Assembly: GCA_020633515.1 (NCBI GenBank)
Contig: JACKDM010000006.1
Location: forward strand, 60,278 to 124,277
DNA: 64,000 nucleotides
Direction: 5' to 3'
Source of the DNA: Myxococcales bacterium
Lineage (GTDB): Bacteria > Myxococcota > Bradymonadia > UBA7976 > UBA1532
Shown: positions 1-64,000 of the stretch, in pieces
Position numbering within the stretch: the stretch's first letter is position 1
Layout: every line of letters starts with the position of its first letter
Notes under the pieces: model-generated
The model's input: only the letters and a program-made list of their open reading frames with translations
Databases searched by the model: none
Told to the model about the DNA's origin: nothing
Position numbers and translations under genes: made by a program

Positions 1-1229
1 CCCACGTCGCCGCCCGGCTGCTCGGGCAGCCCCACCGTCAGCCCCACCGCCATCTGCGCCTCGGGGCGGCCGATGTTGGTGCACTCGCGGCACGGGTTCT
101 CGCGATCGGTGTACCAGAACGGCCGATCGCTCTCGCCCGCATAGTCCTGCTGCGTCGCCGAGACCTGCGTCTCGAAGAGCGACAGCGGCGGGCCCGCCTC
201 GCGCAGCCCGCGCGGCGCGAAGATCGCGCAGACCACGTAGTTGCCGGTCGTCTTGTTCTGGCAGGTCGCGAGCATGCCCGCGTCGCTGTCGGGGTTCGAC
301 AAGACATGGCCCCACGCGCCGCGCTGCAAGATCCCTTCGACGCTCTCGAAGGTCACCCGGCTGTCATCGAGCTCGACCACCTCGATGTCACCGAACAGCT
401 TCCACCCGCGGTCGAGCGAGGCGCCGTACAGCTCGAAGCGGTTGCCCGGCTCGACGTCGACGAGCCCGACGAGGTCGAGGCGCTGCCCGGCGATGCGGAT
501 CTTGGCCGGCGGATCGAAGACGATGTTGCGCGGCTGGATGGTCCACATCATGCCATAGCCATCGTTGGGGATCTGCATCGGCGCCTTCTCGGGCGTCAGC
601 ACCGTCATCGTGATCTCGTCCTGCGGATCCTCACCGTCGAAGCGGATCGCGCCCGGCTCGATCACCAGCGAGACGTCGACATCACCCGCCGGGGTGCCCT
701 TCATGTTCCACGTCAGCGTGCCGCCCTCGCGGATCAGCTCGGGCGTGATCTTGAAGCCCTCGTTCTGCACCGGCACGTAACCCGTCTTCATCCGCAGCAT
801 CTCGCCGGGCCGCAGCGCGTCGAGATCGGCGAACTCGCGCAGCGTGATCGGCAGCATCTGGATGCGATCGCCCGCCCAGGTGCCCTGCGGCCCCCGGTCT
901 TCGAGCGGCGGCCGCACGAGGACCTGGATCTCCTGCCGCACCCGCTGCGCGCCGTTGATGTCGGCGACCGAGACCGGCAGCGCGTAGCGGCCCTGCAAGT
1001 CGGTCAGCACCGGCTCGCCCTGCTCGATGCCGTTGATGGCGAGCGCCACCGTCGCGTTGACCACCGGCTCGTCGAGCGTGTCGAGGATGACACCGCCGAG
1101 GTAGGCGGGGGCTTCGGTGAGCTTGGGGGTGGTCTCGATCTCGGTCGCGTCGTAGCAACCGGCGATCGCGAGGGGGAGGGAGAGGAGACTGAGCTGCGCG
1201 GCCCGGCTGGCGAACGATAGGACTTTCAT
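1..1229 (-). CDS. Secreted lipoprotein, partial (3' end beyond the left edge)
   Basis: About 409 residues are visible, starting MKVLSFASRAAQLSLLSLPL and running off the window without a stop. A hydrophobic signal peptide ends in the lipobox LAIAGC, so the mature protein is probably lipid-anchored through that cysteine. Residues about 30-95 (GGVILDTLDEPVVNATVAL onward, with a LTDLQGRYALPV strand) look like a carboxypeptidase-regulatory-like or Ig-like beta-sandwich. The rest is beta-rich with acidic patches. The last visible part contains CxxC (NPCRECTNIGRPE). I chose the ATG at 1229 because it gives a clean signal peptide. It resembles the partial lipoprotein at the other end of the window in having regulatory-like repeats, but no function can be assigned. 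A palindrome lies about 50 bp upstream. Confidence 0.8.
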   Translation of the reverse strand, partial: MKVLSFASRAAQLSLLSLPLAIAGCYDATEIETTPKLTEAPAYLGGVILDTLDEPVVNATVALAINGIEQGEPVLTDLQGRYALPVSVADINGAQRVRQEIQVLVRPPLEDRGPQGTWAGDRIQMLPITLREFADLDALRPGEMLRMKTGYVPVQNEGFKITPELIREGGTLTWNMKGTPAGDVDVSLVIEPGAIRFDGEDPQDEITMTVLTPEKAPMQIPNDGYGMMWTIQPRNIVFDPPAKIRIAGQRLDLVGLVDVEPGNRFELYGASLDRGWKLFGDIEVVELDDSRVTFESVEGILQRGAWGHVLSNPDSDAGMLATCQNKTTGNYVVCAIFAPRGLREAGPPLSLFETQVSATQQDYAGESDRPFWYTDRENPCRECTNIGRPEAQMAVGLTVGLPEQPGGDV

Positions 1230-1276
1230 TTCGGCTCCAACGGTCCGACGGGATACGAATAGGCGTCGGGAATAAC

Positions 1277-1300
1277 TCTCGACTCTCACGAGAGTAGAGA
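1277..1300. promoter_or_regulatory. Imperfect 24-bp palindrome upstream of lipoprotein gene
   Basis: TCTC-G-ACTCTC-AC-GAGAGT-A-GAGA. The inner arms ACTCTC/GAGAGT and the outer TCTC/GAGA pair, with one mismatch between them. It lies 48-71 bp upstream of the - strand start at 1229, in the AT-richest part of the gap, as an operator would. No regulator can be named. Confidence 0.4.
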
Positions 1301-1878
1301 ACATCACCACCGGGTGCAAGGTTCAAACAGGGGTTGAGGTGCCCGCCCCGCGCGCCGCGCCGATCCCCGCCGCGGCCGCCGCGCGGGCAGACCGCGTCGG
1401 CGCCCCCGATCCCGCCGAAGTCGGCGTCGGCGGTCACGAAGTCCGGGGGCGCCGGGCGCGCCATCGGCCGGCTCGGGGTCACCGCGCGGATCGGCCGCCG
1501 ATCCATCCGGCCGCCGCCGCGTCGGCCGGCGCGTCCGGTAGCGTGACGACGCTTGCCTCCGACGGAGCCACCGCCGCCCATGGCATGCAGCCGATGCGCG
1601 TCGGCCCCACCGGCCCCGCCGGCGATGGCATCCGGCGGGGCCGCGTCGGTGGGATCGTCACGTCCGCCGCAGCGGAGCACGCGCCGGGCGCGTCGCGTCA
1701 CAGACCCCGCCGAGAGGCCGGTCCGACCGCGTCCGCGTCACCCTCCGCGCCGCGGACCGAGGCGCGCGAAAAAAGAGACGCGGTAATCACGAAGTAATGC
1801 CACCCGTCGCGGTAGTCGACTACTCTGACACTCCATGGGCAGGCTCGGGCGCCCACATCTGTGAGGGGGGGAAGTCTC
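1301..1878. other. Non-coding gap with a strong hairpin and a 12-bp palindrome
   Basis: No frame here gives a convincing protein; the open frames are Arg/Ala/Pro-rich low-complexity translations. Two structured elements are visible. At 1612-1642 a perfect 11-bp stem (GGCCCCGCCGG / CCGGCGGGGCC) encloses a 9-nt loop CGATGGCAT. At 1812-1823 there is a perfect palindrome GTAGTCGACTAC, 56 bp upstream of the + strand start at 1879. An A6 run occurs at about 1770-1775. Confidence 0.5.
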
Positions 1879-2403
1879 ATGCTGCCCGCGTTCGCCGTCG
1901 TCGATCGCATCTACACCGCCGTGTTGCGCAGCGTCCGCGGCGAGCGCCTCGGCCGCTTCTCGGTCACGCCCCGCGACGGGCTCGAGCTGCACACCTGGGA
2001 GTGGCACGGCGCCGAGTGGCCGGGTGAGGCGGTGTACATGGTCCCCGACGCGCAGGAGCGCCCGGCCGACATGCAGATCGGCGAGACCTACTCCGCCCGA
2101 CCCGACGTGCAGCTCGTCGCCGAGCCGCTCACCGCGCTGCGCCGCTTCGAGGCGGTCGAGCGGCTCTACGAGGTCGATCGCATCGACGGCCACTGCCACC
2201 CGCTCGGGCTGCTCGCCGTCACCGAGCGCGGCCTGACCTGGCTCGAGAGCGGCGCCGGCGGCTTCCACGCGCTCGCCCCGGCGCACATCCGCTTCACCCC
2301 GCGCGCCCGCCTCGACTGCGTCTCCGCGCTCGACCGGCTCCTCGTGCAGCACACCCTCCAGGCGAGCGGCCCGCTGCGGGTCGTCGGCCGCGCCTTCGGC
2401 TGA
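1879..2403 (+). CDS. Conserved-looking hypothetical cytosolic protein, 174 aa
   Basis: The product starts MLPAFAVVDRIYTAVLRSVR after a GAGGGGGGGA Shine-Dalgarno-like stretch. It has no signal peptide and no membrane segment. It is a balanced globular sequence with WEWHGAEW near residue 45 and an acidic stretch around residue 90. The reading frame has good GC3 behaviour and no low-complexity character, so I accept it as real. I do not recognise the family. It runs convergently with the FHA gene, with only 7 bp between the stops. The palindrome at 1812-1823 may belong to its promoter. Confidence 0.65.
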   Translation: MLPAFAVVDRIYTAVLRSVRGERLGRFSVTPRDGLELHTWEWHGAEWPGEAVYMVPDAQERPADMQIGETYSARPDVQLVAEPLTALRRFEAVERLYEVDRIDGHCHPLGLLAVTERGLTWLESGAGGFHALAPAHIRFTPRARLDCVSALDRLLVQHTLQASGPLRVVGRAFG

Positions 2404-2410
2404 CGATCGC

Positions 2411-3370
2411 TCAGCCCTGGATCACCTGGATCGCCGTCGCGCCGAGCCGCAGCTTCTGGTCGCCCCGGCGCCGCTCGACGATGTCGGCGTGATCCCCCAC
2501 CCCGGCGTCGGCGAGCTGCTGCCGCGCGCGGAACACCAGCAGGTTGAAGTAGGCGTACGGGTCGCGGTTGCGCAGCTTGAGCCGCTCGATCAGCTCGTTC
2601 GCCCCGCGCCAGCCCTGCTCCTCCTCGGGGCGCATCGCCTCCCGATCGGCGAGCCGCGCCTGCGCGAGATGCCACAGCAGCTCGTGGTGCTTGCGCGGCG
2701 GCAGCTCGATGAGGCGGCCCTGCTCCTCGAGGCTGACCCGCAGGTCGTCGGCGCCGGGGCCGGTCTCGAAGATGCAGGTCATGTTGGCGAGCCGACCCGC
2801 GCTCGCCGCGGTCTTGGCCGCGACCAGCGGCAGCCGGATCACCCACCGCCGCCCGCCCGCCTCGATCGTCTCGCCCGAGACCACCGGCGGCGCGTCCGCG
2901 GGCACCGCCGACAGATCACCCTCCGGCGCGCAGCGCACCCAGCCCCGCGCCGTCTCGACGATCGCGACGTCGGGCGCCGCCTCGTCGGGCAAGAGCAGCG
3001 ACCCCTCGCTCGCCACCCGCACCTCGCTCGAGGTGCGGCACAGCGCCCGCGCCGGCGGCGGCGAGACATCGACGACCGTCAGCGCCGGGCCGCCGAAGAC
3101 CAGCCGGGTCCCGACCGCGATCACCGCCGGCTCGGCCGCCGCGATCCGCAGCCCGTCGACGAAGGTCCCGTTGGCGCTCCCGAGGTCGCGCACCTCCCAG
3201 CGATCGATCCGCGCGTTCCAGGTCAGCGCCGCGTGGAGCTGCGAGACCCGGCGGTGCGCCTCGTCGGCTTCGTCGAACGAGAGCCCGTCGAGCCGCCCGC
3301 GGCCCACGAAGCAGTCGCTCGTCCATTCGAAGCGGCGCTTGTCGCCACCATCACTCCGCATCAATGCCAT
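2411..3370 (-). CDS. FHA-domain protein with C-terminal winged-helix-like domain
   Basis: About 319 residues. An N-terminal FHA phosphothreonine-binding domain (about residues 10-100) shows the signature GRG...S..HA.L......W.V.DLGSANGTFVDG...... The C-terminal 100 residues (ELPPRKHHELLWHLAQ ... VFRARQQLADAG ... VERRRGDQKLRLG) have the pattern of an OmpR/PhoB-type winged helix. The protein therefore probably reads a kinase-phosphorylated partner and acts on DNA or another protein. Its start overlaps the 3' end of the kinase gene by about 20 bp (ATG at 3370; ATG at 3361 is possible), so the two are translationally coupled. The kinase is the obvious source of its phospho-ligand; that link is inferred from position. 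Confidence 0.85.
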   Translation of the reverse strand: MALMRSDGGDKRRFEWTSDCFVGRGRLDGLSFDEADEAHRRVSQLHAALTWNARIDRWEVRDLGSANGTFVDGLRIAAAEPAVIAVGTRLVFGGPALTVVDVSPPPARALCRTSSEVRVASEGSLLLPDEAAPDVAIVETARGWVRCAPEGDLSAVPADAPPVVSGETIEAGGRRWVIRLPLVAAKTAASAGRLANMTCIFETGPGADDLRVSLEEQGRLIELPPRKHHELLWHLAQARLADREAMRPEEEQGWRGANELIERLKLRNRDPYAYFNLLVFRARQQLADAGVGDHADIVERRRGDQKLRLGATAIQVIQG

Positions 3371-6062
3371 CGTCACCCTCCATGGCGAGATCACACGCCA
3401 GCCGCAGCCCCACCGTCGTCAGGCGCTGCCCGGGCGGATTGCCGAAGCGCGCCGCGCAGTCGACGGTCGTCCCCGTCGAGCAGAACGCCCCGCCGCGCAC
3501 CATGCGGGTGTCGGCCGGGCCCTCGACGTCGATGTCGGCGATGACGACCCGGCTCCCATCGGGCGGGCCATCGAGCGCCCAGGGCTCGAGGCACCAGCTC
3601 CGCATGTTGCCGGCGAGCCATCGCACTCCATAGATGCTCACGTCGGCCGTCGCGGTCGCGACCGGCACCGGCCCGCGGATCTGCGGCAGCGAGTTGGCGA
3701 CGTGGGTCAGCACCGGCTCGAAGTGGTCGCCCCACGGCAGCCGCCGCCCGTCCACGCCACGCGCCGCCTTCTCGTACTCCCACTCGCTCATCAGCCGCCA
3801 CGGCCGCCCGGTCTCGGCCGCGTACCACGCCGCGTAGGCCCGCGCGCTCGCCCAGTCGATCCGCGACACCGGCTCGTCGAGGTGCCGGTCGCGCTCGGCG
3901 GGCACATGGCGCCCGTCGACGAAGTCGTACAGCGGCCGCAGCTTGTCGGGCGCGTGCGGCTCGGGCAGCGCCGGCCGCAGCGCCGCGAGCTCGTCGAGGC
4001 GCCCCGCCGCCGCGAGCGCGTCGAGGAAGCGGATGTACTCGCGATGGGTCACCGGATCGCGCTTGATCAAGAAGCCATCGACCCACAGCGACCGGGCCGC
4101 GACGCCGTCGATGGCATAACGCGAGCCACCGGCGCGGAACCAGCCCGCCGGGATGTAGACATCGTCGGGGCCGACCAGCGAAGCCTTCGGCAGCACGATC
4201 GGCCGCACCCGACCCTCGGGATCGGGCGTCGGCAGCTTCGCGCCGCGGGTGACGACCATCGGCACCTGCGCCGGCGCCCGCCCCGGCGCCGTCAACCGCG
4301 CCACGATCGGCCCCCACGGCTCGCGCGCCTCGGTGAGCGGCGTCACCCCCGCCGCGCGGAACGGGCCCGGACGCCACATGCGATCCTCGAGCGTCAGCCG
4401 CGCGACCTCGACCTGCGCCCCCGGCGGCGAGCTGAGCACGTCGAGCGCGCCGTGGCTCTCGTTGAGCGCCGCCAGCTCGGCGAGCACCTCACCCGGCTCG
4501 GCCGTCGTCGCCCGCGCGACCGTCGCCCGCAGTCGCTCACCATCTCCGCGCAGCGCCGCGCGCAGCCGCCGCGTCGCCGGCCGATCGCCCGCCCGCTCGG
4601 CCGTGAGGAACTGCTCGAGGTGGTAGCGCGCCAGCGCGGCGTGCGGCTCGGGCACCGTCGGATGCCAGTAGGAGATCGCGCGCACCTCCTCCTCCCAGTT
4701 GGCGAGGTACTCGTCGGCCTCCTCGGCCAGCTCGCGCGCCCGGTCCTCGTCGCGCCACCCCGGCGCCCGCACCTTCACCGGATCCCACGGCGAGAGCGTG
4801 TCGAGGAGCCCGTCGGCCCGTCGTTGGAGCGCCGCCGCCTCGGCGAGCCGCGCGTCGGCCGCCGCCCGCCACCGCCCCGCGCGCGCCACCGCCCGCCGCA
4901 CCAGCGCCGACTCGAGCGCGTCGGCGAACGCCGCCCCATCGGCCGGTCGCGCCGCCGGATCGGGCGAGAGCGCCGCCGTGCACGCCGCGCGACACGCCGA
5001 CCAGTCGGTGCCGTCCGCGGGCAGCGCCGGCGGCGGCAGCGTCGCCCCGGCGCGCCACGCGGCCTCGATCTGCTCGACCCGGCTGCTCTGGAATGGCATC
5101 CGCCCGGTCCACAGCGTGTACATCACCGCGCCGAGCGCATAGACATCGGCGCGCGCGTCGACCGCCTCGCCCGCCAGCCGCTCGGGCGCCATGAACGGCG
5201 CCGCCCCCGGCGGCCGCCCCGGCCGCTCCGCCGCGACCGTGTCGAGGCAGCGCGCGAGCTCCCAGTCGATCACCCGCGGGCTCCGGTCGCGCCGCTCGAA
5301 CATGATGTTGTCGGGCTTGAGGTCGAGGTGCACCACGCCGGCCGCGTGCGCCGCGCCCACCGCGCGCGCCGCGCCGACGAGGAGCCACATCGCGTCCTCG
5401 AACGACCACGGCGACCACGGCGGCGACGGCGCCGGCGCCGCCGTGACCGCCGAGCGCGCCCGCTCCCGCGCCGGTCCCATCTCCGCCGGCGGCGCGGTCG
5501 TCGCCGGGCGCTGCCGGTGCTCGTCGGGGTGCAGCGCCGCGATCACGTCGTCGAGCGTGCCCCCGTCGACCGCCTCCATCACCAGCCACGCATACTGCCC
5601 CTCGGTGAACCGATCGCTCGTCGGCAGGATGTGCGGGTGCCGCAGCCGCCGCTGCACCGCGTCCTGCTGCTGCTTGTCGGTCACCGGCACCGCGCGCGCC
5701 AGCGGCGTCGCCTTGGCCGCCATCGGCCGCCCGACGCGCAGATCGGTCACCGCGTAGACCTCGCCGAAGCCCCCGAGCGCGATCGTGCGCTCGACCCGAT
5801 AGCGCCCGTCGACGAGCTGGCCCGCCTCGATCCGCCACCCGCCCGGCTCCTCGGGCCCCCCGCCGGCCGTCGGCGCCGGGCGCCGCGCGACCGGATCGAC
5901 CGGAGGCTCGCCGGGGGACGGGGGCTGACTGTCTTCGGGGGGAGAGAGAGGCGCCGCCGGCCGCAGCGTCGGCTCGACGCCGCGCGCGGCCGGCGGCAGC
6001 GGCGCGGCGGCCTCGGAGCTCTCATCGGGAGAGGAGGAGATCACATCATCGTCATCGAACAT
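3351..6062 (-). CDS. Ser/Thr protein kinase fused to formylglycine-generating-enzyme (SUMF1)-like domain
   Basis: 903 residues. An acidic, Pro-rich N-terminus (about 1-80) is followed by a Hanks-type kinase domain: a glycine loop LGGFGEVYAV, Lys in AAKATP, catalytic HLDLKPDN, and MAPERLAG. The usual DFG is replaced by DWE (VIDWELA), and HRD is HLD, so activity may be altered although the catalytic Asp and metal-site Asp remain. A helical region (about 390-560) leads to a C-terminal FGE-sulfatase/SUMF1-like domain (VYIPAGWFRAGG ... RLMSEWEYEKAARG ... MVRGGAFCS ... GLRLA). Kinase-FGE fusions are a known domain arrangement in myxobacteria and planctomycetes. There is no transmembrane segment. 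It sits between an unknown 211-aa gene and the FHA gene in one operon. Confidence 0.92.
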   Translation of the reverse strand: MFDDDDVISSSPDESSEAAAPLPPAARGVEPTLRPAAPLSPPEDSQPPSPGEPPVDPVARRPAPTAGGGPEEPGGWRIEAGQLVDGRYRVERTIALGGFGEVYAVTDLRVGRPMAAKATPLARAVPVTDKQQQDAVQRRLRHPHILPTSDRFTEGQYAWLVMEAVDGGTLDDVIAALHPDEHRQRPATTAPPAEMGPARERARSAVTAAPAPSPPWSPWSFEDAMWLLVGAARAVGAAHAAGVVHLDLKPDNIMFERRDRSPRVIDWELARCLDTVAAERPGRPPGAAPFMAPERLAGEAVDARADVYALGAVMYTLWTGRMPFQSSRVEQIEAAWRAGATLPPPALPADGTDWSACRAACTAALSPDPAARPADGAAFADALESALVRRAVARAGRWRAAADARLAEAAALQRRADGLLDTLSPWDPVKVRAPGWRDEDRARELAEEADEYLANWEEEVRAISYWHPTVPEPHAALARYHLEQFLTAERAGDRPATRRLRAALRGDGERLRATVARATTAEPGEVLAELAALNESHGALDVLSSPPGAQVEVARLTLEDRMWRPGPFRAAGVTPLTEAREPWGPIVARLTAPGRAPAQVPMVVTRGAKLPTPDPEGRVRPIVLPKASLVGPDDVYIPAGWFRAGGSRYAIDGVAARSLWVDGFLIKRDPVTHREYIRFLDALAAAGRLDELAALRPALPEPHAPDKLRPLYDFVDGRHVPAERDRHLDEPVSRIDWASARAYAAWYAAETGRPWRLMSEWEYEKAARGVDGRRLPWGDHFEPVLTHVANSLPQIRGPVPVATATADVSIYGVRWLAGNMRSWCLEPWALDGPPDGSRVVIADIDVEGPADTRMVRGGAFCSTGTTVDCAARFGNPPGQRLTTVGLRLACDLAMEGDDGIDAE

Positions 6063-6116
6063 CGGCCGCGTCGCCTCCCAGGTGGGTGGTCGCCCGCCGA
6101 CGCCGACGAGCGACCG

Positions 6117-6752
6117 CTACTGCTCGATATCACCCCGCGCGAGCGCGGAGAAGGTGCCACCCGCGGTGTACCACCCCGAGCCGCTGCCCGCACCCCGGGA
6201 GAACGCCTCGGGCGAGCTCGGCGCGCCGCTCGACCACACCCGCTGCGCGCTCAGGTTGTACCAGTCGATCCGGCTGATGGCGTCATCGGCGCCGTTGAGG
6301 GTGACGAGCATCCGGTGCGCGGTCGTGCCGAGGCTGTCGCCGCCCGGCGCGCCGGTCGACGTCCACGACGGGTTCTGCGCCCCGCGGAAGATCAGCGCGT
6401 CGGTGTCGCCGATGAGATCGCGCGCCGCCGCGCCCGGGGTGCCGCTCAGATCGCTGCCGAACGCGAAGCGCACCTCGTAGTCGTTCGCGTCCTTGGCGAG
6501 ATCGAGGAGATCGTCCTCGAGGATGAAGATCGTCTCGGTCCACGCCGGGAAGCCGAGCGTCTTGCCGCCGACGCTGAGGGTGCGATCGTCGTCGCCCGCG
6601 AAGACGATCACGCAGCGCGCGACGGTCTCGGGGGTGTTGCTGACGACCTTGTGCAGCACGATGCCGCCGATGTCATCGTCGCCGCCCACCTGGAGGACGT
6701 CGTCGGGCTTGAGATCGGTGCTGGCCCGGGGATCGATGTTCATGTCGCTCAT
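6117..6752 (-). CDS. Hypothetical beta-rich protein, 211 aa, first gene of kinase-FHA operon
   Basis: I do not recognise the family. The start MSDMNIDPRASTDLKPDD at 6752 follows a GAGGG ribosome-binding site; the in-frame ATG at 6794 has no such site. There is no signal peptide. The first half is rich in Asp (GGDDDIGG, FAGDDDRTLSVGG) and alternates hydrophobic residues as beta strands do; DDLLDLAKDANDYEVRFAFGSDL follows. The C-terminal third is Gly/Ser-rich. It lies 54 bp upstream of the kinase in the same orientation, so it may be the kinase's regulator or substrate; that is inference from position only. Confidence 0.7.
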   Translation of the reverse strand: MSDMNIDPRASTDLKPDDVLQVGGDDDIGGIVLHKVVSNTPETVARCVIVFAGDDDRTLSVGGKTLGFPAWTETIFILEDDLLDLAKDANDYEVRFAFGSDLSGTPGAAARDLIGDTDALIFRGAQNPSWTSTGAPGGDSLGTTAHRMLVTLNGADDAISRIDWYNLSAQRVWSSGAPSSPEAFSRGAGSGSGWYTAGGTFSALARGDIEQ

Positions 6753-6898
6753 GGTTGCCCTCGTCTTTGAGAGGTTCATGCCACGGGCTGCCACGCCGGG
6801 AGGGTCGCCCCCGACGACTGCCTTGAATCAGCAGCCCGATGACAAGATGCCAGCCCGCGACCGCGACCGCGATTACACGCGGGTTTCAGCGCCCGCGC

Positions 6899-7648
6899 TC
6901 ACCGATCGGGCCGCAGCCCCATCATGTAGCCCCCCGCGACCTCGACGTTCTGCCCGGTCACGTAGCCGGCGCGCGTGCTCGTCAGCCAGCACACCGCCTC
7001 GCAGATGTCTCCGACCGTGCCCGCCCGCCCGAGCGGCACCGCCCCGTCGAAGCCATCGGGCAGATCGACGCTGTTGTCGATGTGACCCGGCGAGACCATG
7101 TTGACCCGGATCCCGCGCGGCCCGAGCTCCTCGGCGAAGCTCCGGGTCAGGATCAACAGCCCCGCCTTGGTGCAGGCATACGCCGCCGCCTTGCCGCCCG
7201 CGCCGTTGTGTTCGAGCCCGGTGTAGCCGATGTTGACGATCGACCCCCCCCGCGCCCCGAACAACGGCGTCACCCGCCGGATCAGATCGAACGGCCCGAG
7301 CAGGTTGGCCCGCCACATCGCGTCGAAGTCATCGCGCGCGAAGTCGGCGAGCGGCCCGGTGTGATAGACACCCACGTTGTTGACGAGCACGTCGAGCCGG
7401 CCGTCGGTCTCTTCGACCCGCGCCACCATCGCCGCGATGTCATCGGCCGATGCCATGTCACCGCGCACCACCCGCGCGACCCCGCCCCGCGCGCGGATGC
7501 CATCGGCCACCGCCTCGGCCTCGGCGGCCGAGTGCAGGCAATGCACCCAGGTGGCATATCCCTCGGCGGCGAGCCGCTCCACGAGCGCGCGCCCGAGCCG
7601 CTTCGCCGAGCCGGTCACGAACGCCACCGGCCGATCGCTCGCCTTCAC
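6899..7648 (-). CDS. Short-chain dehydrogenase/reductase, probably a pteridine reductase-like enzyme
   Basis: 249 residues, GTG start overlapping the folB stop (GTGA). Rossmann motif TGSAKRLGRA near residue 12, NNVG near residue 88, and the catalytic YACTK; the C-terminus GQNVEVAGGYMMG is typical of classical SDRs. The usual serine before YxxxK sits in an atypical stretch (NIGYTGLEHNGAGGK), as in pteridine/dihydromonapterin reductases. Coupling to folB supports reduction of a pterin such as dihydropterin to tetrahydropterin (FolM/PTR-like), but a different carbonyl substrate cannot be excluded. Confidence 0.85.
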   Translation of the reverse strand: MKASDRPVAFVTGSAKRLGRALVERLAAEGYATWVHCLHSAAEAEAVADGIRARGGVARVVRGDMASADDIAAMVARVEETDGRLDVLVNNVGVYHTGPLADFARDDFDAMWRANLLGPFDLIRRVTPLFGARGGSIVNIGYTGLEHNGAGGKAAAYACTKAGLLILTRSFAEELGPRGIRVNMVSPGHIDNSVDLPDGFDGAVPLGRAGTVGDICEAVCWLTSTRAGYVTGQNVEVAGGYMMGLRPDR

Positions 7649-8010
7649 GTCTCGCCCCGCCGCAGCTCGAACGACACCCCCACATGCCGCGCCGCCGGGA
7701 CCGCCTGCGGCTTCTTGACCGTGATCCGCACCCGCGCCACCCGCGGATGCCCGGCGAGGATCTCGCGGCAACACTCCACCGCGAGCGTCTCGACGAGCTG
7801 GTACTTCTTGCGCCGGATCCAGTCGCTGAGCTGGCTCGCGACCGCCGCGTAGTCCACCGTCGTCGCCACCGACTCGCTCCGCGCCGCCGGCCCGAAGTCG
7901 AGATCCATCTCGACGTCGAGGAACAGCGGCTGCTCCTCGACCCGCTCGCGGGGCAGGATCCCGACGATGCAAGACACCTCGAGATCCGCGATCAGCACCG
8001 TCCCGATCAT
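7645..8010 (-). CDS. folB: Dihydroneopterin aldolase
   Basis: 121 residues, the family's usual length. FolB converts 7,8-dihydroneopterin to 6-hydroxymethyl-7,8-dihydropterin and glycolaldehyde in folate synthesis. Visible features are the N-terminal strand IADLEVSCIVGILPRERVEEQPLFLDVEM, TTVDYAAV, ETLAVECCREIL (the conserved Glu) and the C-terminal VRITVKKPQA with the catalytic Lys. It overlaps the NUDIX gene upstream and the SDR gene downstream by 4 nt each, so all three are co-translated. Confidence 0.93.
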   Translation of the reverse strand: MIGTVLIADLEVSCIVGILPRERVEEQPLFLDVEMDLDFGPAARSESVATTVDYAAVASQLSDWIRRKKYQLVETLAVECCREILAGHPRVARVRITVKKPQAVPAARHVGVSFELRRGET

Positions 8011-8423
8011 GTCGTCCCCTCTTCGATCAGCCGCTCCACGAGCAGCCGCGTCGGTTGGTTGAGCGGCATCGCGAGCGCCTCGTCGAGCGTCACCCAGCGA
8101 TGGTCCTCGGCCTCGTCGTTGAGCACGACCCTCGCCTCACCGCGCAGCCGCCCGGTGAAGTTGACGAGGATGAAGTGCGCCGGCTGGTGGAACTCGGGGT
8201 GGTCGATGGCATCCTGCACGAGCACGAAGCGCACGTCGCCGACGTCGAGCCCGGTCTCTTCGCGCACCTCGCGCACGAAGGCATCGGCCATCGCCTCGCC
8301 GCGCTCGATCTTGCCACCCGGCGTGCCCCAGAGGCCGCGCCACTTGTGGGTGCGGATGAGCAGGCAGCGCCCGGTGCCATCGAAGACGAGCCCGCCCGAG
8401 GTCGCGATGGGTCGATCGCTCAT
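8007..8423 (-). CDS. NUDIX hydrolase
   Basis: 138 residues. The complete NUDIX box is visible at about residues 38-60: GGKIERGEAMADAFVREV followed by REETGL, matching GX5EX7REUXEEXGU. These enzymes cleave nucleoside diphosphates linked to another moiety. The 4-nt overlap with folB suggests it could be the missing dihydroneopterin-triphosphate pyrophosphohydrolase of folate synthesis, but a general mutT-like or dinucleotide role is also possible. The start MSDRPIATSGG at 8423 leaves 8 bp to the upstream stop; an ATG at 8450 would overlap it. Confidence 0.88.
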   Translation of the reverse strand: MSDRPIATSGGLVFDGTGRCLLIRTHKWRGLWGTPGGKIERGEAMADAFVREVREETGLDVGDVRFVLVQDAIDHPEFHQPAHFILVNFTGRLRGEARVVLNDEAEDHRWVTLDEALAMPLNQPTRLLVERLIEEGTT

Positions 8424-8431
8424 CGCCTCGC

Positions 8432-9424
8432 TCACAGCCGGACGAAACATTGCGCCGCGCGGGGCGCCTTCGCCGCCTCGACCTCGCCGAGCTCGACGAG
8501 CTGGTCGATCAACGCCTGCCATCGCTCGGCGGTCATGGCACCGAGCGCGCCGCTCTCGCCGCGCACGTAGGGCTCGGCGAGCCGCGCCGAGGTGTCCATC
8601 GCGTCCTTGCTCATCGCGGGGTTCTCCCGTGCCATCACGACGTTGATGGGACCCGGCCCGGCGAGGTAGGCGTCCCATCCCTTGCGGGTCGCGTCGATGA
8701 AGCGCCGGGCGACGTCGGGGTTGGCTTCGAGCCATGCCTCGCGGGTCGCGATCACCGCCTCGTAGGGGTCGAACCCGGTCGAGGCGACGTCGAGCACCGC
8801 GACCGGGACGCCGCGGCGGTCGAGCTCCACCGGCTCGGCGAAGACATAGACCGCCTGCGCGAGCGTCGGATCGGCGATGAAGCCGGCGAGGTTGCCCGTC
8901 GACGGCAGCCGTTGCAGCCGCTCGCCGCCGAAGCGCCGGTCGAGCCACTTCGCGAAGGTCTGCCCCGGCTCGAACATCACCCGCCCCTCGCTCTTCCACA
9001 GCGACTCCAGCGTCTGATGCGGGCTCGTCGCGTGCACGATCACCGCCCGCGGCGAGCGGCGGAACTGCGCGTAGACCGCGACGATCGGCGCCCCGCGCGC
9101 CCGGAGCTGCACGATCTCGGGCGCGGTCGTGACCCCGAACTCGACCTGCCCGCTCGCCGCGAGCTGCGCCGCGGGCACCCCCGCGCTGCCCTTGATGATC
9201 TCCACGTCGAGCCCCGCCGCGCGGTAGAGGCCCTGCTCGCGCGCGGCGTAGAGCCCGCCGAACTCCGGCTCGGGCACCCAGTTGAGCTGCACCCGCAGCT
9301 TGACCGGCGGCGCGGCCGCGCCGGCGTCGCCCGCGGGGGGCTCGCGCTTGTCGCAGCCGGCGATCAGGAGGGTGAGGCAGAGGGCGACGAAGACACGCAC
9401 GCGGAGACTCCCTTCGGTTTTCAT
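8432..9424 (-). CDS. ABC transporter substrate-binding lipoprotein, NMT1/THI5-like
   Basis: 330 residues with a signal peptide ending in the lipobox LLIAGC, so a lipid-anchored periplasmic binding protein. LRVQLNWVPEPEFGGLYAA, EQGLYRAAGLDVEI and QLAASGQVEFGV are the hallmark opening of the NMT1/THI5-like fold used by ThiY (pyrimidine precursor of thiamine) and SsuA/TauA (sulfonates). The EFGGLYAA variant is commoner in the thiamine-precursor branch. It overlaps the permease gene by 4 nt (ATGA). No TPP riboswitch was seen upstream of the operon, so the ligand is uncertain. Confidence 0.88.
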   Translation of the reverse strand: MKTEGSLRVRVFVALCLTLLIAGCDKREPPAGDAGAAAPPVKLRVQLNWVPEPEFGGLYAAREQGLYRAAGLDVEIIKGSAGVPAAQLAASGQVEFGVTTAPEIVQLRARGAPIVAVYAQFRRSPRAVIVHATSPHQTLESLWKSEGRVMFEPGQTFAKWLDRRFGGERLQRLPSTGNLAGFIADPTLAQAVYVFAEPVELDRRGVPVAVLDVASTGFDPYEAVIATREAWLEANPDVARRFIDATRKGWDAYLAGPGPINVVMARENPAMSKDAMDTSARLAEPYVRGESGALGAMTAERWQALIDQLVELGEVEAAKAPRAAQCFVRL

Positions 9425-10200
9425 CGAGCGCGGGACGATGGATGCCAGCGCCGCAGCGCGCGGTCGCCGAGCCCGCTGACGAGGCCGAACAACACGAAGC
9501 CGACGAGCGCGCTGAGCAGGATGGCGGCGAAGACCAGATCGGTTCGCGCCTCGCGGATCGAGGTCAGGATCACGATCCCGATCGGCGCGTCGGCCCCGGC
9601 GAAGCCGCTGACGAACTCGCCGACCACCGCGCCGATGACCGCGAGCCCGGCCGCGATCCGCAGCCCGGTGACGATGCCGGGCAGCGCCGACCACATCTCG
9701 AGCTTGTGCCAGGTGGCGAAGCGCCCGGCGCCGTGGATCGCAAACAGCTCGCGCAGCTCGGGATCGGTCGAGCGCAGCCCGTCGACGGTGTTGGCGATCA
9801 CCGGGAAGACCGAGACGATCACCGCCGAGGCGACGACGGCGTCGAGGCCGTAGCCGAACCAGATCGTCAGCAGCGGCGCGATCGCGACGACGGGCACCAT
9901 CTGCAAGAGGTTGGCGAGCGGGTAGACCCCGCGGCGCAGCACCTCGATCGAGGCGAGCAGGGTGCCGGCCGCGACCCCGAGCACCGCCGCGATGCCGAAG
10001 CCGAGGAAGCTCGCCGCCGCCGTGCGCGCGGTCGCGGCGAGCAGCATCGCGCGGCGCTCGACGAAGCCTTCGAAGACGGCGAGCGGCGAGGGGCAGAGGT
10101 ACTCGGGGACCTCGGCGAGCGTCACCGCCGCCTGCCAGAGCGCGAGCGCGAGCAGCACCGTCACCAGCGGCGGCCCCGCGGTCGTCATCAGCCGCCGCAT
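9421..10200 (-). CDS. ABC transporter permease (SsuC/TauC/ThiX type)
   Basis: 259 residues with about six membrane spans. The EAA loop appears as WHKLEMWSALPGIVTGLRIA, the coupling helix that docks on the ATPase. The N-terminus MRRLMTTAGPPLVTVLLALA matches the family. An in-frame GTG at 10227 overlaps the ATPase stop as GTGA and could be the true start, adding nine residues. It forms one importer with the binding protein (downstream) and ATPase (upstream). Confidence 0.9.
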   Translation of the reverse strand: MRRLMTTAGPPLVTVLLALALWQAAVTLAEVPEYLCPSPLAVFEGFVERRAMLLAATARTAAASFLGFGIAAVLGVAAGTLLASIEVLRRGVYPLANLLQMVPVVAIAPLLTIWFGYGLDAVVASAVIVSVFPVIANTVDGLRSTDPELRELFAIHGAGRFATWHKLEMWSALPGIVTGLRIAAGLAVIGAVVGEFVSGFAGADAPIGIVILTSIREARTDLVFAAILLSALVGFVLFGLVSGLGDRALRRWHPSSRAR

Positions 10201-10223
10201 CGCGCCGCCGCGCGCCGCGCCGC

Positions 10224-11006
10224 TCACCGCGACGCCTCCCGCACCCCGCGCTCGAGCGCCGCCTGCGCGCGCGCCACGTACGCCACGAAGCGCGCCTCGG
10301 TGCGCAGATCGGGGCCGCGCTCGGCCTGCGCGATCGCGACGTCGAACGCCTCGATCACCCGCCCCGGGCGCGGCGCGAGCACGACGACGTGGTCGGCGAG
10401 GTAGACCGCCTCGCTGATGCTGTGGGTGATGAGCACCACCGTCATCGGGCGGGCGAGCCACAGCGCGCGCAGCTCGTCGTCGAGGCGGGTGCGGGTGATC
10501 TCGTCGAGCGCGCCGAACGGCTCGTCGAGCAGCAGCAGCCGCGGGCGGGTGACGAGCGCGCGGGCGAGCGCGGCGCGCATCTTCATGCCGCCGGAGAGGG
10601 TGTGGCTGCGCGCGTCGGCGAAGTCGGCGAGGCCGACCCGGGCGAGCATCTCGCGCGCGCGGGCCTCACGGACTGCCCGCGGCGCGCCGGCGAGCTCGAG
10701 CGGCAGCGCGACGTTGTGCAGCACCGTGCGCCACGGCAGCAGGCGCGGCTCCTGGAAGGCATAGCTGATGTCGCCCGGCCCCGGCGCGCTCGCGAAGCGC
10801 ACGGCGCCCGCGCTCGGCTGGTCGAGCCCGCCGATCAGGCGCAGCAGCGTGGTCTTGCCGCAGCCCGACGGCCCGAGGAAGGCGGTGAAGCGGGCGGCGG
10901 GCAGCTCGAGGTGCAGGTCGCGCAGCGCCTCGACCTCGCCGAAGCGGCGCCCGAGGTGGTCGAGCGAGAGCGCGAGCGGGGCGGGTTCGGGCGCGGCGTC
11001 GGGCAA
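10224..11006 (-). CDS. ABC transporter ATPase (SsuB/TauB/ThiZ type)
   Basis: 260 residues from a TTG start at 11006 that has GGAG six bases upstream; the frame is open further upstream to 11195 but that part is Arg/Pro-rich and lacks family similarity. Walker A GPSGCGKTT, Q-loop FQEPRLLPW, signature LSGGMKMR, Walker B LLLLDEPFG and the His switch ITHS are all present. It energises the importer encoded downstream. The GGMKMR signature replaces the common GGMRQR, as in some members of this subfamily. Gene start is the only uncertain point. Confidence 0.9.
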   Translation of the reverse strand: MPDAAPEPAPLALSLDHLGRRFGEVEALRDLHLELPAARFTAFLGPSGCGKTTLLRLIGGLDQPSAGAVRFASAPGPGDISYAFQEPRLLPWRTVLHNVALPLELAGAPRAVREARAREMLARVGLADFADARSHTLSGGMKMRAALARALVTRPRLLLLDEPFGALDEITRTRLDDELRALWLARPMTVVLITHSISEAVYLADHVVVLAPRPGRVIEAFDVAIAQAERGPDLRTEARFVAYVARAQAALERGVREASR

Positions 11007-11221
11007 GCGCGGCTCCGGTCGATGGTGCTGCGGCGCCGGCGCCGCGTCAGGCCGGGGAGGATAGCGGAAGGTCGGTTCGGGTTTCGAGCGCCGGGGACGC
11101 GGCCGATGGCTCGATCGGGCGGCTGGCGGCGCCTGCGCCTCGAAGACGCGGCGCCGAGCAACGCTACACGGGCCGCGACCGCCTGCGTACCGCACCGGCC
11201 ACCACCTCGGAGGAGACCCCG

Positions 11222-12953
11222 ATGCCCCGCGCCCGCCGCGCCCTCTGCGCCCTGCCGCTCGCGCTCGCGCTCGCCGGCTGCACCGACGACGACCCGGCCG
11301 CCCCCGACGACGCCGCGCCCCTCGCCGACGCCGCGCCCGACGCGGCCGCGCTCGACCAGGCGCTCCCCGATCTCGGCCCGCCCGACCAGGACCCGCCCGA
11401 TCTCGCGCTCCCCGACGCCGCGATCCCCGACATGGCCCCGCCCGACATGGGCCCGACCGACCCCTACGAGGCGCTCACCGCCTGCCTCACCCGCCTCGTC
11501 GCCGAGAGCGACGCCACCGGCGCCGCCGTCGCGATCATCGAAGGCGGCGCGGTCACCTTCCAGGCCGGCGTCGGCACCCGCGGCCCCGAGGACGAGCGCC
11601 CGGTCGCCTCGACGACCCTCTTCCGCTTCGGCTCGGTGCTCAAGGGCATGACCGCGCTCGGCGTGCTCGGCTACGTCGACGAAGGCGCCATCACCCTCGA
11701 CACCCCCATCGTCGACATCGTGCCCGCGCTCGGCGACCACCCCGACCCCCGCTGGCACGACCTCACCGTGCATCACCTCATCAGCCACCAGGGCGGCTTC
11801 GCCGACTACATCGGCCTCGAAGCGCCCGGCGCGCCCGACAGCCGCCTCGCCGAGTACCTCACCGGCGAGGAGTTCGGCGCCCGCGCCTACTTCATGGCCG
11901 ACCCCGGCAGCTTCTACAACTACGCCAACCCCAACTTCATGATCGCCGGCCTCGTGCTCGAGACCCTCGCCGGCGAGCCCTACCGCCTCGCCATGCAGCA
12001 CCGGGTCTTCGAGCCGCTCGGCCTCGCCCGCATGCCCTTCCTCGCCGAGGAGGTCTTCGCCGACGGCGACTTCGCGGTCGGCGTCACCGCCGGCTTCGTG
12101 CCCGGCACCACCCGCCCTGCGCCGCCCGACGCCTACGACGCCGTCTGGGTCCGCCCCGCCGGCCTCGGCTGGGCCTCGGTCGAAGACCTCGCCCGCTACG
12201 CGCAGTACATCATCGCCCGCCCCGACGACGGCCCCGCCGCCGCGCTCGTCAGCGCCGACACCTGGACCGCCTGGCGCACGCCCTACGCCGACGCCGAGAG
12301 CTTCGCCGTCGCCGCCGGCTACGGCTACGGCCTCTTCATCTACGACGGCGTCATGCTCGGCCCCGAGAGCTACCACCCCGTCGAGATCATCGAGCACGGC
12401 GGCAACATCAACGGCTACACCGCCCAGCTCGTCACCGCCCCCGCGCTCGGCTTCGGCGCCGCGCTCCTCGTCAACGGCGACGCGCTCAACGACCGCCTCA
12501 ACGCTTGCGCCGCCCCGCTCCTCGCCGCCCAGCCCGGCCTCCCCCCCGCCGAGGCCCCGCCCGCCGACCGCGCCGTCGACCGCGCGACCTTCGTCGACTA
12601 TGTCGGCGACTTCGAAGACCCCAACAACGTCGGCCCGATCCACGTCGCCCTCGACGAGACCGGGGACCTCACGCTCTCCATGCCGCTCGTCGAGGAGGCC
12701 GAGGTGCCCTACGAGCCGGTCCTCATCGACGTCGCCCGCGACATGTTCCTCCTCCGCATCCAGGGCCTCGTCATCCCGATCAGCGGCATCCGCCGCGCCG
12801 GCGAAGAGACCGTGCACTGGCTGCGCACGCGCTTCTTCGTCGGCACCCGCCCCGAACAGCTCGAACCCGTCCAGAAGCGCGCCCCCACCGCCGACGCGCT
12901 CCGCCGCCGCCTCGACGCGCTCCGCACCCTGCCCCCGCCCCCGCCGCTGCGCT

Positions 12954-12967
<14 letters not shown>
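11222..12967 (+). CDS. Lipoprotein serine hydrolase, beta-lactamase/PBP4*-like
   Basis: 581 residues. Signal peptide with lipobox LALAGC, then an acidic Pro/Asp-rich linker (about 20-80, ending PDMAPPDMGP) that would tether the domain away from the membrane. The catalytic domain has SxxK (GSVLKGM), YxN (YNYANPNF) and HGG (IEHGGNINGY), i.e. the class C beta-lactamase / D-aminopeptidase fold. A C-terminal beta domain (about 465-560) follows. Likely acts on D-amino-acid peptides, peptidoglycan fragments or esters outside the inner membrane; true beta-lactamase activity is not implied. Starts 10 bp after a GGAGG box. Its 3' end overlaps the convergent kinase gene by 14 bp. Confidence 0.9.
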
Positions 12968-15266
<2,299 letters not shown>

Positions 15267-15461
15267 CGGGCTCTCGGTTCGGGGCACAGGGCTCTCGGTG
15301 ACCAGCTCTCCGGGTCCAGACTATTGTGACATCGACCCCCGCGTCCACGTCGCGGTGCAGACGATTACAGATCGCCCCCCGGCTCCACCCGCCGACAACC
15401 CGCTTGATTTTGCCGCCCCGCTGGGCGACTCCGATCCCGACGCCCCCCGGAGACCTCGCCC

Positions 15462-15677
15462 ATGCCCGCCTTCTTCCCCATGCGCCGCGGCGACCTCGCC
15501 TACCTCGCCGCCCTCGCCATCGCCACCGCGCTCTGCTTCCTCCCCGCCTGGCGCGACATCCACCTCGCCGGCATGGCGCTCACCGGCTGGCTCCTCGCCG
15601 CGCTGATGGTGCTCTCGCCCGCCATCGCCCTCGCCCGCATCGCCGCCGAGCGCCGCGACGACCGGAGGCGACCATGA
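15462..15677 (+). CDS. Small two-helix membrane protein, partner of sodium:solute symporter
   Basis: 71 residues with two hydrophobic helices (about 12-28 and 36-58) and an Arg-rich tail. The stop overlaps the symporter start as ATGA, so both are made together. Small accessory membrane proteins encoded directly before SSS-family transporters are common (for example YhdT before PanF, or DUF485/DUF3311-like proteins). I see the same arrangement but cannot place this sequence in one of those families. Confidence 0.75.
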   Translation: MPAFFPMRRGDLAYLAALAIATALCFLPAWRDIHLAGMALTGWLLAALMVLSPAIALARIAAERRDDRRRP

Positions 15678-17104
15678 GCCTCGAAGAAGGCATCGTCGCC
15701 GCCTACCTCGCCGCCTGCGTCGCCATCGGCCTCATCGCCGCCCGCCGGGTCCTCACCAGCAACGACGAATACTGGGTCGCCGGCCGCCGCATCGGACCCG
15801 GGGTCAACGCCATCGCCATCATGGCCACCCTCGCCAGCGGCGGCTCCATCGTCGGCGTCATGGGCCTCGCCTACGCCCGCGGCCTCCCCGCCACCCTCGC
15901 CCTCTTCGCCGGCGCCGTCGTCGGCTTCCCCCTCGCCGCGCTCCTCGTCGCCCGCCCGCTCCGCAACTTCGGCCGCTACACCATCACCGACTTCCTCGCC
16001 TGGCGCTTCCCCGCCCCCATCGTCCGCCTCGGCGTCCCCGTCCTCATCGTCGTCGCGTTCACCATCTACGTCGTCGCCCAGCTCAAGGCCGCCGGCGTCA
16101 CCGCCCAGGTCCTCCTCGGATGGGACTATGACACCGCGCTCTGGGTCTCCACCCTCGTCTTCGTCGCCTATGTCTCCGTCGGCGGCATGCTCGCCATCAC
16201 CTGGACCGACGTCGTGCAAGGCGCGCTCATGATGCTGCTCGTGCTCGGCGCCGCCGCCCTGCTCCTCGCCGACGAAGGCGGCCTCGCGCTCACCCGCGCC
16301 GCCACCCAAGCCCCCGCCCTCGGCGCGGCCGGCGGCGGCGCCCTCGCCACCCAGCTCGGATCCTTCGTCATCTGGGCCGCCGCCATCCCCGTCATCCCCC
16401 ACGTCGTCATGCGCGTCTACACCGCCCGCGACGCCCGCGGCGCCCGCCTCTCGCTCAACCTCGCCATGGTCGCCTACAGCGTCATCATCCTCGCCGCCGT
16501 CCTCGTCATCGTCCCGATCGGCCGCCTCGAGTTCCCCGCCCTCACCGACGCCGACAGCGTCTTCCACCGCGTCATCGAAGCCCACTTCCCCCCGCTCGTC
16601 CGCGGCCTCGCCGTCGCCGCCGTCATCGCCGCCGTCATGTCCACCACCGACGCGCTCCTCCTCGCGTGCAGCTCCGCCATCGCGCACGACCTCATCGAAC
16701 AGCACACCCGCCGCCCCCTCTCCGCCAAGGCGCTCGGCCGCATCAACGTCGCCGTCGTCTGGCTCGTCGGCGCCGTCGCCATGTGGCTCGCCCGCGACCC
16801 CCCCGCGCTCCTCACCGAGCTCTACAGCGCCGCCGTCGGCGTCCTCGCCGCCGGCCTCTTCATCCCCCTCGTCGCCGGGATCTGGTGGCGCCGCGCCAAC
16901 CGCCTCGGCGGCGCCGCCGCGTTCGCCACCGGCGCCGGCGTCTACCTCGCGCTCCAGCTCGGCGGCGGCGACCTCGTCCCCCCGCTCTCCGCCATCCTCT
17001 TCGCGCTCCCCGCCAGCGCCCTCGCCATGTGGATCGGCGGCCGCCTCGGCGCCCCCGAGCGCGACGCCACCCTCGCCGCCGTCGAAGCCCTGCATCGCGA
17101 CTGA
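15674..17104 (+). CDS. Sodium:solute symporter (SSS family)
   Basis: 476 residues with about 13 predicted membrane spans. SSS hallmarks are DEYWVAGRRIGPGVNAIAIM near residue 30, LASGGSIVGVMGLAY, TITDFLAWRF, GGMLAITWTDVVQGALMML and STTDALLLACSSAIAHDL. It resembles the PanF/PutP/monocarboxylate branch. It would couple inward sodium flux to uptake of a small organic solute; the substrate cannot be read from the sequence. Confidence 0.92.
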   Translation: MSLEEGIVAAYLAACVAIGLIAARRVLTSNDEYWVAGRRIGPGVNAIAIMATLASGGSIVGVMGLAYARGLPATLALFAGAVVGFPLAALLVARPLRNFGRYTITDFLAWRFPAPIVRLGVPVLIVVAFTIYVVAQLKAAGVTAQVLLGWDYDTALWVSTLVFVAYVSVGGMLAITWTDVVQGALMMLLVLGAAALLLADEGGLALTRAATQAPALGAAGGGALATQLGSFVIWAAAIPVIPHVVMRVYTARDARGARLSLNLAMVAYSVIILAAVLVIVPIGRLEFPALTDADSVFHRVIEAHFPPLVRGLAVAAVIAAVMSTTDALLLACSSAIAHDLIEQHTRRPLSAKALGRINVAVVWLVGAVAMWLARDPPALLTELYSAAVGVLAAGLFIPLVAGIWWRRANRLGGAAAFATGAGVYLALQLGGGDLVPPLSAILFALPASALAMWIGGRLGAPERDATLAAVEALHRD

Positions 17105-17196
17105 CCGCCCCTCGGGATCGATCCCTGCGTGTTCCCCCCTACCCTTCCCGCGCGAATCCGGTAGACTCCGCCGCCGCACGCACCGCGGAGGAGCCG

Positions 17197-17706
17197 ATGA
17201 CCGCGCCCGAGTCCTACGACGACCTCGTCGACCTGCTCGCGCTCTACGAGGCGCCCAACACCGACGGCATGCCCGACGTGCCCGACCTCCTGCGCGCGGT
17301 CACCGCCGCCGGCGCCTGGGACGACGGCCGGCAATGGGCGGCCGCCATCGGACAAGCCATCACCATCTCATGCGCCTACAGCGACGTCGCCGACGACGTC
17401 TACGGCCAGCGTGTCGCCTTCTGGGACGACGAAGGCCCCCTCCGCGATGACTGGTTCGACGTCCCCTACACCCTGCTCCCCCCCGTCTTCGAAGCGCTCC
17501 TCGACGCCGCCCATGCCAGGCCCCCGCAATGGGGCGCGCTCCTCCTCGCCGCGCTCGGACGCATCGAGGCCTGTGGCATCGATGACTTCGACCGCGTCGA
17601 CGCCGCCATCGCCGCCGCCGCCGGCCTGCCATGCGAAGGCGACGCCCGCGCCAGGCGCGCCGCGCTCGCCGCCGCCCACCCCGAGCTGCTGCGCGACGCC
17701 GGCTGA
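17197..17706 (+). CDS. Hypothetical acidic protein, 169 aa
   Basis: Starts with ATG after a strong GGAGGAG site. The sequence is acidic, helical and lacks a signal peptide. Motifs such as [20 protein letters not shown] and [19 protein letters not shown] suggest a small helical-repeat or immunity-like scaffold, but I do not recognise the family. It stands alone between the symporter and the esterase. Confidence 0.7.
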
Positions 17707-17773
17707 GCCACCCCCGCATTTCACCGTGGCGATCGCCCGGCGCCCGCGGCACCATGCGTGGCAGGAGGTGGTC

Positions 17774-18997
17774 ATGCGGACGCGATTCGGGTGGTTGTGG
17801 GCATGCCTCGCGCTTGCGCTCACCGGCTGCGACGACGGGTCGCCGGCGGCCGAAGCGGACGACGCGGCGGGCTGGCGGGATGTCATCAGCGAAGCGGACG
17901 AGGGCGTCGCGCCCGAGCCCGAGCCGACCACCGAGCCCGAGCCCCTGCCCGAGCCGGAGCCCACCGCCGAGCCCGAGCCCATGCCCGAGCCCGAGCCCGA
18001 CCCCGAACCCACGCCCGATCCCGAACCGACCCCCGACCCCGAACCCACGCCCGACCCCGAGCCCACGCCCGACCCCGAGCCCACGCCCGACCCCGAGCCA
18101 TCACCCGACCCCGAGCCCGCGCCCGACCGGGTCCCGCCCCCCTTCCCCCCCTACTCCCACGGCGAGTGCCCCCCGCTCGTCGGCGGCCCCACCGAAGACA
18201 CCGCCGTCGTCACCGGCTTCCCCACCGGCGACACCACCCGCGCCTTCCGGCTCCTCGTGCCCGACAACTACGACGGCAGCCGCCCCTACCCGCTCGTCTT
18301 CGCGTGGCACTGGCTCAACGCCACCTCCGCCTCGTTCATCCGCGAGGGCGAATTGGAGAGCGCCGTCGAGCAGATGGAGTTCATCGCCGTGCTCCCCGAC
18401 GCCGTCCGCAACGACCAGGGCGACCGCGTCTTCCTCCTCACCTGGCCCTTCGCCGAGGTCTGGGGCGTCGAGGCCGAGATGCTCTTCTTCGACGACCTGC
18501 TCGCCTGCGTCGGGCAGCAGTTCAACATCGACGAGCAGCGCGTCTATGGCATCGGCGTCAGCGCCGGCGGGCTGTGGCTCACCTACCTCGCCACCACCGC
18601 GCGCGCCAACTACTTCGCCGCCATCGAGGTCCTCAGCGGCGGGCTCGGCGCCGTCTTCGACTTCTGGAGCCTCGAGTACGTGCCCCAGATGCGCAAGTTC
18701 CCGACGCTCGTGGTCTGGGGCGGACCCATCGACTGGCTCGGGATCAGCTTCCACGAGGCATCACAGCGACTCCGCGATGCCTTGGTGGGTGACGATCACT
18801 TCGTGACGACCTGCATGCACGACGCCGGGCACGGCGTGCCGCCGATCGAGCCCCGCGAGGGCGACACGCGGTTCCGCTTCCTGTGGACGTTCATGTTCGA
18901 CCATGACTACTCATGGGATCGCAACACATCACCCTATTACCGCGATGGCTTGCCCGATGTCTTCCCCGACTGGTGTGAGATCGCGTCCGCCGAGTGA
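17774..18997 (+). CDS. Lipoprotein esterase, PHB-depolymerase/LpqC-like, with PEPTPD linker
   Basis: 407 residues. Signal peptide with lipobox LALTGC, then a long linker of Pro-Glu-Pro-Thr-Pro-Asp repeats (DNA about 17915-18126) that extends the enzyme from the membrane. The catalytic domain starts near residue 150 and has the nucleophile motif [10 protein letters not shown] (GxSxG) and a probable catalytic His in [29 protein letters not shown] is typical of the LpqC/PHB-depolymerase alpha/beta-hydrolase branch. Substrate probably an extracellular ester. Confidence 0.88.
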
Positions 18998-19044
18998 CGG
19001 CGAGCCACCGCGCCCATCACCGGCGCGCGTGCACGACGCCACCG

Positions 19045-19204
19045 CCGGATGGCAGCGTCGCCGGATGGCAGCGTCGCCGGATGACAGCGTCGCCGGATGA
19101 CAGCGTCGCCGGATGACAGCGTCGCCGGATGGCAGCGTCGCCGGATGACAGCGTCGCCGGATGACAGCGTCGCCGGATGACAGCGCCGCCGGATGGCAGC
19201 GCCG
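19045..19204. repeat. Tandem repeat, ten units of 16 bp
   Basis: Ten head-to-tail units of CCGGATGRCAGCGYCG fill the gap between the esterase and the convergent 99-aa gene. Units vary only at two positions (G/A in GATGGCA or GATGACA; T/C near the end). There are no spacers, so this is not CRISPR. No open frame through it looks like protein. Confidence 0.95.
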
Positions 19205-19253
19205 TCGGCGGGGCTTCGAGCCGTGACCGCCGGGACCGGCGGCCCCGCGGGGC

Positions 19254-19553
19254 TCAGGTGCGAACCTTGAGCTCCTTCATGCCGCGCCGCATCGCCTTCT
19301 GCGTGTTCTTGCCGAGGTCACGCAGCCAGCCGTCCTTCTTCTTGGTGTTCGAGTTGTCGTGCCCTTCGAGGTAGCGCTCGCTCCCGTTGATCATGGCCTT
19401 GGCCATCTTGCGCTGCCGCTTCTCGAACGGCTTGAGCAGCGTCGACTGCTTCTTCTTCTTCTTGCCCTTCTCTTCGTAGATGGTCACGGGACCATTCACC
19501 CGGTCGAGCACGATGATGCGCTCCACCGAATCGACCGTCGTCAGCTTCGACAT
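19254..19553 (-). CDS. Small Lys-rich basic protein, 99 aa
   Basis: Starts MSKLTTVDSVERIIVLDRVN after a GGGGGGAG site. A beta-like N-terminal part (RIIVLDRVNGPVTIYEEK) is followed by a run GKKKKKQS and a basic helical C-terminus (KPFEKRQRKMAKAM ... TKKKDGWLRDLGKNTQKA). From memory this resembles small DUF6312-type proteins; I cannot confirm it. Its use of Lys and lower GC contrasts with the Arg-rich proteome. The basic surface suggests nucleic-acid or membrane binding. It ends 50 bp from the 16-bp tandem repeat. Confidence 0.82.
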   Translation of the reverse strand: MSKLTTVDSVERIIVLDRVNGPVTIYEEKGKKKKKQSTLLKPFEKRQRKMAKAMINGSERYLEGHDNSNTKKKDGWLRDLGKNTQKAMRRGMKELKVRT

Positions 19554-19646
19554 CGCTCCCCCCTTCGGGCTCGGTGCGGTTGGCCCTGCGACTCTACCAC
19601 GCAGCGGCGCCCGAAACACAAGCGCGTCTCCGCGTGATGAGGGGGA

Positions 19647-20594
19647 TCACGCGAGCTTCATCGCCGCGACGATCTCATCGGCGAGGTGATACGGATCGGC
19701 CGCCCGCCGTTCGAGCGCGTCGACCATCGCGTCGAGCCCGCCCGCGCCATCGACCGCCGCCGCCGCCGCCTGCCGCAGCCGCGCATACACCCGATCCACC
19801 AGGGCGGCCCGCTGCCGCGCCCGCGCCCGCCGCCGCCCCTCCGCGCTCTCGCCCAGCCAGACCCGATGCCGCTCGATGTGCCCCGCCAGCGCCGCGATCC
19901 CCACGTCGTCCGTCGCCACCGTGCGCGCGATCGGCACCGCCCAGCCCCGCCGATCGGGCCCCTCCAGCTCCAGCATCATCGCCAGATGCCGCGCCGCCCG
20001 CTCCGCGTCGGGGTGATCGGCCTTGTTGAGCACGAAGACATCGGCGATCTCCAGCAGCCCCGCCTTGATCGCCTGCACCCCGTCCCCGAGCCCCGGCACC
20101 GTCACCACCACCGAGGTGTGCACCGTGTCCACCACGTCCACCTCGTCCTGCCCCACCCCCACCGTCTCGACGATCACCACGTCGAAGCCCATCGCGTCGA
20201 AGACCGTCAGGATGTCCCGCGTGCTCGCCGACAGCCCCCCGAGCACCCCCCGCGTCGCGAGGCTGCGGATGAACACCCCCGCGTCCCCCGCGTGCCGCTG
20301 CATCCGCACCCGATCACCGAGGATCGCGCCCCCGCTGAACGGGCTCGACGGATCGACCGCCACCACCGCGACCGTGCGCCCCTCGCCCCGATAGTGCGCG
20401 ATCAGCCGATCGGTCAGCGTGCTCTTGCCCGCCCCCGGGTTGCCGGTGATCCCGAGCAGAAACGCCCGCCCCGTATGCGGATACAGCTCCGCCAGCACCG
20501 CGCGCGCCGCCGGCGCCTCGTCATCGAGCGCCCGCATCAGCCGCGCCGCCGCCCGCACGTCGCCGCCCCGCACCGCGTCCGCGAGCGCGCTCAC
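19647..20594 (-). CDS. meaB: MeaB/ArgK-family GTPase (acyl-CoA mutase chaperone)
   Basis: 315 residues from a GTG start that overlaps the acyl-CoA dehydrogenase stop (GTGA). P-loop GNPGAGKST, DPSSPFSGGAILGDRVRM, VETVGVGQDE and NKAD are diagnostic of MeaB-type G3E GTPases. MeaB loads and protects the B12-dependent methylmalonyl-CoA (or isobutyryl-CoA) mutase. No mutase gene lies in the window. Coupling to an acyl-CoA dehydrogenase suggests branched-chain or propionyl-CoA metabolism. Confidence 0.95.
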   Translation of the reverse strand: MSALADAVRGGDVRAAARLMRALDDEAPAARAVLAELYPHTGRAFLLGITGNPGAGKSTLTDRLIAHYRGEGRTVAVVAVDPSSPFSGGAILGDRVRMQRHAGDAGVFIRSLATRGVLGGLSASTRDILTVFDAMGFDVVIVETVGVGQDEVDVVDTVHTSVVVTVPGLGDGVQAIKAGLLEIADVFVLNKADHPDAERAARHLAMMLELEGPDRRGWAVPIARTVATDDVGIAALAGHIERHRVWLGESAEGRRRARARQRAALVDRVYARLRQAAAAAVDGAGGLDAMVDALERRAADPYHLADEIVAAMKLA

Positions 20595-21709
20595 CGCGCC
20601 TCGGCGATCAGCGACCGCGCGATCAACAGCCGCTGCAACGCGTTGTCGGTCCCCTCCCCCACCATCAGCGCGTGCGCGTCGCGCCAATGCCGCTCGACCG
20701 GATAATCCCGCGTGTAGCCATAACCCCCGTGCATCTGCAGCGCCCGATCACACACCTCGCGCGCCCGCTCGCTCGCGAACACCCGCGCCATCGCCGCCTC
20801 CCCGCTCGCCGGCTGCCCCTCGTCGATCCGCGCCGCCGCCCGCCGATACATCAGCCGCGCCGCGTCGAGCTCGGTCGCCCCGTCCGCGATCATCCACTGG
20901 ATCGCCTGGAACGCCGTCAGCGGCTTGCCGAACTGCTTGCGCTCCGCCGCGTAGGCCGCCCCCGCCTCGAACGCCGCCCGCCCCACGCCCACCGCCAACG
21001 CCGCCCGACACACCCGCGCCCGATCCATCACCGCCGCCTCGTCGGCCAGCGCCCCATCGACCGCCCCGAGCCGCCGATCGTCGTCGATCTCCACCCCATC
21101 GAGGACCAGCTCCCCCACCCCCGCCGTCGTCGTGCCCAGCGTCTCCCGCGTCACCGCGCTCCACTCCCCCGCCTCGAGCAGGAACGCCGTCGCCAGCCCC
21201 GGCCCCGTCGCCGCGATCACCACCGCCACCCCCGCCTGCGCCACCGCCGTCACCCCCGGCAGCGACCCGTCCAGCCGCCACCCCGTCCGCGTCCGCGCCG
21301 CGCCCGCCGTCAACCGCACCGCGTCCGAGAACCCCCCCGCCCACGTCCCGATCACCGCCCCGCTCGCCAGCCCCGGCAGCCACCGCTTCATCTGCGGCAC
21401 GCTCCCCGCCCGCGCGATGTGCCCCACGCACAGCGCGTTGTGCGTCAGCACCACCGACGCCACCCCCGCCTCCCCCGCGCCGAGCTCCTCGACCGCCACC
21501 GCCAGCGACGCCAGATCCATGCCCGCGCCGCCGTGGCTCTCGGGCGCGCACACCCCGAACAAACCCAGCTCCGCCAGCCGCGCCCACACCCCATCCGGCG
21601 CCGCGCCCGCCCGATCCCACGCCCCCGCCGCCGGCGCCAGCGCCGACCGCGAAAGCTCGCGGGTCATCTGCCGCAACATCTCCTGGTTCTCATCGAGGCC
21701 GAAGTCCAT
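20591..21709 (-). CDS. Acyl-CoA dehydrogenase
   Basis: 372 residues, standard length. N-terminal helical domain (MDFGLDENQEMLRQMTRELS), a less typical middle region, and C-terminal AYAAERKQFGKPLTAFQAIQ, MHGGYGYTRDYPVERHWRDA and VGEGTDNALQ, where the Glu matches the catalytic base of short/medium-chain enzymes. It oxidises an acyl-CoA to the 2-enoyl-CoA, passing electrons to ETF. The middle domain lacks the usual FAMTE block (here IGTWAGGFSDAVRL), so substrate is uncertain. Short-branched-chain acyl-CoA is plausible given MeaB. Confidence 0.92.
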   Translation of the reverse strand: MDFGLDENQEMLRQMTRELSRSALAPAAGAWDRAGAAPDGVWARLAELGLFGVCAPESHGGAGMDLASLAVAVEELGAGEAGVASVVLTHNALCVGHIARAGSVPQMKRWLPGLASGAVIGTWAGGFSDAVRLTAGAARTRTGWRLDGSLPGVTAVAQAGVAVVIAATGPGLATAFLLEAGEWSAVTRETLGTTTAGVGELVLDGVEIDDDRRLGAVDGALADEAAVMDRARVCRAALAVGVGRAAFEAGAAYAAERKQFGKPLTAFQAIQWMIADGATELDAARLMYRRAAARIDEGQPASGEAAMARVFASERAREVCDRALQMHGGYGYTRDYPVERHWRDAHALMVGEGTDNALQRLLIARSLIAEAR

Positions 21710-21739
21710 CGTGGCTCCTCGTCAGCAGGTCGGGCACGG

Positions 21740-22903
21740 CTAATACCAGAAACCGACGCCCACGCCCCAGTTGAGATATTCGGGCGCCCAGTCGACCACC
21801 GCGCCCGCCTCCCACTCCCACACCAGCTCGAAGAGCCGCAGATCGAAGCCCCCGGTCAGGTGCACCCGCCCCTCGTACTCGCGGTACCGATTCGGCTCGT
21901 AGTAGCTCCCGCCCCGCAGCACCAGCAGATCCTCGACGATCTCCGCCTCGCCCCCCACCCGCAGCGACACCGACGCCTCCTCCCCCGAGCGCCGCGCCGC
22001 CGCCCCGTAGAACGCCGACACCCCCACCGCCCCCGCCGGCGCCGGGCCGGTCACCACCACCTCCGCCGCCAGCAACAGATAACGCCGCGCCCCATCCCGC
22101 GCCGGCGGCTCACCGTGCCCGAACGACGGCGCGACGTTGTACACCCGCGGCCCGAGCATCACGCTCCCGCCCACCCCCAGCTCCCACGGCACCGCGATCG
22201 CGTCCGGCACCGACAACCCCCGCTCCGCCTCATCGCCCTCGAAGTCCCGCCCCACCACCGGCGTCCGCCAGCGCGCCCCCAAGCGCCAGCTCTCCCCCGG
22301 CGGCGCATACAGCCCACCAAGCACCACCCCACCCCCCGTCACCGCCGCGACCTGCGCCCCCTCGACCTCGAGCGCCGCGATGCCACCATAGAGCAGCCCG
22401 CCCACATACCAGCCATCGAAGAGATGCAAGCCATAACCGAGCCCCACGAACGACTGGTCGTAGCGCACCGGCGTCCGCAGCAGATCACGCACCACCGTGA
22501 AGTCATAGCCCTGCCCGCGCCCATGCACCCCGAAGCCATGCTCCCCGAACTTCACGTTGAACCCGAGCTGCGTGTACTGCGAGCGATCGAAGCTCGCCGG
22601 CCCCCCCGCCTGCTCCACGTCGATCCCATCGTCGCGCCCCACCACCAGCGTCGACAGCGTCACATCCCAATCGAACCAGTCATCGACGAACGGCGCCGCC
22701 CGCACCGCGAACGCCGCCGGGTTCTGCAAGTGCCCCTCCGCCCCCTCACCCACCCCCACGAACGCGCCGCCCATCCCGAGCACCCGCCCCGACGCCACCA
22801 CCGGCCCCTGGAAGAAGTCGACGACCCGCTCGCCCCCGTCCTGCCCCGCCGCCACCGCCGGCGCCGCGATCACCACCGCGCCGACCCACCCTCGCCACGC
22901 CAT
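21740..22903 (-). CDS. Outer-membrane beta-barrel protein, PorV/FadL-like
   Basis: 387 residues with a signal peptide ending VAAG. GRVLGMGGAFVGVGEGAEG and HLQNPAAFA match the N-terminus of PorV/UPF0164/FadL-type barrels, and regular aromatic beta strands follow to a C-terminal GVGFWY, typical of barrel termini. It stops 3 bp before nothing else downstream and begins 3 bp after the stop of a lipoprotein gene, so the two form an operon. Role probably lipid or solute passage or assembly; not more specific. Confidence 0.8.
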   Translation of the reverse strand: MAWRGWVGAVVIAAPAVAAGQDGGERVVDFFQGPVVASGRVLGMGGAFVGVGEGAEGHLQNPAAFAVRAAPFVDDWFDWDVTLSTLVVGRDDGIDVEQAGGPASFDRSQYTQLGFNVKFGEHGFGVHGRGQGYDFTVVRDLLRTPVRYDQSFVGLGYGLHLFDGWYVGGLLYGGIAALEVEGAQVAAVTGGGVVLGGLYAPPGESWRLGARWRTPVVGRDFEGDEAERGLSVPDAIAVPWELGVGGSVMLGPRVYNVAPSFGHGEPPARDGARRYLLLAAEVVVTGPAPAGAVGVSAFYGAAARRSGEEASVSLRVGGEAEIVEDLLVLRGGSYYEPNRYREYEGRVHLTGGFDLRLFELVWEWEAGAVVDWAPEYLNWGVGVGFWY

Positions 22904-22906
22904 GCC

Positions 22907-23452
22907 TCAACCGCCCGGACGATGCTCGACGAGCTCCATCACCATCACCTCGCGCCCGTCGCGCTTCGCCGTCACCCGCACCGGCGCCCCCGGCAGCGAG
23001 CGCGCGAAGTAGAACAGCGTCGTGCCCTCGGCATCGGGCACCGTGTACACCACGCACTCGAAGCGCCCCGCCGGCGTCTGGCACGGCGTCTCCCGCTCGG
23101 TCGTGCCCGGCGGGAAGTGCGCGTGCCGCTCCAGATCGTCCCACGTCACCCGCTTGCTGCGCGGCTCGCCCACCGCCCCGCCATCGCTCCCCATCACCGT
23201 CGTCTCGAAGGTCGCCCCGTCGGGATCGACGTCGACGAAGCGGATCACCTGCTCGGCGCCGCCCTCGCTGCCGCCCATGCGGAAGCGATAGGTGCGCCCC
23301 TCGGCGGTCGCGTCGCGGATCTTCTCGGCGGAGAAAGGCGGGCCGGAGGAGGGGTTCTCACGGGGGCGATCATCGACCATGGCAGACCCTCCACAGGCCG
23401 GGAGGGCGAGCGCCAGGGCGAGCATCAACGAACGGCGGAGAGGTGCGTCCAT
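22907..23452 (-). CDS. Secreted lipoprotein, 181 aa
   Basis: Signal peptide with lipobox LALPAC, followed by PRENPSSGPPFSAEKIRDAT and a compact beta domain with RFVDVDPDGATFETTVMG, GRFECVVYTVPDAEG and FYFARSLPGAPVRVTAKRDG. Two further cysteines (TPCQTPAGRFECV) could form a disulfide. It lies 3 bp upstream of the barrel gene and probably acts with it. I do not recognise the family. Confidence 0.8.
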   Translation of the reverse strand: MDAPLRRSLMLALALALPACGGSAMVDDRPRENPSSGPPFSAEKIRDATAEGRTYRFRMGGSEGGAEQVIRFVDVDPDGATFETTVMGSDGGAVGEPRSKRVTWDDLERHAHFPPGTTERETPCQTPAGRFECVVYTVPDAEGTTLFYFARSLPGAPVRVTAKRDGREVMVMELVEHRPGG

Positions 23453-23625
23453 CGAACCTCGGACTCGACACGGGGCCGGGGCGGGGTCACCGTCGCGACC
23501 CGCGCCAGCGGATGTGGCGCCTCGCTCGCGGGCCAGGCGCGCCCCGACTCGCTCAGATCGGGCGGCGCCGCGAACCAGCCGCACAGAGGGACCGCCGCGA
23601 GGCGGGCGAACAGCTCACGCAGCAT
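23425..23625 (-). CDS. Possible small protein, 66 aa
   Basis: ATG at 23625 with GGAG about nine bases upstream and an AT-rich stretch (TTTAATTCTATTGTATG) just before it, which looks like a promoter. The product MLRELFARLAAVPLCGWFAA continues with a Pro/Ser-rich tail and overlaps the lipoprotein start by 28 bp. It could be a leader peptide or a short real gene. Support is limited to start context and promoter-like sequence. Confidence 0.35.
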   Translation of the reverse strand: MLRELFARLAAVPLCGWFAAPPDLSESGRAWPASEAPHPLARVATVTPPRPRVESEVRWTHLSAVR

Positions 23626-23717
23626 GGCGAACGCTCCATCGACATACAATAGAATTAAACGGCCGGCCCACCGCCGGTCCCGCCTCGACCATGCGCGCAA
23701 ACCAAAACCAACACAAA

Positions 23718-23751
23718 TAAAAAAGCGAACAGGTCGATCGACCTGCTCGCT
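23718..23751 (-). terminator. Rho-independent terminator after the DDDDRGR secreted protein gene
   Basis: On the - strand an 11-bp stem (GCGAGCAGGTC / GACCTGTTCGC, one G-U pair) with a GATC loop is followed by CTTTTTTATT. It lies 52 bp past the stop at 23803 and before the next - strand genes, so it separates two transcription units. Confidence 0.85.
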
Positions 23752-23802
23752 CCGCGCGGCGTCGCGAAGACGGCGCCACGCATCCTCACCGCCGACGGTC
23801 GA

Positions 23803-24687
23803 TCACATGCCCTGGTGGGGCCGCACCGCCTCCATCGGGTGAGCGGGGAAGGTCACGACGTTGCGGGTGTTGAAGCGCAGGCTGCCATCGGGGTTGACAT
23901 GCGCCGCCGAGACACCGCCCGCCTGACCCTCGCCGTAGACCGGGTGGCTGATGTCACACACGAAGAAGAACATGCCCATGGGATCGGGGTGGATCGGGCA
24001 GCCCGAGCGGTACTCGATGATGATCGGCCGCGGGCGGTAGCTGCGCGGGCAGGTGCGCGGCACGTCGGTCGGGTAGAGGAAGTACTCGCCGAAGATCATG
24101 AACGCGCCCATGTTCGCCATCATCGGCATGTCACCGCCGAGCATGACACCATCGGGATCGGTGATCATGAGCTGCCAGCCGGTGTCGTAGAGCGTCCAGC
24201 CCTCGCGCCCGACCGCCTCGCCCGAGATGTCGAGCGCCCGGTAGCCACCATCGGGGTTGACCATGAACGGCATCAGCGTCGCCCGCCCGTCGGCGATGAG
24301 CTGCTCGGCGTCGATGCCGAACTTGCTCATGTAGAAGTCGATGGCATCGGAGCGCTGCTCGTCGATCTCGGCGTCGGTGCGCCCGAGCTGCCGCCAGAAG
24401 GGCAGCGGATCGATGAGCGCGTTCATGAAGTCATCGGTCTCGGAGTCGGCGTAGAAGGTCATCTTCTTGACGTAGCCGGCGGGCGGCGGCGCCATGATGC
24501 ACGCCTCGGGGCGGCCCCGATCGTCGTCGTCGCGGCCCCGATCGTCGTCGTCGCGGCCCCGATCGTCGTCGTCGCGGCCCCGCTCGTCGGCGCGGTCGTC
24601 GCGGTCGCGGTCTCGATCGGCGAACGCGCTCGGGCTGTAGGCGAGGAGGCAGATCACGAGCGACACGAAGAGATGGAGAGAACGCAT
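23803..24687 (-). CDS. Secreted protein with DDDDRGR repeats, 294 aa
   Basis: A classical signal peptide ending SAFA precedes a charged low-complexity segment in which a 21-bp unit (three full copies, 24512-24574) encodes RGRDDDD. The remaining 220 residues form a globular domain with three cysteines and aromatic clusters (YVKKMTFYADSETDDFMNAL, FMIFGEYFLYPTDVPRTCP, FFFVCDISHPVYGEGQAGG). No family was recognised. The acidic/Arg repeat could bind metal or act as a linker. It is transcribed alone, divergently from leucine dehydrogenase, and ends at a strong terminator. Confidence 0.78.
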   Translation of the reverse strand: MRSLHLFVSLVICLLAYSPSAFADRDRDRDDRADERGRDDDDRGRDDDDRGRDDDDRGRPEACIMAPPPAGYVKKMTFYADSETDDFMNALIDPLPFWRQLGRTDAEIDEQRSDAIDFYMSKFGIDAEQLIADGRATLMPFMVNPDGGYRALDISGEAVGREGWTLYDTGWQLMITDPDGVMLGGDMPMMANMGAFMIFGEYFLYPTDVPRTCPRSYRPRPIIIEYRSGCPIHPDPMGMFFFVCDISHPVYGEGQAGGVSAAHVNPDGSLRFNTRNVVTFPAHPMEAVRPHQGM

Positions 24688-24987
24688 GATGTTTCCTTCG
24701 GCTGCGTTGGCCAGACATGGGACGGCCCGTCATGCCTGGACGATTGACTGATGGGATGGCACCGATAAGACAGGCGAAGAGGGAGCCCGACGCCTGATAC
24801 TTAACTCAAATAACTCGCAAGACCACCATGATCGTTTTGTGCGTTTTTGGCGATACGTACAAATACACAACTCACATTTCCCGTGCGCAGCGCCGGTGGC
24901 GGTGCGACGGCCATTACGCAGCGACGCCACGGTTGCGCCGATGCGGCGCTTTGCGCATGGTGGGGGCGCACGAGTGAGGTGAACACC
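24688..24987. promoter_or_regulatory. AT-rich divergent promoter region
   Basis: The 300-bp gap between the secreted protein and leucine dehydrogenase is clearly less GC-rich at 24797-24880 than the rest of the window. Candidate elements by eye: on the - strand TTGCGA then TAAGTAT about 15 bp on; on the + strand TTGTGC then TACAAA. These are suggestions, not mapped promoters. Confidence 0.4.
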
Positions 24988-26085
24988 ATGAACTTCTTCG
25001 AACGGCTCGCGCAGCGGGCGCACGAGCAGGTGGTCCTCTGCCACGACGAGGTCACCGGGCTCCGGGCCATCATCGCCATCCACGACACCACCCTCGGACC
25101 GGCGCTCGGCGGCACGCGGTTCTGGCAGTATGCCAGCGACGGCGACGCCCTCGAAGACGCGCTCCGGCTCGCGCGGGGCATGACCTACAAGTCGGCCGCC
25201 GCCGGCCTCAACCTCGGCGGCGGCAAGGCCGTCATCATCGGCAACGCCAAGACCGACAAGAACGAGGCGCTCTTCCGCTCCTACGGCCGCTTCATCCAGG
25301 GCATCAGCGGCCGCTACATCACCGCCGAGGACGTCGGCACGACCGTGCGCGACATGGAGTGGGTGCGCATGGAGACCGACCACGTCGTCGGGATCAGCCG
25401 CTCGCTCGGCGGATCGGGCGATCCGAGCCCGTTCACCGCGCTCGGCGTCTTCGAGGGCATGAAGTCGGCGCTCAAGTGGCAGACGGGCAGCGAGTCGTTC
25501 GAGAAGCGCACCGTCGCCGTGCAGGGCGTCGGCCACGTCGGCTACCACCTCGTGCGCCACCTCAAGCAGGCGGGCGCGACGGTGCTCATCGCCGACATCG
25601 ACACCGACAACCTCGCCCGCGTCACCTCGGAGTTCAGCGGCGTCGAGGTGGTCGATCCCAAGACCATCCACGCCCAGGGCTGCGACATCTTCGCGCCGTG
25701 CGCGCTCGGCGCGGTGATCAACGATCGCACCCTGCCCGAGCTGCGCTGTGGCATCGTCGCCGGCTGCGCCAACAACGTGCTCGCCGAAGACCGCCACGGC
25801 GAGGCGCTCGCCGATCGGGGCATCCTGTATGCGCCGGACTACGTGGTCAACGCGGGCGGGCTGATCAACGTGGCGAACGAGCTCGAAGGCTACAACACCG
25901 ATCGGGCGACGCAGAGCGTCAAGGCGATCTACGACATCACGACCCGCATCTTCCAGATCGCCCGCGACGAGGGCGTCACGACCGCCAAGGCGGCCGATAC
26001 GCTCGCGGAGCGGCGGATCAAGGGCTTGCAGAAGGTCAAGGACCATTACATCGCGCACCCTCCGAGGCGCCTGCGGCGCCTCTAG
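24988..26085 (+). CDS. Leucine/valine (branched-chain amino acid) dehydrogenase
   Basis: 365 residues. NAD-dependent oxidative deamination of Leu, Val and Ile to the 2-oxo acids. N-terminal GPALGGTRFW, GMTYKSAAAGLNLGGGKAVI with both active-site lysines, TAEDVGTTVRDM, the Rossmann motif VAVQGVGHVGYHLVRHL, and PCALGAVIND ... GCANNVL are all diagnostic. The start follows GAGGTG. The last residues (PPRRLRRL) are encoded by an inverted repeat, so the C-terminus may have been extended by that element. It fits with MeaB and acyl-CoA dehydrogenase in branched-chain catabolism. Confidence 0.95.
   Translation: MNFFERLAQRAHEQVVLCHDEVTGLRAIIAIHDTTLGPALGGTRFWQYASDGDALEDALRLARGMTYKSAAAGLNLGGGKAVIIGNAKTDKNEALFRSYGRFIQGISGRYITAEDVGTTVRDMEWVRMETDHVVGISRSLGGSGDPSPFTALGVFEGMKSALKWQTGSESFEKRTVAVQGVGHVGYHLVRHLKQAGATVLIADIDTDNLARVTSEFSGVEVVDPKTIHAQGCDIFAPCALGAVINDRTLPELRCGIVAGCANNVLAEDRHGEALADRGILYAPDYVVNAGGLINVANELEGYNTDRATQSVKAIYDITTRIFQIARDEGVTTAKAADTLAERRIKGLQKVKDHYIAHPPRRLRRL
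26064..26082 (+). terminator. Hairpin at the end of leucine dehydrogenase
   Basis: Perfect 8-bp arms GAGGCGCC / GGCGCCTC with a TGC loop overlap the last codons. There is no T tract, so it is a weak terminator candidate or a 3' stabiliser. Confidence 0.45.
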
Positions 26086-26122
26086 TCTGCCGTGCTCACT
26101 CCTCTAGTTTGCCGTGCTCACT
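26079..26122. repeat. Tandem 22-bp duplication spanning the LeuDH stop codon
   Basis: Two adjacent 22-bp copies beginning CCTCTAGT and ending GCCGTGCTCACT differ at a single base (C/T). The first copy contains the TAG stop of leucine dehydrogenase. Confidence 0.9.
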
Positions 26123-26377
26123 CCGGCGCCCTCCGCGGCTTCGCCGCTGCGGGCGGGCGCTCCGCTGCGTCGGCGGTGCTCGGTCGCTGCGCTCCCTGCG
26201 CCCTTCTCCTTGCTGCGGCCCGTCCGGCTATCGCCGGACGCCTGCGCTGCGCTCGGCGATCGGCTCCGCCCGCTGCGCGGGCTTCGCGGGTGACTGGGCA
26301 GGGCTCTTGTGGTGCGACCGGATGATGGGCTGACGAGTCCTGGATCGCACCAACGGCCGTGTCAGGAGAGCATCGAC
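26123..26377. other. Non-coding gap with several short hairpins
   Basis: No supported gene. Perfect or near-perfect hairpins include GTCCGGC-TATC-GCCGGAC (26222-26239), GCGGC-TTC-GCCGC near 26140 and GCCCGC-TGC-GCGGGC near 26270. The composition (many GCTGCG/GCTTCG blocks) differs from neighbouring codons. Could be a structured RNA or a decayed repeat. Confidence 0.45.
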
Positions 26378-27187
26378 GTGTTCGACGCCGATGATGCCAT
26401 CGAAGCCGGCGCCGTGCTGCGCGATCCCACGACGGTGCCGGTCGGGGAGCTCGTCTTCGCCGACCCGCCCGAGCTGCACTTCGAGGGCTTCACCGAAGAC
26501 ACCTTCGCGGTGCTCGACCGGCTCCGCGACAAGCCCGACCTCGAACAGTTCAGGATCGAGCGCGGCGCGGTCGATGGCATCGATCGGGTCGCGGCGCATG
26601 TCATGGGTCCCTTTGCGCGCTACCGCGACGACCTCGTCGTCAACTTCGTCGCGCCCTCGGCGCTGCGGTGGGAGACCGATCGCAACGTCTTCAGCCGGCT
26701 CCCGAAGAACGACTTCGGCGGCGGCGGGTGCAAGTCGCATGTCTGGCTCTGCCTCTACCGCCCGCCGCGGCGGCGGCTCACCGACGCGCAGCTCTCGCAC
26801 AGCGTGAGCCCGCGTGGCTTCGAGGTCTCGCTCTTCGTCGGCGAGCTCGCCCGCGACCTGTTGCAGCACGCCCGCGCCCGCGTCGCCGACGACCCCGATG
26901 GCTTCCTCGGCCGCGTCGGCGAGGCCTTCGCCGGCGACGGCTCGGGCGGGCAGGTGCGCCTCGAATACGCGGTCCGCCAGCGCGGCGCGACCGTCGAGCA
27001 TGTGCTCGACCAGCCGCCGACCACGCTGCCCGACGGGCTGCTGCGCGCGCAGTGGCTCGCGATCGGTGTCACCTTCGGCCGTCAGCAGGTCATCGCGTGG
27101 GGGCCGCGGCTCGTCACCGAGGCGCTCGCGGTCGTGCGCCGGCTCTGGCCGCTCTATCGCTTCCTCTTCGGTGGACGACCCGCTTGA
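26378..27187 (+). CDS. DUF2461-like protein, 269 aa
   Basis: GTG start with AGGAGAG nine bases upstream. The segment LHFEGFTEDTFAVLDRLRDK has the FxGF...F..L..L pattern that opens DUF2461/TIGR02453 proteins, and VMGPFARYRDDLVVNFV followed by SRLPKNDFGGGGCKSHVWL continues in the same style. Function of that family is unknown. No signal peptide. Moderate confidence in the family, good confidence that the gene is real. Confidence 0.72.
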   Translation: MFDADDAIEAGAVLRDPTTVPVGELVFADPPELHFEGFTEDTFAVLDRLRDKPDLEQFRIERGAVDGIDRVAAHVMGPFARYRDDLVVNFVAPSALRWETDRNVFSRLPKNDFGGGGCKSHVWLCLYRPPRRRLTDAQLSHSVSPRGFEVSLFVGELARDLLQHARARVADDPDGFLGRVGEAFAGDGSGGQVRLEYAVRQRGATVEHVLDQPPTTLPDGLLRAQWLAIGVTFGRQQVIAWGPRLVTEALAVVRRLWPLYRFLFGGRPA

Positions 27188-27239
27188 TTTGCGCCGCCGG
27201 GTGGCGTTCGATCGCGGCACCTCGCCGATCGGAGCCATG

Positions 27240-28238
27240 ATGCGCCTCGCGTCCATCGCCCTCCTCCTCGCGCTCTGCGCGCTCCCCGTCCCCACCCCGG
27301 CCCTCGCCGCGCCGCCCTCGGTGGAGCTCGTCGAGCTGCCGCAGCAGCTCACCCTGCCGCTCGCCGAAGGCAGCAACCGCCTCTTCGAAGTCCGCGTCAG
27401 CGGCGATCCACAAGCGATCTGGATGTCGACGACCGCTGACGCCCCCCCGGAGCGGCGGCTCGCGCTCCAGCCGATGGGCAAGCGCTGGGTCTTCAACCTC
27501 GGCGACCCCCGCGTCGCGGCCGTCGTCGCCGGCGCGCGGCAGTTCCAGGTGTTCGCGACCTTCGCCGACGGCCGCCGCGCCGAGAGCCTGCCGGTGCAGT
27601 TCGTCACCGCCCGCCCGGCGCCGGTCGCGGTGCGCATCAAGACCACCGACGACCGCGCGCTCCCGGCCGGGCTCGGGCAGCAGTGGATCGCGCCGCGCGA
27701 CGTCGCCGCGCTCGCCTTCACCTGGGCCGGCAGCGGGCAGCGACGCCCGATCACGCTCGTCGCCGGCACCGAGCGCGTCGTCGTCACGCCCGGACCCGAC
27801 GGCGCGGTGACCCTCGCGCTCGGCCCGCCGCTGCGCGCCGCGTGGCAGGCGGCCGGCAGCCTCGCCGTGCTCGACGCCGACGGCGACTCGATCGCGGCCA
27901 TCACCGCCGCGCCCGAGCGCCTCGCGCTCGACGGCCCGACCACGCTGCGCGTCGTGCAGCGCCACAGCGCGCCGCTGCCCGGCAGCCGCGACTACCTGCG
28001 GATCCACCTCGGTGACATCAGCGGCGGCAAGGTCACCGTCTCGATCACCGCCGACGATGGCACCACCCTCGTCGAGTCGCGCGTCGCGCGCGAGGGCGAC
28101 CGCGTCGAGTTCGCGCTCGCCGACGGGCGCTATGTGCTGCGCGTCGACCGGTTGGTCAACCTGCTGGTGGGCGACGATCACGCCGAGCTCTCGATCGAGC
28201 CGGCGGCGGCGGCCATCGAGGCGGGGGTGAAGCCATGA
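27240..28238 (+). CDS. Periplasmic/secreted beta-rich protein, 332 aa
   Basis: Signal peptide MRLASIALLLALCALPVPTP...ALA; the ATG three bases upstream (27237) would add one Met. The mature protein alternates short beta strands and turns (VTVSITADDGTTLVESRV, RYVLRVDRLVNLLVGDDHAEL), suggesting two or three Ig-like domains. Family not recognised. The stop overlaps the SGNH lipoprotein start (ATGA), so they are co-translated and likely act together outside the cytoplasm. Confidence 0.8.
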   Translation: MRLASIALLLALCALPVPTPALAAPPSVELVELPQQLTLPLAEGSNRLFEVRVSGDPQAIWMSTTADAPPERRLALQPMGKRWVFNLGDPRVAAVVAGARQFQVFATFADGRRAESLPVQFVTARPAPVAVRIKTTDDRALPAGLGQQWIAPRDVAALAFTWAGSGQRRPITLVAGTERVVVTPGPDGAVTLALGPPLRAAWQAAGSLAVLDADGDSIAAITAAPERLALDGPTTLRVVQRHSAPLPGSRDYLRIHLGDISGGKVTVSITADDGTTLVESRVAREGDRVEFALADGRYVLRVDRLVNLLVGDDHAELSIEPAAAAIEAGVKP

Positions 28239-29503
28239 GGTGGGAGGCGACCGCCTTGCTCGCGCTCGCCCTCGCGCTCGTCGCGTGCGACGAGGCGGCG
28301 AGCCCGCTCGTCGCCGATGCCACCGTGCGCGCCGACGCGGCGGGTGGTGACATCGACCGCGGCGCCGAAGACATGGCACTCGATGCCATCGCGCCGCCGC
28401 GCGACATGGCATCCGTCGACATGGCACCCGCCGACATGGCAGCGCCGGCCGATCTCGCGCCGCCCGAAGACATGGCGCGCGCCGAAGACATGGCGCCGCC
28501 CGAAGACATGGCGTCACCGGAAGACATGGCGCCCGCGCCCGACATGGCCGCCGAGCACGACGCCGGCCCGCTCACCGCGGCGGCGTGCTTCGACGGTCTC
28601 TTCTCGGGCGAGCTCACCGCCGGCCCCGACTACGACCAGTTCGGACCCATCATCGGCAGCCACTGCATGGGCACCGATCACCAGCGCATCGAGCGCGTCG
28701 AGCGGGTCGTCTTCGTCGGTGACTCGGTCACCGTCGGCACCCCGCCCCACGACCCGGCGGTCTACTATCGCAACGTGCTCGCCGCCCGCCTCGCCGCCCG
28801 CTTCGGGCTCACCGCGCCCGACTTCCTCTGGCAGCAGGTCAACCTCATCGACGGCGTCGGGCTCGTGCAAGAGTCGGGCGACTTCGCCAACTGCGCCAGA
28901 TACGGCGCCCGCACCGACGATCTGCTGCGCGATCGCACGCTGCTCAGCGACTGCGTGCCCGAAGACAAGCGCCACCTGCGCACGCTCTTCGTGATGACCA
29001 TCGGCGGCAACGACGTCGCCTCGATCACCCAGGACGGGCTCGAACCCGACGCCGATCCCGCCGAGCTGTGGGCCGAGACCGAGGAGTTCGTCGGGCTGCT
29101 CCGCGATGCCATGCGCTGGATCCGCGCGCCCGGCCGCTTCCCCAACGGCGCGTGGGTGGTCTATGCCAACATGTTCGAGTTCACCGATGGCACCGGTGAC
29201 ATCACCGCCTGCCCGGCGGCCGGGCTCGCCGGCTTCGGCGCCGAGTGGGACGATCCCACCCTGCTCGCCGACATGGTGGTGTGGGCCAACGAGCAGTTCC
29301 TCGCGATCGCGCTCGAATACGGCGTCGACATGGTCTTCATGCTCGAACACTTCTGCGGGCATGGCTTCAACTACGACGATCCGATGTCACCCTGCTATCG
29401 CGGCCCGGGCACCGAGCTGTGGTTCGACCTCACCTGCATCCACCCCAACGCGGCCGGGCATCGCGCGATCGCCGATCTCTTCGAAGCGGTGGTGGCCGAG
29501 TAG
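28235..29503 (+). CDS. SGNH/GDSL-family lipoprotein hydrolase
   Basis: 422 residues. Lipobox LALVAC, then a linker of DMA repeats (PEDMA, PADMA) to about residue 108. The hydrolase domain shows block I VVFVGDSVTVG, block III TIGGNDVAS and block V DLTCIHPNAAGH, giving the Ser-Asn-Asp/His set of SGNH hydrolases. Substrate likely an acyl or acetyl ester on an extracellular lipid or glycan. Directly followed, with no spacer, by the Ser/Thr kinase gene. Confidence 0.9.
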   Translation: MRWEATALLALALALVACDEAASPLVADATVRADAAGGDIDRGAEDMALDAIAPPRDMASVDMAPADMAAPADLAPPEDMARAEDMAPPEDMASPEDMAPAPDMAAEHDAGPLTAAACFDGLFSGELTAGPDYDQFGPIIGSHCMGTDHQRIERVERVVFVGDSVTVGTPPHDPAVYYRNVLAARLAARFGLTAPDFLWQQVNLIDGVGLVQESGDFANCARYGARTDDLLRDRTLLSDCVPEDKRHLRTLFVMTIGGNDVASITQDGLEPDADPAELWAETEEFVGLLRDAMRWIRAPGRFPNGAWVVYANMFEFTDGTGDITACPAAGLAGFGAEWDDPTLLADMVVWANEQFLAIALEYGVDMVFMLEHFCGHGFNYDDPMSPCYRGPGTELWFDLTCIHPNAAGHRAIADLFEAVVAE

Positions 29504-30910
29504 ATGACATCACCCGCCCCCAACGTCGGACCCTATCGCATCATCGAACGCATCGGCGCCGGTGGCATGGCCGAGGTCTTCCTCGCCGCCCACCAGGGCC
29601 CGGAGGGGCTCGAGCGCCGGGTCGCGCTCAAGCGCATCACCCCGAGCTACGCGCGGATGCCCGAGATCCGCACGATGTTCATCGACGAGGCCCGGCTGCT
29701 CGCGCGGCTGACCCATCCCTATATCGTGCAGATCCACGACCTGCACCCGGGTGAGGGCGGGCCATGGCTGGTGACCGAGTACATCCGCGGGTCGGACCTG
29801 CGCACGCTGATCAACCACGCGACCGAGGGGCTGCCGATCGAGGTCGGGCTGCGGATCGGGCTCGACGTCGCCGAGGCGCTCGCCTACGCGCACGGCCGCC
29901 GCGGCGAGGACGGGCGGCTGCTCGGGGTGGTGCACCGTGACTTGAAGCCGAGCAATGTCATGGTGCGCGAGGACGGGGTCGTGAAGCTGCTCGACTTCGG
30001 CGTCGCGAAGGTCTTGCACAAGCAGCATCAGACCCAGGTGGGTGCCATCAAGGGATCACTCGGCTACTTCTCCCCCGAGCAGATCAAGCAGCCCGATCGC
30101 ATCGATCGCCGCGCCGACATCTTCGGCATCGGGATCCTGCTGTACGAGGCGCTGACCGGGGAGCATCCCTTCGCGCCGCTCGACGGGCCGCCGGTGGTGA
30201 TGCGCATGCTCGCCGGTGACTTCCTCGCGCCGCGCGCGCACCGGCCGTCGCTGCCGCCGGCGATCGACGCGCTGATCATCCGCTGCCTCGCGGTCGATCC
30301 GGCGGAGCGGCCGCAGCGCATGGAGGAGGTCGCCGAGACGATCGCCGGCGCGATGAAGCGCCCGCTGACCTTCGCCCGCCTCGGCGCCTACGTGCGCGAC
30401 GGCGTGCCCCCGTCGACGATGCGGGTCGCGCTGCCGGGGCTCGCGCCCGAAGACAGCGCCGCCTCGGCGCCGATGCTCGACTCGATCGATGTCGACGGCG
30501 CCGATCTCACGTCGAGCATGCAGCAGTCACCGGCCGACGACGATGGCTATGACTCGATCGACATCGACGGCGCCGATCCCACCGCGCAGATGCCGGCGCC
30601 GATGCCGCAGCTCCCGATCCGCGCGGTGCCGATCGCGCGGGCGACGACGCCGCACGCGCGGCCGGTGAGCGACGAGCCGGTGACCGGGCCGGGGGACGAG
30701 CTGCCGACGAGCGTTCACGACGAGCCGGAGATGGCGACCGCCGCGCTCGGGGAGGCCGAGCTGCCGACGTTCGTCGCCGAGGGCGAGACGATGACCGTGC
30801 CGGCGCCGATCCGCCCCCGCCCGGTGGGTGGGCTGGCGATCGGATTGCTGCTGTGGGGCATCATCGCGGGGCTGGTGGTGGCGCTGGTGGCGGTGCTGTT
30901 GATGAAGTGA
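29504..30910 (+). CDS. Membrane-anchored Ser/Thr protein kinase
   Basis: 468 residues. Complete Hanks-type kinase domain: GAGGMAEVFLA, VALKRI, HRDLKPSN, LDFGVAK, GYFSPEQI, DIFGIGILLYEALTG. The juxtamembrane region (about 310-440) is acidic with repeats of DSIDVDGAD/DSIDIDGAD, and a single C-terminal membrane helix (LAIGLLLWGIIAGLVVALVAVLLM) ends the protein, so the kinase faces the cytoplasm with almost no external sensor. The start is immediately after the TAG of the SGNH gene. Confidence 0.95.
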   Translation: MTSPAPNVGPYRIIERIGAGGMAEVFLAAHQGPEGLERRVALKRITPSYARMPEIRTMFIDEARLLARLTHPYIVQIHDLHPGEGGPWLVTEYIRGSDLRTLINHATEGLPIEVGLRIGLDVAEALAYAHGRRGEDGRLLGVVHRDLKPSNVMVREDGVVKLLDFGVAKVLHKQHQTQVGAIKGSLGYFSPEQIKQPDRIDRRADIFGIGILLYEALTGEHPFAPLDGPPVVMRMLAGDFLAPRAHRPSLPPAIDALIIRCLAVDPAERPQRMEEVAETIAGAMKRPLTFARLGAYVRDGVPPSTMRVALPGLAPEDSAASAPMLDSIDVDGADLTSSMQQSPADDDGYDSIDIDGADPTAQMPAPMPQLPIRAVPIARATTPHARPVSDEPVTGPGDELPTSVHDEPEMATAALGEAELPTFVAEGETMTVPAPIRPRPVGGLAIGLLLWGIIAGLVVALVAVLLMK

Positions 30911-30919
30911 TCGATGGCA

Positions 30920-32143
30920 TCACGGCATGTGATGCGGTCGCACCCGGACCAGCACCCGACCGGGCTCGGGCAGGAGCTCGAGGGGCGGGTTGCCGTTGTC
31001 GTGCAGGGCGCGGCGGGCGAGCTCGAGGCCGACGCCGAAGCGCTGCACGTAGCCGAGGTTGCGGAGCGCCTCGGCGAGGTAGGGGTTGCGGTAGTCGGTG
31101 ACGCCGCTGCCGAAGTTGTCGGGGGTCACCTGCCCGTAGGGTCCGCCGGGGTTGTCGATCTCGACGCGGTCGCTGAACCAGCGGATCCGCACCGGGGCGT
31201 TGGAGTGTTCGTAGTCGCGGTGCATGAGCGCGTTGCGGAAGAGTTCGCGGAGCGCGACGAGCGGGTAGTCGAAGATGCGGCGCTCGCGCGGCCCGCTGAG
31301 GTCGACGGCCTGCTCGGTGTGGAGCGCGAGCTTGTCTTCGACCATCTCGATGAGCGGTGAGATGGGTCCGGTGAAGCGGCGCTGGTCGCGGATGGGATCG
31401 GCGAGGGTGCGGCCGTTGATGCGGATGAAGTCGACGTAGGCGCCGGGGATGTAGAACGAGGGCTCGTCGGCGAGGAGGAGGACGCCGAGCCCGGTCGGGT
31501 GCGCGGGCGCGTCGGGCGCGACGAGGCGATGAGCCATGAGCTGGTGTCGCTCGCTGCGATGGTTGGCGGCGAGGACCTCGGGGGAGACCGCGCGCGGCAG
31601 GTATTCGCGGCGGAAGCGATCGAGATCCATGTCATCGAGGGTGGCGACGTAGACGGGGCGGGCGTCGAAGGGCAGGTCGCGCGCGCGGCGGCGCTCGACG
31701 AGCCGCTGCTCCTGCGCGGGGGTGGCGCGCAGGACGGCGGGGCCGGTGCGCACGAAGACTTCGCCGTTGAGCCGGACCGGCGGCGCGGGGTGAGGCAGCA
31801 CCTCGACGATCGCGAGGGGGATGCCATCGAGCTCGACGCGGTCGACGAAGGCGGTGGGCTTGGGGAGGATGGCACCATCACTGGCGAAGTTGTTGAGCTG
31901 GTTGAGGAGCTTGTCGGTGATGGGTGTCCCGGCGGGGGTGCCATCGTCTTCGAGGCCGATGACGATGACACCGGGTCCGCGGTGGTCGGCGAGGTCGTTG
32001 GCGAAGGCGCAGATGCTCTGGCGCACCTTGCGGCTGGTCTCGGGGCCGAGGCGGGCCTTGCGCTCGACGCGGGTCGACTCGGTGTCGCGGATCAGCGCGA
32101 GGCGTTCGCTGACGCTGAGCCGGTCGCGGGAGGGCGGGTTCAT
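30920..32143 (-). CDS. Schlafen-AlbA_2 / RecG-like ATP-binding regulator
   Basis: 407 residues. N-terminal AlbA_2 domain (ESTRVERKARLG ... SICAFANDLADHRGPGVIVIGLEDDGTP) followed by an HATPase_c_4-type C-terminal domain (YPLVALRELFRNALMHRDYEHSNAPVRIRWFSDRVEIDNPGG, then GVTDYRNPYLAEAL and RFGVGLELA). Such proteins are annotated as putative transcriptional regulators or RecG-like helicases; some belong to defence loci, but none is evident here. It runs convergently with the kinase gene, stops 9 bp apart. Confidence 0.88.
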   Translation of the reverse strand: MNPPSRDRLSVSERLALIRDTESTRVERKARLGPETSRKVRQSICAFANDLADHRGPGVIVIGLEDDGTPAGTPITDKLLNQLNNFASDGAILPKPTAFVDRVELDGIPLAIVEVLPHPAPPVRLNGEVFVRTGPAVLRATPAQEQRLVERRRARDLPFDARPVYVATLDDMDLDRFRREYLPRAVSPEVLAANHRSERHQLMAHRLVAPDAPAHPTGLGVLLLADEPSFYIPGAYVDFIRINGRTLADPIRDQRRFTGPISPLIEMVEDKLALHTEQAVDLSGPRERRIFDYPLVALRELFRNALMHRDYEHSNAPVRIRWFSDRVEIDNPGGPYGQVTPDNFGSGVTDYRNPYLAEALRNLGYVQRFGVGLELARRALHDNGNPPLELLPEPGRVLVRVRPHHMP

Positions 32144-32185
32144 GGCGGGGAGTATGGCGCGCGGTTCGCGGCGGCGACAAGCGCC

Positions 32186-33529
32186 TCACCCCTCGGCGAC
32201 GGTGAGGAGCGCGCGGGCGGTGGTGTCGGCGGGCCAGGCGGTGAGGTGGCGGCGGAGGAGGGCGGCGGCTTCGGCGCGGCGACCGCGGCGGAGGAGGAGG
32301 TGGGCGAGCCAGGCGACGGCGAGGCCGGCTTCGGGGCCGGGGGCGGCGGCGCCCTGGCGGAGGAGGGCTTCGGCGCGGTCGAGGGCGCCGGCGTCGCGTT
32401 CGAGGGCGGCGAGCTGCACGAGCACGGGGACGTCGGCGGGGTCGGCGGCGAGGAGCGCGCGGCGAGCTCGGCGCGGGCGTGTCGCGGTCGCGCGCGGGCG
32501 AGGGCGACGCGGGCGGCGAGGCGGCGGAGGCGGCGGGGGTCGCGGTCGGCGGCGGCGGGGATGGCGGCGGCGAGCCAGGCGGCGGCCTGTTCGGTGGCGT
32601 CGGCGGCGACGGCGGCGCGGATGGCGAGGGGGGTGGCGCCGAGGGGGCGGGCGTAGGCGAGCGCGGCGGGGCGTGGCCGGCGGCGAGGAGCGCTTCGACG
32701 AGGTGGGCGCGGCGCGGGCGGTCGGTGGGTTCGGCGAGCACGGCGGCTTCGAGGCGCGGCGCGGCGGGTGGCGGCGTCGGGGGCGGCCTGGGCGAGCTGC
32801 TGCCAGAGCGCGGGGTCGGCGGGCTCGGCGGCGATGAGGCGGCGGATGACGGCGGCCGCCGCGGCGGGGCGCTCGGTGACGAGGAGCGCGTGGGCGAGGC
32901 CGCGGCGGAAGCGGGGTTCGTCGGGCCAGCGCACGAGCGCGCGGCGGGCGATCTCTTCGGCGAGGATGGCGTCTTCGGCGCCGAGGGCGGCGGCGAGCCA
33001 GAGGCGCAGGGTGGGGGCGTCGGCGGTGGCGGGGTCGTGCCAGCGGGGGAGCTCGGTGGTGAGCGCGGGCCAGTGTTCGCGGCGGGCGAGCGCGGCGATG
33101 AGGCCGAGGCCGGCGGGGCGGAGCGTGGGCTCGGCGGCGAGCGCGGCGCGGTAGGCGGTGATCGCGGGGTCGAGGCGGTCGGCGAGGGCGTAGGCGTGGC
33201 CGCGGGCGAGGTCGACGTGGGGGTGGGCGGGGCCGGTCCAGCCGTCGACGGCGGCGAGCGCGGCGGGGGGGTCGCTTCGGGCGGCGGCGTCCTGGACGCG
33301 GGCGAGGAGCTCGGCGACGCCGGGGGGGCTTCGACGGGCGGGTCGGCGGCGTGGGCGGGGGCGAGCGCGGGCGAGGGCGAGCGCGAGCGCGAGCGCGAGG
33401 CACGCGGCGGCGCGCGGCTCGGCGCAACGCGGGCGGCACAGGATGGCGCGATGGGGGGCGCGTGACCGCGGACGGCGCGGCACGATCGGGCGCGGCGGCG
33501 CGCGCGGGCGGGGACGGCGCGCTGCTCAT
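32186..33529 (-). pseudogene. TPR-repeat protein of the TonB2 operon, frameshifted
   Basis: The start (ATGA overlap with tonB) leads into a signal peptide (LALALALALA...AHAADPP) and TPR-like helical pairs (ELLARVQDAAARSDPPAALA; LVEALLAAGHA; LAALERDAGALDRAEALL; RRAEAAALLRRHLTAWPAD), but these lie in different frames. At least five frame changes are needed between 33400 and 32430 to read one 440-residue protein. A TPR protein downstream of tonB2 is a known part of TtpC-type TonB clusters. The shifts fall in C/G-rich short repeats, so sequencing error is as likely as true decay. Confidence 0.65.
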
Positions 33530-34275
33530 CGCAGGCTCCAGCGCAGGTTGAGCTCGACGGTGGTGGCGATCGGGACGCCGGCGCGGGTCGCGGGGGCGTA
33601 GCGGAGCTGGCGGGCGGCGACGCGGGCGGCGTCGTCGAAGACGCCGATCGGCGCGCTGGCGAGGACCTCGACGGCGGTCACGGCGCCGCGGGCGTCGATC
33701 GCGATCCGCACCCGGGTGGTGCCTTCGACGCGGCGGCTGCGGGCGGCGGTGGGGTAGAAGTCTTCGAGGTCGGGCGCAAAGACGAGCATCGCGCCGCGGT
33801 CGGCGGGGCCGGTGGCGCGGGCGGCGGGGGCGGCGGCGGCGACGGTGGGGAAGACGAGCGCGGGCAGGTCGGCGGGGTCGACGTCGACGGCGAGGGTGGG
33901 CAGGGCGAGCGCGGTGGTGTCGCCGATCGGGGCGAGGGCGAGCGGGGGGAGCGGGGCGGGGTGATGGCCTCGCTGGCGGGCGCGGCGGTCGGCGGGGGGG
34001 GGGGGCGCGGGCGCGGGCGCGGGGGCTCGGGGGGGCGGGGTGAGGGTCGAGAGCGCGGTGACGAGCACCGGATCGACGGCGGGCGCGGGGCGCTCGGCGA
34101 CGTGGAGCAGGGCCCAGAGCAGGGCGAGGTTGATCGCGGCGGTGAGCGCGACGGTGAGCGGGAGGCGCAGCCGGCCGGGGCGGGCGGGGCGCGCTGATCG
34201 GGCGCGGGGGCGGGCGCTTCGGCGCGTCGGCCTCGCGCCGGGGTCGGGCGCCGCTCGCCGGGCCTCATCGTTCAT
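33526..34275 (-). CDS. tonB: TonB energy-transducing protein
   Basis: 249 residues, frame intact. Basic N-terminus, one membrane helix (LTVALTAAINLALLWALLHV), Pro-rich periplasmic spacer (PPPRAPAPAPAPPPPADR) and a C-terminal TonB domain (RRVEGTTRVRIAIDARGAVTAVEV, then DDAARVAARQLRYAPATRAG and ATTVELNLRWSL). It couples the inner-membrane proton motive force to the receptor encoded at 37096-39393. 15 bp downstream of exbD. Confidence 0.88.
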   Translation of the reverse strand: MNDEARRAAPDPGARPTRRSARPRARSARPARPGRLRLPLTVALTAAINLALLWALLHVAERPAPAVDPVLVTALSTLTPPPRAPAPAPAPPPPADRRARQRGHHPAPLPPLALAPIGDTTALALPTLAVDVDPADLPALVFPTVAAAAPAARATGPADRGAMLVFAPDLEDFYPTAARSRRVEGTTRVRIAIDARGAVTAVEVLASAPIGVFDDAARVAARQLRYAPATRAGVPIATTVELNLRWSLR

Positions 34276-34290
34276 CCCCCCCGTGCCGGC

Positions 34291-34698
34291 TCATCGGCGC
34301 ACCGCCGCGACGTCGACGCGGGTGGCGCCGGCGCTGAGCGCGAGGTCCTGCACGGCGAGGGTGAGGCCGGTGGGCGCCATGCGGTCGGCCTGGATGACGA
34401 CGTGGCGGGTCCCGGCGGCCGCGAGCGCCGCGGCGAGGCCGGCGCGGTCGTCGACGGCGAGGGCGCGGCCGCCGGCGTGCACGGTGCCGGCGCGGGTGAC
34501 GGCGACGGGCAGGTAGCGGGCGCCGACGCCGAGCGCGCGCGCGCTCTCGGGGCGCTTGACGCGGACGCCGGTCTCGCGGGTGAAGCTGGTGGTGACGACG
34601 AAGAAGATGAGGAGCAGGAAGACCATGTCGATCATCGCCGAGAGGTCGACGGCGGCCGCCGCGCCCTCCCCTGCCCCGCCGCGTCGGAATCGCCTCAT
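34291..34698 (-). CDS. exbD: ExbD/TolR proton-channel subunit
   Basis: 135 residues. N-terminal [39 protein letters not shown] carries the single membrane helix with the essential Asp (LSAMIDMVFLLLIFF); a periplasmic domain with VVIQADRMAPTGLTLAVQDL follows. ATG overlaps the exbB stop (ATGA). Confidence 0.93.
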   Translation of the reverse strand: MRRFRRGGAGEGAAAAVDLSAMIDMVFLLLIFFVVTTSFTRETGVRVKRPESARALGVGARYLPVAVTRAGTVHAGGRALAVDDRAGLAAALAAAGTRHVVIQADRMAPTGLTLAVQDLALSAGATRVDVAAVRR

Positions 34699-35107
34699 GT
34701 GTGGTCCTCGATCGCCCGCTGCGCGACGGTGTGCGCGCGGCGCTCGACGAGGCCGGCGAAGACGAGCGCGGGGGCGGCGACCATCAGGCCGTAGGCGGTC
34801 GTCCACAAGGCCTGCCCGATCCCGCCGGCGAGCGCCTCGGCGCGGCCGCCGCCGACCATGGCTTCGAAGCTCGTCACCAGCCCGGTGACGGTGCCGAGCA
34901 GGCCGAGCAGGGGCGCGGCGGCGATGCAGGCGCGGGCGAGGGGCAGGGTCGCGAGGCAGCGGCGGGCGAGCGCGGCGTCGCCGCGGCGGGCGGCGGGGCC
35001 GGTGAGGCGCAGGGCGCGGTCGACGAGGAGGCCGTAGGCGAGCGCGCCGACGACCGAGATCCCGATCATCGGCGCGCCGCCGCGCGCATCAGCTCGGCGA
35101 GGGTCAC
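34695..35107 (-). CDS. exbB: ExbB/TolQ-like proton-channel subunit, apparent single frameshift near N-terminus
   Basis: The GTG at 35107 overlaps the TtpC stop (GTGA) and begins VTLAELMRA; one missing base near 35075 then joins it to MIGISVVGALAYGLLVDRAL. Reinserting a G gives LMRAGGAPMIGIS, the expected ExbB opening. The rest is the TolQ domain: APLLGLLGTVTGLVTSFEAM and GGIGQALWTTAYGLMVAAPALVFAG. Without the correction the open frame starts at 35069 and lacks the periplasmic N-terminus. Confidence 0.85.
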
Positions 35108-36339
35108 GTCGCGGCCCCGGCGCCGGCGATCCGCGCGGCGGCGGCTTCGAGCGCCTGCCGGTGGCGCTCGGCGAGGCGGGCGAGCACGGCGTGGGCGAGC
35201 AGCGTGGGCACCGCGACCATCAGGCCGAGCTGGGTGGTGGTGAGCGCCTGCGCGATGCCGCCCGAGAGGAGCCGGGGCTCGCCGGTGCCGTGCACGGCGA
35301 TCACGTCGAAGGTGCCGATCATGCCGCTGACGGTGCCGAGCAGGCCGAGCAGCGGCGCGACGCCGGCGAAGACGGCGAGGAGGCGCAGGCCGCGGTCGAG
35401 GCGCAGGTCTTCGGCGGCGAGCGCGGCTTCGAGCGCCGCCTCGCGCGCGGCGGGCGGGGCGTCGATGGTGGCGAGGCCGGCGGCGAGGACGCGGGCGAGC
35501 GGGGTGGCGTGGCCGTCGAGGTGGCGGCGGGCGTCGGCGGGGCGCGCCGCGCTCGATCGCGGCGAAGACGGCGTCGGCGAGGCCGGGCGGCGCGGCCGGG
35601 CGCGCGGGCGGTGGCGACGGCGCGCGCGGCGACGACGACGAGCAGCGCGGCGAGCGCGAGCGCGAGGATCGGCCAGACGAAGGGGCCGCCGGCGCGCAGC
35701 CAGCGCCACACGGTCCACGCCTCGCGCGCGCGCTGGCGTCGACGAGCTCGCCGGCGAGGTCGATCGGGGCGGTGCTCGCCTCGCGGCGCGCGAGGGCGGC
35801 GGACCGCGCGGCGCGGGCTTCGTCGAGCGGGGGCCGGCGACCGGAGCGCGCTGCCGGCCTCGGTGACGAGCCCGAGGGTGTCGCGGTCGGCGCGGCCGGC
35901 GGCGAGGCGGCGGGCGCCGCCGAGGGAGACGACCGAGGGGCGGTGCGGGGGCGGCCGGCGCGGTCGTGCACCGCTGCGGCGCGCGACGGTGATCCGGGGC
36001 GGCGGCGAGCGCGGCGAGGCGGGCGTCGACGCCGTCGCTCTCGCGAGGAGGCGGCGCAGCGCGTCGAGCTCGCGGGCGCGCTCGGCGGCGGCAGCGCGGC
36101 GGCGCCGGCGCGACCGGCGTTCGGCGGCGCCGATGGCGACGGTCGCGGCGGCGCGCGCGGCCGCGCGCGCGCGACAGCGCGGCCTGCGCGGCCTGCACCT
36201 CGGCGATGAGCGCCGCCTGCGCCTCGATGCGCTCGGCGCGGAACGCCGCGAGCGCGGCCTCGGCGCCGTCACGGGCGGCCGCGGCGTCGGCGACGAGCGC
36301 GGGCGCGGCGAGGAGCGCGAGCGCGAGCAGCGGGGTCAT
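35104..36339 (-). pseudogene. TtpC-like MotA/TolQ/ExbB family protein, heavily frameshifted
   Basis: N-terminal signal peptide (MTPLLALALLAAPALVADAA), a coiled coil (AEAALAAFRAERIEAQAALI), a linker, a membrane helix (FVWPILALALAALLVVVAARA) and a C-terminal TolQ domain (VAPLLGLLGTVSGMIGTFDV ... GGIAQALTTTQLGLMVAVPT) appear in that order, as in TtpC of TonB2 systems. They are spread over three frames with at least six changes between 36170 and 35520. The start overlaps the DUF3450 stop (ATGA). Either a pseudogene or a stretch of base-calling errors. Confidence 0.75.
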
Positions 36340-37096
36340 GGGGCCTCGACGCGGACCGGGAGGGGCAGGTCGACGAGCGCGGGCGGGCGCTGGCGGCTCG
36401 CGATCGCGATGGCTTCGGCGATGGCGTCGCGCTGTTCGGCGGCGACCGGCACGAACACCCGCTCGCCGTCGCGCCACTCGACGAGGCCGGCGGCGGCGCC
36501 GTCGAGCGCGCGCCACCACGCGGCGACGAGGCCGAGGCGCACGATCTGGGCGGCGACGGTCTCGTCGCCGAGGCGCCCGGTCTCGATGCTGACCTCGACC
36601 TCGCCGGCGGCCTGCTCGGCGGCGGCGAGGCGGGCGAGCGCGGTGCGGAGGCGGGTGGTGGCATCGGTGGCATCGGTGGCATCGGTGGCATCGGTGGCAT
36701 CGGTGGCATCGGTGGCATCGGGGCCGGGATCCCATCGGCCGCGGAGCGATGCCAGCCGCGCCTCGATCGCGGCGGCGCGCGTCTTCGCCGCCTGCCGCAG
36801 CGCGGTGCGCTCGGCCTCGGCCTCGGCGACCGCGGCGCCCGCGGCGATCTCCGCCGCGCGCTCTTCGTCGCGGGCCGCCGCCGCCGCCGATCTGCGCGGC
36901 CTCGGCCCGCAGCGCCCGCGGCGAGCGCCGCCTGCCGCCCGCGGTCGAGGTCCCACTCGGCGTGCTCGCGCGCGAGCGCCGCCCGCGCCGCGTCGGCGGC
37001 GGCGAGTGATGCCAGCACCGCGTCGGCCGCGGGCTCGGCCGCGGCGTTCGCCGCCCACAGCAGGCATCCGCAACAGCAGGCGGCGAGCCAGCGCAT
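36336..37096 (-). pseudogene. DUF3450-like periplasmic coiled-coil protein, two frameshifts
   Basis: Signal peptide MRWLAACCCGCLLWAANAAA, then coiled coil, then a C-terminal domain (IVRLGLVAAWWRALDGAAAG, WRDGERVFVPVAAEQRDAIA) matching DUF3450 proteins that sit beside TtpC. Two extra bases (near 36925 and 36890) split the frame; joining LDRGRQAALAA, ALRAEAAQI and AAAAARDEERAAEI gives a continuous coiled coil. It contains seven Asp-Ala-Thr repeats. Start overlaps the receptor stop (TGATG). Confidence 0.75.
36657..36719. repeat. In-frame 9-bp tandem repeat, seven units
   Basis: Seven exact copies of GGTGGCATC on the + strand; on the coding strand GATGCCACC encodes Asp-Ala-Thr x 7. The unit length keeps the frame, so copy-number change would lengthen the coiled-coil linker without breaking the gene. 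Confidence 0.97.
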
Positions 37097-39393
37097 CAGA
37101 ACGTCGCCGACAAGACCAGCCGCAGCCCGCGCGGCTCGCCGGGGGTCAGCGAGTGCGCCGGCGCCCGGTAGTGGGTGAAATACTCTTCGTCGAGCACGTT
37201 GAAGAAGTTGAGCTGCGCGCTCCAGCCGCCCACGTTGAACCGGCCGCCCACGTCGAAGACGACGTAGTCGGGCATGGTCGTCGCGAGCGGGTTGCTGTCA
37301 TCGCTGTGGGTGGGCTGCTCGCCGACGTAGGTGAAGCCACCGAAGAGGCGCAGCGGGAGCCGCCCGAGGTCGTGGCCGAGCCACAGCCCGGCGGTGATGT
37401 TGGGGACCTGCGCGATGGGATCGTCCTTGTTGTCGCCGGTGCTCTGGAGGATGCGCGCGTCGAGCAGGCCGAGCTGCGCGGTGATGTCCCAGCCGTCGAA
37501 CGGCCGCCCGGCGATGGTCACCTCGATGCCTTCGGAGCGGGTGACACCCTGCGAGACCTGCGCGCCCTGCGGCGCGGCCGGGTCGGGGTCGGGCACGAGC
37601 TCGTTCTCCCGGTCGATGCGGAACGCGCTCGCGGTCGCGATCAGCCGATTGTCGAGGAGCTGGCCCTGAACGCCGGCCTCGTACTGGGTGTAGAAGAAGG
37701 GCTCGAAGGGTCCGTTGGGGTTGGTGAGCGAGAACCACGACTGCTCGCGGAAGCCGGTCGACCAGGTGGCATAGACCGAGAGGGTGTCGCTGAGGACCTC
37801 GTAGACGAGCCCCGCCTGCCCGGTGATCGACGCGCTCTCGTCCTCGGTGCTGGTCTCTTCGCCGTTGAGGTAGTTGATGCCGTCGGTGGTCTCTTCGTAG
37901 GTGTCGTAGCGCACGCCGCCCATGACATGCAGGTCTTCGAAGAGCGACACCCGCCAGGTGCCATAGACGCCGAAGTTGAGGCGCTCGGCGGTGGTGTTGC
38001 TGTCACCGGTGAGCGTGTAGGCCTCTTCGGCGGCGGCGCCATAGTCGGGCGCGAGCAGGTCGATCGGCGCGGCGCCGTTGGGGCGATCGGCGTTGGCCGG
38101 GTTGGAGATGCGGTTGCGGATCGCGGGGAAGAGCGGGTTGGTGTAGGCGGTGAGGTCGTGGCCGACGAGGACGTCGTGATGGGTGGGGCCGAGGTCGAAC
38201 GCGCTGCGCAGGCGCAGGTCGTAGCCCATGTTGTCGCTCTCGACCGCCTGGTCGCGCCACTGGCGGTTGAGGATGCGATCGTTGACGTTCTCGCTGTTGC
38301 GCTGCCCCTCGTGGTAGCGGCTCTGGTAGTCGAAGTCGGTGGCATAGAGCACGAGCTGCGCTTCGAGCGCGTCGGCGAGGTCGACGACGGTGGTCAGCGA
38401 CGCCCACCAGAAGGCGTTGCGGCGCATGTCGGTCGGCTCGTTGATGCTCGTCTCGCGGGGCAGGAAGTACGGATCACCATACAGGATGGGATAGCCATAA
38501 CCGCGGCCGCCGGTGCGCACGTCTTCGACGGCCATGGCTTGCAGGGTCGTCTCGACGCGCTCGTGGGGCTTCCAGGTGAGGCCGAGGGTGCCGAGCGCGT
38601 TGTTGATGCCGGTGTTGGCGCGGAAGGTGTCGCTGTCTTCGAGCGCGAGGTTGACCCGGTACATCAGCGTGTCTTCGCCGACGAGCGCGCCGGTGGCGTC
38701 GACCTCGACGCGGCGCTGGCCGAGGCTCGAGAAGAACGCGGCGAACTCGTAGCGATCCTCGGCCTGTGGCTTCTCGAGCACGAGGTTGATCTCACCGCCG
38801 GGCGCGCCGCTGCCATGCAGGACGCCGGAGGGTCCCTTCATGACCTCGACGCGCTCGACGTTGACGAGGAAGGGTGCCATCACCTGGTAGGGGCTGTTGT
38901 GGATGCCATCGATCAACATGCTGCCGCGGCCGGCGCCGAAGCCGCGCAGGTTGAAGCTGCCCGACTCGGTGAGCACGAGGTTGGGGACGGCGCGGTAGAC
39001 ATCTTCGGTGGTGGTGGCGCCGAGGTCGCGCATCAGCGCCTTGGGCACGACGTCGACGCGGCGCTCGAGCTCGACGACGGGGATGGCTTCGCCCTTGCCG
39101 CCGCTCTCGGGGGCGGCGACGGCGTAGCTCTCGGCGAGCGGGTCGGCCTGCACGACGAGCGTGTCGGCGGGCGCGGCGGGCGCGGCGGCGGCGGCGCGGC
39201 GGCGGGGCGGCGGGGGCGACGGGGGCGACGTGGGCGGCGCGGGCACGGCGGTCGGCGCGACCGGGACGTCGGGCGCGGCGGGCGCGGCGGGCAGGGCGGG
39301 CGCCGCCTCGGGGGCGGCGGGCGCGTCCTGCGCGAGCGCGGGCGCGGCGAGCATCGAAGCGGCGCAGACGGCCGCGAGACGGGTGCGGATCAT
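37096..39393 (-). CDS. TonB-dependent siderophore receptor
   Basis: 765 residues. Signal peptide MIRTRLAAVCAASMLAAPAL...AQ, an Ala/Pro-rich spacer, a TonB-box-like DTLVVQA near residue 76, the plug (VYRAVPNLVLTESGSFNLRG; GSMLIDGIHNSPYQ; VERVEVMKGPSGVLHGSGAP) and a 22-strand barrel ending LVLSATF. RGFGAGRGSMLIDG is typical of FhuE/FpvA-type ferric-siderophore receptors. Start at 39393 has GGGGAGA upstream. It heads the DUF3450-TtpC-ExbBD-TonB genes, so receptor and energiser are made together. Confidence 0.93.
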   Translation of the reverse strand: MIRTRLAAVCAASMLAAPALAQDAPAAPEAAPALPAAPAAPDVPVAPTAVPAPPTSPPSPPPPRRRAAAAAPAAPADTLVVQADPLAESYAVAAPESGGKGEAIPVVELERRVDVVPKALMRDLGATTTEDVYRAVPNLVLTESGSFNLRGFGAGRGSMLIDGIHNSPYQVMAPFLVNVERVEVMKGPSGVLHGSGAPGGEINLVLEKPQAEDRYEFAAFFSSLGQRRVEVDATGALVGEDTLMYRVNLALEDSDTFRANTGINNALGTLGLTWKPHERVETTLQAMAVEDVRTGGRGYGYPILYGDPYFLPRETSINEPTDMRRNAFWWASLTTVVDLADALEAQLVLYATDFDYQSRYHEGQRNSENVNDRILNRQWRDQAVESDNMGYDLRLRSAFDLGPTHHDVLVGHDLTAYTNPLFPAIRNRISNPANADRPNGAAPIDLLAPDYGAAAEEAYTLTGDSNTTAERLNFGVYGTWRVSLFEDLHVMGGVRYDTYEETTDGINYLNGEETSTEDESASITGQAGLVYEVLSDTLSVYATWSTGFREQSWFSLTNPNGPFEPFFYTQYEAGVQGQLLDNRLIATASAFRIDRENELVPDPDPAAPQGAQVSQGVTRSEGIEVTIAGRPFDGWDITAQLGLLDARILQSTGDNKDDPIAQVPNITAGLWLGHDLGRLPLRLFGGFTYVGEQPTHSDDSNPLATTMPDYVVFDVGGRFNVGGWSAQLNFFNVLDEEYFTHYRAPAHSLTPGEPRGLRLVLSATF

Positions 39394-39421
39394 CTTCGGG
39401 TCTCCCCTCACTCCAGGTGGG

Positions 39422-39685
39422 TCAGGCCTCTTCGCCGGCGTCGCCGCCGTCGGTGTCACCGCCGTCGCTCGCCTCGGCGTCGGCCGCCGCGTCGGGCGCG
39501 GCCATGTCGGGCGCGGCCATGTCGGGCGCGGCCATGTCGGGCGCGGCCATGTCGGGCGCCGCGGCGTCGACCTCGGCGTCGATGGCGGCGTCGATGTAGG
39601 TCAGCCGGCGTTCGCTGCTCTCGGTGCACGCCGTCATCAGAGACAGGGAGAGCACGGCTCCCCCGACAACAGAGAATCGACGCAT
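39422..39685 (-). CDS. Small lipoprotein with PDMAA repeats, 87 aa
   Basis: Signal peptide with lipobox LMTAC, then TESSERRLTYIDAAIDAEVD and four PDMAA repeats and an acidic Gly/Asp tail. There is no folded domain. It lies 28 bp upstream of the receptor and is the first gene of the operon. Similar low-complexity lipoproteins often act as spacers; function unknown. Confidence 0.75.
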   Translation of the reverse strand: MRRFSVVGGAVLSLSLMTACTESSERRLTYIDAAIDAEVDAAAPDMAAPDMAAPDMAAPDMAAPDAAADAEASDGGDTDGGDAGEEA

Positions 39686-39840
39686 CGTCCAGCTCCCCCG
39701 ATTGCGTACGACGCGATGCTGTGCGTCGACACCCGAAGTGACAACTCGTGCATCTACCCTGTCGACGCCTCCCGTATCCGACAGACCGCAGGGCACAACT
39801 ACCCATTGGCTCGATGCACGCGCACGACCACGATCCGCTC

Positions 39841-40467
39841 ATGCGTGCGCTCATCGTCTTCGCCCTCTGCGTCGGCCTCTCCGGCTGCTCCGAGCCCGAG
39901 CCGGCCGAGATCGTCGTCGTCCCGCCGACCGTCGCCCTGACCGCGATCGAGGCGGTCTCCGATGGGTACGAGGCGGTCTACGACCTCGCCAACCCCAATG
40001 GCTTCCCGATCACTGTCGAGGCGCTCTGGCTCGGGCTCGACGTGGAGCTTCGGAGTGATGCGGCGTGCCTCGCGCTCGCCGCGGGCGGCTGCGACGGCGA
40101 GGCGCCGGGCTGGCCGGACGAGGCGAGCGTGATCGAGGCGCCGCGCGGGCCGACCGGGGCGATGCGGATCGCGCCGCGGGAGACGACGGAGTGTCATGCG
40201 GCGCTCGAAGACTGCCGGGTCGTCGGCGATGAGTTCTGCTGTGACAACGGCGATGGCTGCAAGCCGCTCGGTGATTGCTTCGGGCGGGTGACGCCGGAGG
40301 GCAGCCGATGCCTCGTCTGCCCGACCCATGTCGAGCTGCGGGTGGGGTTCGGGCTCGATGGCACGCCGACGATGGTCACCGCGCGCGCGGCGGCGGGCTT
40401 CGACGCCGCGGAGCTGGGGCCGACCTTGATCGAGGCGCCCGAGCGCGAGGTCACGCTCGGGCGTTGA
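39841..40467 (+). CDS. Cys-rich lipoprotein, 208 aa
   Basis: Signal peptide [16 protein letters not shown] with the lipobox at the end; an ATG at 39814 would add a polar extension. The mature domain has an LEA/Ig-like start ([40 protein letters not shown]) and about ten cysteines, several in [17 protein letters not shown] and RCLVCP, suggesting a disulfide-stabilised knot. Divergent from the iron operon at 39685; overlaps the convergent ATPase gene by 17 bp. Between the divergent starts CGACGC-N8-GCGTCG (39709-39728) is a possible operator. Confidence 0.82.
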
Positions 40468-41245
40468 TGTCATCTCGCGGGTGAGGGATCACCAGCGGCC
40501 GCCCGCTGCATGGGTCGGGGATCACCGTCGCCTCGACGCCGAAGACCGCCCGCACGATCGCGGGGGTCAGCACCGCCTCGGGTGATCCCTCGGCGACGAC
40601 CTTGCCGCGGGCGAGCGCGACGAGGTGGTCGCAGTGGCGGGTGGCCTGCATGAGATCGTGCAGCACGACGACGAGGGTGCGGCCTTCGCGGCGCAGGGCT
40701 TCGAGGACGGCGAGCACCTCCATCTGATGGGCGATGTCGAGGAAGGTCGTGGGCTCGTCGAGGAGCAGCACCGGGGTCTCCTGGCAGAGCGCGAGCGCGA
40801 TCCAGGCGCGCTGTCGCTGGCCGCCGGAGAGCGAGTCGACGGCGCGCTCGGCGAGCGGCCCGAGCGCGGTGCGGGCGAGCGCTTCGTCGATGGCGCGGCG
40901 GTCGTCGGCGGTGAGCAGCCCGAAGCCGCGGCGGTGGGGGTGGCGGCCGAGCGCGACGAGGTCGCGGACCCGCATCCCGGGCGGGGCCTGCGGGTCTTGG
41001 GGCAGGAGCCCGAGGCGACGGGCGACCGCGCGGCTCGGGAGGCGGTGGATGTCGGCGCCGTCGAGCAGCACCGCGCCGGCGCGGGGGGTGAGCACGCGGG
41101 CCATGGCGCGCAGGAGCGTCGACTTGCCCGATCCGTTGGCGCCGATGAGGCCGGTGGTGTGACCGGGGGGCAAGGTCAGCTCGATGCCATCGAGGATGAT
41201 GGTGTCATCGTAGCCGACGGTGAGTGACCTGGCTTCGAGGCTCAT
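40451..41245 (-). CDS. Iron-siderophore/heme ABC transporter ATPase (FepC/FecE type)
   Basis: 264 residues. Walker [13 protein letters not shown]-loop [13 protein letters not shown], signature [15 protein letters not shown], Walker [15 protein letters not shown], His switch VLHDL. The order [15 protein letters not shown] is typical of the FecE/FepC family. Powers the two FecCD permeases encoded directly upstream (4-bp gap). Confidence 0.95.
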
Positions 41246-41249
41246 GGTG

Positions 41250-42290
41250 TCATCCTCGCCGATACATGCGCTTGAGGGAGAAGACGAGCCAGGGCACCCC
41301 GATCACCGCGACGACGGCGCCGGTCGGCAGCACGGTGTGGGGGATGAGGCGGTGGGCGACGATGTCGGCGCCGCAGGTGACCGCGGCGCCGATCGCGGCG
41401 GCGGCGGGCACGAGCAGCAGGTGGCGCTGGCCGACGACGGTGCGGGCGATGTGGGGCGCGAAGAGGCCGATGAAGCCGAGGCCGCCGGCGATGGCGACGC
41501 AGGCGCCGGCGAGGAGCGCGGCGAGCGCGGTGGCGGCCATGCGGGTGCGCACGCAGTGCACGCCGAGCGCGGTCGCGGCCTCGTCGCCGAGCGCGAGCAC
41601 GTCGAGGCGGTGGGCGAGGGCGAGCGCGAGCAGGCCGCCGAGCGCGGCGCCGGGCGCGAGCACCGCGACGCCGGGCCAGCCGCCGCCGCTGAGGGTGCCG
41701 GCCTGCCACGCGACGACGGCGCGGAAGAGCTCGTTGCGCACGCCGAGCGCGAAGACCTGCGCGATGGCGCCGGTGGCGGCGGCGACGCCGATGCCGACGA
41801 GGAGGAGGCGCGCGGGCTGGCTGCGGCCGGCGCCGCCGGCGAGGGTGAGGATGAGCGCGGCGGCGCAGAGCCCGCCGGCGAAGGCGACGAGGGGCAGGAG
41901 CCAGAGCGGCGCGGCGCGGGTGTCGGGGTAGGTCGCCATGAGCACGAGCACGGCGAGGCCGGCGCCGCCGCTGATGCCGAGGAGGCCGGGGTCGGCGAGC
42001 GGGTTGCGGGTGACGCCTTGCAGGAGGAGGCCGCTCATCGCGAGGCCGGCGCCGACGAGCGCGGCGAGGAGGGCGCGGGGGAGGCGGAGTTCGAAGACGA
42101 CGTAGCGCGCGACGGGGTCGCCGCCGCCGGCGAGGACCTCGGCGACGGCGAGCGGCGAGGTGGGGCGGCCGGTGAGGCTGAGCGCGAGGAGCAGCGCGAG
42201 CGCGGCGGCGAGCGCGAGCGCGACGAGGCGCGGGCCGCCGCGGTCGGTGGTGCCAGCGATGCCATCGATGGTGCCGCCGCGCATGCTCAT
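41250..42290 (-). CDS. FecCD-type iron ABC permease (second)
   Basis: 346 residues, about nine membrane spans. [60 protein letters not shown] and the C-terminal [20 protein letters not shown] are standard FecCD landmarks. Start MSMRGGT overlaps the first permease stop (ATGA) once that gene's frameshifts are corrected. Pairs with the first permease as a heterodimer. Confidence 0.93.
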
Positions 42291-43283
42291 GTCAGCGCCG
42301 CCACGCGCTTGCCGGCGACGAGCCACACGAGCAGCGGCGCGCCGCAGAGGCCGAGGAAGACGCCCATGGGGATCTCGGAGGGCGCGGTGGCGACGCGGCC
42401 GATGACGTCGGCGGCCTGCACGGCGGCGGCGCCGATGAGCGCGGCGCGGCGGGCACGACCCAGCGCTGGTCGTGGCCGAAGATCGCGCGGGCGCCGTGGG
42501 GGCCATGAGGCCGACGAAGGCGACGGGGCCGGCGACGGCGGTCGAGAGCCCGGCCGCGACGACGACGGCGGCGATGCCCCACAGCCGCACGCGCTCGACG
42601 CGGTGGCCGAGGCCGATGGCGGTCTCTTCGCCGAGGAGGAGCCCGGTGAGCGCGGGGGTGAGCCAGAGCGTGACGGCGGCGGCGGGGAGCACGCCGGCGG
42701 CGAGGAGCGCGACGGCGCCCCAGTCGAGGGTGCCGAGGCCGCCGACGGTCCAGTAGAGCATGTCGTTCTGCATCGACGAGGCGATGACGATGGCGCCGGA
42801 GAGCGCGCCGAAGAGGGCGGCGACGGCGGCGCCGACGAGGGTGAGCCCGAGCGGGGTCATGCCGACCTTGAGGCTGCGGGCGATGGCGGTGACGAGGAGC
42901 GCGGCGAGGGTGGAGCCGGCGAGGCTCGCGAGCGCGAGCGCGCCGAGGCTCGCGCCGGGCACGGTGACCATGACCGCGAGCACGGCGAGCGCGCCGCCGC
43001 CGTTGAGGCCCATGATCCCGGGGCCGGCGAGCGGGTTTCGGGTGATGACCTGCATGACCGCGCCGGCCGCGCCGAGCGCGCCGCCGACGACGAGCGCGGC
43101 GACGGCGCGGGGGAGGCGGATGTCGACGACGACGAGGCGGGTGTCGACGTCGGCGCCGCCGAGGAGCGCGGCGACGACGTCGGCGGGCGGGCGGTCGGTG
43201 GCGCCGACGAAGACGGCGAGCAGCCCGAGCCCGAGCGCGAGCGCGCCGAGCAGGGCGAGCGAGAGCGGGCGCGGCGCGCTCAT
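42287..43283 (-). pseudogene. FecCD-type iron ABC permease (first), two single-base frameshifts
   Basis: Intact to GPVAFVGLMAP (about residue 275). There a C run is one short (GGGGG at 42498-42502 on the + strand, six expected), and a second base is missing near 42440. Restoring both gives MAPHGARAIFGHDQRWVVPA and a normal FecCD end, EIPMGVFLGLCGAPLLVWLV, stopping at 42287 with an ATGA overlap. As given, the frame instead runs through an Arg-rich stretch into the second permease, making a false 677-residue fusion. Confidence 0.85.
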
Positions 43284-44299
43284 GTCTCGCCGCCGAGCAG
43301 GGTCGCGAGCTCGTCGAGGATGACTTCGCGGCTGATGACACCGCCGCGCATGAGCAGGTCGGGCACGGGGTAGACGTGGCCGGCGCGCACGGCGGGGAGG
43401 CGCTGCCAGACCGGGTGGGCGAGGAGGCGGTCGAGCTCGTAGCGGCTGATGGGGACGCGCGCCTCGTACATCAACAGCAGGTGGTCGGCGTCGAGGGTGG
43501 TGATGCCTTCGAGCGAGAGGCGGGTGAGGTCGCGGGTGTCGCCGACCTCGGCGATGAGCCGCGGCGGCCGGAGCCCGAGGTCGCCGTAGAGCAGCGGGCC
43601 GGAGTAGCCATGGCCGTACAGCCGATACTCGCGGGCGAAGACCCGGAGCATCGCGACGGTGCCATCGCCGACGCGGCGGTGGATGCGTTCGCGGACCGTG
43701 GCGATGCGCGCCTCGACGGCGGCGAGCCGGGCCTTGCCTTCGTCGAGGCGGCCGACGAGCGCGGCGACGTCGAGGAAGCGTTCGCGCCAGTACCAGTGGC
43801 CGGGCTGGAGCACGACCGTGGGGGCGATGGCTTCGAGCTGCGCCTGGTTGCCCTGCCAGTACCAGACCGCGATGATGAGATCGGGTTTGGCGGCGGCGAG
43901 GGTCTCGAGGTCGGGGCCGCCGGCGGTGACGTCGACGAGGACGGTGCCACGGAGGTGCTCGGCGAGGTGCGGTTCGAAGCCGAGCGCGCCGTTGCCGGCG
44001 GCGGCGTGGGGGCGTACGCCGGCGGCGATCAGCTCGTCGTTCCAGCCGAGGCTCGCGACCCGCCGGGGCTTCGCGGGGATGACTGCGGTGCCATACACAT
44101 GCTCGACGCGCACGGTGCCATCGGGGAGCGGTGTCATCGCGATCGGGGTGGGTCCCGTGCCGGGCACGGGCACTTCGGGCGCCCGGGAGTGTTCGCGCGC
44201 GGCGGCGGGCTGCGCCTCGACGAAGCGCACGACCACGACCGCGCCGGCGACGAGCGCGGCGAGCGCGAGCAGCAGCGCGATGCCTTGGGCGCCCTTCAT
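43280..44299 (-). CDS. ABC transporter substrate-binding protein for iron-siderophore/heme
   Basis: 339 residues. N-terminal membrane anchor (ALLLALAALVAGAVVVVRF) with no lipobox, a spacer, then the FecB/BtuF-type fold: AVIPAKPRRVASLGWNDELIAAGV, ETLAAAKPDLIIAVWYWQGN, ERFLDVAALVGRLDEGKARLA, and C-terminal HPVWQRLPAVRAGHVYPV. ATGA overlaps with both neighbours show tight coupling to the permease and to the oxygenase-like gene. Confidence 0.92.
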   Translation of the reverse strand: MKGAQGIALLLALAALVAGAVVVVRFVEAQPAAAREHSRAPEVPVPGTGPTPIAMTPLPDGTVRVEHVYGTAVIPAKPRRVASLGWNDELIAAGVRPHAAAGNGALGFEPHLAEHLRGTVLVDVTAGGPDLETLAAAKPDLIIAVWYWQGNQAQLEAIAPTVVLQPGHWYWRERFLDVAALVGRLDEGKARLAAVEARIATVRERIHRRVGDGTVAMLRVFAREYRLYGHGYSGPLLYGDLGLRPPRLIAEVGDTRDLTRLSLEGITTLDADHLLLMYEARVPISRYELDRLLAHPVWQRLPAVRAGHVYPVPDLLMRGGVISREVILDELATLLGGET

Positions 44300-45534
44300 C
44301 GCGCGGGGTGACCCTCGAAGAAAGGCAGCGTCGGCGGGAAGACGCCGAGCGGCGCGTCGGGCCAGGCGGCGGCGTCGAAGTCGCCGGCGGGGAGCGGCCA
44401 GGTGATGCCGCTGCCGGGCGCGAAGCCGTTGTCGGGCACGTCGCGGCGGCCGCGCATGGCCTTGATGAAGAAGCGCCAGCCGTCGCGCTCGGCGGGCTGG
44501 CAGGTGTGGAAGTCGCCGTAGTCGAACCGGAGCATCGTGTGGGTGGGCGCGCGCACGGCCTTCAGGGTGCCATCGGCGATGGCATCGGCGAGGATGCGTT
44601 GCCAGACGCCGCGGCCGTCGGCGCCGATGGGGGTGACGGGGAGCGCGATGTCACCGACGAGGAAGCCGGTGGCGCCGGCGGGGCCGAGACAGCAGCCGAT
44701 CTGCTCGATGTGGCGGCCGGGGTTGATGAGATCGGGGGTGCCATCGCTGCGCTTGTCGATGCGGCTGGTGCCGTCGATGTGCCAGCCGGCGAGGCATGAG
44801 TACCAGCCGGGGTCGAACTCGTTGATCTTGCCGTTGACGATGACGTCGGCGTCGGGGGTCTGCCAGTGGGCGGGGAGCGCGCGCACGAAGGCGCGGGCGA
44901 TGGGTCCGCCGTTCTCGGCGAGCCACGCGGGGTGGCAGGCGCGCGGCACCGGCTCGCGGGCGATGTCTTCGGGGCCGAAGGCTTCGAGGTGGCCGAGGAC
45001 CTCGTAGCCGGTGGAGAAGCGGAGCGGGCGCTCGGCGGCCCAGTCGGGGAGGGTGTCGAGGCGGGGCACGTCGGGCTCGGGCGCGAAGCGGCGCGCGGAG
45101 CGGCGGGGGCGGTCGAGGAGCTCGGCGGGGTCGGCGCGGCGGGCGAGCGCCATGACGACCGCGCCGGGCTCGGCGTGGGCGGGCCATGCGATCCCGCGGG
45201 CGGCGGCGGCGGCCTTGACGGCGACCGGCGCGCCATCGGCGGGGAGCGGCGCGCCGTCGACCTCAATCACCGGGCGCTCGGCCTGCGCGGTGATGAGCAC
45301 GTCGTCGGCGGGGCCGGTCGCACGCCAGCGGCGGTCGTGGAGGGGGCGCGCGACCGGCGAGGCGCAGTATTCGCCGGGCGCGAGGCGGAGGCGCTGCACG
45401 TCGATGGCGACGTGGTCCCAGCGCGCGCGGGCGGCGGCGAGGAGCTTGCGGGCGAGCGGGCCGCCGTGGCGGTCGATGGTCTCGGCCGAGGCGGCGTACC
45501 ACATCGGCTCGGGCGTTTCGTCGTGTCCGGTCAT
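44296..45534 (-). CDS. HxD...H...R oxygenase-like protein, first gene of the siderophore ABC operon
   Basis: 412 residues from ATG 45534, which has GGGGGAGA just upstream. No signal peptide. The C-terminal half has WHIDG (His252, Asp254) and, about 90 residues on, DFHTCQPAERDGWRFFIKAM (His343, Arg353), the spacing of the Fe(II)/2-oxoglutarate double-stranded-beta-helix oxygenases. An N-terminal part (HVAIDVQRLRLAPGEYC) could be another beta domain. I do not know a characterised homologue. Its place upstream of a ferric-chelate importer suggests modification or breakdown of the chelator in the cytoplasm, or iron release. Confidence 0.65.
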   Translation of the reverse strand: MTGHDETPEPMWYAASAETIDRHGGPLARKLLAAARARWDHVAIDVQRLRLAPGEYCASPVARPLHDRRWRATGPADDVLITAQAERPVIEVDGAPLPADGAPVAVKAAAAARGIAWPAHAEPGAVVMALARRADPAELLDRPRRSARRFAPEPDVPRLDTLPDWAAERPLRFSTGYEVLGHLEAFGPEDIAREPVPRACHPAWLAENGGPIARAFVRALPAHWQTPDADVIVNGKINEFDPGWYSCLAGWHIDGTSRIDKRSDGTPDLINPGRHIEQIGCCLGPAGATGFLVGDIALPVTPIGADGRGVWQRILADAIADGTLKAVRAPTHTMLRFDYGDFHTCQPAERDGWRFFIKAMRGRRDVPDNGFAPGSGITWPLPAGDFDAAAWPDAPLGVFPPTLPFFEGHPAR

Positions 45535-45629
45535 CGGTCTCCCCCTCTCGGCGAGGGTCACCGTCCATGAGACCGGGCGGCGCTGCCATCGGTGTTTCTG
45601 CCCTGTATCGGCGGGTGGGGGCGTGGGGC

Positions 45630-46898
45630 ATGATGGCGCGCATGATCCGTCGCTTCTGCGCCTACGCGGTGCTGCGCAATCTCCGCTTCTTCGACCCGTT
45701 CATGGTGCTGTTCCTGCTGCACGATCTGCAGCTCGACTACACCGAGGTGGGGCTGATCATCGGCTACGAGAAGGCGCTGACCTCGCTGCTCGAGGTGCCG
45801 CTGGCGGTGGTGGCCGATCGGTATGGGCGGCGGCGCACGCTGGTGTGGTCGTTCGTGCTGGCGTCGTTTGCGATGCTGGGGCTGGCGTTCGCGGAGCGGA
45901 CGGGGACGCCGATGGTGATGGTGCTGGCGTCGCTGGCGCTGTATGCGGTCGCCGAGGCGCTGCGCACGGGCACGCACAAGTCGATGATCCTCGACTGGCT
46001 GACGCGACATGGTCAGCGTGATCGCAAGGTCGAGGTGCTCGGGGTGACCCGGGCGTACTCGAAGACCTCGGAGGGCGCCTCGGCGATGCTCGGGGGCGTC
46101 ATCGTGTGGCTCGGCGGGGCCTACAGCCCGTTGTTCTTCGCGGCGGCGGCGCCGACGGTGCTGGGTGCGTTCTTGGTGGCGAGCTATCCGCGCGAGCTGG
46201 ATGAGAGTGATCCGGCGGGGGTGGGTGCTGGCGAGGTGTCAAAAGAGTCAAAACAGTCAAAACAGCCAAAACAGCGGACCTCGGTGATGGCGCACCTGCG
46301 GCGCTTCGCGGCGGCGGCGCGGCGGCCGGGGTTGCTGGCGTTGATCATCCCTTCGGTGTTGTTCGAGAGTCAGGTGAAGCTGGCGGCGTCGTGGCTTCAG
46401 CCGGCGCTGGCGGAAGGGATCGATGACATGAACCTCGCGGTGGTGGGTGGCATCGGCGCGGTGGTGTACGGGGCGTGGCATCTGACGTCGGGGCTCTTGG
46501 CGGGGGGGGCGTCGCTGCTGTCGACGACGCTGGTGCGGGTGTCGGGCGGGGTGCATCGGGCGCTGTTCGCGGCGCATGTGACGGCGGCGGTGGTGCTCGG
46601 GGTGACGGCGGCCGGCTTCGTGGGCGGGCTGCTGGCGCCGGGGCTGGTGCTGATGCTGGGGCTCGGGGCGGTGCAGAACGGGCGGCGGCCGATCTTCGTG
46701 TCGACGGTGGATGATGTGATGGATCCGCGGTGGCGGACGACGACGCTGTCGGCGGAGAACGTGGCGCGCGAGGTGAGCAGCGCGTTGTCGGCGGTGGCGC
46801 TGGGGGTGATCGCGGATCACGCGGGGCTCGGGGTGGCGTTCGCGGTGATGGCGGCGCTGGTGGGGGTGGCGGCGGTGTACGGCATCGGAAGGAAATGA
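45630..46898 (+). CDS. Major facilitator superfamily transporter
   Basis: 422 residues, 12 predicted helices. The cytoplasmic loop 2-3 motif appears as AVVADRYGRRRTLVWSF; the second half has PSVLFESQVKLAASWLQPAL and SAENVAREVSSALSAVALGV. The central loop contains an A-rich 9-bp repeat encoding SKESKQSKQPKQ. It resembles the small-molecule exporter/YbfB-like branch. Start may be 45630, 45633 or 45642. Divergent from the iron operon with only 95 bp between, so co-regulation (for example siderophore export) is possible. Confidence 0.88.
   Translation: MMARMIRRFCAYAVLRNLRFFDPFMVLFLLHDLQLDYTEVGLIIGYEKALTSLLEVPLAVVADRYGRRRTLVWSFVLASFAMLGLAFAERTGTPMVMVLASLALYAVAEALRTGTHKSMILDWLTRHGQRDRKVEVLGVTRAYSKTSEGASAMLGGVIVWLGGAYSPLFFAAAAPTVLGAFLVASYPRELDESDPAGVGAGEVSKESKQSKQPKQRTSVMAHLRRFAAAARRPGLLALIIPSVLFESQVKLAASWLQPALAEGIDDMNLAVVGGIGAVVYGAWHLTSGLLAGGASLLSTTLVRVSGGVHRALFAAHVTAAVVLGVTAAGFVGGLLAPGLVLMLGLGAVQNGRRPIFVSTVDDVMDPRWRTTTLSAENVAREVSSALSAVALGVIADHAGLGVAFAVMAALVGVAAVYGIGRK
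46239..46274. repeat. A-rich 9-bp tandem repeat inside the MFS gene
   Basis: Four 9-bp units (TCAAAAGAG, TCAAAACAG twice, CCAAAACAG), in frame, encode SKE/SKQ/SKQ/PKQ in the cytoplasmic loop between the two six-helix halves. It is the lowest-GC stretch in the surrounding kilobases. Confidence 0.95.
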
Positions 46899-47214
46899 GT
46901 CGAGCCACCGAGGGCGCGGGATCGCTGGTCGAGGGCGAGCGCGCCCACAGGCTGCGACGCAGCCGTACCTGAGGTACGGCGAGGAGCGGCCGCGGACGTA
47001 AGCCGCCCTCGGCCGGCGAGACCGCGTCCGAATGGCCGACACGTTTCCTGACGATGCCGGAGGGCGGGCGGCGACGCCGGCGGGGGCGGCTGCGGCGTGA
47101 GGCGCCCGCGGGCGGTCTTGATGACTTCTTGATGCCGGGCGCCCCCGACTGAACACCGGGGATCGCGCCGGTCGTCTAGGCTCACGACGTTCCCGCAGTC
47201 GCAAAGGAGCGTCG
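46899..47214. other. Intergenic region before kdpF with a perfect inverted repeat
   Basis: No gene seen. At 46962-46980 a perfect 9-bp-arm inverted repeat GCCGTACCTGAGGTACGGC (one-base centre) follows the MFS gene; it lacks a T tract, so it may be an operator or mobile repeat rather than a terminator. The kdp control region occupies the right end. TAGGCT (47177-47182) is a possible -10 hexamer. Confidence 0.5.
47118..47134 (+). promoter_or_regulatory. Candidate KdpE direct-repeat box upstream of kdpF
   Basis: TTGATGACTTCTTGATG holds two TTGATG half-sites spaced exactly 11 bp apart, the head-to-tail spacing used by OmpR-family regulators such as KdpE. It lies about 80-97 bp before kdpF. A matching TTGA-11-TTGATG occurs after kdpE (55062-55078). 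Confidence 0.5.
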
Positions 47215-47295
47215 ATGGATCTCCTCTTCCTCATCCTCACCGTCGCCGTCGCGGTCTATCTCGCGGTGTCGATGCTTCACCCGGAGCGTTTCTGA
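47215..47295 (+). CDS. kdpF: KdpF small subunit
   Basis: 26 residues, MDLLFLILTVAVAVYLAVSM then LHPERF. The single helix and the terminal HPERF are the KdpF signature (about 29 residues in E. coli). AAAGGAG precedes the start. It stabilises the KdpABC complex in the membrane. Missed easily by gene callers because of length. Confidence 0.95.
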   Translation: MDLLFLILTVAVAVYLAVSMLHPERF

Positions 47296-47313
47296 TGCCA
47301 TGGGAGGCACGCG

Positions 47314-49049
47314 ATGAGTGATGTCATCTTGACGTTCGGCCTCGTGCTCGCGCTCGCGCTCCCGCTCGGGCTGTGGATGCACCGGGTCTTCTCGCCCGAG
47401 AGGGGCGCGCTCGACCGGGTCTTCGGTCCGATCGAGCGGGGGGTGTTCCGCGCGCTGGGGGTCGATCCCGGGGCGCCGATGGGGTGGCGGCGGTACACGC
47501 GGGCGCTGCTCGTGACCCACGCGGGGCTCGCGGTGTTTGCGTTCGCGCTGCTGATGGCACAGGGCGTGTTGCCGCTCAACCCCGATGGGATCCCGGGCAT
47601 GAGCTGGGATCTCGCGCTGCATACGGTCGCGTCGTTCGTCACCAACACCAACCAGCAGCACTACAGCGGGCAGGCGCAGCTCTCGTATCTGGCGCACCTG
47701 GGCGCGATCGTGACGTTGCAGGTGGTGACGCCGGCGGTGGGGCTCGCGGCGCTGGTGGCGATCCTGCGGGGGATCGCGCCGGGGGCGGGGGCGCGGCGGC
47801 TGGACGCGCGGGGGGATGTGGATCTCGGCAACTACCACGCCGACGTGGTGCGGGGCGTGGTGCGGGTCTTCCTGCCGCTGGCGCTCGTGGGGGCGGTGGT
47901 GCTGACGAGTCAGGGGGTGCCGGCGACGTTCGAGGGCGCGGTGACGGTGCAGCCGGTGGACGCGACGGCGGGCATGGAGGCGCAGGTGATCCCGGTGGGG
48001 CCGGTGGCGCCGATGGTGGCGATCAAGCAGCTCGGGACGAACGGCGGCGGGTGGTACGGGCCCAACAGCGCGGTGCCGCTGGAGAACCCGACGCCGGTCG
48101 CCAACCTCGTCGAGATGGTGTCGATCCTGCTGGTGCCGGTGGCGTGCGTGGTGCTGTGCGGGCTGATGACGGAGCGGCGCTTCGGGCGGATGACCTTCGC
48201 GGTGATGGGGGTGATGTGCGCGGCGCTGGTCGCGGGCGCATTGCTCGCCGAGCAGGGGTCGAACGCGGCGTTCGATGGCATCGTGGCTGCGGGGCCGAAC
48301 TGGGAGGGCAAGGAGGTGCGGCATGGCATCGAGGCTTCGGCGCTGTGGGCGTCGCTGACGACGCAGACGTCGAATGGCAGCGTGAATGCCATGCATGACA
48401 GCCTCACGCCGCTCGGTGGCATCGCGCCGCTGGTGGGGATGTGGATCAACGCGAGCTTCGGCGGGGTGGGGGTGGGCGCGATCAACTTCATCTTGTTCGT
48501 GCTGCTGACGGCTTTTCTCTCGGGGCTGATGGTGGGGCGCACGCCGGAGGTGTTCCGGCGCAAGCTCGGGGCGCGCGAGGTGCGGTGGGTGGCGGTCGCG
48601 GTGCTGGTGCCGCCGGCGCTGGTGCTGGTGCCGTCGGCGATCACGCTGGCGGTGGATGGGCTGGCGGGGGTGTCGAACCCGGGGCCGCACGGGCTGACGC
48701 AGGTGGTCTACGAGTTCAGCTCGGCGGCGGCGAACAATGGCTCGGGGTTCGAGGGGCTCGCCGATGGCACGGTGTGGTGGAACGTGTCGTGCGCGGTGGT
48801 GCTGGTGCTCGCGCGCTTCGTGCCGATCATCGCGCCGCTGGCGGTCGCGGGGCTGCTCGCGGCGAAGCCGGCGGCGCCGGCGGGCGCGGGGAGCCTCTCG
48901 GTGTCGTCGCCGGTGTTCGGGGTGACGACGCTGGCGGTGATCGTGATCGTGCAGCTGCTGGTGTTCTTGCCGGTGCTGGCGCTGGGGCCGGTCGCCGAGC
49001 ACTGGGTGAGCGCGCCCGCGGTGGCGGCTTCGGCGGCGGAGGTGCCGTG

Positions 49050-49050
<1 letters not shown>
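47314..49050 (+). CDS. kdpA: Potassium-transporting ATPase subunit A
   Basis: 578 residues (E. coli 557). Potassium-translocating channel-like subunit with four repeats of a pore motif: [48 protein letters not shown] and [21 protein letters not shown] lies upstream. TGATG overlap with kdpB. Confidence 0.97.
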
Positions 49051-51067
<2,017 letters not shown>

Positions 51068-51071
<4 letters not shown>

Positions 51072-51649
51072 TGTCCGCCGTGCTCTCTGCTCTCGCCGGG
51101 TCCGTCCGCTTCACCGTCGTGATGGTCGCGCTGTGCGGCCTCGCCTATCCGCTGGCCGCGACCGCGCTCGGCGGCGCGCTGTTCCCCTTCGAGGCGGGGG
51201 GGAGCGTGGTGGTGGTGGAGGGGCGCGCGGTGGGCTCGCGCCTCGTCGGGCAGCCGTTCGCCGCCGATCGTTACCTGCACGGGCGCCCGTCGAGCTGCGG
51301 GCATGATCCGCGGGCGCTGGCGGGGAGCAACCTGGCGCCGAGCAACCCGGCGCTGCGGGCGCGGGTGGCGCGCGACGCGGCGGCGGTGGCGGCGCGGGAG
51401 GGGATCGCGCCGGGCGCGGTGCCGCCGGCGCTGGTCGCGGCCTCGGGCTCGTGCATCGATCCGCACCTGACCCCGGCGGCGGCGCGGGTGCAGGTCGCGC
51501 GGATCGCGCGGGCGCGGGGGCTCGATCCGCGGGCGGTCGGGGCGGTGATCGAGGCGCACGTCGAGGGCGAGGGCGCGCTCGCGCTCGGGGGGCCGCGGGT
51601 CTCGGTGCTCGACGTCAACCTCGCGCTCGACGGGCTCGCGGGTGAGTGA
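51068..51649 (+). CDS. kdpC: Potassium-transporting ATPase subunit C
   Basis: 193 residues. One N-terminal membrane helix, then the periplasmic domain with [30 protein letters not shown] and [20 protein letters not shown]. Two adjacent ATGs (51068, 51071); the first overlaps the kdpB stop as ATGA. Two Cys (SSCGHD, GSCIDP) replace the usual Ser/Ala residues and might form a disulfide. Confidence 0.96.
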
Positions 51650-54335
51650 CGCGCGGCCCGATCCCGATCGGCTCCTCGCCGCGCTCGATCGCGCGCGGCC
51701 GGGGTCGCGCGGGCGGCTCAAGGTGTTCCTCGGCGCGGCGGCGGGGGTGGGCAAGACGGTCGCGATGCTGCGGGCGGCGCGGCTCGCGGTCGCCGAGGGG
51801 CGGGACGTGGTCGTGGGCGTGGTCGAGACGCACGGGCGCGCGGAGACGGCCGCCGAGATCGGGGCGCTCGAGGTGCTGCCGCGGCGGGTCTCGACGCGGG
51901 CCGGGGCGCTGCCCGATCTCGACCTCGACGCGGTGCTCGCGCGGCGGCCGGAGGTGGTGGTCGTCGACGAGCTCGCGCACAGCGTCGCGCCGGGCGGGCG
52001 GCACGCGAAGCGATGGCAGGAGGTCAGCGAGCTCGTCGACGCCGGGGTCGAGGTGTGGACGGCGATGAACATCCAGCACCTCGAGAGCCACAACGACGTC
52101 GTCGAGCGGCTGACCGGGGTGCGGGTGGGCGAGACGGTGCCCGATCACGTGCTCGACGGCGCCGACGAGATCGAGGTGATCGATCTGACGCCGGAGGATC
52201 TGCGGGCGCGGCTCGAGGCGGGGCGGGTGTATCGGCCGGAGCAGGCGCGGCGAGCGCTCGATGGCTTCTTCCGGCGGGGCAACCTGCTCGCGCTGCGGCA
52301 GCTCGCGCTGCGGCACGCGGCGAGCCGGGTGGGCGAGCAGGTCGACGACTACCGCGACCGCGAGCTGATGGGGCGGGTGTGGGCCGCCGCCGAGCGGCTG
52401 CTCGTCGCGGTGGGGCCGAGCCCGCTCTCGGCGCGGCTGGTGCGGGTGGCGTCGCGCATGGCGCGCGCGCTGGATGTGCCGTGGCACGCGGTGACCGTCG
52501 AGCCGCTGCACGGCGGGCGGCCGGAGGCCCAAGCGCGGGCGCTCGGCCACCTGCGCCTCGCCGAACAGCTCGGCGCCGAGACGGCGAGCCTCACCGCGGC
52601 GGGGGTCGCCGAGGCGCTCGTGGGCTACGCGCGGCAGATCAACGCGACCCTGATCGTGCTCGGCGCGCCGGCGCGGCGGAGCTGGCGGGAGCGGCTGCGC
52701 GAGTCGCCGCTCGACGGGGTGATCCGGCTCGCGACCGACGTGGAGGTGCACGTCGTGCCGACCGACGCCGGCGCCGCGGCGGGCGCGGGGGCGCCGGTCG
52801 CTTCGCGGGCGCGGCGGCTGCGGGTCCGGCTCGCCGATCTCGGGCTCGCGGCCGCGCCGGTCGCGCTCGCGAGCGGGCTCGCGGGCTGGCTCGCGCCGTG
52901 GCTCTCCGAGTCGGACGTCATCATGGTCTACCTCGCGGCGGTGATCGTCGCGTCGTTCCGGCTGAGCCGCGTCGCGAGCCTGCTCTCGGCGGTGCTCGCG
53001 GTGCTCGCGTTCAACTTCTTCTTCACCGCGCCGCGCTTCACGCTGTTCGTCAACGACAGCGCCTATTGGCTGACCTTCCTCATCGTGGGCGGCGTGGGGC
53101 TGCTCGTGGCGTCGCTCGCGGCGCGGGCGCGCGAGCAGGCGCAGGTGGTGGCGGCGCGGGAGGGCGAGGCGCGGGAGCTGTACCGGCTCGCGCGTCGGCT
53201 GGGGGTGGCGGAGACCCCGGAGGCGGTCGCCGAGGTGGCGGCCGACCAGCTCCACCGGCTGCTCGGCGCCGACGTGGTGGTGCTGCTGCCGGCGGCGGGC
53301 GGGCTGGCGCGGGTCGCGGCGCGCGGGGTGGTGCCCGACGGCGACGTGGACCGGGCGTGCGCGGAGTGGGTGGCGCAGCGCGGCGAGCCGGCGGGGCCGG
53401 GGACGGCGACGCTGGTCGGCGCCGAGCTCTGCTACCTGCCGCTGCTGCGCGGCGAGCGGGTCGTGGGCGTGATCGGGGTGCGGCCGCGTGATGGCGTCGG
53501 TCAGCCCGAGCAGCGGCACCTGATCGCGACGGTGGCGGCGCTGGTGAGCGAGCTGCTCGATCGGCTGCGGGTGGAGGCCGACGCGACCGCGGCGCGGGTC
53601 TCGGCGGAGACGGAGCGGGTGCGCAGCACGCTGCTGTCGAGCGTCTCGCACGATCTGCGCACGCCGCTGGCGGCGATCACGGGCGCGGCGACGACCTTGC
53701 TCGATCGGAGCGACCACCTCGACGCGGCGACGCGCGCGGAGCTGCTGACGCGGGTCGCCGAGGAGGCGCGGCGGCTCGCGCGGCTGCTCGATGGCGTGCT
53801 GCACATGACCCGGCTCGACAGCGGGAGCATCACCCCGGCGCTGGAGTGGGAGATCCCGGCCGAGATCGCGGGCACGGCGGCGGCGCGGGTGGCGCCGCAC
53901 GCGGCCGGGCGCGCGCTGCGGATCGACGCGCCGGCGGCGCCCTTCCTCGCCCGGCTCGACGCGGTGCTCGTCGAGCAGCTCCTCGTCAACTACCTCGACA
54001 ACGCGCTGGTGCACGGCGAGGGGCCGATCGATCTGACGGTGCGCGAGGCGGGGGGCGAGGTGGTCTTCGAGGTCGCCGATCGGGGGCCGGGGCTGCCGGC
54101 GGGGGATCCGGCGCGGCTGTTCCAGAAGTTCGTGCGCGGCGACAGCCGGCGGCGGCCGGGCGCGGGGCTGGGTCTGGCGATCTGCAAGGCGATCGCGGGC
54201 GTGCACGGGGGCGCGGTGTGGGCGGCGCCGCGGGTCGGCGGGGGCGCGGTCTTCGGGGCGCGCTTCCCGCGGGGCGACGGGGGGGAGGCGCCGCGCGTCG
54301 AGAGCATCCTGGGTGATCCGGTGGAGGTGTCATGA
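51642..54335 (+). CDS. kdpD: Osmosensitive potassium-channel sensor histidine kinase KdpD
   Basis: 897 residues from GTG 51642, overlapping kdpC by 8 nt. N-terminal KdpD domain with Walker A FLGAAAGVGKT and VVVDELAHS, USP domain (about 240-360), four membrane helices (about 395-490), GAF-like domain, HisKA H-box SSVSHDLRTPLAAITGAA near residue 670, and HATPase (NYLDNALVHGE, DRGPGLP, GAGLGLAICK). Senses low potassium / turgor and phosphorylates KdpE. Confidence 0.97.
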   Translation: MSDARPDPDRLLAALDRARPGSRGRLKVFLGAAAGVGKTVAMLRAARLAVAEGRDVVVGVVETHGRAETAAEIGALEVLPRRVSTRAGALPDLDLDAVLARRPEVVVVDELAHSVAPGGRHAKRWQEVSELVDAGVEVWTAMNIQHLESHNDVVERLTGVRVGETVPDHVLDGADEIEVIDLTPEDLRARLEAGRVYRPEQARRALDGFFRRGNLLALRQLALRHAASRVGEQVDDYRDRELMGRVWAAAERLLVAVGPSPLSARLVRVASRMARALDVPWHAVTVEPLHGGRPEAQARALGHLRLAEQLGAETASLTAAGVAEALVGYARQINATLIVLGAPARRSWRERLRESPLDGVIRLATDVEVHVVPTDAGAAAGAGAPVASRARRLRVRLADLGLAAAPVALASGLAGWLAPWLSESDVIMVYLAAVIVASFRLSRVASLLSAVLAVLAFNFFFTAPRFTLFVNDSAYWLTFLIVGGVGLLVASLAARAREQAQVVAAREGEARELYRLARRLGVAETPEAVAEVAADQLHRLLGADVVVLLPAAGGLARVAARGVVPDGDVDRACAEWVAQRGEPAGPGTATLVGAELCYLPLLRGERVVGVIGVRPRDGVGQPEQRHLIATVAALVSELLDRLRVEADATAARVSAETERVRSTLLSSVSHDLRTPLAAITGAATTLLDRSDHLDAATRAELLTRVAEEARRLARLLDGVLHMTRLDSGSITPALEWEIPAEIAGTAAARVAPHAAGRALRIDAPAAPFLARLDAVLVEQLLVNYLDNALVHGEGPIDLTVREAGGEVVFEVADRGPGLPAGDPARLFQKFVRGDSRRRPGAGLGLAICKAIAGVHGGAVWAAPRVGGGAVFGARFPRGDGGEAPRVESILGDPVEVS

Positions 54336-55033
54336 GCAGCGCGCCCACGATCCTGGTGGTCGAAGACGAGCCGCCGATGCAGTCGTTCCTGCAGAGCCTC
54401 GTGCGGAGCCACGCGCTCAAGGCGCTGCTGGCGGCCTCGGTGGAAGAGGCGGTGGCGCTGGCGGCGATGCACACGCCCGATGTGGTGCTGCTCGATCTGG
54501 GGCTGCCCGATGGCGATGGGCTCGACGTGGTGCGGCGTCTGCGGGCGTGGTCGACGACGCCGATCCTCGTGATCTCGGCGCGGGGCCGGGAGCGGGACAA
54601 GGTGGACGCGCTGGACGCGGGCGCGGATGACTACCTGACCAAGCCGTTCTCGGCGCAGGAGCTGATGGCGCGGATCCGGGTGGCGCTGCGTCATCGGGCG
54701 CAGCGGGGGGGCGACGAGGGGCCGGTGTTCGCGGTGGATGGGTTGAGCGTGGATCTGGCGCGGCGGCTCGTGCGGCGGGATGGGGCGGAGGTGGCGCTGA
54801 CGCCGACGGAGTACAAGATCCTCGAGCACCTGGTGCTGCACGCGGGGCGGGTGGTGACCCATGCGCAGATCCTGCGCGCGGTGTGGGGGCCGCACGCGAC
54901 GACGCGGGCGCATTACGTGCGGGTGCATGTGCATGCGCTGCGGGGCAAGATCGAGCGGGATCCGACGCAGCCGCGGATCCTGGTGACGGAGTCGGGGATC
55001 GGCTATCGGCTGCTGGATGAGCTGCCGCCTTGA
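54332..55033 (+). CDS. kdpE: Response regulator KdpE (OmpR family)
   Basis: 233 residues. Receiver with phospho-accepting Asp near residue 55 (VVLLDLGLPDGDGLDVV) and Lys in YLTKPFS; C-terminal winged helix (VALTPTEYKILEHLVLHAGR; THAQILRAVWGP; YVRVHVHALRGKIE). ATGA overlap with kdpD. Expected to activate the kdp promoter; see the direct repeats at 47118 and 55062. Confidence 0.97.
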   Translation: MSSAPTILVVEDEPPMQSFLQSLVRSHALKALLAASVEEAVALAAMHTPDVVLLDLGLPDGDGLDVVRRLRAWSTTPILVISARGRERDKVDALDAGADDYLTKPFSAQELMARIRVALRHRAQRGGDEGPVFAVDGLSVDLARRLVRRDGAEVALTPTEYKILEHLVLHAGRVVTHAQILRAVWGPHATTRAHYVRVHVHALRGKIERDPTQPRILVTESGIGYRLLDELPP

Positions 55034-55061
55034 TGGGATCTGAACACGCGGGGGCGGGGCG

Positions 55062-55078
55062 TTGAGCGTCTCTTGATG
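55062..55078 (+). promoter_or_regulatory. Second candidate KdpE direct-repeat box
   Basis: TTGAGCGTCTCTTGATG: TTGA half-sites again 11 bp apart, 46 bp before the 27-aa peptide gene. TAGGAT (55089-55094) is a possible -10. CTGAACAC followed by a CGGGG block also occurs in both this region and the kdpF control region. Confidence 0.42.
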
Positions 55079-55123
55079 GCCGGGCGGGTAGGATGGAGCC
55101 TCACGGTCGTGGGGGTCGCGGCG

Positions 55124-55207
55124 ATGGGTGAGACTGCCTGGGTGCTGTTTGCGGTGGGATGGGTGGTGTGCCTCGCGCTGGTGCTGATCGGCGTCCGGTC
55201 TCGCTGA
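55124..55207 (+). CDS. 27-residue single-helix membrane peptide next to kdpE
   Basis: Reads MGETAWVLFAVGWVVCLALV then LIGVRSR and a TGA. A short polar start, one 19-20-residue hydrophobic helix and a basic end resemble KdpF and other small bacterial membrane peptides. The ribosome-binding site is weak (GGGGGTCGCGGCG). Position between kdpE and a convergent gene, with a kdp-like repeat upstream, suggests a potassium-responsive small protein. No homologue is claimed. Confidence 0.5.
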   Translation: MGETAWVLFAVGWVVCLALVLIGVRSR

Positions 55208-55227
55208 GCGCGGACGGCGGGTGATGG

Positions 55228-56277
55228 CTACTTGCGGCGCTTGAGGTAGACGGCCTGGTTCATCGCGTTGATGTTCTTCTGGATGACATGGGGGATGTTC
55301 TGGCGGCCGCTGTTGCTCTCGCCGTACTTGCTCTTGAGCTTCGCCTTGACGGCGTCGCTGACGGCGTCGGCGAGGTCGAGGGTGAAGTCGGCGTTCTGCT
55401 GGATGATGTCGGTGATGATGGGATCTTCGCCCTTGATCTGGAGCGCGGCCTGGCCCTGGATGGGCTTGCCGCCGGCGTTGTATCCCATCATGACGATGGC
55501 ATGGTCGTCCTTGGAGCCGCCGCGGATGTGGTCGATCTTGGTGGAGACGTAGAGCCCGGCGCCGCCGAAGCAGGGGGAGTCGTCCATCTTCCAGGTGCGA
55601 TAGTTGGAGTCGTTGCTCTCGTACTCCATCGCCTGGTCGTCTTTGTCGTTGAAGTGATGGCCGATGGCATCTTCGAAGCGGTCGTTGCTGAACGCGACGT
55701 AGACGTCGGGGGCGACGAAGGCGCCGGTCGAGACCGAGTAGACGAGCTTGTTGAGGTTGTGGTTGGCGACGGCGATGAAGTTGAGGCGGCCGCCGTCATC
55801 GCTGAGCTTGACGATGAGCTTGGAGAAGTAGTTGCACGCGTTGCCGATGGCATGCACGACCTTGCCGGTGATCTCGGCGACGATGGGATCGATCTCGACG
55901 AGCGCGCCTTCGGAGAGGACGTCGATGATGCCATCGACGGCGGCTTCGGCGGCGTAGGCGGTGAGGTCGATGACCCAGTCGGGGGCGGTGTAGCCGTCGT
56001 TGCCGGCCTCCCAGCTCATCTTGATCCGGGTGAGGGTGCCATCGGCTGCGTAGTAGACCTTGAGGGTGACGTGGTCGTCGGTGGCGCCGCCGCGGATGTG
56101 GTCCTGCTCGACCTTGAGGCGGATCCCGCCGTCGTCGGTGTTGGCGGCGGTGGGCTTGTAGGTGCGGTATTCGGCGTCTTCGCTGTCGAACTTCGCGGCG
56201 TCGCCGTCCTTGTCGTTCCAGCCGTGGGGGTAGAGGCTGGCGAGGACGTCGGTGTAGACCTTGATCGGGGCGCTCAT
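55228..56277 (-). CDS. Cytosolic protein with an internal duplicated domain, 349 aa
   Basis: Two copies of the same 65-residue unit: first WNDKDGDAAKFDSEDAEYRTYK ... DHIRGGATDDHVTLKVYY near residues 20-80, second FNDKDDQAMEYESNDSNYRTWK ... DHIRGGSKDDHAIVMMGY near 215-285. Between them is a region with LVEIDPIVAEITGKVVHAIG. No signal peptide or membrane segment. The composition (Asp, Asn, Lys, Tyr) differs from neighbours. Family unknown; the repeated Asp/Asn-rich NDKDGD and DHIRGG motifs could bind a divalent metal. Start ATG 56277 is preceded by GGAG. Confidence 0.78.
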   Translation of the reverse strand: MSAPIKVYTDVLASLYPHGWNDKDGDAAKFDSEDAEYRTYKPTAANTDDGGIRLKVEQDHIRGGATDDHVTLKVYYAADGTLTRIKMSWEAGNDGYTAPDWVIDLTAYAAEAAVDGIIDVLSEGALVEIDPIVAEITGKVVHAIGNACNYFSKLIVKLSDDGGRLNFIAVANHNLNKLVYSVSTGAFVAPDVYVAFSNDRFEDAIGHHFNDKDDQAMEYESNDSNYRTWKMDDSPCFGGAGLYVSTKIDHIRGGSKDDHAIVMMGYNAGGKPIQGQAALQIKGEDPIITDIIQQNADFTLDLADAVSDAVKAKLKSKYGESNSGRQNIPHVIQKNINAMNQAVYLKRRK

Positions 56278-56558
56278 GGCATGGCTCCAGCGAGGGGCGG
56301 TGGTTGCGTCGGCGAGGGCGCCGATGGGTGGGGGGTGGAGCAATGGGTGTGCCAGCGGAGGGATGAGGGTGGTGGGGCGGCGTGGGGGGGGGCGGAGGGT
56401 TCGCGGGTGGGTTCGTACCGTTCGGGGGACGGTTCGGGGGCGGTTGCGCGAGGGACGGGGTGCGAGGGGCGTGCCCGGGGGCGTGAGGTGGGCGTCAGAG
56501 GCCGGCGGGGGGTGGTGGTCTGGGGGTGGCGATGGCAAGCTCGGGGTGGAGGTGCGCG

Positions 56559-56942
56559 ATGAGCGAGCGTGAGGTGAGCGAGGGTGAGGTGCGGCGGGCG
56601 GATGGCAATCTGTTGGTGGGGGCGGTGCCGCCGGAGTCGGGGGAGCGGTTCGAGACGGTGCGGTGGGTCGGGGGGGTGCAGATCGAGCGGATCGTGAGCT
56701 CGGGGGCGCCGGAGCCGGGGGTGTATGTGCAGGCGCAGGATGAGTGGGTGGTGGTGCTGCGGGGCGGGGGGACGGTGGTGGTCGAGGGGCGGCGGGTGGT
56801 GTTGGAGGTGGGGGATCATCTGTTTCTGCCGGCGGGGGTGGCGCATTGGGTGGAGCGGACGGAGGCGGGGACGGTGTGGCTGGCGGTGCATGTGCATCCG
56901 GGGGGGAGGCCGCCGGATGGGGTGGGGAGCCATGGGGAGTGA
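56559..56942 (+). CDS. Small cupin-domain protein
   Basis: 127 residues. Cupin motif 1 is degenerate (EWVVVLRGGGTVVVEGRRVVLEVGD: no HxH pair, Glu/Asp instead); motif 2 ends PAGVAHWVERTEAGTVWLAVHVHPGG with His residues. Such proteins bind metals or small ligands; a specific substrate cannot be named. Upstream, 56278-56558, contains no gene and is strongly purine-biased (G-rich on the + strand). Confidence 0.82.
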   Translation: MSEREVSEGEVRRADGNLLVGAVPPESGERFETVRWVGGVQIERIVSSGAPEPGVYVQAQDEWVVVLRGGGTVVVEGRRVVLEVGDHLFLPAGVAHWVERTEAGTVWLAVHVHPGGRPPDGVGSHGE

Positions 56943-57030
56943 TGGGGGCGCCCGCGCGGTGGGAGGATGGGCGTGATGGGATGTGATGGCGAGTGATGGG
57001 AAGCGGCGGGCGCGGTGCGGGGGGTGAGGG

Positions 57031-57630
57031 CTACCAGCGCTTCTTGCGGCGGTTGTCGTGCTCCCAGGCGTCGAAGGCGGCGAGGTAGTCGCGGGTGAGG
57101 CGCTCGGGGTCGAGGCGGAGGAGGGGGGCGATCTGGCGGAGGAAGCCTTTGAGGTAGACCTTGGCGGGGAGGTCGGGCCAGGTCTCGGTTTCGATGCAGC
57201 GGAGGGTGAAGACGCCGATCTTGGTGCGGTCGGCGATCTCTTCGAGGTGGAGGCCGAGGAGGTGGCGGACGCGGTGGATGATTTCGCCGCGGAGGGGGGT
57301 GTCGGGGGGGAGGCCGAGGGCGGCGAGGGGGTCGCGGATCCGGTCGGCGGCGGGCGCGGGGGCGGGGGGGAGCGAGGGGGCGGGGCTGTCGGGGCGGCGG
57401 GCGCGGTCGGTCGGGGGGCGGCGGGCGGCGGTGGTGAGGGTGGCGCAGGCGGCGTCGAGGCGTTCGACGAGGCGGCGGGCTTCGTCGCGGGTGTAGAGGC
57501 CGTAGACGACGGGGGAGTCGGGGGCGAAGAGGTGGATGAGGAGGCGGTGCTGTTTGCGGATCTGGTCTTCGGGGGCGTCGGGGTCGACTTCGAGGAGCGC
57601 GGCGGCGGCGCTGAGGTCGGGGGGCGTCAT
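57031..57630 (-). CDS. Protein with J-like N-terminus and RodZ-type HTH_25 domain
   Basis: 199 residues. Residues about 1-65 (LLEVDPDAPEDQIRKQHRLL, YTRDEARRLVERLDAACATL) resemble a degenerate J-like helical domain lacking HPD. After a Pro-rich linker, residues about 120-190 (HRVRHLLGLHLEEIADRTKI, KVYLKGFLRQIAPLLRLDPE) form an HTH_25 fold as in RodZ. No membrane helix. ATG overlaps the upstream ATPase stop by 4 nt, so the two form a module. Confidence 0.82.
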   Translation of the reverse strand: MTPPDLSAAAALLEVDPDAPEDQIRKQHRLLIHLFAPDSPVVYGLYTRDEARRLVERLDAACATLTTAARRPPTDRARRPDSPAPSLPPAPAPAADRIRDPLAALGLPPDTPLRGEIIHRVRHLLGLHLEEIADRTKIGVFTLRCIETETWPDLPAKVYLKGFLRQIAPLLRLDPERLTRDYLAAFDAWEHDNRRKKRW

Positions 57631-58757
57631 GGGCGGCTCCGGGTGAGGGCGGCGACGCGGCGGGCGATGGGGTCGAGGGCGAGGCTGTAGGCGGCGCCGG
57701 GGTAGGCGAGGAGGAGGGGGCGGTGGCGGCGGGCGGCGTCGAGGACGGCGTCGTCGAAGTCGAGGGCGCCGAGGTATTCGGCGGTGATGCCCCAGCGGCG
57801 GCGGAGGGCGGAGGTGATGCCGGTGCCCATCTCGCGGTCGGCGCGGCTGCGGGTGCGGTTGAGGATGAGGCGGGGGGTGAAGGCGAGGAGGCGGGCGCGG
57901 ATGGCCTGGGCGGCGGCGGGGTGGTGGGGCGTGAGGGCGCGGATGAGGGCGAGGGGGCCGTCGAGGTCGGGGAGGGCGGTGAGGGTGGCGCGGGCGGCTT
58001 GCGCGGGGGGGTCGTCGCCGTGGAGGAGGCGGCGCCAGAGGGCGGCGCGGAGCCAGGCGTAGGCGCGTTCGATGGCGGCGGGGAGGGGCTCGGCGATGAT
58101 GAGGGCGACGTGGGCGGTGAGCCAGGTGTCGAGGGTGAGGGGGTCGGTGGCGGCGCCGAGGTCGTAGACGTGGATGGCTTCGGCGCGGTCGGTGGCGGCG
58201 GCGTGGAGCGCGGCGCGGTGGGGGTCGGCGGGGCCGGTGTAGGTGGGGCGGGCGGCGCGGAGGAGGGTGAGGGGGGCGCCGGGGATGGGCTCTGCGGGGC
58301 GAGGGGGCGGGGGGTGGAGGTGCGCGGCGGGCGGGGGGAGGAGCGGGGGGAGGCCGAGGGCGGTGTGGAGGCCGGCGCCGTTGGGGTCGAGGTCGATGGC
58401 GGCGACGCGGTGGCCGTCGCGGGCGAGGTGGAGGGCGATGTTGGCGGCGAGGAGGGTTCGGCCGACGCCGCCGGCGCCGCCGGCGATGGCGATGCGGAGG
58501 GGGCCGGGTGGGGGGTCATCGTCCCAGGGGAACTCGCCGACGAGGGAGTCGAGCTCGCGGTCTTCGTGGCCGTCGTCGTCGGGGTGGGCGGCTTCGCAGT
58601 CGAGGGTGTCGGTGGGCGCTTCGATGTCGGGCGCGAAGGCGTCGAGGGCGGCGGTGATGTCGGGGTCGTGGGCGAGGTCGAGCGCGGGGTCGGGGGCGGT
58701 GGGCGGATCGGTGGCGGGGTCGGCAGGCGGTGGCGGCGGGGTCCCGTCGTCTCGCAT
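57627..58757 (-). CDS. MinD/ParA-like P-loop ATPase
   Basis: 376 residues. An acidic N-terminal tail (about 1-85) precedes the deviant Walker A AGGAGGVGRTLLAANIALHLA (Arg in place of the usual Lys at GVGKT), AAIDLDPNGAGLHTALGL, a Pro/Ala-rich insert, and VYDLGAATDPLTLDTWLTAH (Walker B-like). C-terminal LILNRTRSRADREMGTGITS is the NKxx region of MinD/FlhG. Resembles FlhG/MinD-type positioning ATPases, but there are no flagellar or min genes nearby. Confidence 0.85.
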   Translation of the reverse strand: MRDDGTPPPPPADPATDPPTAPDPALDLAHDPDITAALDAFAPDIEAPTDTLDCEAAHPDDDGHEDRELDSLVGEFPWDDDPPPGPLRIAIAGGAGGVGRTLLAANIALHLARDGHRVAAIDLDPNGAGLHTALGLPPLLPPPAAHLHPPPPRPAEPIPGAPLTLLRAARPTYTGPADPHRAALHAAATDRAEAIHVYDLGAATDPLTLDTWLTAHVALIIAEPLPAAIERAYAWLRAALWRRLLHGDDPPAQAARATLTALPDLDGPLALIRALTPHHPAAAQAIRARLLAFTPRLILNRTRSRADREMGTGITSALRRRWGITAEYLGALDFDDAVLDAARRHRPLLLAYPGAAYSLALDPIARRVAALTRSRP

Positions 58758-58851
58758 CTCGGGTGCTCTACCGCAGCGGGGGCGGTGCTGACAACTTCGG
58801 GCGCGGTCGAGCCGGTTGCGCGGCCGGTCGGGCGGTGCGACGGTGCGGCGC

Positions 58852-60990
58852 ATGAACGTGCAGGGTCAGAGCGCGCTGGTCGCGGCGCTGTTGCTGCTCG
58901 GGTTCGCGATCAACGTCGCGTCGTCGGAGCGGCGGGTCGAGCATCGGGCGGCGTTCATGGCGCTGCTGGTGGCGTTCTTCTTCTACAACCTGGCGTGGTT
59001 CCTCGATTCGGTGACGACCGATGCGTTCTGGACGCGGCCGGTCTTGATCGCGGGGGTGGGGGTCGCGCAGGCGTGCGTCGCGTTCTTCGGGCGGATCACG
59101 GCGGGGGCGATCCGGGCGCCGGTGCTGGCGCTGGTGCACGCGTGTTCGGCGGCGGGGTTGCTGCTGGCGTTCACCGAGTTCGCCGATACGGTGGTGGTCA
59201 AGACGGGGGTGGCGCTGTTTGCGCTGGCGACGTACGCGGGCTGTATCTTCCGGTTGTATCGGCGTTATCGGACGGCCGACAGCAAGGTGGAGTCGACGCG
59301 GCTGGGCTATCTGGTGCTCGGCGGGGTGCTGTCGGTGGTGTTCAGCGGGGCCGATCTGCTGCCGGTGACGTTTCCGTCGCTCGGGCATTTGTGGACGGCG
59401 GTCTACATGTACTTCTGGATGCAGGTGATCCAGCGGTCGCGGCTGCTGGATCTGAAGGAGCTGCTGGGGCGGGGGCTGGCGCTGTTGATCCTGTCGTTGA
59501 TCGTGTCGGGGATCTATATCGCGCTGTTGGTGTGGGTGGGGCCGGATGTCGAGACGCTGGGGCTGTTCTTCTTCAATGCGGCGGCGGCGAGCGTGGTGCT
59601 GTTCTTCGTGTTCGAGCCGCTCAAGCGCATGATCGATGTGTGGGTGGGGCGGCTCCTGTACCACGAGCGGTATGTTTTGCAGGCGGAGATCCGGGCGCTG
59701 CGGCGGGAGCTGGCGAATGTGATCGATGTGGCGGAGCTGGCGCGGCGGGTGCTGGATCGGCTGCGGGCGTCGCGGCGGGTGACGCATGGGAGCGTGTTCT
59801 TCCTGGAGAGCGGGGGGCGCAACTACACGCTGCCGGCGCCGGAGGCGCATATCGGGGCGCTGCCGCAGACGCGGCTGCATGTGGTGCGCGATCGGGCCTT
59901 TCTGGATGCGCTGACGCGGGAGCGGTTCCTGGCGTACGAGCAGGTGGAGCGGGAGCTGGTGGATCTGGGCGACGCGGCGGATGACAGCCCGGCGCGGGCG
60001 CGGGTGGAGGCGGTCAAGAAGACGATGGAGCGGATCGCGGCGGGGGTGTCGTTTGCGCTGATGTCGGAGAAGCGGCTGGTGGGCGTGCTCAACGTGCGCG
60101 ATGAGCGGACGCGGGAGCCGTTCTCGACCTATGAGCTGGGGTTGTTCGCCGATCTGGGGGCGCAGATGGCGATCTCGCTCGAGAACTCGGAGCTGGTGGC
60201 GCGGCTGAAGGAGCGGGATCGGCTGTCGGCGATCGGGGAGATGGCGACGGGCATGGCGCACGAGATCCGCAATCCGCTGGGGGCGATCAAGTCGGCGGCT
60301 CAGTTGCTTCAGCCGACCGATTTCGACGCGGAGAGCCGGGAGTTCCTCGATGTGATCGTGGAGGAGGCGGATCGGCTGGATCATGTGCTGCGGCAGTTCC
60401 TCGACTTCGCGCGGCCCTATCAGGGCGAGCTGATGCCGATGCAGGTGCGGCGGGTGATCGAGCGGGTGGCGATGCTGATGCGGGCGGAGGAGCACGCGGG
60501 GCCGGTGGAGGTGGAGGTGGTGGTCGAGGAGGGGCTGCCGGCGGTGATCGGGGACGCGGATCAGCTTCATCAGGTGTGTCTGAACCTGGCGCGGAACGCG
60601 TGTCAGGCGATGGATCGGGCGGGGGGGACGTTGACGCTCTCGGCGCGCACGGTGGTGGAGGAGGCGCCGGGGCGGCCGGGGCAGACGCGGGCGCGGGTGG
60701 AGGTGAGCGTGAGCGACACCGGGCCGGGGATCACCGAGGATGTGCGGGCGAACCTGTTCATCCCGTTCTTCACGACGAAGCGGAAGGGCACGGGGCTCGG
60801 GCTGCCGATCAGTCAGCGGTTGCTGTCGCATCACGGGAGCGAGATCCGGGTGGAGACGGAGCCGGGGCGAGGGACGACGATGAGCTTCCGGTTGTTTTTG
60901 GAGAGCGAGGCGGAGGCGTTGACGGGTGAGCAGCGGCGGTTGCTGGGGGCGACGCGGCCGTCGCTGGATCTGCGGCCGGGGGGGATGTGA
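58852..60990 (+). CDS. Membrane sensor histidine kinase with GAF domain
   Basis: 712 residues. About seven to eight N-terminal membrane helices (MNVQGQSALVAALLLLGFAI onward to residue 255), a coiled coil, a GAF domain (about 290-450), then HisKA GEMATGMAHEIRNPLGAIKS (His near 469) and HATPase (NLARNACQAMD, DTGPGI, KGTGLGLPI). This NtrB-like kinase architecture with a multi-helix N-terminus resembles PrsK-type kinases. No receiver or regulator gene is adjacent. 94 bp separate it from the divergent ATPase gene. Confidence 0.92.
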   Translation: MNVQGQSALVAALLLLGFAINVASSERRVEHRAAFMALLVAFFFYNLAWFLDSVTTDAFWTRPVLIAGVGVAQACVAFFGRITAGAIRAPVLALVHACSAAGLLLAFTEFADTVVVKTGVALFALATYAGCIFRLYRRYRTADSKVESTRLGYLVLGGVLSVVFSGADLLPVTFPSLGHLWTAVYMYFWMQVIQRSRLLDLKELLGRGLALLILSLIVSGIYIALLVWVGPDVETLGLFFFNAAAASVVLFFVFEPLKRMIDVWVGRLLYHERYVLQAEIRALRRELANVIDVAELARRVLDRLRASRRVTHGSVFFLESGGRNYTLPAPEAHIGALPQTRLHVVRDRAFLDALTRERFLAYEQVERELVDLGDAADDSPARARVEAVKKTMERIAAGVSFALMSEKRLVGVLNVRDERTREPFSTYELGLFADLGAQMAISLENSELVARLKERDRLSAIGEMATGMAHEIRNPLGAIKSAAQLLQPTDFDAESREFLDVIVEEADRLDHVLRQFLDFARPYQGELMPMQVRRVIERVAMLMRAEEHAGPVEVEVVVEEGLPAVIGDADQLHQVCLNLARNACQAMDRAGGTLTLSARTVVEEAPGRPGQTRARVEVSVSDTGPGITEDVRANLFIPFFTTKRKGTGLGLPISQRLLSHHGSEIRVETEPGRGTTMSFRLFLESEAEALTGEQRRLLGATRPSLDLRPGGM

Positions 60991-60994
60991 CGTG

Positions 60995-61594
60995 GTGCGG
61001 GTGGTGGGCGGTCGCGCGGGGGGGCGGCGGCTGGCGGTGCCGCGGGGGGAGGCGGTGCGGCCGACGACGGACAAGGTGCGGGAGGCGCTGTTCAACGTGC
61101 TGGCGCATCGCTTCGGGGATCCGGTGCCGGGCGCGCGGGTGCTCGATCTGTTCGCGGGGGCGGGCACGCTGGGGATCGAGGCGCTGTCGCGGGGGGCGGC
61201 GGAGGTGGTGTTCGTGGAGGCGGATCGGCGGCACGCGCGGGTGGTGGGCGAGAATCTGGCGGCGGTGGCGGGGGCGGTCGAGGGGCGAGGGCGGGTGGTG
61301 CAGCGGGCGGTGGAGCAGTTCCTCGCAGGCGCGCTCGGGGGCGCGCTCGGGGGCGAGGAGGGGCGGTTCGACCTGGTCTTCCTCGATCCGCCCTACGCGG
61401 CGGGCCGGGTGGCGCCGACGCTCACGGCGCTCGCGCGGGGGGCTTGGCTGGCGGACGGGGCCCTGGTATGCGTCGAGCATCCGGCGGGCGACGATCCGGT
61501 GTCGCCGCCGCCGGGCACCGAGGTGGTCTTCGCCCGCGTCTATGGCGGCTGCGGGCTGACGATCCTCACGACCGTCGAAAGCGCAGGAGCCTGA
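60995..61594 (+). CDS. rsmD: 16S rRNA (guanine-N2-966) methyltransferase
   Basis: 199 residues. RVVGGRAGGRRL, RPTTDKVREALFNVL, LDLFAGAGTLGIEALSRGA and the catalytic LVFLDPPYA identify RsmD. GTG at 60995 gives the expected VRVVGG start; GTG at 60992 is the alternative. Followed by coaD with a TGATG overlap, the standard rsmD-coaD pair. Confidence 0.96.
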   Translation: MRVVGGRAGGRRLAVPRGEAVRPTTDKVREALFNVLAHRFGDPVPGARVLDLFAGAGTLGIEALSRGAAEVVFVEADRRHARVVGENLAAVAGAVEGRGRVVQRAVEQFLAGALGGALGGEEGRFDLVFLDPPYAAGRVAPTLTALARGAWLADGALVCVEHPAGDDPVSPPPGTEVVFARVYGGCGLTILTTVESAGA

Positions 61595-62082
61595 TGCGCG
61601 TCGCCCTGTATCCCGGTTCGTTCGACCCGATCACCGCCGGCCATGTCGACATCATCCGGCGCGGGCTCGAGATCTTCGACCGCATCGAGATCGCGGTCGC
61701 GGTCAACATCCGCAAGACGCCGACCTTCCCCGACGACGAGCGCATCGAGATGCTGCGCGAGGTCTTCGCGGGCGAGCCGCGGGTCGAGGTGGTGCAGTTC
61801 TCGGGGCTCTTGATCGACTACGCGCGCAAGCGGGGGATCCGCAGCGTGCTGCGCGGGCTGCGGGCGATCAGCGACTTCGAGTACGAGTTCCAGATGGCGA
61901 GCATGAACCGCCGGCTGACCGACGCGGTGGACTTCGTCTTCCTGATGACGAGCGAGGAGCACTACTTCGTGTCGTCGAGCCTCGTGCGCGAGGTCGCGAT
62001 GAACGGCGGGGACGTGACGGGGCTGGTGCCGGAGTCGGTGGCGCGGCGGCTGGCGGCGCGGTTCGCCGACGCGGCGGGCTGA
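61594..62082 (+). CDS. coaD: Phosphopantetheine adenylyltransferase
   Basis: 162 residues. ALYPGSFDPITAGHVDIIRR (with the HxGH-type TxGH motif), KTPTFPDDERIEML, LVREVAMNGGDVTGLVPESV. Transfers AMP from ATP to 4'-phosphopantetheine in CoA synthesis. Full length and canonical. Confidence 0.98.
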   Translation: MRVALYPGSFDPITAGHVDIIRRGLEIFDRIEIAVAVNIRKTPTFPDDERIEMLREVFAGEPRVEVVQFSGLLIDYARKRGIRSVLRGLRAISDFEYEFQMASMNRRLTDAVDFVFLMTSEEHYFVSSSLVREVAMNGGDVTGLVPESVARRLAARFADAAG

Positions 62083-62121
62083 GGCGCAGATCCGGCGCGG
62101 GGCTTCTGCTAGTCTGCGGCG

Positions 62122-62667
62122 ATGCTGCGCCACCTCGCCCCCGCCCTCGCCCTCGCCCTCGCCTCGCTCGCGGCCTCCGGCTGCGTGGTGCCGATGCCGA
62201 TCGAGGCCGAGCCGATCGAGCAGAACCTGCCGCCGTTCTACATCACCGCGGCGGTCACCCCCGCCTTCAACCAGATCGTCGAGTTCGACCCCGAGGTCGC
62301 CGACGTCCTCGAGCTGCGCACCGGCCCGATCGGCGATCCCAACGCGGGCGATCGCATCTTCTTCCGCTGGTTCTTCAACTACACGCCGAGCGGCTTCCCC
62401 TTCATCGCCGAGGACGGCCCCGCCGAGGGGCAGAGCCTCGCGAGCCTCGTCGACGGCGCGATCATCAACCGCTTGCAGCCCTGCGTCGACCTGACGACCA
62501 ACGCCTTCCGCGAGACCGATCTGCACCGCATCGAGGTGGCGTTCGCCGATCGGCCGTTCGTGGCCGATGTGGAGAACTCGCCGACGCCGAACCAGACGGT
62601 CGCGGCGGGCGGGTACCTGGTGCGGATCGTGTGGTTCGTGCGCTTCGATCGGAGCAAGTGCCCGTGA
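62122..62667 (+). CDS. Secreted lipoprotein, 181 aa
   Basis: Signal peptide with lipobox LAASGC, then beta-rich sequence with VAAGGYLVRIVWFVRFDRSK at the C-terminus and Cys residues at QPCVDL and SKCP that may pair. No recognised family. GTGA overlap with the following lipoprotein gene, so they act as a pair. Confidence 0.8.
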   Translation: MLRHLAPALALALASLAASGCVVPMPIEAEPIEQNLPPFYITAAVTPAFNQIVEFDPEVADVLELRTGPIGDPNAGDRIFFRWFFNYTPSGFPFIAEDGPAEGQSLASLVDGAIINRLQPCVDLTTNAFRETDLHRIEVAFADRPFVADVENSPTPNQTVAAGGYLVRIVWFVRFDRSKCP

Positions 62668-64000
62668 GGCATGCGCTTCGCGGTGCGCTGCTCGCGGCGC
62701 TGTGCGCGCTGGCCGGCTGCAACGAGATCGCGCTCGACGCGCCCGACGCCGGCTTCCCGAGCGGCTGCGTCGCTGCCTGTCCGGCCGATCTGGTCTGCGA
62801 GTTCGGCGCCTGCGTGGGCGTCGCGGCGCCCCCCTACCCCGTCGCGCTGCGGCTGCAACCGCGGGCCGACGAGCCGCTCGCGGTCGCCGAGCTGCGCGCG
62901 ATGGTGCTCGCCGATCCGGTCACCGAGCTGCCGGCGCTGCCGCTCGGGGCGCGGACGGCGCTGGAAGGGCGCGCGCTCGTGTCGGGCGCCGACGGGCTGC
63001 GGCCGATCCGGGCGCGGGCCTCGGCGCGGGCGCTGTATGGGATCGACACCGAGTCGCCGACCTACACCGGCGAGATCGTCGATCGGGCCGACGGGCCGGG
63101 CTTCGTGCTGCCGCTGACGCCGTTCTGGCCGACCGAGATCGGCGGCCGGCGGGCGGTGGTGTACTCGCTGACGCTGCGCCCCGAGGAGGCCGATCGCTAC
63201 CCGCCGGCGCGCTTCGACGACGTGCGGCTCCCCGAGGACGGGGCGCGGATCGACTTCGAGCTGCCGGCGGCCGATCGGCTGCCCGCGGTGGAGGGCGAGG
63301 TGCTGATCAGCGAGGAGAACCCGAACCCGATCGAGGGGTTGCGGGTGTTCGCGGTCGACGCGGAGCAGCGGCGGGTGAGCACCGAGACGACGACGGACGC
63401 GACGGGGCGCTTCGTGCTGCGGTTCTGGCCGGGGGAGCGGGCGCAGGCGCTGGTGCTGCGGGTGCGGCGCGCGGCCGAGGCGGGGCCGCTGCCGGAGGTC
63501 GACATGCCGATCGAGGCGCCGGCGAGCGCGGACGACGCGCGGCCGTTCGTGCGGGTGCTGCTCGGGCCGCTGCCGTCGACGACGGTGGTGAGCGGGCGGA
63601 TCGACGACGGCGCGACGCCGATCGGGGGCGTGGTCGCGCGCTTTCGCGGGGCGATCGGCGCCGGGGTCTACGAGCTCGACGCCGGCCCGACCGACGCCGA
63701 GGGGCGCTTCACCGCGACGCTCTACCCGGGCGTCTACCGCGTCGACCTCGAGCCGCCGGCCGACGCGCCGTGGCGGCTCGCCCGGTTCCGCGCCGAGATC
63801 GGGCCCGACGCGGCGCTGTCGTGGATCCTCCAGCCGCGCACGCCGGTGCGCGGGCTCGTGCGCGACAGCGCGGGCGCGCCGCTGCCGCGGGCGCGGGTCG
63901 AGGCGCGGCTGATCGTGGCGCAGTTCGCCGATCCGACGCTCGCCGAGCCGGGCGAGGCGCCGCCGGCGCGGACGCGGCAGACCGAGACCGACGACGAGGG
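62664..64000 (+). CDS. Large secreted lipoprotein with regulatory-like repeats, partial (3' end beyond the window)
   Basis: GTG start at 62664 overlapping the previous stop (GTGA); about 445 residues visible. Lipobox LCALAGC, a Cys-rich EGF-like part (FPSGCVAACPADLVCEFGAC), then repeated carboxypeptidase-regulatory-like/Ig folds (VEGEVLISEENPNPIEGLRV ... TTDATGRFVLRFWPG; VSGRIDDGATPIGGVVARFR ... TDAEGRFTATLYPG; VRGLVRDSAGAPLPRARVEA). Resembles the partial lipoprotein at the left edge in architecture. Confidence 0.82.
   Translation, partial: MRHALRGALLAALCALAGCNEIALDAPDAGFPSGCVAACPADLVCEFGACVGVAAPPYPVALRLQPRADEPLAVAELRAMVLADPVTELPALPLGARTALEGRALVSGADGLRPIRARASARALYGIDTESPTYTGEIVDRADGPGFVLPLTPFWPTEIGGRRAVVYSLTLRPEEADRYPPARFDDVRLPEDGARIDFELPAADRLPAVEGEVLISEENPNPIEGLRVFAVDAEQRRVSTETTTDATGRFVLRFWPGERAQALVLRVRRAAEAGPLPEVDMPIEAPASADDARPFVRVLLGPLPSTTVVSGRIDDGATPIGGVVARFRGAIGAGVYELDAGPTDAEGRFTATLYPGVYRVDLEPPADAPWRLARFRAEIGPDAALSWILQPRTPVRGLVRDSAGAPLPRARVEARLIVAQFADPTLAEPGEAPPARTRQTETDDE

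Follow-up and report, generated by a model that had tools for sequence, protein, structure and literature searches.

A short degenerate palindrome in excess in a GC-rich bacterial genome segment and its nearest relatives

The window analysed here, a 64-kb stretch of bacterial DNA, carries 58 called genes that account for 90.5% of its length, and its GC skew is extreme. Distributed along it are 16 exact copies of a 9-mer, eight spelled GATGGCATC and eight GATGCCATC, all of which read CGATGGCATC once set in the GGC orientation. A first-pass annotation had listed these 16 copies, and the recount agrees with it in number and in 15 of the 16 coordinates; the copy placed at 55673 lies at 55663. As that annotation also stated, most copies are genic and use GAT for aspartate: 14 of the 16 fall in called genes, all in codon phase 0, as GAT GGC ATC (Asp-Gly-Ile, eight) or GAT GCC ATC (Asp-Ala-Ile, six). 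The two described as non-coding are so, one being intergenic and the other (30913) filling the gap between two converging genes, with a 2-base stop-codon overlap.

The annotated expectation of fewer than one copy from composition is borne out by a composition model, which gives 0.27 for both spellings together. Markov models of third, fourth and fifth order give 1.24, 3.74 and 11.4, respectively, for the two spellings. The last figure would favour chance or composition as the whole explanation; however, a fifth-order model already includes most of the word (ATGGCA, GATGGC), and chance is refuted for the codon coupling described below, which has p near 1e-39 and is repeated in two relatives; we consider chance extremely improbable. 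The excess of the exact 9-mer is real. The one-base variants said to add to it do so in part, since GGTGCCATC/GATGGCACC is enriched (14 versus 2.2 expected at third order) and GATGGCATG hardly is (2 versus 0.67).

The 9-mer is not itself the unit but the most frequent form of a less strict palindrome, AWGNCWT, approximately A(A/T)GNC(A/T)T, which is widened here to RWGNCWY and has GAWGNCWTC as its best form. With expected genic counts taken from synonymous shuffles done within genes, the window genes contain 82 AWGNCWT (20.9 expected), 221 RWGNCWY (79.3 expected) and 43 GAWGNCWTC sites (10.8 expected; 47 in the whole window, Table 1), and ATGGCA/TGCCAT ranks first among 1635 hexamers (56 versus 9.9). 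Overall densities are 1391 per Mb for AWGNCWT and 734 per Mb for GAWGNCWTC. Altered spacers give values near expectation (RWGCWY 1.11x, RWGNNCWY 0.84x, RWGNNNCWY 1.02x) or, for the longer RWGNNNNCWY, 1.38x, and the flank-swapped control YWGNCWR gives 0.80x. The inner G and C plus the short spacer are needed for the excess. The 247 sites in the window have 243 distinct contexts and hence do not stem from a dispersed repeat. Under a phase-blind second-order Markov model of the whole window, RWGNCWY is only 1.25x expectation, and 149 of the 221 genic sites share one reading frame. The two intervals reported to lack copies, 8.2-24.3 kb and 56-64 kb, do lack the exact 9-mer (the first, a gap chosen post hoc, would be empty with a probability of ∼0.01 if 16 copies were placed uniformly), but the first holds 56 RWGNCWY and 7 GAWGNCWTC sites. 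The second is poor in every form, with 10 RWGNCWY sites and one GAWGNCWTC.

Table 1. The 47 GAWGNCWTC sites of the window, including the 16 exact 9-mers (window coordinates; site strand given as ".", gene strand under context).
Sequence	Position	Strand	Context
GATGGCATC	1624..1632	.	intergenic
GAAGCCATC	4071..4079	.	GAWGNCWTC site
GAAGCCTTC	4180..4188	.	GAWGNCWTC site
GATGTCATC	6669..6677	.	GAWGNCWTC site
GAAGCCATC	7049..7057	.	GAWGNCWTC site
GAAGTCATC	7325..7333	.	GAWGNCWTC site
GATGTCATC	7436..7444	.	GAWGNCWTC site
GATGCCATC	7496..7504	.	Asp-Gly-Ile, - strand
GATGGCATC	8205..8213	.	Asp-Ala-Ile, - strand
GAAGGCATC	8277..8285	.	GAWGNCWTC site
GAAGCCTTC	10063..10071	.	GAWGNCWTC site
GAAGGCATC	15686..15694	.	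GAWGNCWTC site
GATGACTTC	17581..17589	.	GAWGNCWTC site
GATGTCATC	17879..17887	.	GAWGNCWTC site
GATGTCTTC	18956..18964	.	GAWGNCWTC site
GAAGACATC	20034..20042	.	GAWGNCWTC site
GATGGCATC	24340..24348	.	Asp-Ala-Ile, - strand
GAAGTCATC	24427..24435	.	GAWGNCWTC site
GATGCCATC	26393..26401	.	Asp-Ala-Ile, + strand
GATGGCATC	26573..26581	.	Asp-Gly-Ile, + strand
GATGGCTTC	26897..26905	.	GAWGNCWTC site
GATGCCATC	28382..28390	.	Asp-Ala-Ile, + strand
GATGACATC	29503..29511	.	first base = last base of a gene
GATGGCATC	30913..30921	.	between converging genes; 2-base stop-codon overlap
GAAGACTTC	31754..31762	.	GAWGNCWTC site
GATGCCATC	31820..31828	.	Asp-Gly-Ile, - strand
GAAGTCTTC	33757..33765	.	GAWGNCWTC site
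GATGGCTTC	36408..36416	.	GAWGNCWTC site
GATGCCTTC	37525..37533	.	GAWGNCWTC site
GATGCCATC	38902..38910	.	Asp-Gly-Ile, - strand
GATGGCTTC	39082..39090	.	GAWGNCWTC site
GATGTCATC	40466..40474	.	GAWGNCWTC site
GATGCCATC	41183..41191	.	Asp-Gly-Ile, - strand
GATGCCATC	42258..42266	.	Asp-Gly-Ile, - strand
GATGACTTC	43319..43327	.	GAWGNCWTC site
GATGCCTTC	43502..43510	.	GAWGNCWTC site
GATGGCTTC	43826..43834	.	GAWGNCWTC site
GATGGCATC	44578..44586	.	Asp-Ala-Ile, - strand
GATGTCTTC	44962..44970	.	GAWGNCWTC site
GAAGGCTTC	44977..44985	.	GAWGNCWTC site
GATGACTTC	47120..47128	.	intergenic
GATGTCATC	47320..47328	.	GAWGNCWTC site
GATGGCATC	48274..48282	.	Asp-Gly-Ile, + strand
GATGGCTTC	52260..52268	.	GAWGNCWTC site
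GATGGCATC	55663..55671	.	Asp-Ala-Ile, - strand; first listed at 55673
GATGCCATC	55927..55935	.	Asp-Gly-Ile, - strand
GATGGCTTC	58173..58181	.	sole GAWGNCWTC site in motif-poor 56-64 kb

Within genes the palindrome appears as a coupling across two codons. Before GNC, the wobble base of Asp, His and Tyr codons is T in 111 of 160 cases if A or T follows the GNC and in 29 of 295 if G or C follows (odds ratio 20.8, p = 1.4e-39). For Asp by itself, GAT is used in 73/102 versus 24/194 cases, and the contrast holds with the middle codon fixed as GGC (32/42 versus 12/50) or GCC (17/27 versus 2/55). The coupling extends to Gly (GGW 33/123 versus 8/256) and Glu (GAA 34/58 versus 34/123). GAT is rare directly before codons starting with A or T (12/258); the adjacent codon as sole determinant is ruled out, as GAT tracks the base that opens the second codon downstream. 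Middle codons of the CNC type are also coupled (odds ratio 4.6 for Asp) and GNG codons form a weaker mirror (3.1 for Asp, not significant for His/Tyr), so that a codon-level part remains. The choice of residues in the window is slightly skewed as well: those with codons starting in A or T are preferred after D/H/Y/E/G followed by G/A/V/D (odds ratio 1.28, p = 1.3e-4), compared with odds ratios of 1.04-1.11 in five other genomes.

A mirror rule operates in a second reading frame. The rare NCA and NCT codons after RWG make up 25/296 before a pyrimidine versus 7/415 before a purine (p = 2.6e-5), and before a pyrimidine they are more frequent after RWG than after other codons (64/1958, p = 1.4e-4). 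Motif-rich stretches of relatives give corresponding values of 112/1484 versus 62/1993 (p = 3.8e-9) and 112/1484 versus 518/9440 (p = 2.2e-3). Even without RWG, NCA and NCT prefer a following pyrimidine (3.3% versus 1.0% in the window); this preference is general, so the mirror rule depends on what RWG adds to it, which is a smaller effect.

The genome-wide tests proposed in the first-pass annotation were run in relatives only. In the two nearest relatives, G001 and G002, intergenic DNA is enriched 2.3-3.2x in AWGNCWT. When this DNA was pooled with that of the window and both strands were counted, AWGNCWT occurred 186 times (66-75 expected) and GAWGNCWTC 54 times (14-19 expected), compared with 22 (18-22) for the control TWGNCWA and 20 (18-23) for GAWCNGWTC. 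The wider RWGNCWY (1.26-1.35x) does no better in the clade's intergenic DNA than the flank-swapped YWGNCWR (1.20-1.33x), only AWGNCWT and GAWGNCWTC exceeding controls; in the window's own 6 kb of intergenic DNA, RWGNCWY stands at 1.3-1.5x. Outgroup intergenic DNA contains 40 AWGNCWT (28-34 expected) and 2 GAWGNCWTC (4 expected). Together with the mirror rule in the other frame, the intergenic AWGNCWT of the relatives indicates that at least part of the pressure is exerted on DNA.

These data bear on translational codon context, that is, a pair or triplet preference for T-ending Asp, His and Tyr codons before particular codons. The single phase of the genic exact copies, the frame shared by most genic sites and the sense-strand effect of CNC middle codons all favour it, and a single wobble-modification pathway, that of queuosine, serves Asp, His, Tyr and also Asn. 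However, such a preference would need a reach of two codons, Glu and Gly are coupled too, the mirror rule acts on rare NCW codons in another frame, AWGNCWT is in excess in the relatives' intergenic DNA, and fragments of other GC-rich lineages have coupling odds ratios below 1: 0.60 (p = 0.01), 0.59 (p = 0.02) and 0.22 (p = 0.19). We consider this explanation unlikely. The GAT-GGC/GAT-GCC codon-pair bias named earlier as the main alternative fails as a full account on three of these grounds, namely reach, mirror frame and intergenic excess.

G001 and G002 (CoaD 86%) both show the preference more weakly than the window, with sample densities for AWGNCWT and GAWGNCWTC of 446 and 220 per Mb in G001 and 799 and 307 per Mb in G002, and it is absent from six further genomes and fragments of other GC-rich lineages. 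The preference is patchy along chromosomes. Stretches of 64 kb hold from 0 to 17 exact 9-mers in G001 and from 0 to 16 in G002, contig C5 of G001 has 41 RWGNCWY against 42.9 expected in the main frame, and across 53 stretches coding richness and intergenic density show no significant correlation (Spearman 0.21, p = 0.13). The regional density in both relatives, the somewhat lower GC of the richest G002 stretch (0.68-0.70 over most of C38 0-40 kb) and the skew of the window would suit a stretch that was acquired horizontally or is unusual in another way, with a composition of its own, making the word a local curiosity. Against this, the motif-rich part includes genes 16 and 23, with close orthologues in G001/G002 (87% over 285 of 423 residues, and 85-86%, respectively), GC in G001 is ∼0.73 whether a stretch is rich or poor in the motif, and the shuffles were within genes. 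Such an origin is quite improbable.

Conservation between species is lacking at most sites. Where Asp, His or Tyr is conserved with G002 in the GNC + A/T context, the window has T and G002 has C in 16 of 20 cases, the others being C/C (3) and C/T (1) with no T/T, while outside this context 36 of 97 T wobbles are common to both. For the most part the gains resemble transitions, with GGT 30 versus GGA 3 in motif context (102 versus 35 over all Gly) and, after RWG before a pyrimidine, NCA 19 versus NCT 6 (73 versus 51 over all NCN). This fast turnover and the transition-like changes agree with a mutation or repair bias without function, in which A/T at one end of GNC draws A/T at the other; a variant is a methylation-guided mismatch-repair ratchet as proposed for cyanobacterial highly iterated palindromes (HIPs), for which Elhai's model (PMC4390886) gives a precedent. 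If genome-wide, however, such a bias would leave to codon selection the G001 stretches of equal GC that show no genic excess. Nor do the three methyltransferase families searched include a clade-specific member: the PF00145 profile has no matches in G001, and PF01555 and PF02086 also match in G004, G007 and G010, which are without the motif. In this search neither a methyltransferase nor a binding protein could be linked to the palindrome. Such a bias is somewhat unlikely taken by itself, and nearly as likely as recognition of the same palindrome by a protein.

The cyanobacterial HIPs, comprising HIP1 (GCGATCGC) and alternate HIPs, are described at around 500-2500 per Mb, and the words replacing HIP1 are given as at least 75% GC (Elhai 2015, PMC4390886). 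The likeness drawn in the first-pass annotation stands as regards a strongly overrepresented, lineage-specific palindrome (AWGNCWT almost four times expectation in genes) with densities in the window that fall within the HIP range. It does not stand as regards the word, which is degenerate with a free centre base rather than GATGGCATC and has G/C at only 2 of 6 specified positions in AWGNCWT and 4 of 8 in GAWGNCWTC. On spread through the genome, in genes and outside them, the data point both ways, with AWGNCWT in intergenic excess in the relatives and a coding excess that is patchy. Hence, although the palindrome behaves in a HIP-like way, we do not class it as a HIP, because it is not GC-rich, the host is not cyanobacterial and no matching methyltransferase was found in the families searched. 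Codon-pair and codon-context bias also lets neighbouring bases affect synonymous choice (PMC2585594, PMC3202573). The window shares this dependence, but its coupling reaches the codon after next and is mirrored in another frame. The matS sites of MatP and other chromosome-domain sites are likewise short, regional palindromes, but number few per genome, compared with hundreds to more than 1000 per Mb here. The DNA uptake sequences of Pasteurellaceae and Neisseriaceae are short words in great genomic excess (PMC1939737). The word in the window is too. Uptake sequences, however, are not known to be palindromic.

We tentatively favour, at less than even confidence, a short degenerate palindrome that is preferred at least partly as DNA in a small GC-rich clade, apparently of Myxococcota, and is perhaps the site of a dimeric protein. 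An abundant dimer, conceivably a protein of the nucleoid or an enzyme that modifies DNA, would recognise two AWG half-sites with a single base pair between them, this recognition step being a guess, and sites would be gained continually by single A/T-for-G/C changes beside GNC where codon selection allows. The fuller form of this proposal, a HIP-like system outside cyanobacteria in which a chromosome-binding or DNA-modifying dimer of Myxococcota uses a 7-bp palindrome at thousands of sites in regional blocks, is possible but doubtful. If it holds, preferred codons and, slightly, protein sequence would pay for the palindrome. To the genomes that gather short palindromes such as HIP1, this clade adds a degenerate example outside cyanobacteria; with strong and weak stretches in one genome and sites that differ between related species, gain and loss can be measured. 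Synonymous choice can be bound to a base two codons distant, seemingly not through translation alone.

The 9-mer that the first-pass annotation counted 16 times in the window is the T/A-ended, G/C-centred subset of a palindrome family, RWGNCWY. The count itself holds, as eight copies of GATGGCATC and eight of its reverse complement GATGCCATC, with the coordinate listed as 55673 being a misprint for 55663; taken in the GGC orientation, all 16 copies read CGATGGCATC. The earlier estimate of less than one copy from composition was reproduced (0.27 expected), and the third-order Markov model that the annotation had recommended also gives an excess (1.24 expected), with expectations of 3.74 at fourth and 11.4 at fifth order. 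Gene calls came from a codon-usage script of our own instead of a published gene finder, giving 58 genes that cover 90.5 % of the window. Fourteen of the 16 copies lie in these genes, each of them in codon phase 0 and encoding Asp-Gly-Ile (8) or Asp-Ala-Ile (6); as previously described, the copies at 1624 (intergenic) and 30913 (between two converging genes) are non-coding. Pfam annotation of 20 of the 58 genes revealed nothing bearing on the motif.

The shape of the motif was determined against a null in which synonymous codons were shuffled inside each gene, preserving protein, codon usage and regional composition. Among 1635 hexamers, the greatest excess over shuffles was that of ATGGCA/TGCCAT (56 versus 9.9 expected), followed by ATGCCA/TGGCAT (52 versus 12.3); other top hexamers were 1.6-2.2-fold enriched except AAGCCA/TGGCTT (4.6-fold), which is a member of the same palindrome family. 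Substitution scans converged on RWGNCWY, that is, W at both ends of GNC, a purine and a pyrimidine outside, and a free centre. The inner G and C are required and the spacer is one base, since spacers of zero, two, three and four bases gave 1.11-, 0.84-, 1.02- and 1.38-fold, and the flank-swapped YWGNCWR 0.80-fold. In the genomes of the two nearest relatives (G001 and G002) the core is AWGNCWT (948 versus 429 expected, counting both strands); its centre (A/T 2.20-fold, C/G 2.21-fold) and the next flank are neutral. The window contains 247 RWGNCWY sites in 243 distinct contexts, 89 AWGNCWT and 47 GAWGNCWTC, and the sites show no helical phasing at 10-11 bp. A phase-blind order-2 Markov model, whose tables show 25 of 80 loci, gave RWGNCWY only 1.25-fold in the window, although 0.54-fold in G001 and 0.44-fold in the further genome G004. 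Recognition by a dimeric protein, which would read two AWG half-sites separated by a single base pair, fits the motif's symmetry, its free centre and its graded preferences (A over G, T over A); we tentatively rank this explanation first.

In coding DNA the motif appears as a coupling between codons. Asp is encoded by GAT in 29 % of cases across the window, with values of 8/9 in Asp-GGC-ATC and 6/8 in Asp-GCC-ATC, intermediate values in Asp-Gly-Val (8/15) and Asp-Gly-Leu (6/16), and low values in Asp-Gly-Arg (0/12), Asp-Ala-Ala (1/26) and Asp-Ala-Val (0/14). The Asp wobble is controlled by the base that opens the codon after next: when the middle codon is GNC, GAT was used in 73/102 cases before A/T versus 24/194 before G/C (p = 7.5e-25). 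The dependence is present with GGC alone (32/42 versus 12/50) and with GCC alone (17/27 versus 2/55). A codon-pair bias, the main alternative in the first-pass annotation, therefore fails as a full account, since the wobble depends on a base beyond the adjacent codon. The same A/T versus G/C contrast before GNC was found for T-ending His/Tyr codons (38/58 versus 5/101, p = 1e-16), for Gly GGW (33/123 versus 8/256) and for Glu GAA (34/58 versus 34/123). Pooled, Asp, His and Tyr gave 111/160 versus 29/295 (odds ratio 20.8, p = 1.4e-39), or 104/152 versus 24/284 on leaving out the most doubtful genes, 30 and 35. No coupling was seen in the window for the remaining four-fold families pooled (8/525 versus 22/1647) or for Lys/Gln (4/37 versus 7/77).

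The two nearest genomes found, G001 (JAUHYW01) and G002 (JAUHXC01), which by inference belong to the Myxococcota, match the window at 86 and 85 % in Leu dehydrogenase and at 86 and 86 % in CoaD, where the next best of 16 genomes in the order reaches 73 %; KdpA matched in only 2 of 57 genomes, at 46-47 %, and revealed no nearer relative. Shuffling and coupling were compared in nine of 15 sequence sets; a tenth contained no called genes. AWGNCWT was enriched 3.7-fold in the window and 2.2-fold in both G001 and G002, versus 0.97-, 1.05-, 1.25-, 1.3-, 0.96- and 1.27-fold in G010, G007, G004, G014, G015 and G019. Odds ratios for Asp coupling were 17.8 in the window, 3.5 in G001 (p = 2e-31) and 1.8 in G002 (p = 5e-5); those in the other six sets, some of them small samples, were 0.8-1.8, none significant. 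Six further genomes (G018, G008, G016, G003, G006 and G005) entered as raw density only, except that locus L047 of G005 was used in an odds-ratio test on fragments. This test found no coupling in 17 actinobacterial loci (0.60), in seven Xanthomonadaceae loci (0.59) or in L047 and L053 together (0.22), the former titled Kofleriaceae and the latter titled Klebsiella yet of 73 % GC.

Density alone is a weak test of the motif. Read by eye, the highest densities among 377 genomes were about 65 per Mb for GATGGCATC (G002) and about 313 per Mb for GAWGNCWTC (G263); the window has 250 and 734 per Mb, respectively. Single 64-kb stretches hold up to 17 exact copies and 47 GAWGNCWTC in G001, and up to 16 and 41 in G002, so the window may be just a rich stretch of a similar genome. 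GAWCNGWTC was rejected as a phylum-wide null, the ratio of GAWGNCWTC to it varying widely among genomes outside the coupling test (647/61 in G377, for example). Words containing TAG or CTA are, in our judgement, rare in such genomes anyway, and the reversed-pattern control CTACGGTAG was dropped for this reason. On contigs C6, C21 and C28 of G001, stretches of 1-4 kb carry 4-8 copies of CGATGGCATC; these stretches may be repetitive genes, and they raise the whole-genome count of G001. In an 800 kb sample, G001 also shows different preferences of its own: GAT is favoured before CTG, ACG, CCG and CAG (0.41-0.50, against an overall 0.15), and GTCGAGCA/TGCTCGAC is in strong excess (426 versus 133).

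The motif is patchy. At equal GC, AWGNCWT density in G001 shifts along the chromosome, from 0-3 per 10 kb across 160 kb of contig C5 to a window-like 8-21 per 10 kb at 120-170 kb of C17; the window itself has 9-22 per 10 kb, dropping to 0 in its final 4 kb. G002 is also patchy, its richest stretch having slightly lower GC (0.68-0.70 in most of C38 0-40 kb). Poor stretches are neutral and show no avoidance (the main frame of C5 has 41 RWGNCWY versus 42.9 expected). Sites are sparse at the rsmD-coaD end of the window, and the matching stretch of G002 has few, 2 and 6 AWGNCWT per 10 kb, its genes still carrying 7 versus 2.6 over shuffles. A regional domain that also spans intergenic DNA was considered and is unsupported, as coding richness and intergenic density were not significantly correlated across 53 stretches, each 20 kb long (Spearman 0.21, p = 0.13). 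Rich, middle and poor stretches had 1.03, 0.74 and 0.75 intergenic AWGNCWT per kb, and 0.51, 0.42 and 0.49 of the control AWCNGWT.

Sites also turn over rapidly. Of the 12 window sites in gene 16, nine fall within its alignment to G002, which has one there; gene 26 has 17, eight of them aligned, and G002 has none there. Over 13 gene pairs with G002, the two share only 2 of the 34 window sites that lie in aligned parts, and at 16/20 conserved Asp/His/Tyr positions with GNC+A/T following, T in the window stands against C in G002. Fast turnover fits a mutation or repair bias that writes the palindrome, as does the preference for transitions (GGT 30 versus GGA 3; NCA 19 versus NCT 6); we rank this explanation second, as nearly as likely as recognition by a dimeric protein. 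No matches to the C5-methyltransferase family PF00145 were found in G001, and PF01555 and PF02086 methyltransferases matched also in relatives without the motif, leaving no clade-specific candidate.

The first-pass annotation had likened the 9-mer to the highly iterated palindromes (HIPs) of cyanobacteria. Elhai (PMC4390886) groups under HIPs palindromes that are overrepresented, for the most part rich in GC, present at around 500-2500 per Mb and generally paired with a methyltransferase, and proposes a mismatch-repair ratchet guided by methylation. The likeness stands for palindromy and density, which is in the HIP range, and breaks down for composition and host, AWGNCWT being not GC-rich and its host lying outside the cyanobacteria. 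We therefore regard the motif as HIP-like in its working but do not class it among the HIPs. Literature searches found nothing on the word GATGNCATC, nothing relevant by title on overrepresented palindromes in Myxococcota, and nothing relevant among the matches listed on HIP1 and overrepresented palindromic motifs in bacterial genomes or, by title or opening of the abstract, on HIP-like palindromes outside cyanobacteria. The portions consulted of PMC5217627 and PMC3497702 contain nothing bearing on AWGNCWT, and PMC2843746 mentions neither palindromes, HIP, TGGCAT nor ATGGCA.

Other features of the window are listed in the table. Third-position skew on the + strand lies for the most part between -0.34 and -0.74 per gene at 11-22 kb and between +0.2 and +0.84 at 31-61 kb, flipping sign near 30 kb at two converging genes; a few small genes in the skewed part and both window ends are near 0. 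Skew in 20-kb stretches of G001 and G002 stays within 0.26, and the window contains no DnaA-box consensus (TTWTNCACA). The sharp contrast in T-ending Asp/His/Tyr codons between genes 50 (10/10), 51 (0/28), 52 (2/60) and 53 (39/58) is in line with this strand skew. The FecCD protein adjoins an ABC ATPase gene, and a TonB-dependent receptor gene is nearby.

Further features of the window and their positions
Feature	Position	Strand	Description
Third-codon-position GC skew	11000-61000		Very strong, independent of gene strand
Tandem 9-bp repeat GGTGGCATC	36659-36718	-	Gene 35; 7 TGGCAT units at 9-bp spacing; Asp-Ala-Thr repeats
677-residue protein	41250-43283		Two FecCD stretches; fused pair of permease domains, iron-siderophore type
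Genes 50-53	56574-60990		Contrasting T-ending codon use

Because both-strand tables are symmetric by construction, symmetry was judged from sense-strand, phase-resolved counts only. The main frame, in which the wobble is the left W, needs a purine on the left (RWGNCWY 3.6-fold, RWGNCWR 2.7-fold, YWGNCWY 0.75-fold), and the frame in which it is the right W needs a pyrimidine on the right (4.6-, 0.68- and 2.2-fold, respectively). The latter frame imposes rare codons: in the window, NCA/NCT after RWG was used in 25/296 cases before Y versus 7/415 before R (p = 2.6e-5). This pyrimidine preference is partly general, being present also after non-RWG codons (64/1958 before Y, 28/2923 before R), with an added RWG effect before Y (p = 1.4e-4). 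Sixteen motif-rich stretches of the relatives, hand-picked with coding AWGNCWT at least 2.4-fold (the stretches at 60 kb on G002 C38 and at 160 kb on G001 C20 qualified but were inadvertently left out), gave 112/1484 before Y and 62/1993 before R after RWG (p = 3.8e-9), and 518/9440 and 348/13872 after other codons (RWG versus other codons before Y, p = 2.2e-3). In these stretches AWGNCWT exceeds expectation in all three frames (21 versus 5.1, 266 versus 85.7 and 11 versus 1.1), and in the poor contig C5 the RWG value before Y (12/811) is below that after other codons (132/4528).

The annotation had proposed a comparison of coding with non-coding density. In 122 kb of intergenic DNA from the window, G001 and G002, with both strands counted, AWGNCWT (186 versus 66-75 expected) and GAWGNCWTC (54 versus 14-19) are in excess and the controls TWGNCWA (22 versus 18-22) and GAWCNGWTC (20 versus 18-23) are not, whereas RWGNCWY, at 1.26-1.35-fold, is no better than flank-swapped YWGNCWR (1.20-1.33-fold). 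Corresponding values in 46 kb from G004, G010 and G007 were 40 versus 28-34 for AWGNCWT and 2 versus 4 for GAWGNCWTC. The window's own 6 kb, too short to decide, has 40 RWGNCWY versus 26-31 and 10 AWGNCWT versus 2.1-2.5. Asp coupling is also present with CNC middle codons (39/62 versus 39/144) and appears as a weaker mirror image with GNG (19/50 versus 34/207; His/Tyr not significant); the effect may therefore lie partly at the codon level. Such contrary results slightly lower our confidence in the first-ranked explanation. We propose that the pressure acts at least partly on DNA and not on translation alone. Residues whose codons start with A/T make up 25.6 % of those following Asp, His, Tyr, Glu or Gly plus Gly, Ala, Val or Asp, versus 21.2 % after others (odds ratio 1.28, p = 1.3e-4; 1.04-1.11 in five other genomes), and the protein sequence itself may thus be slightly bent by the motif.
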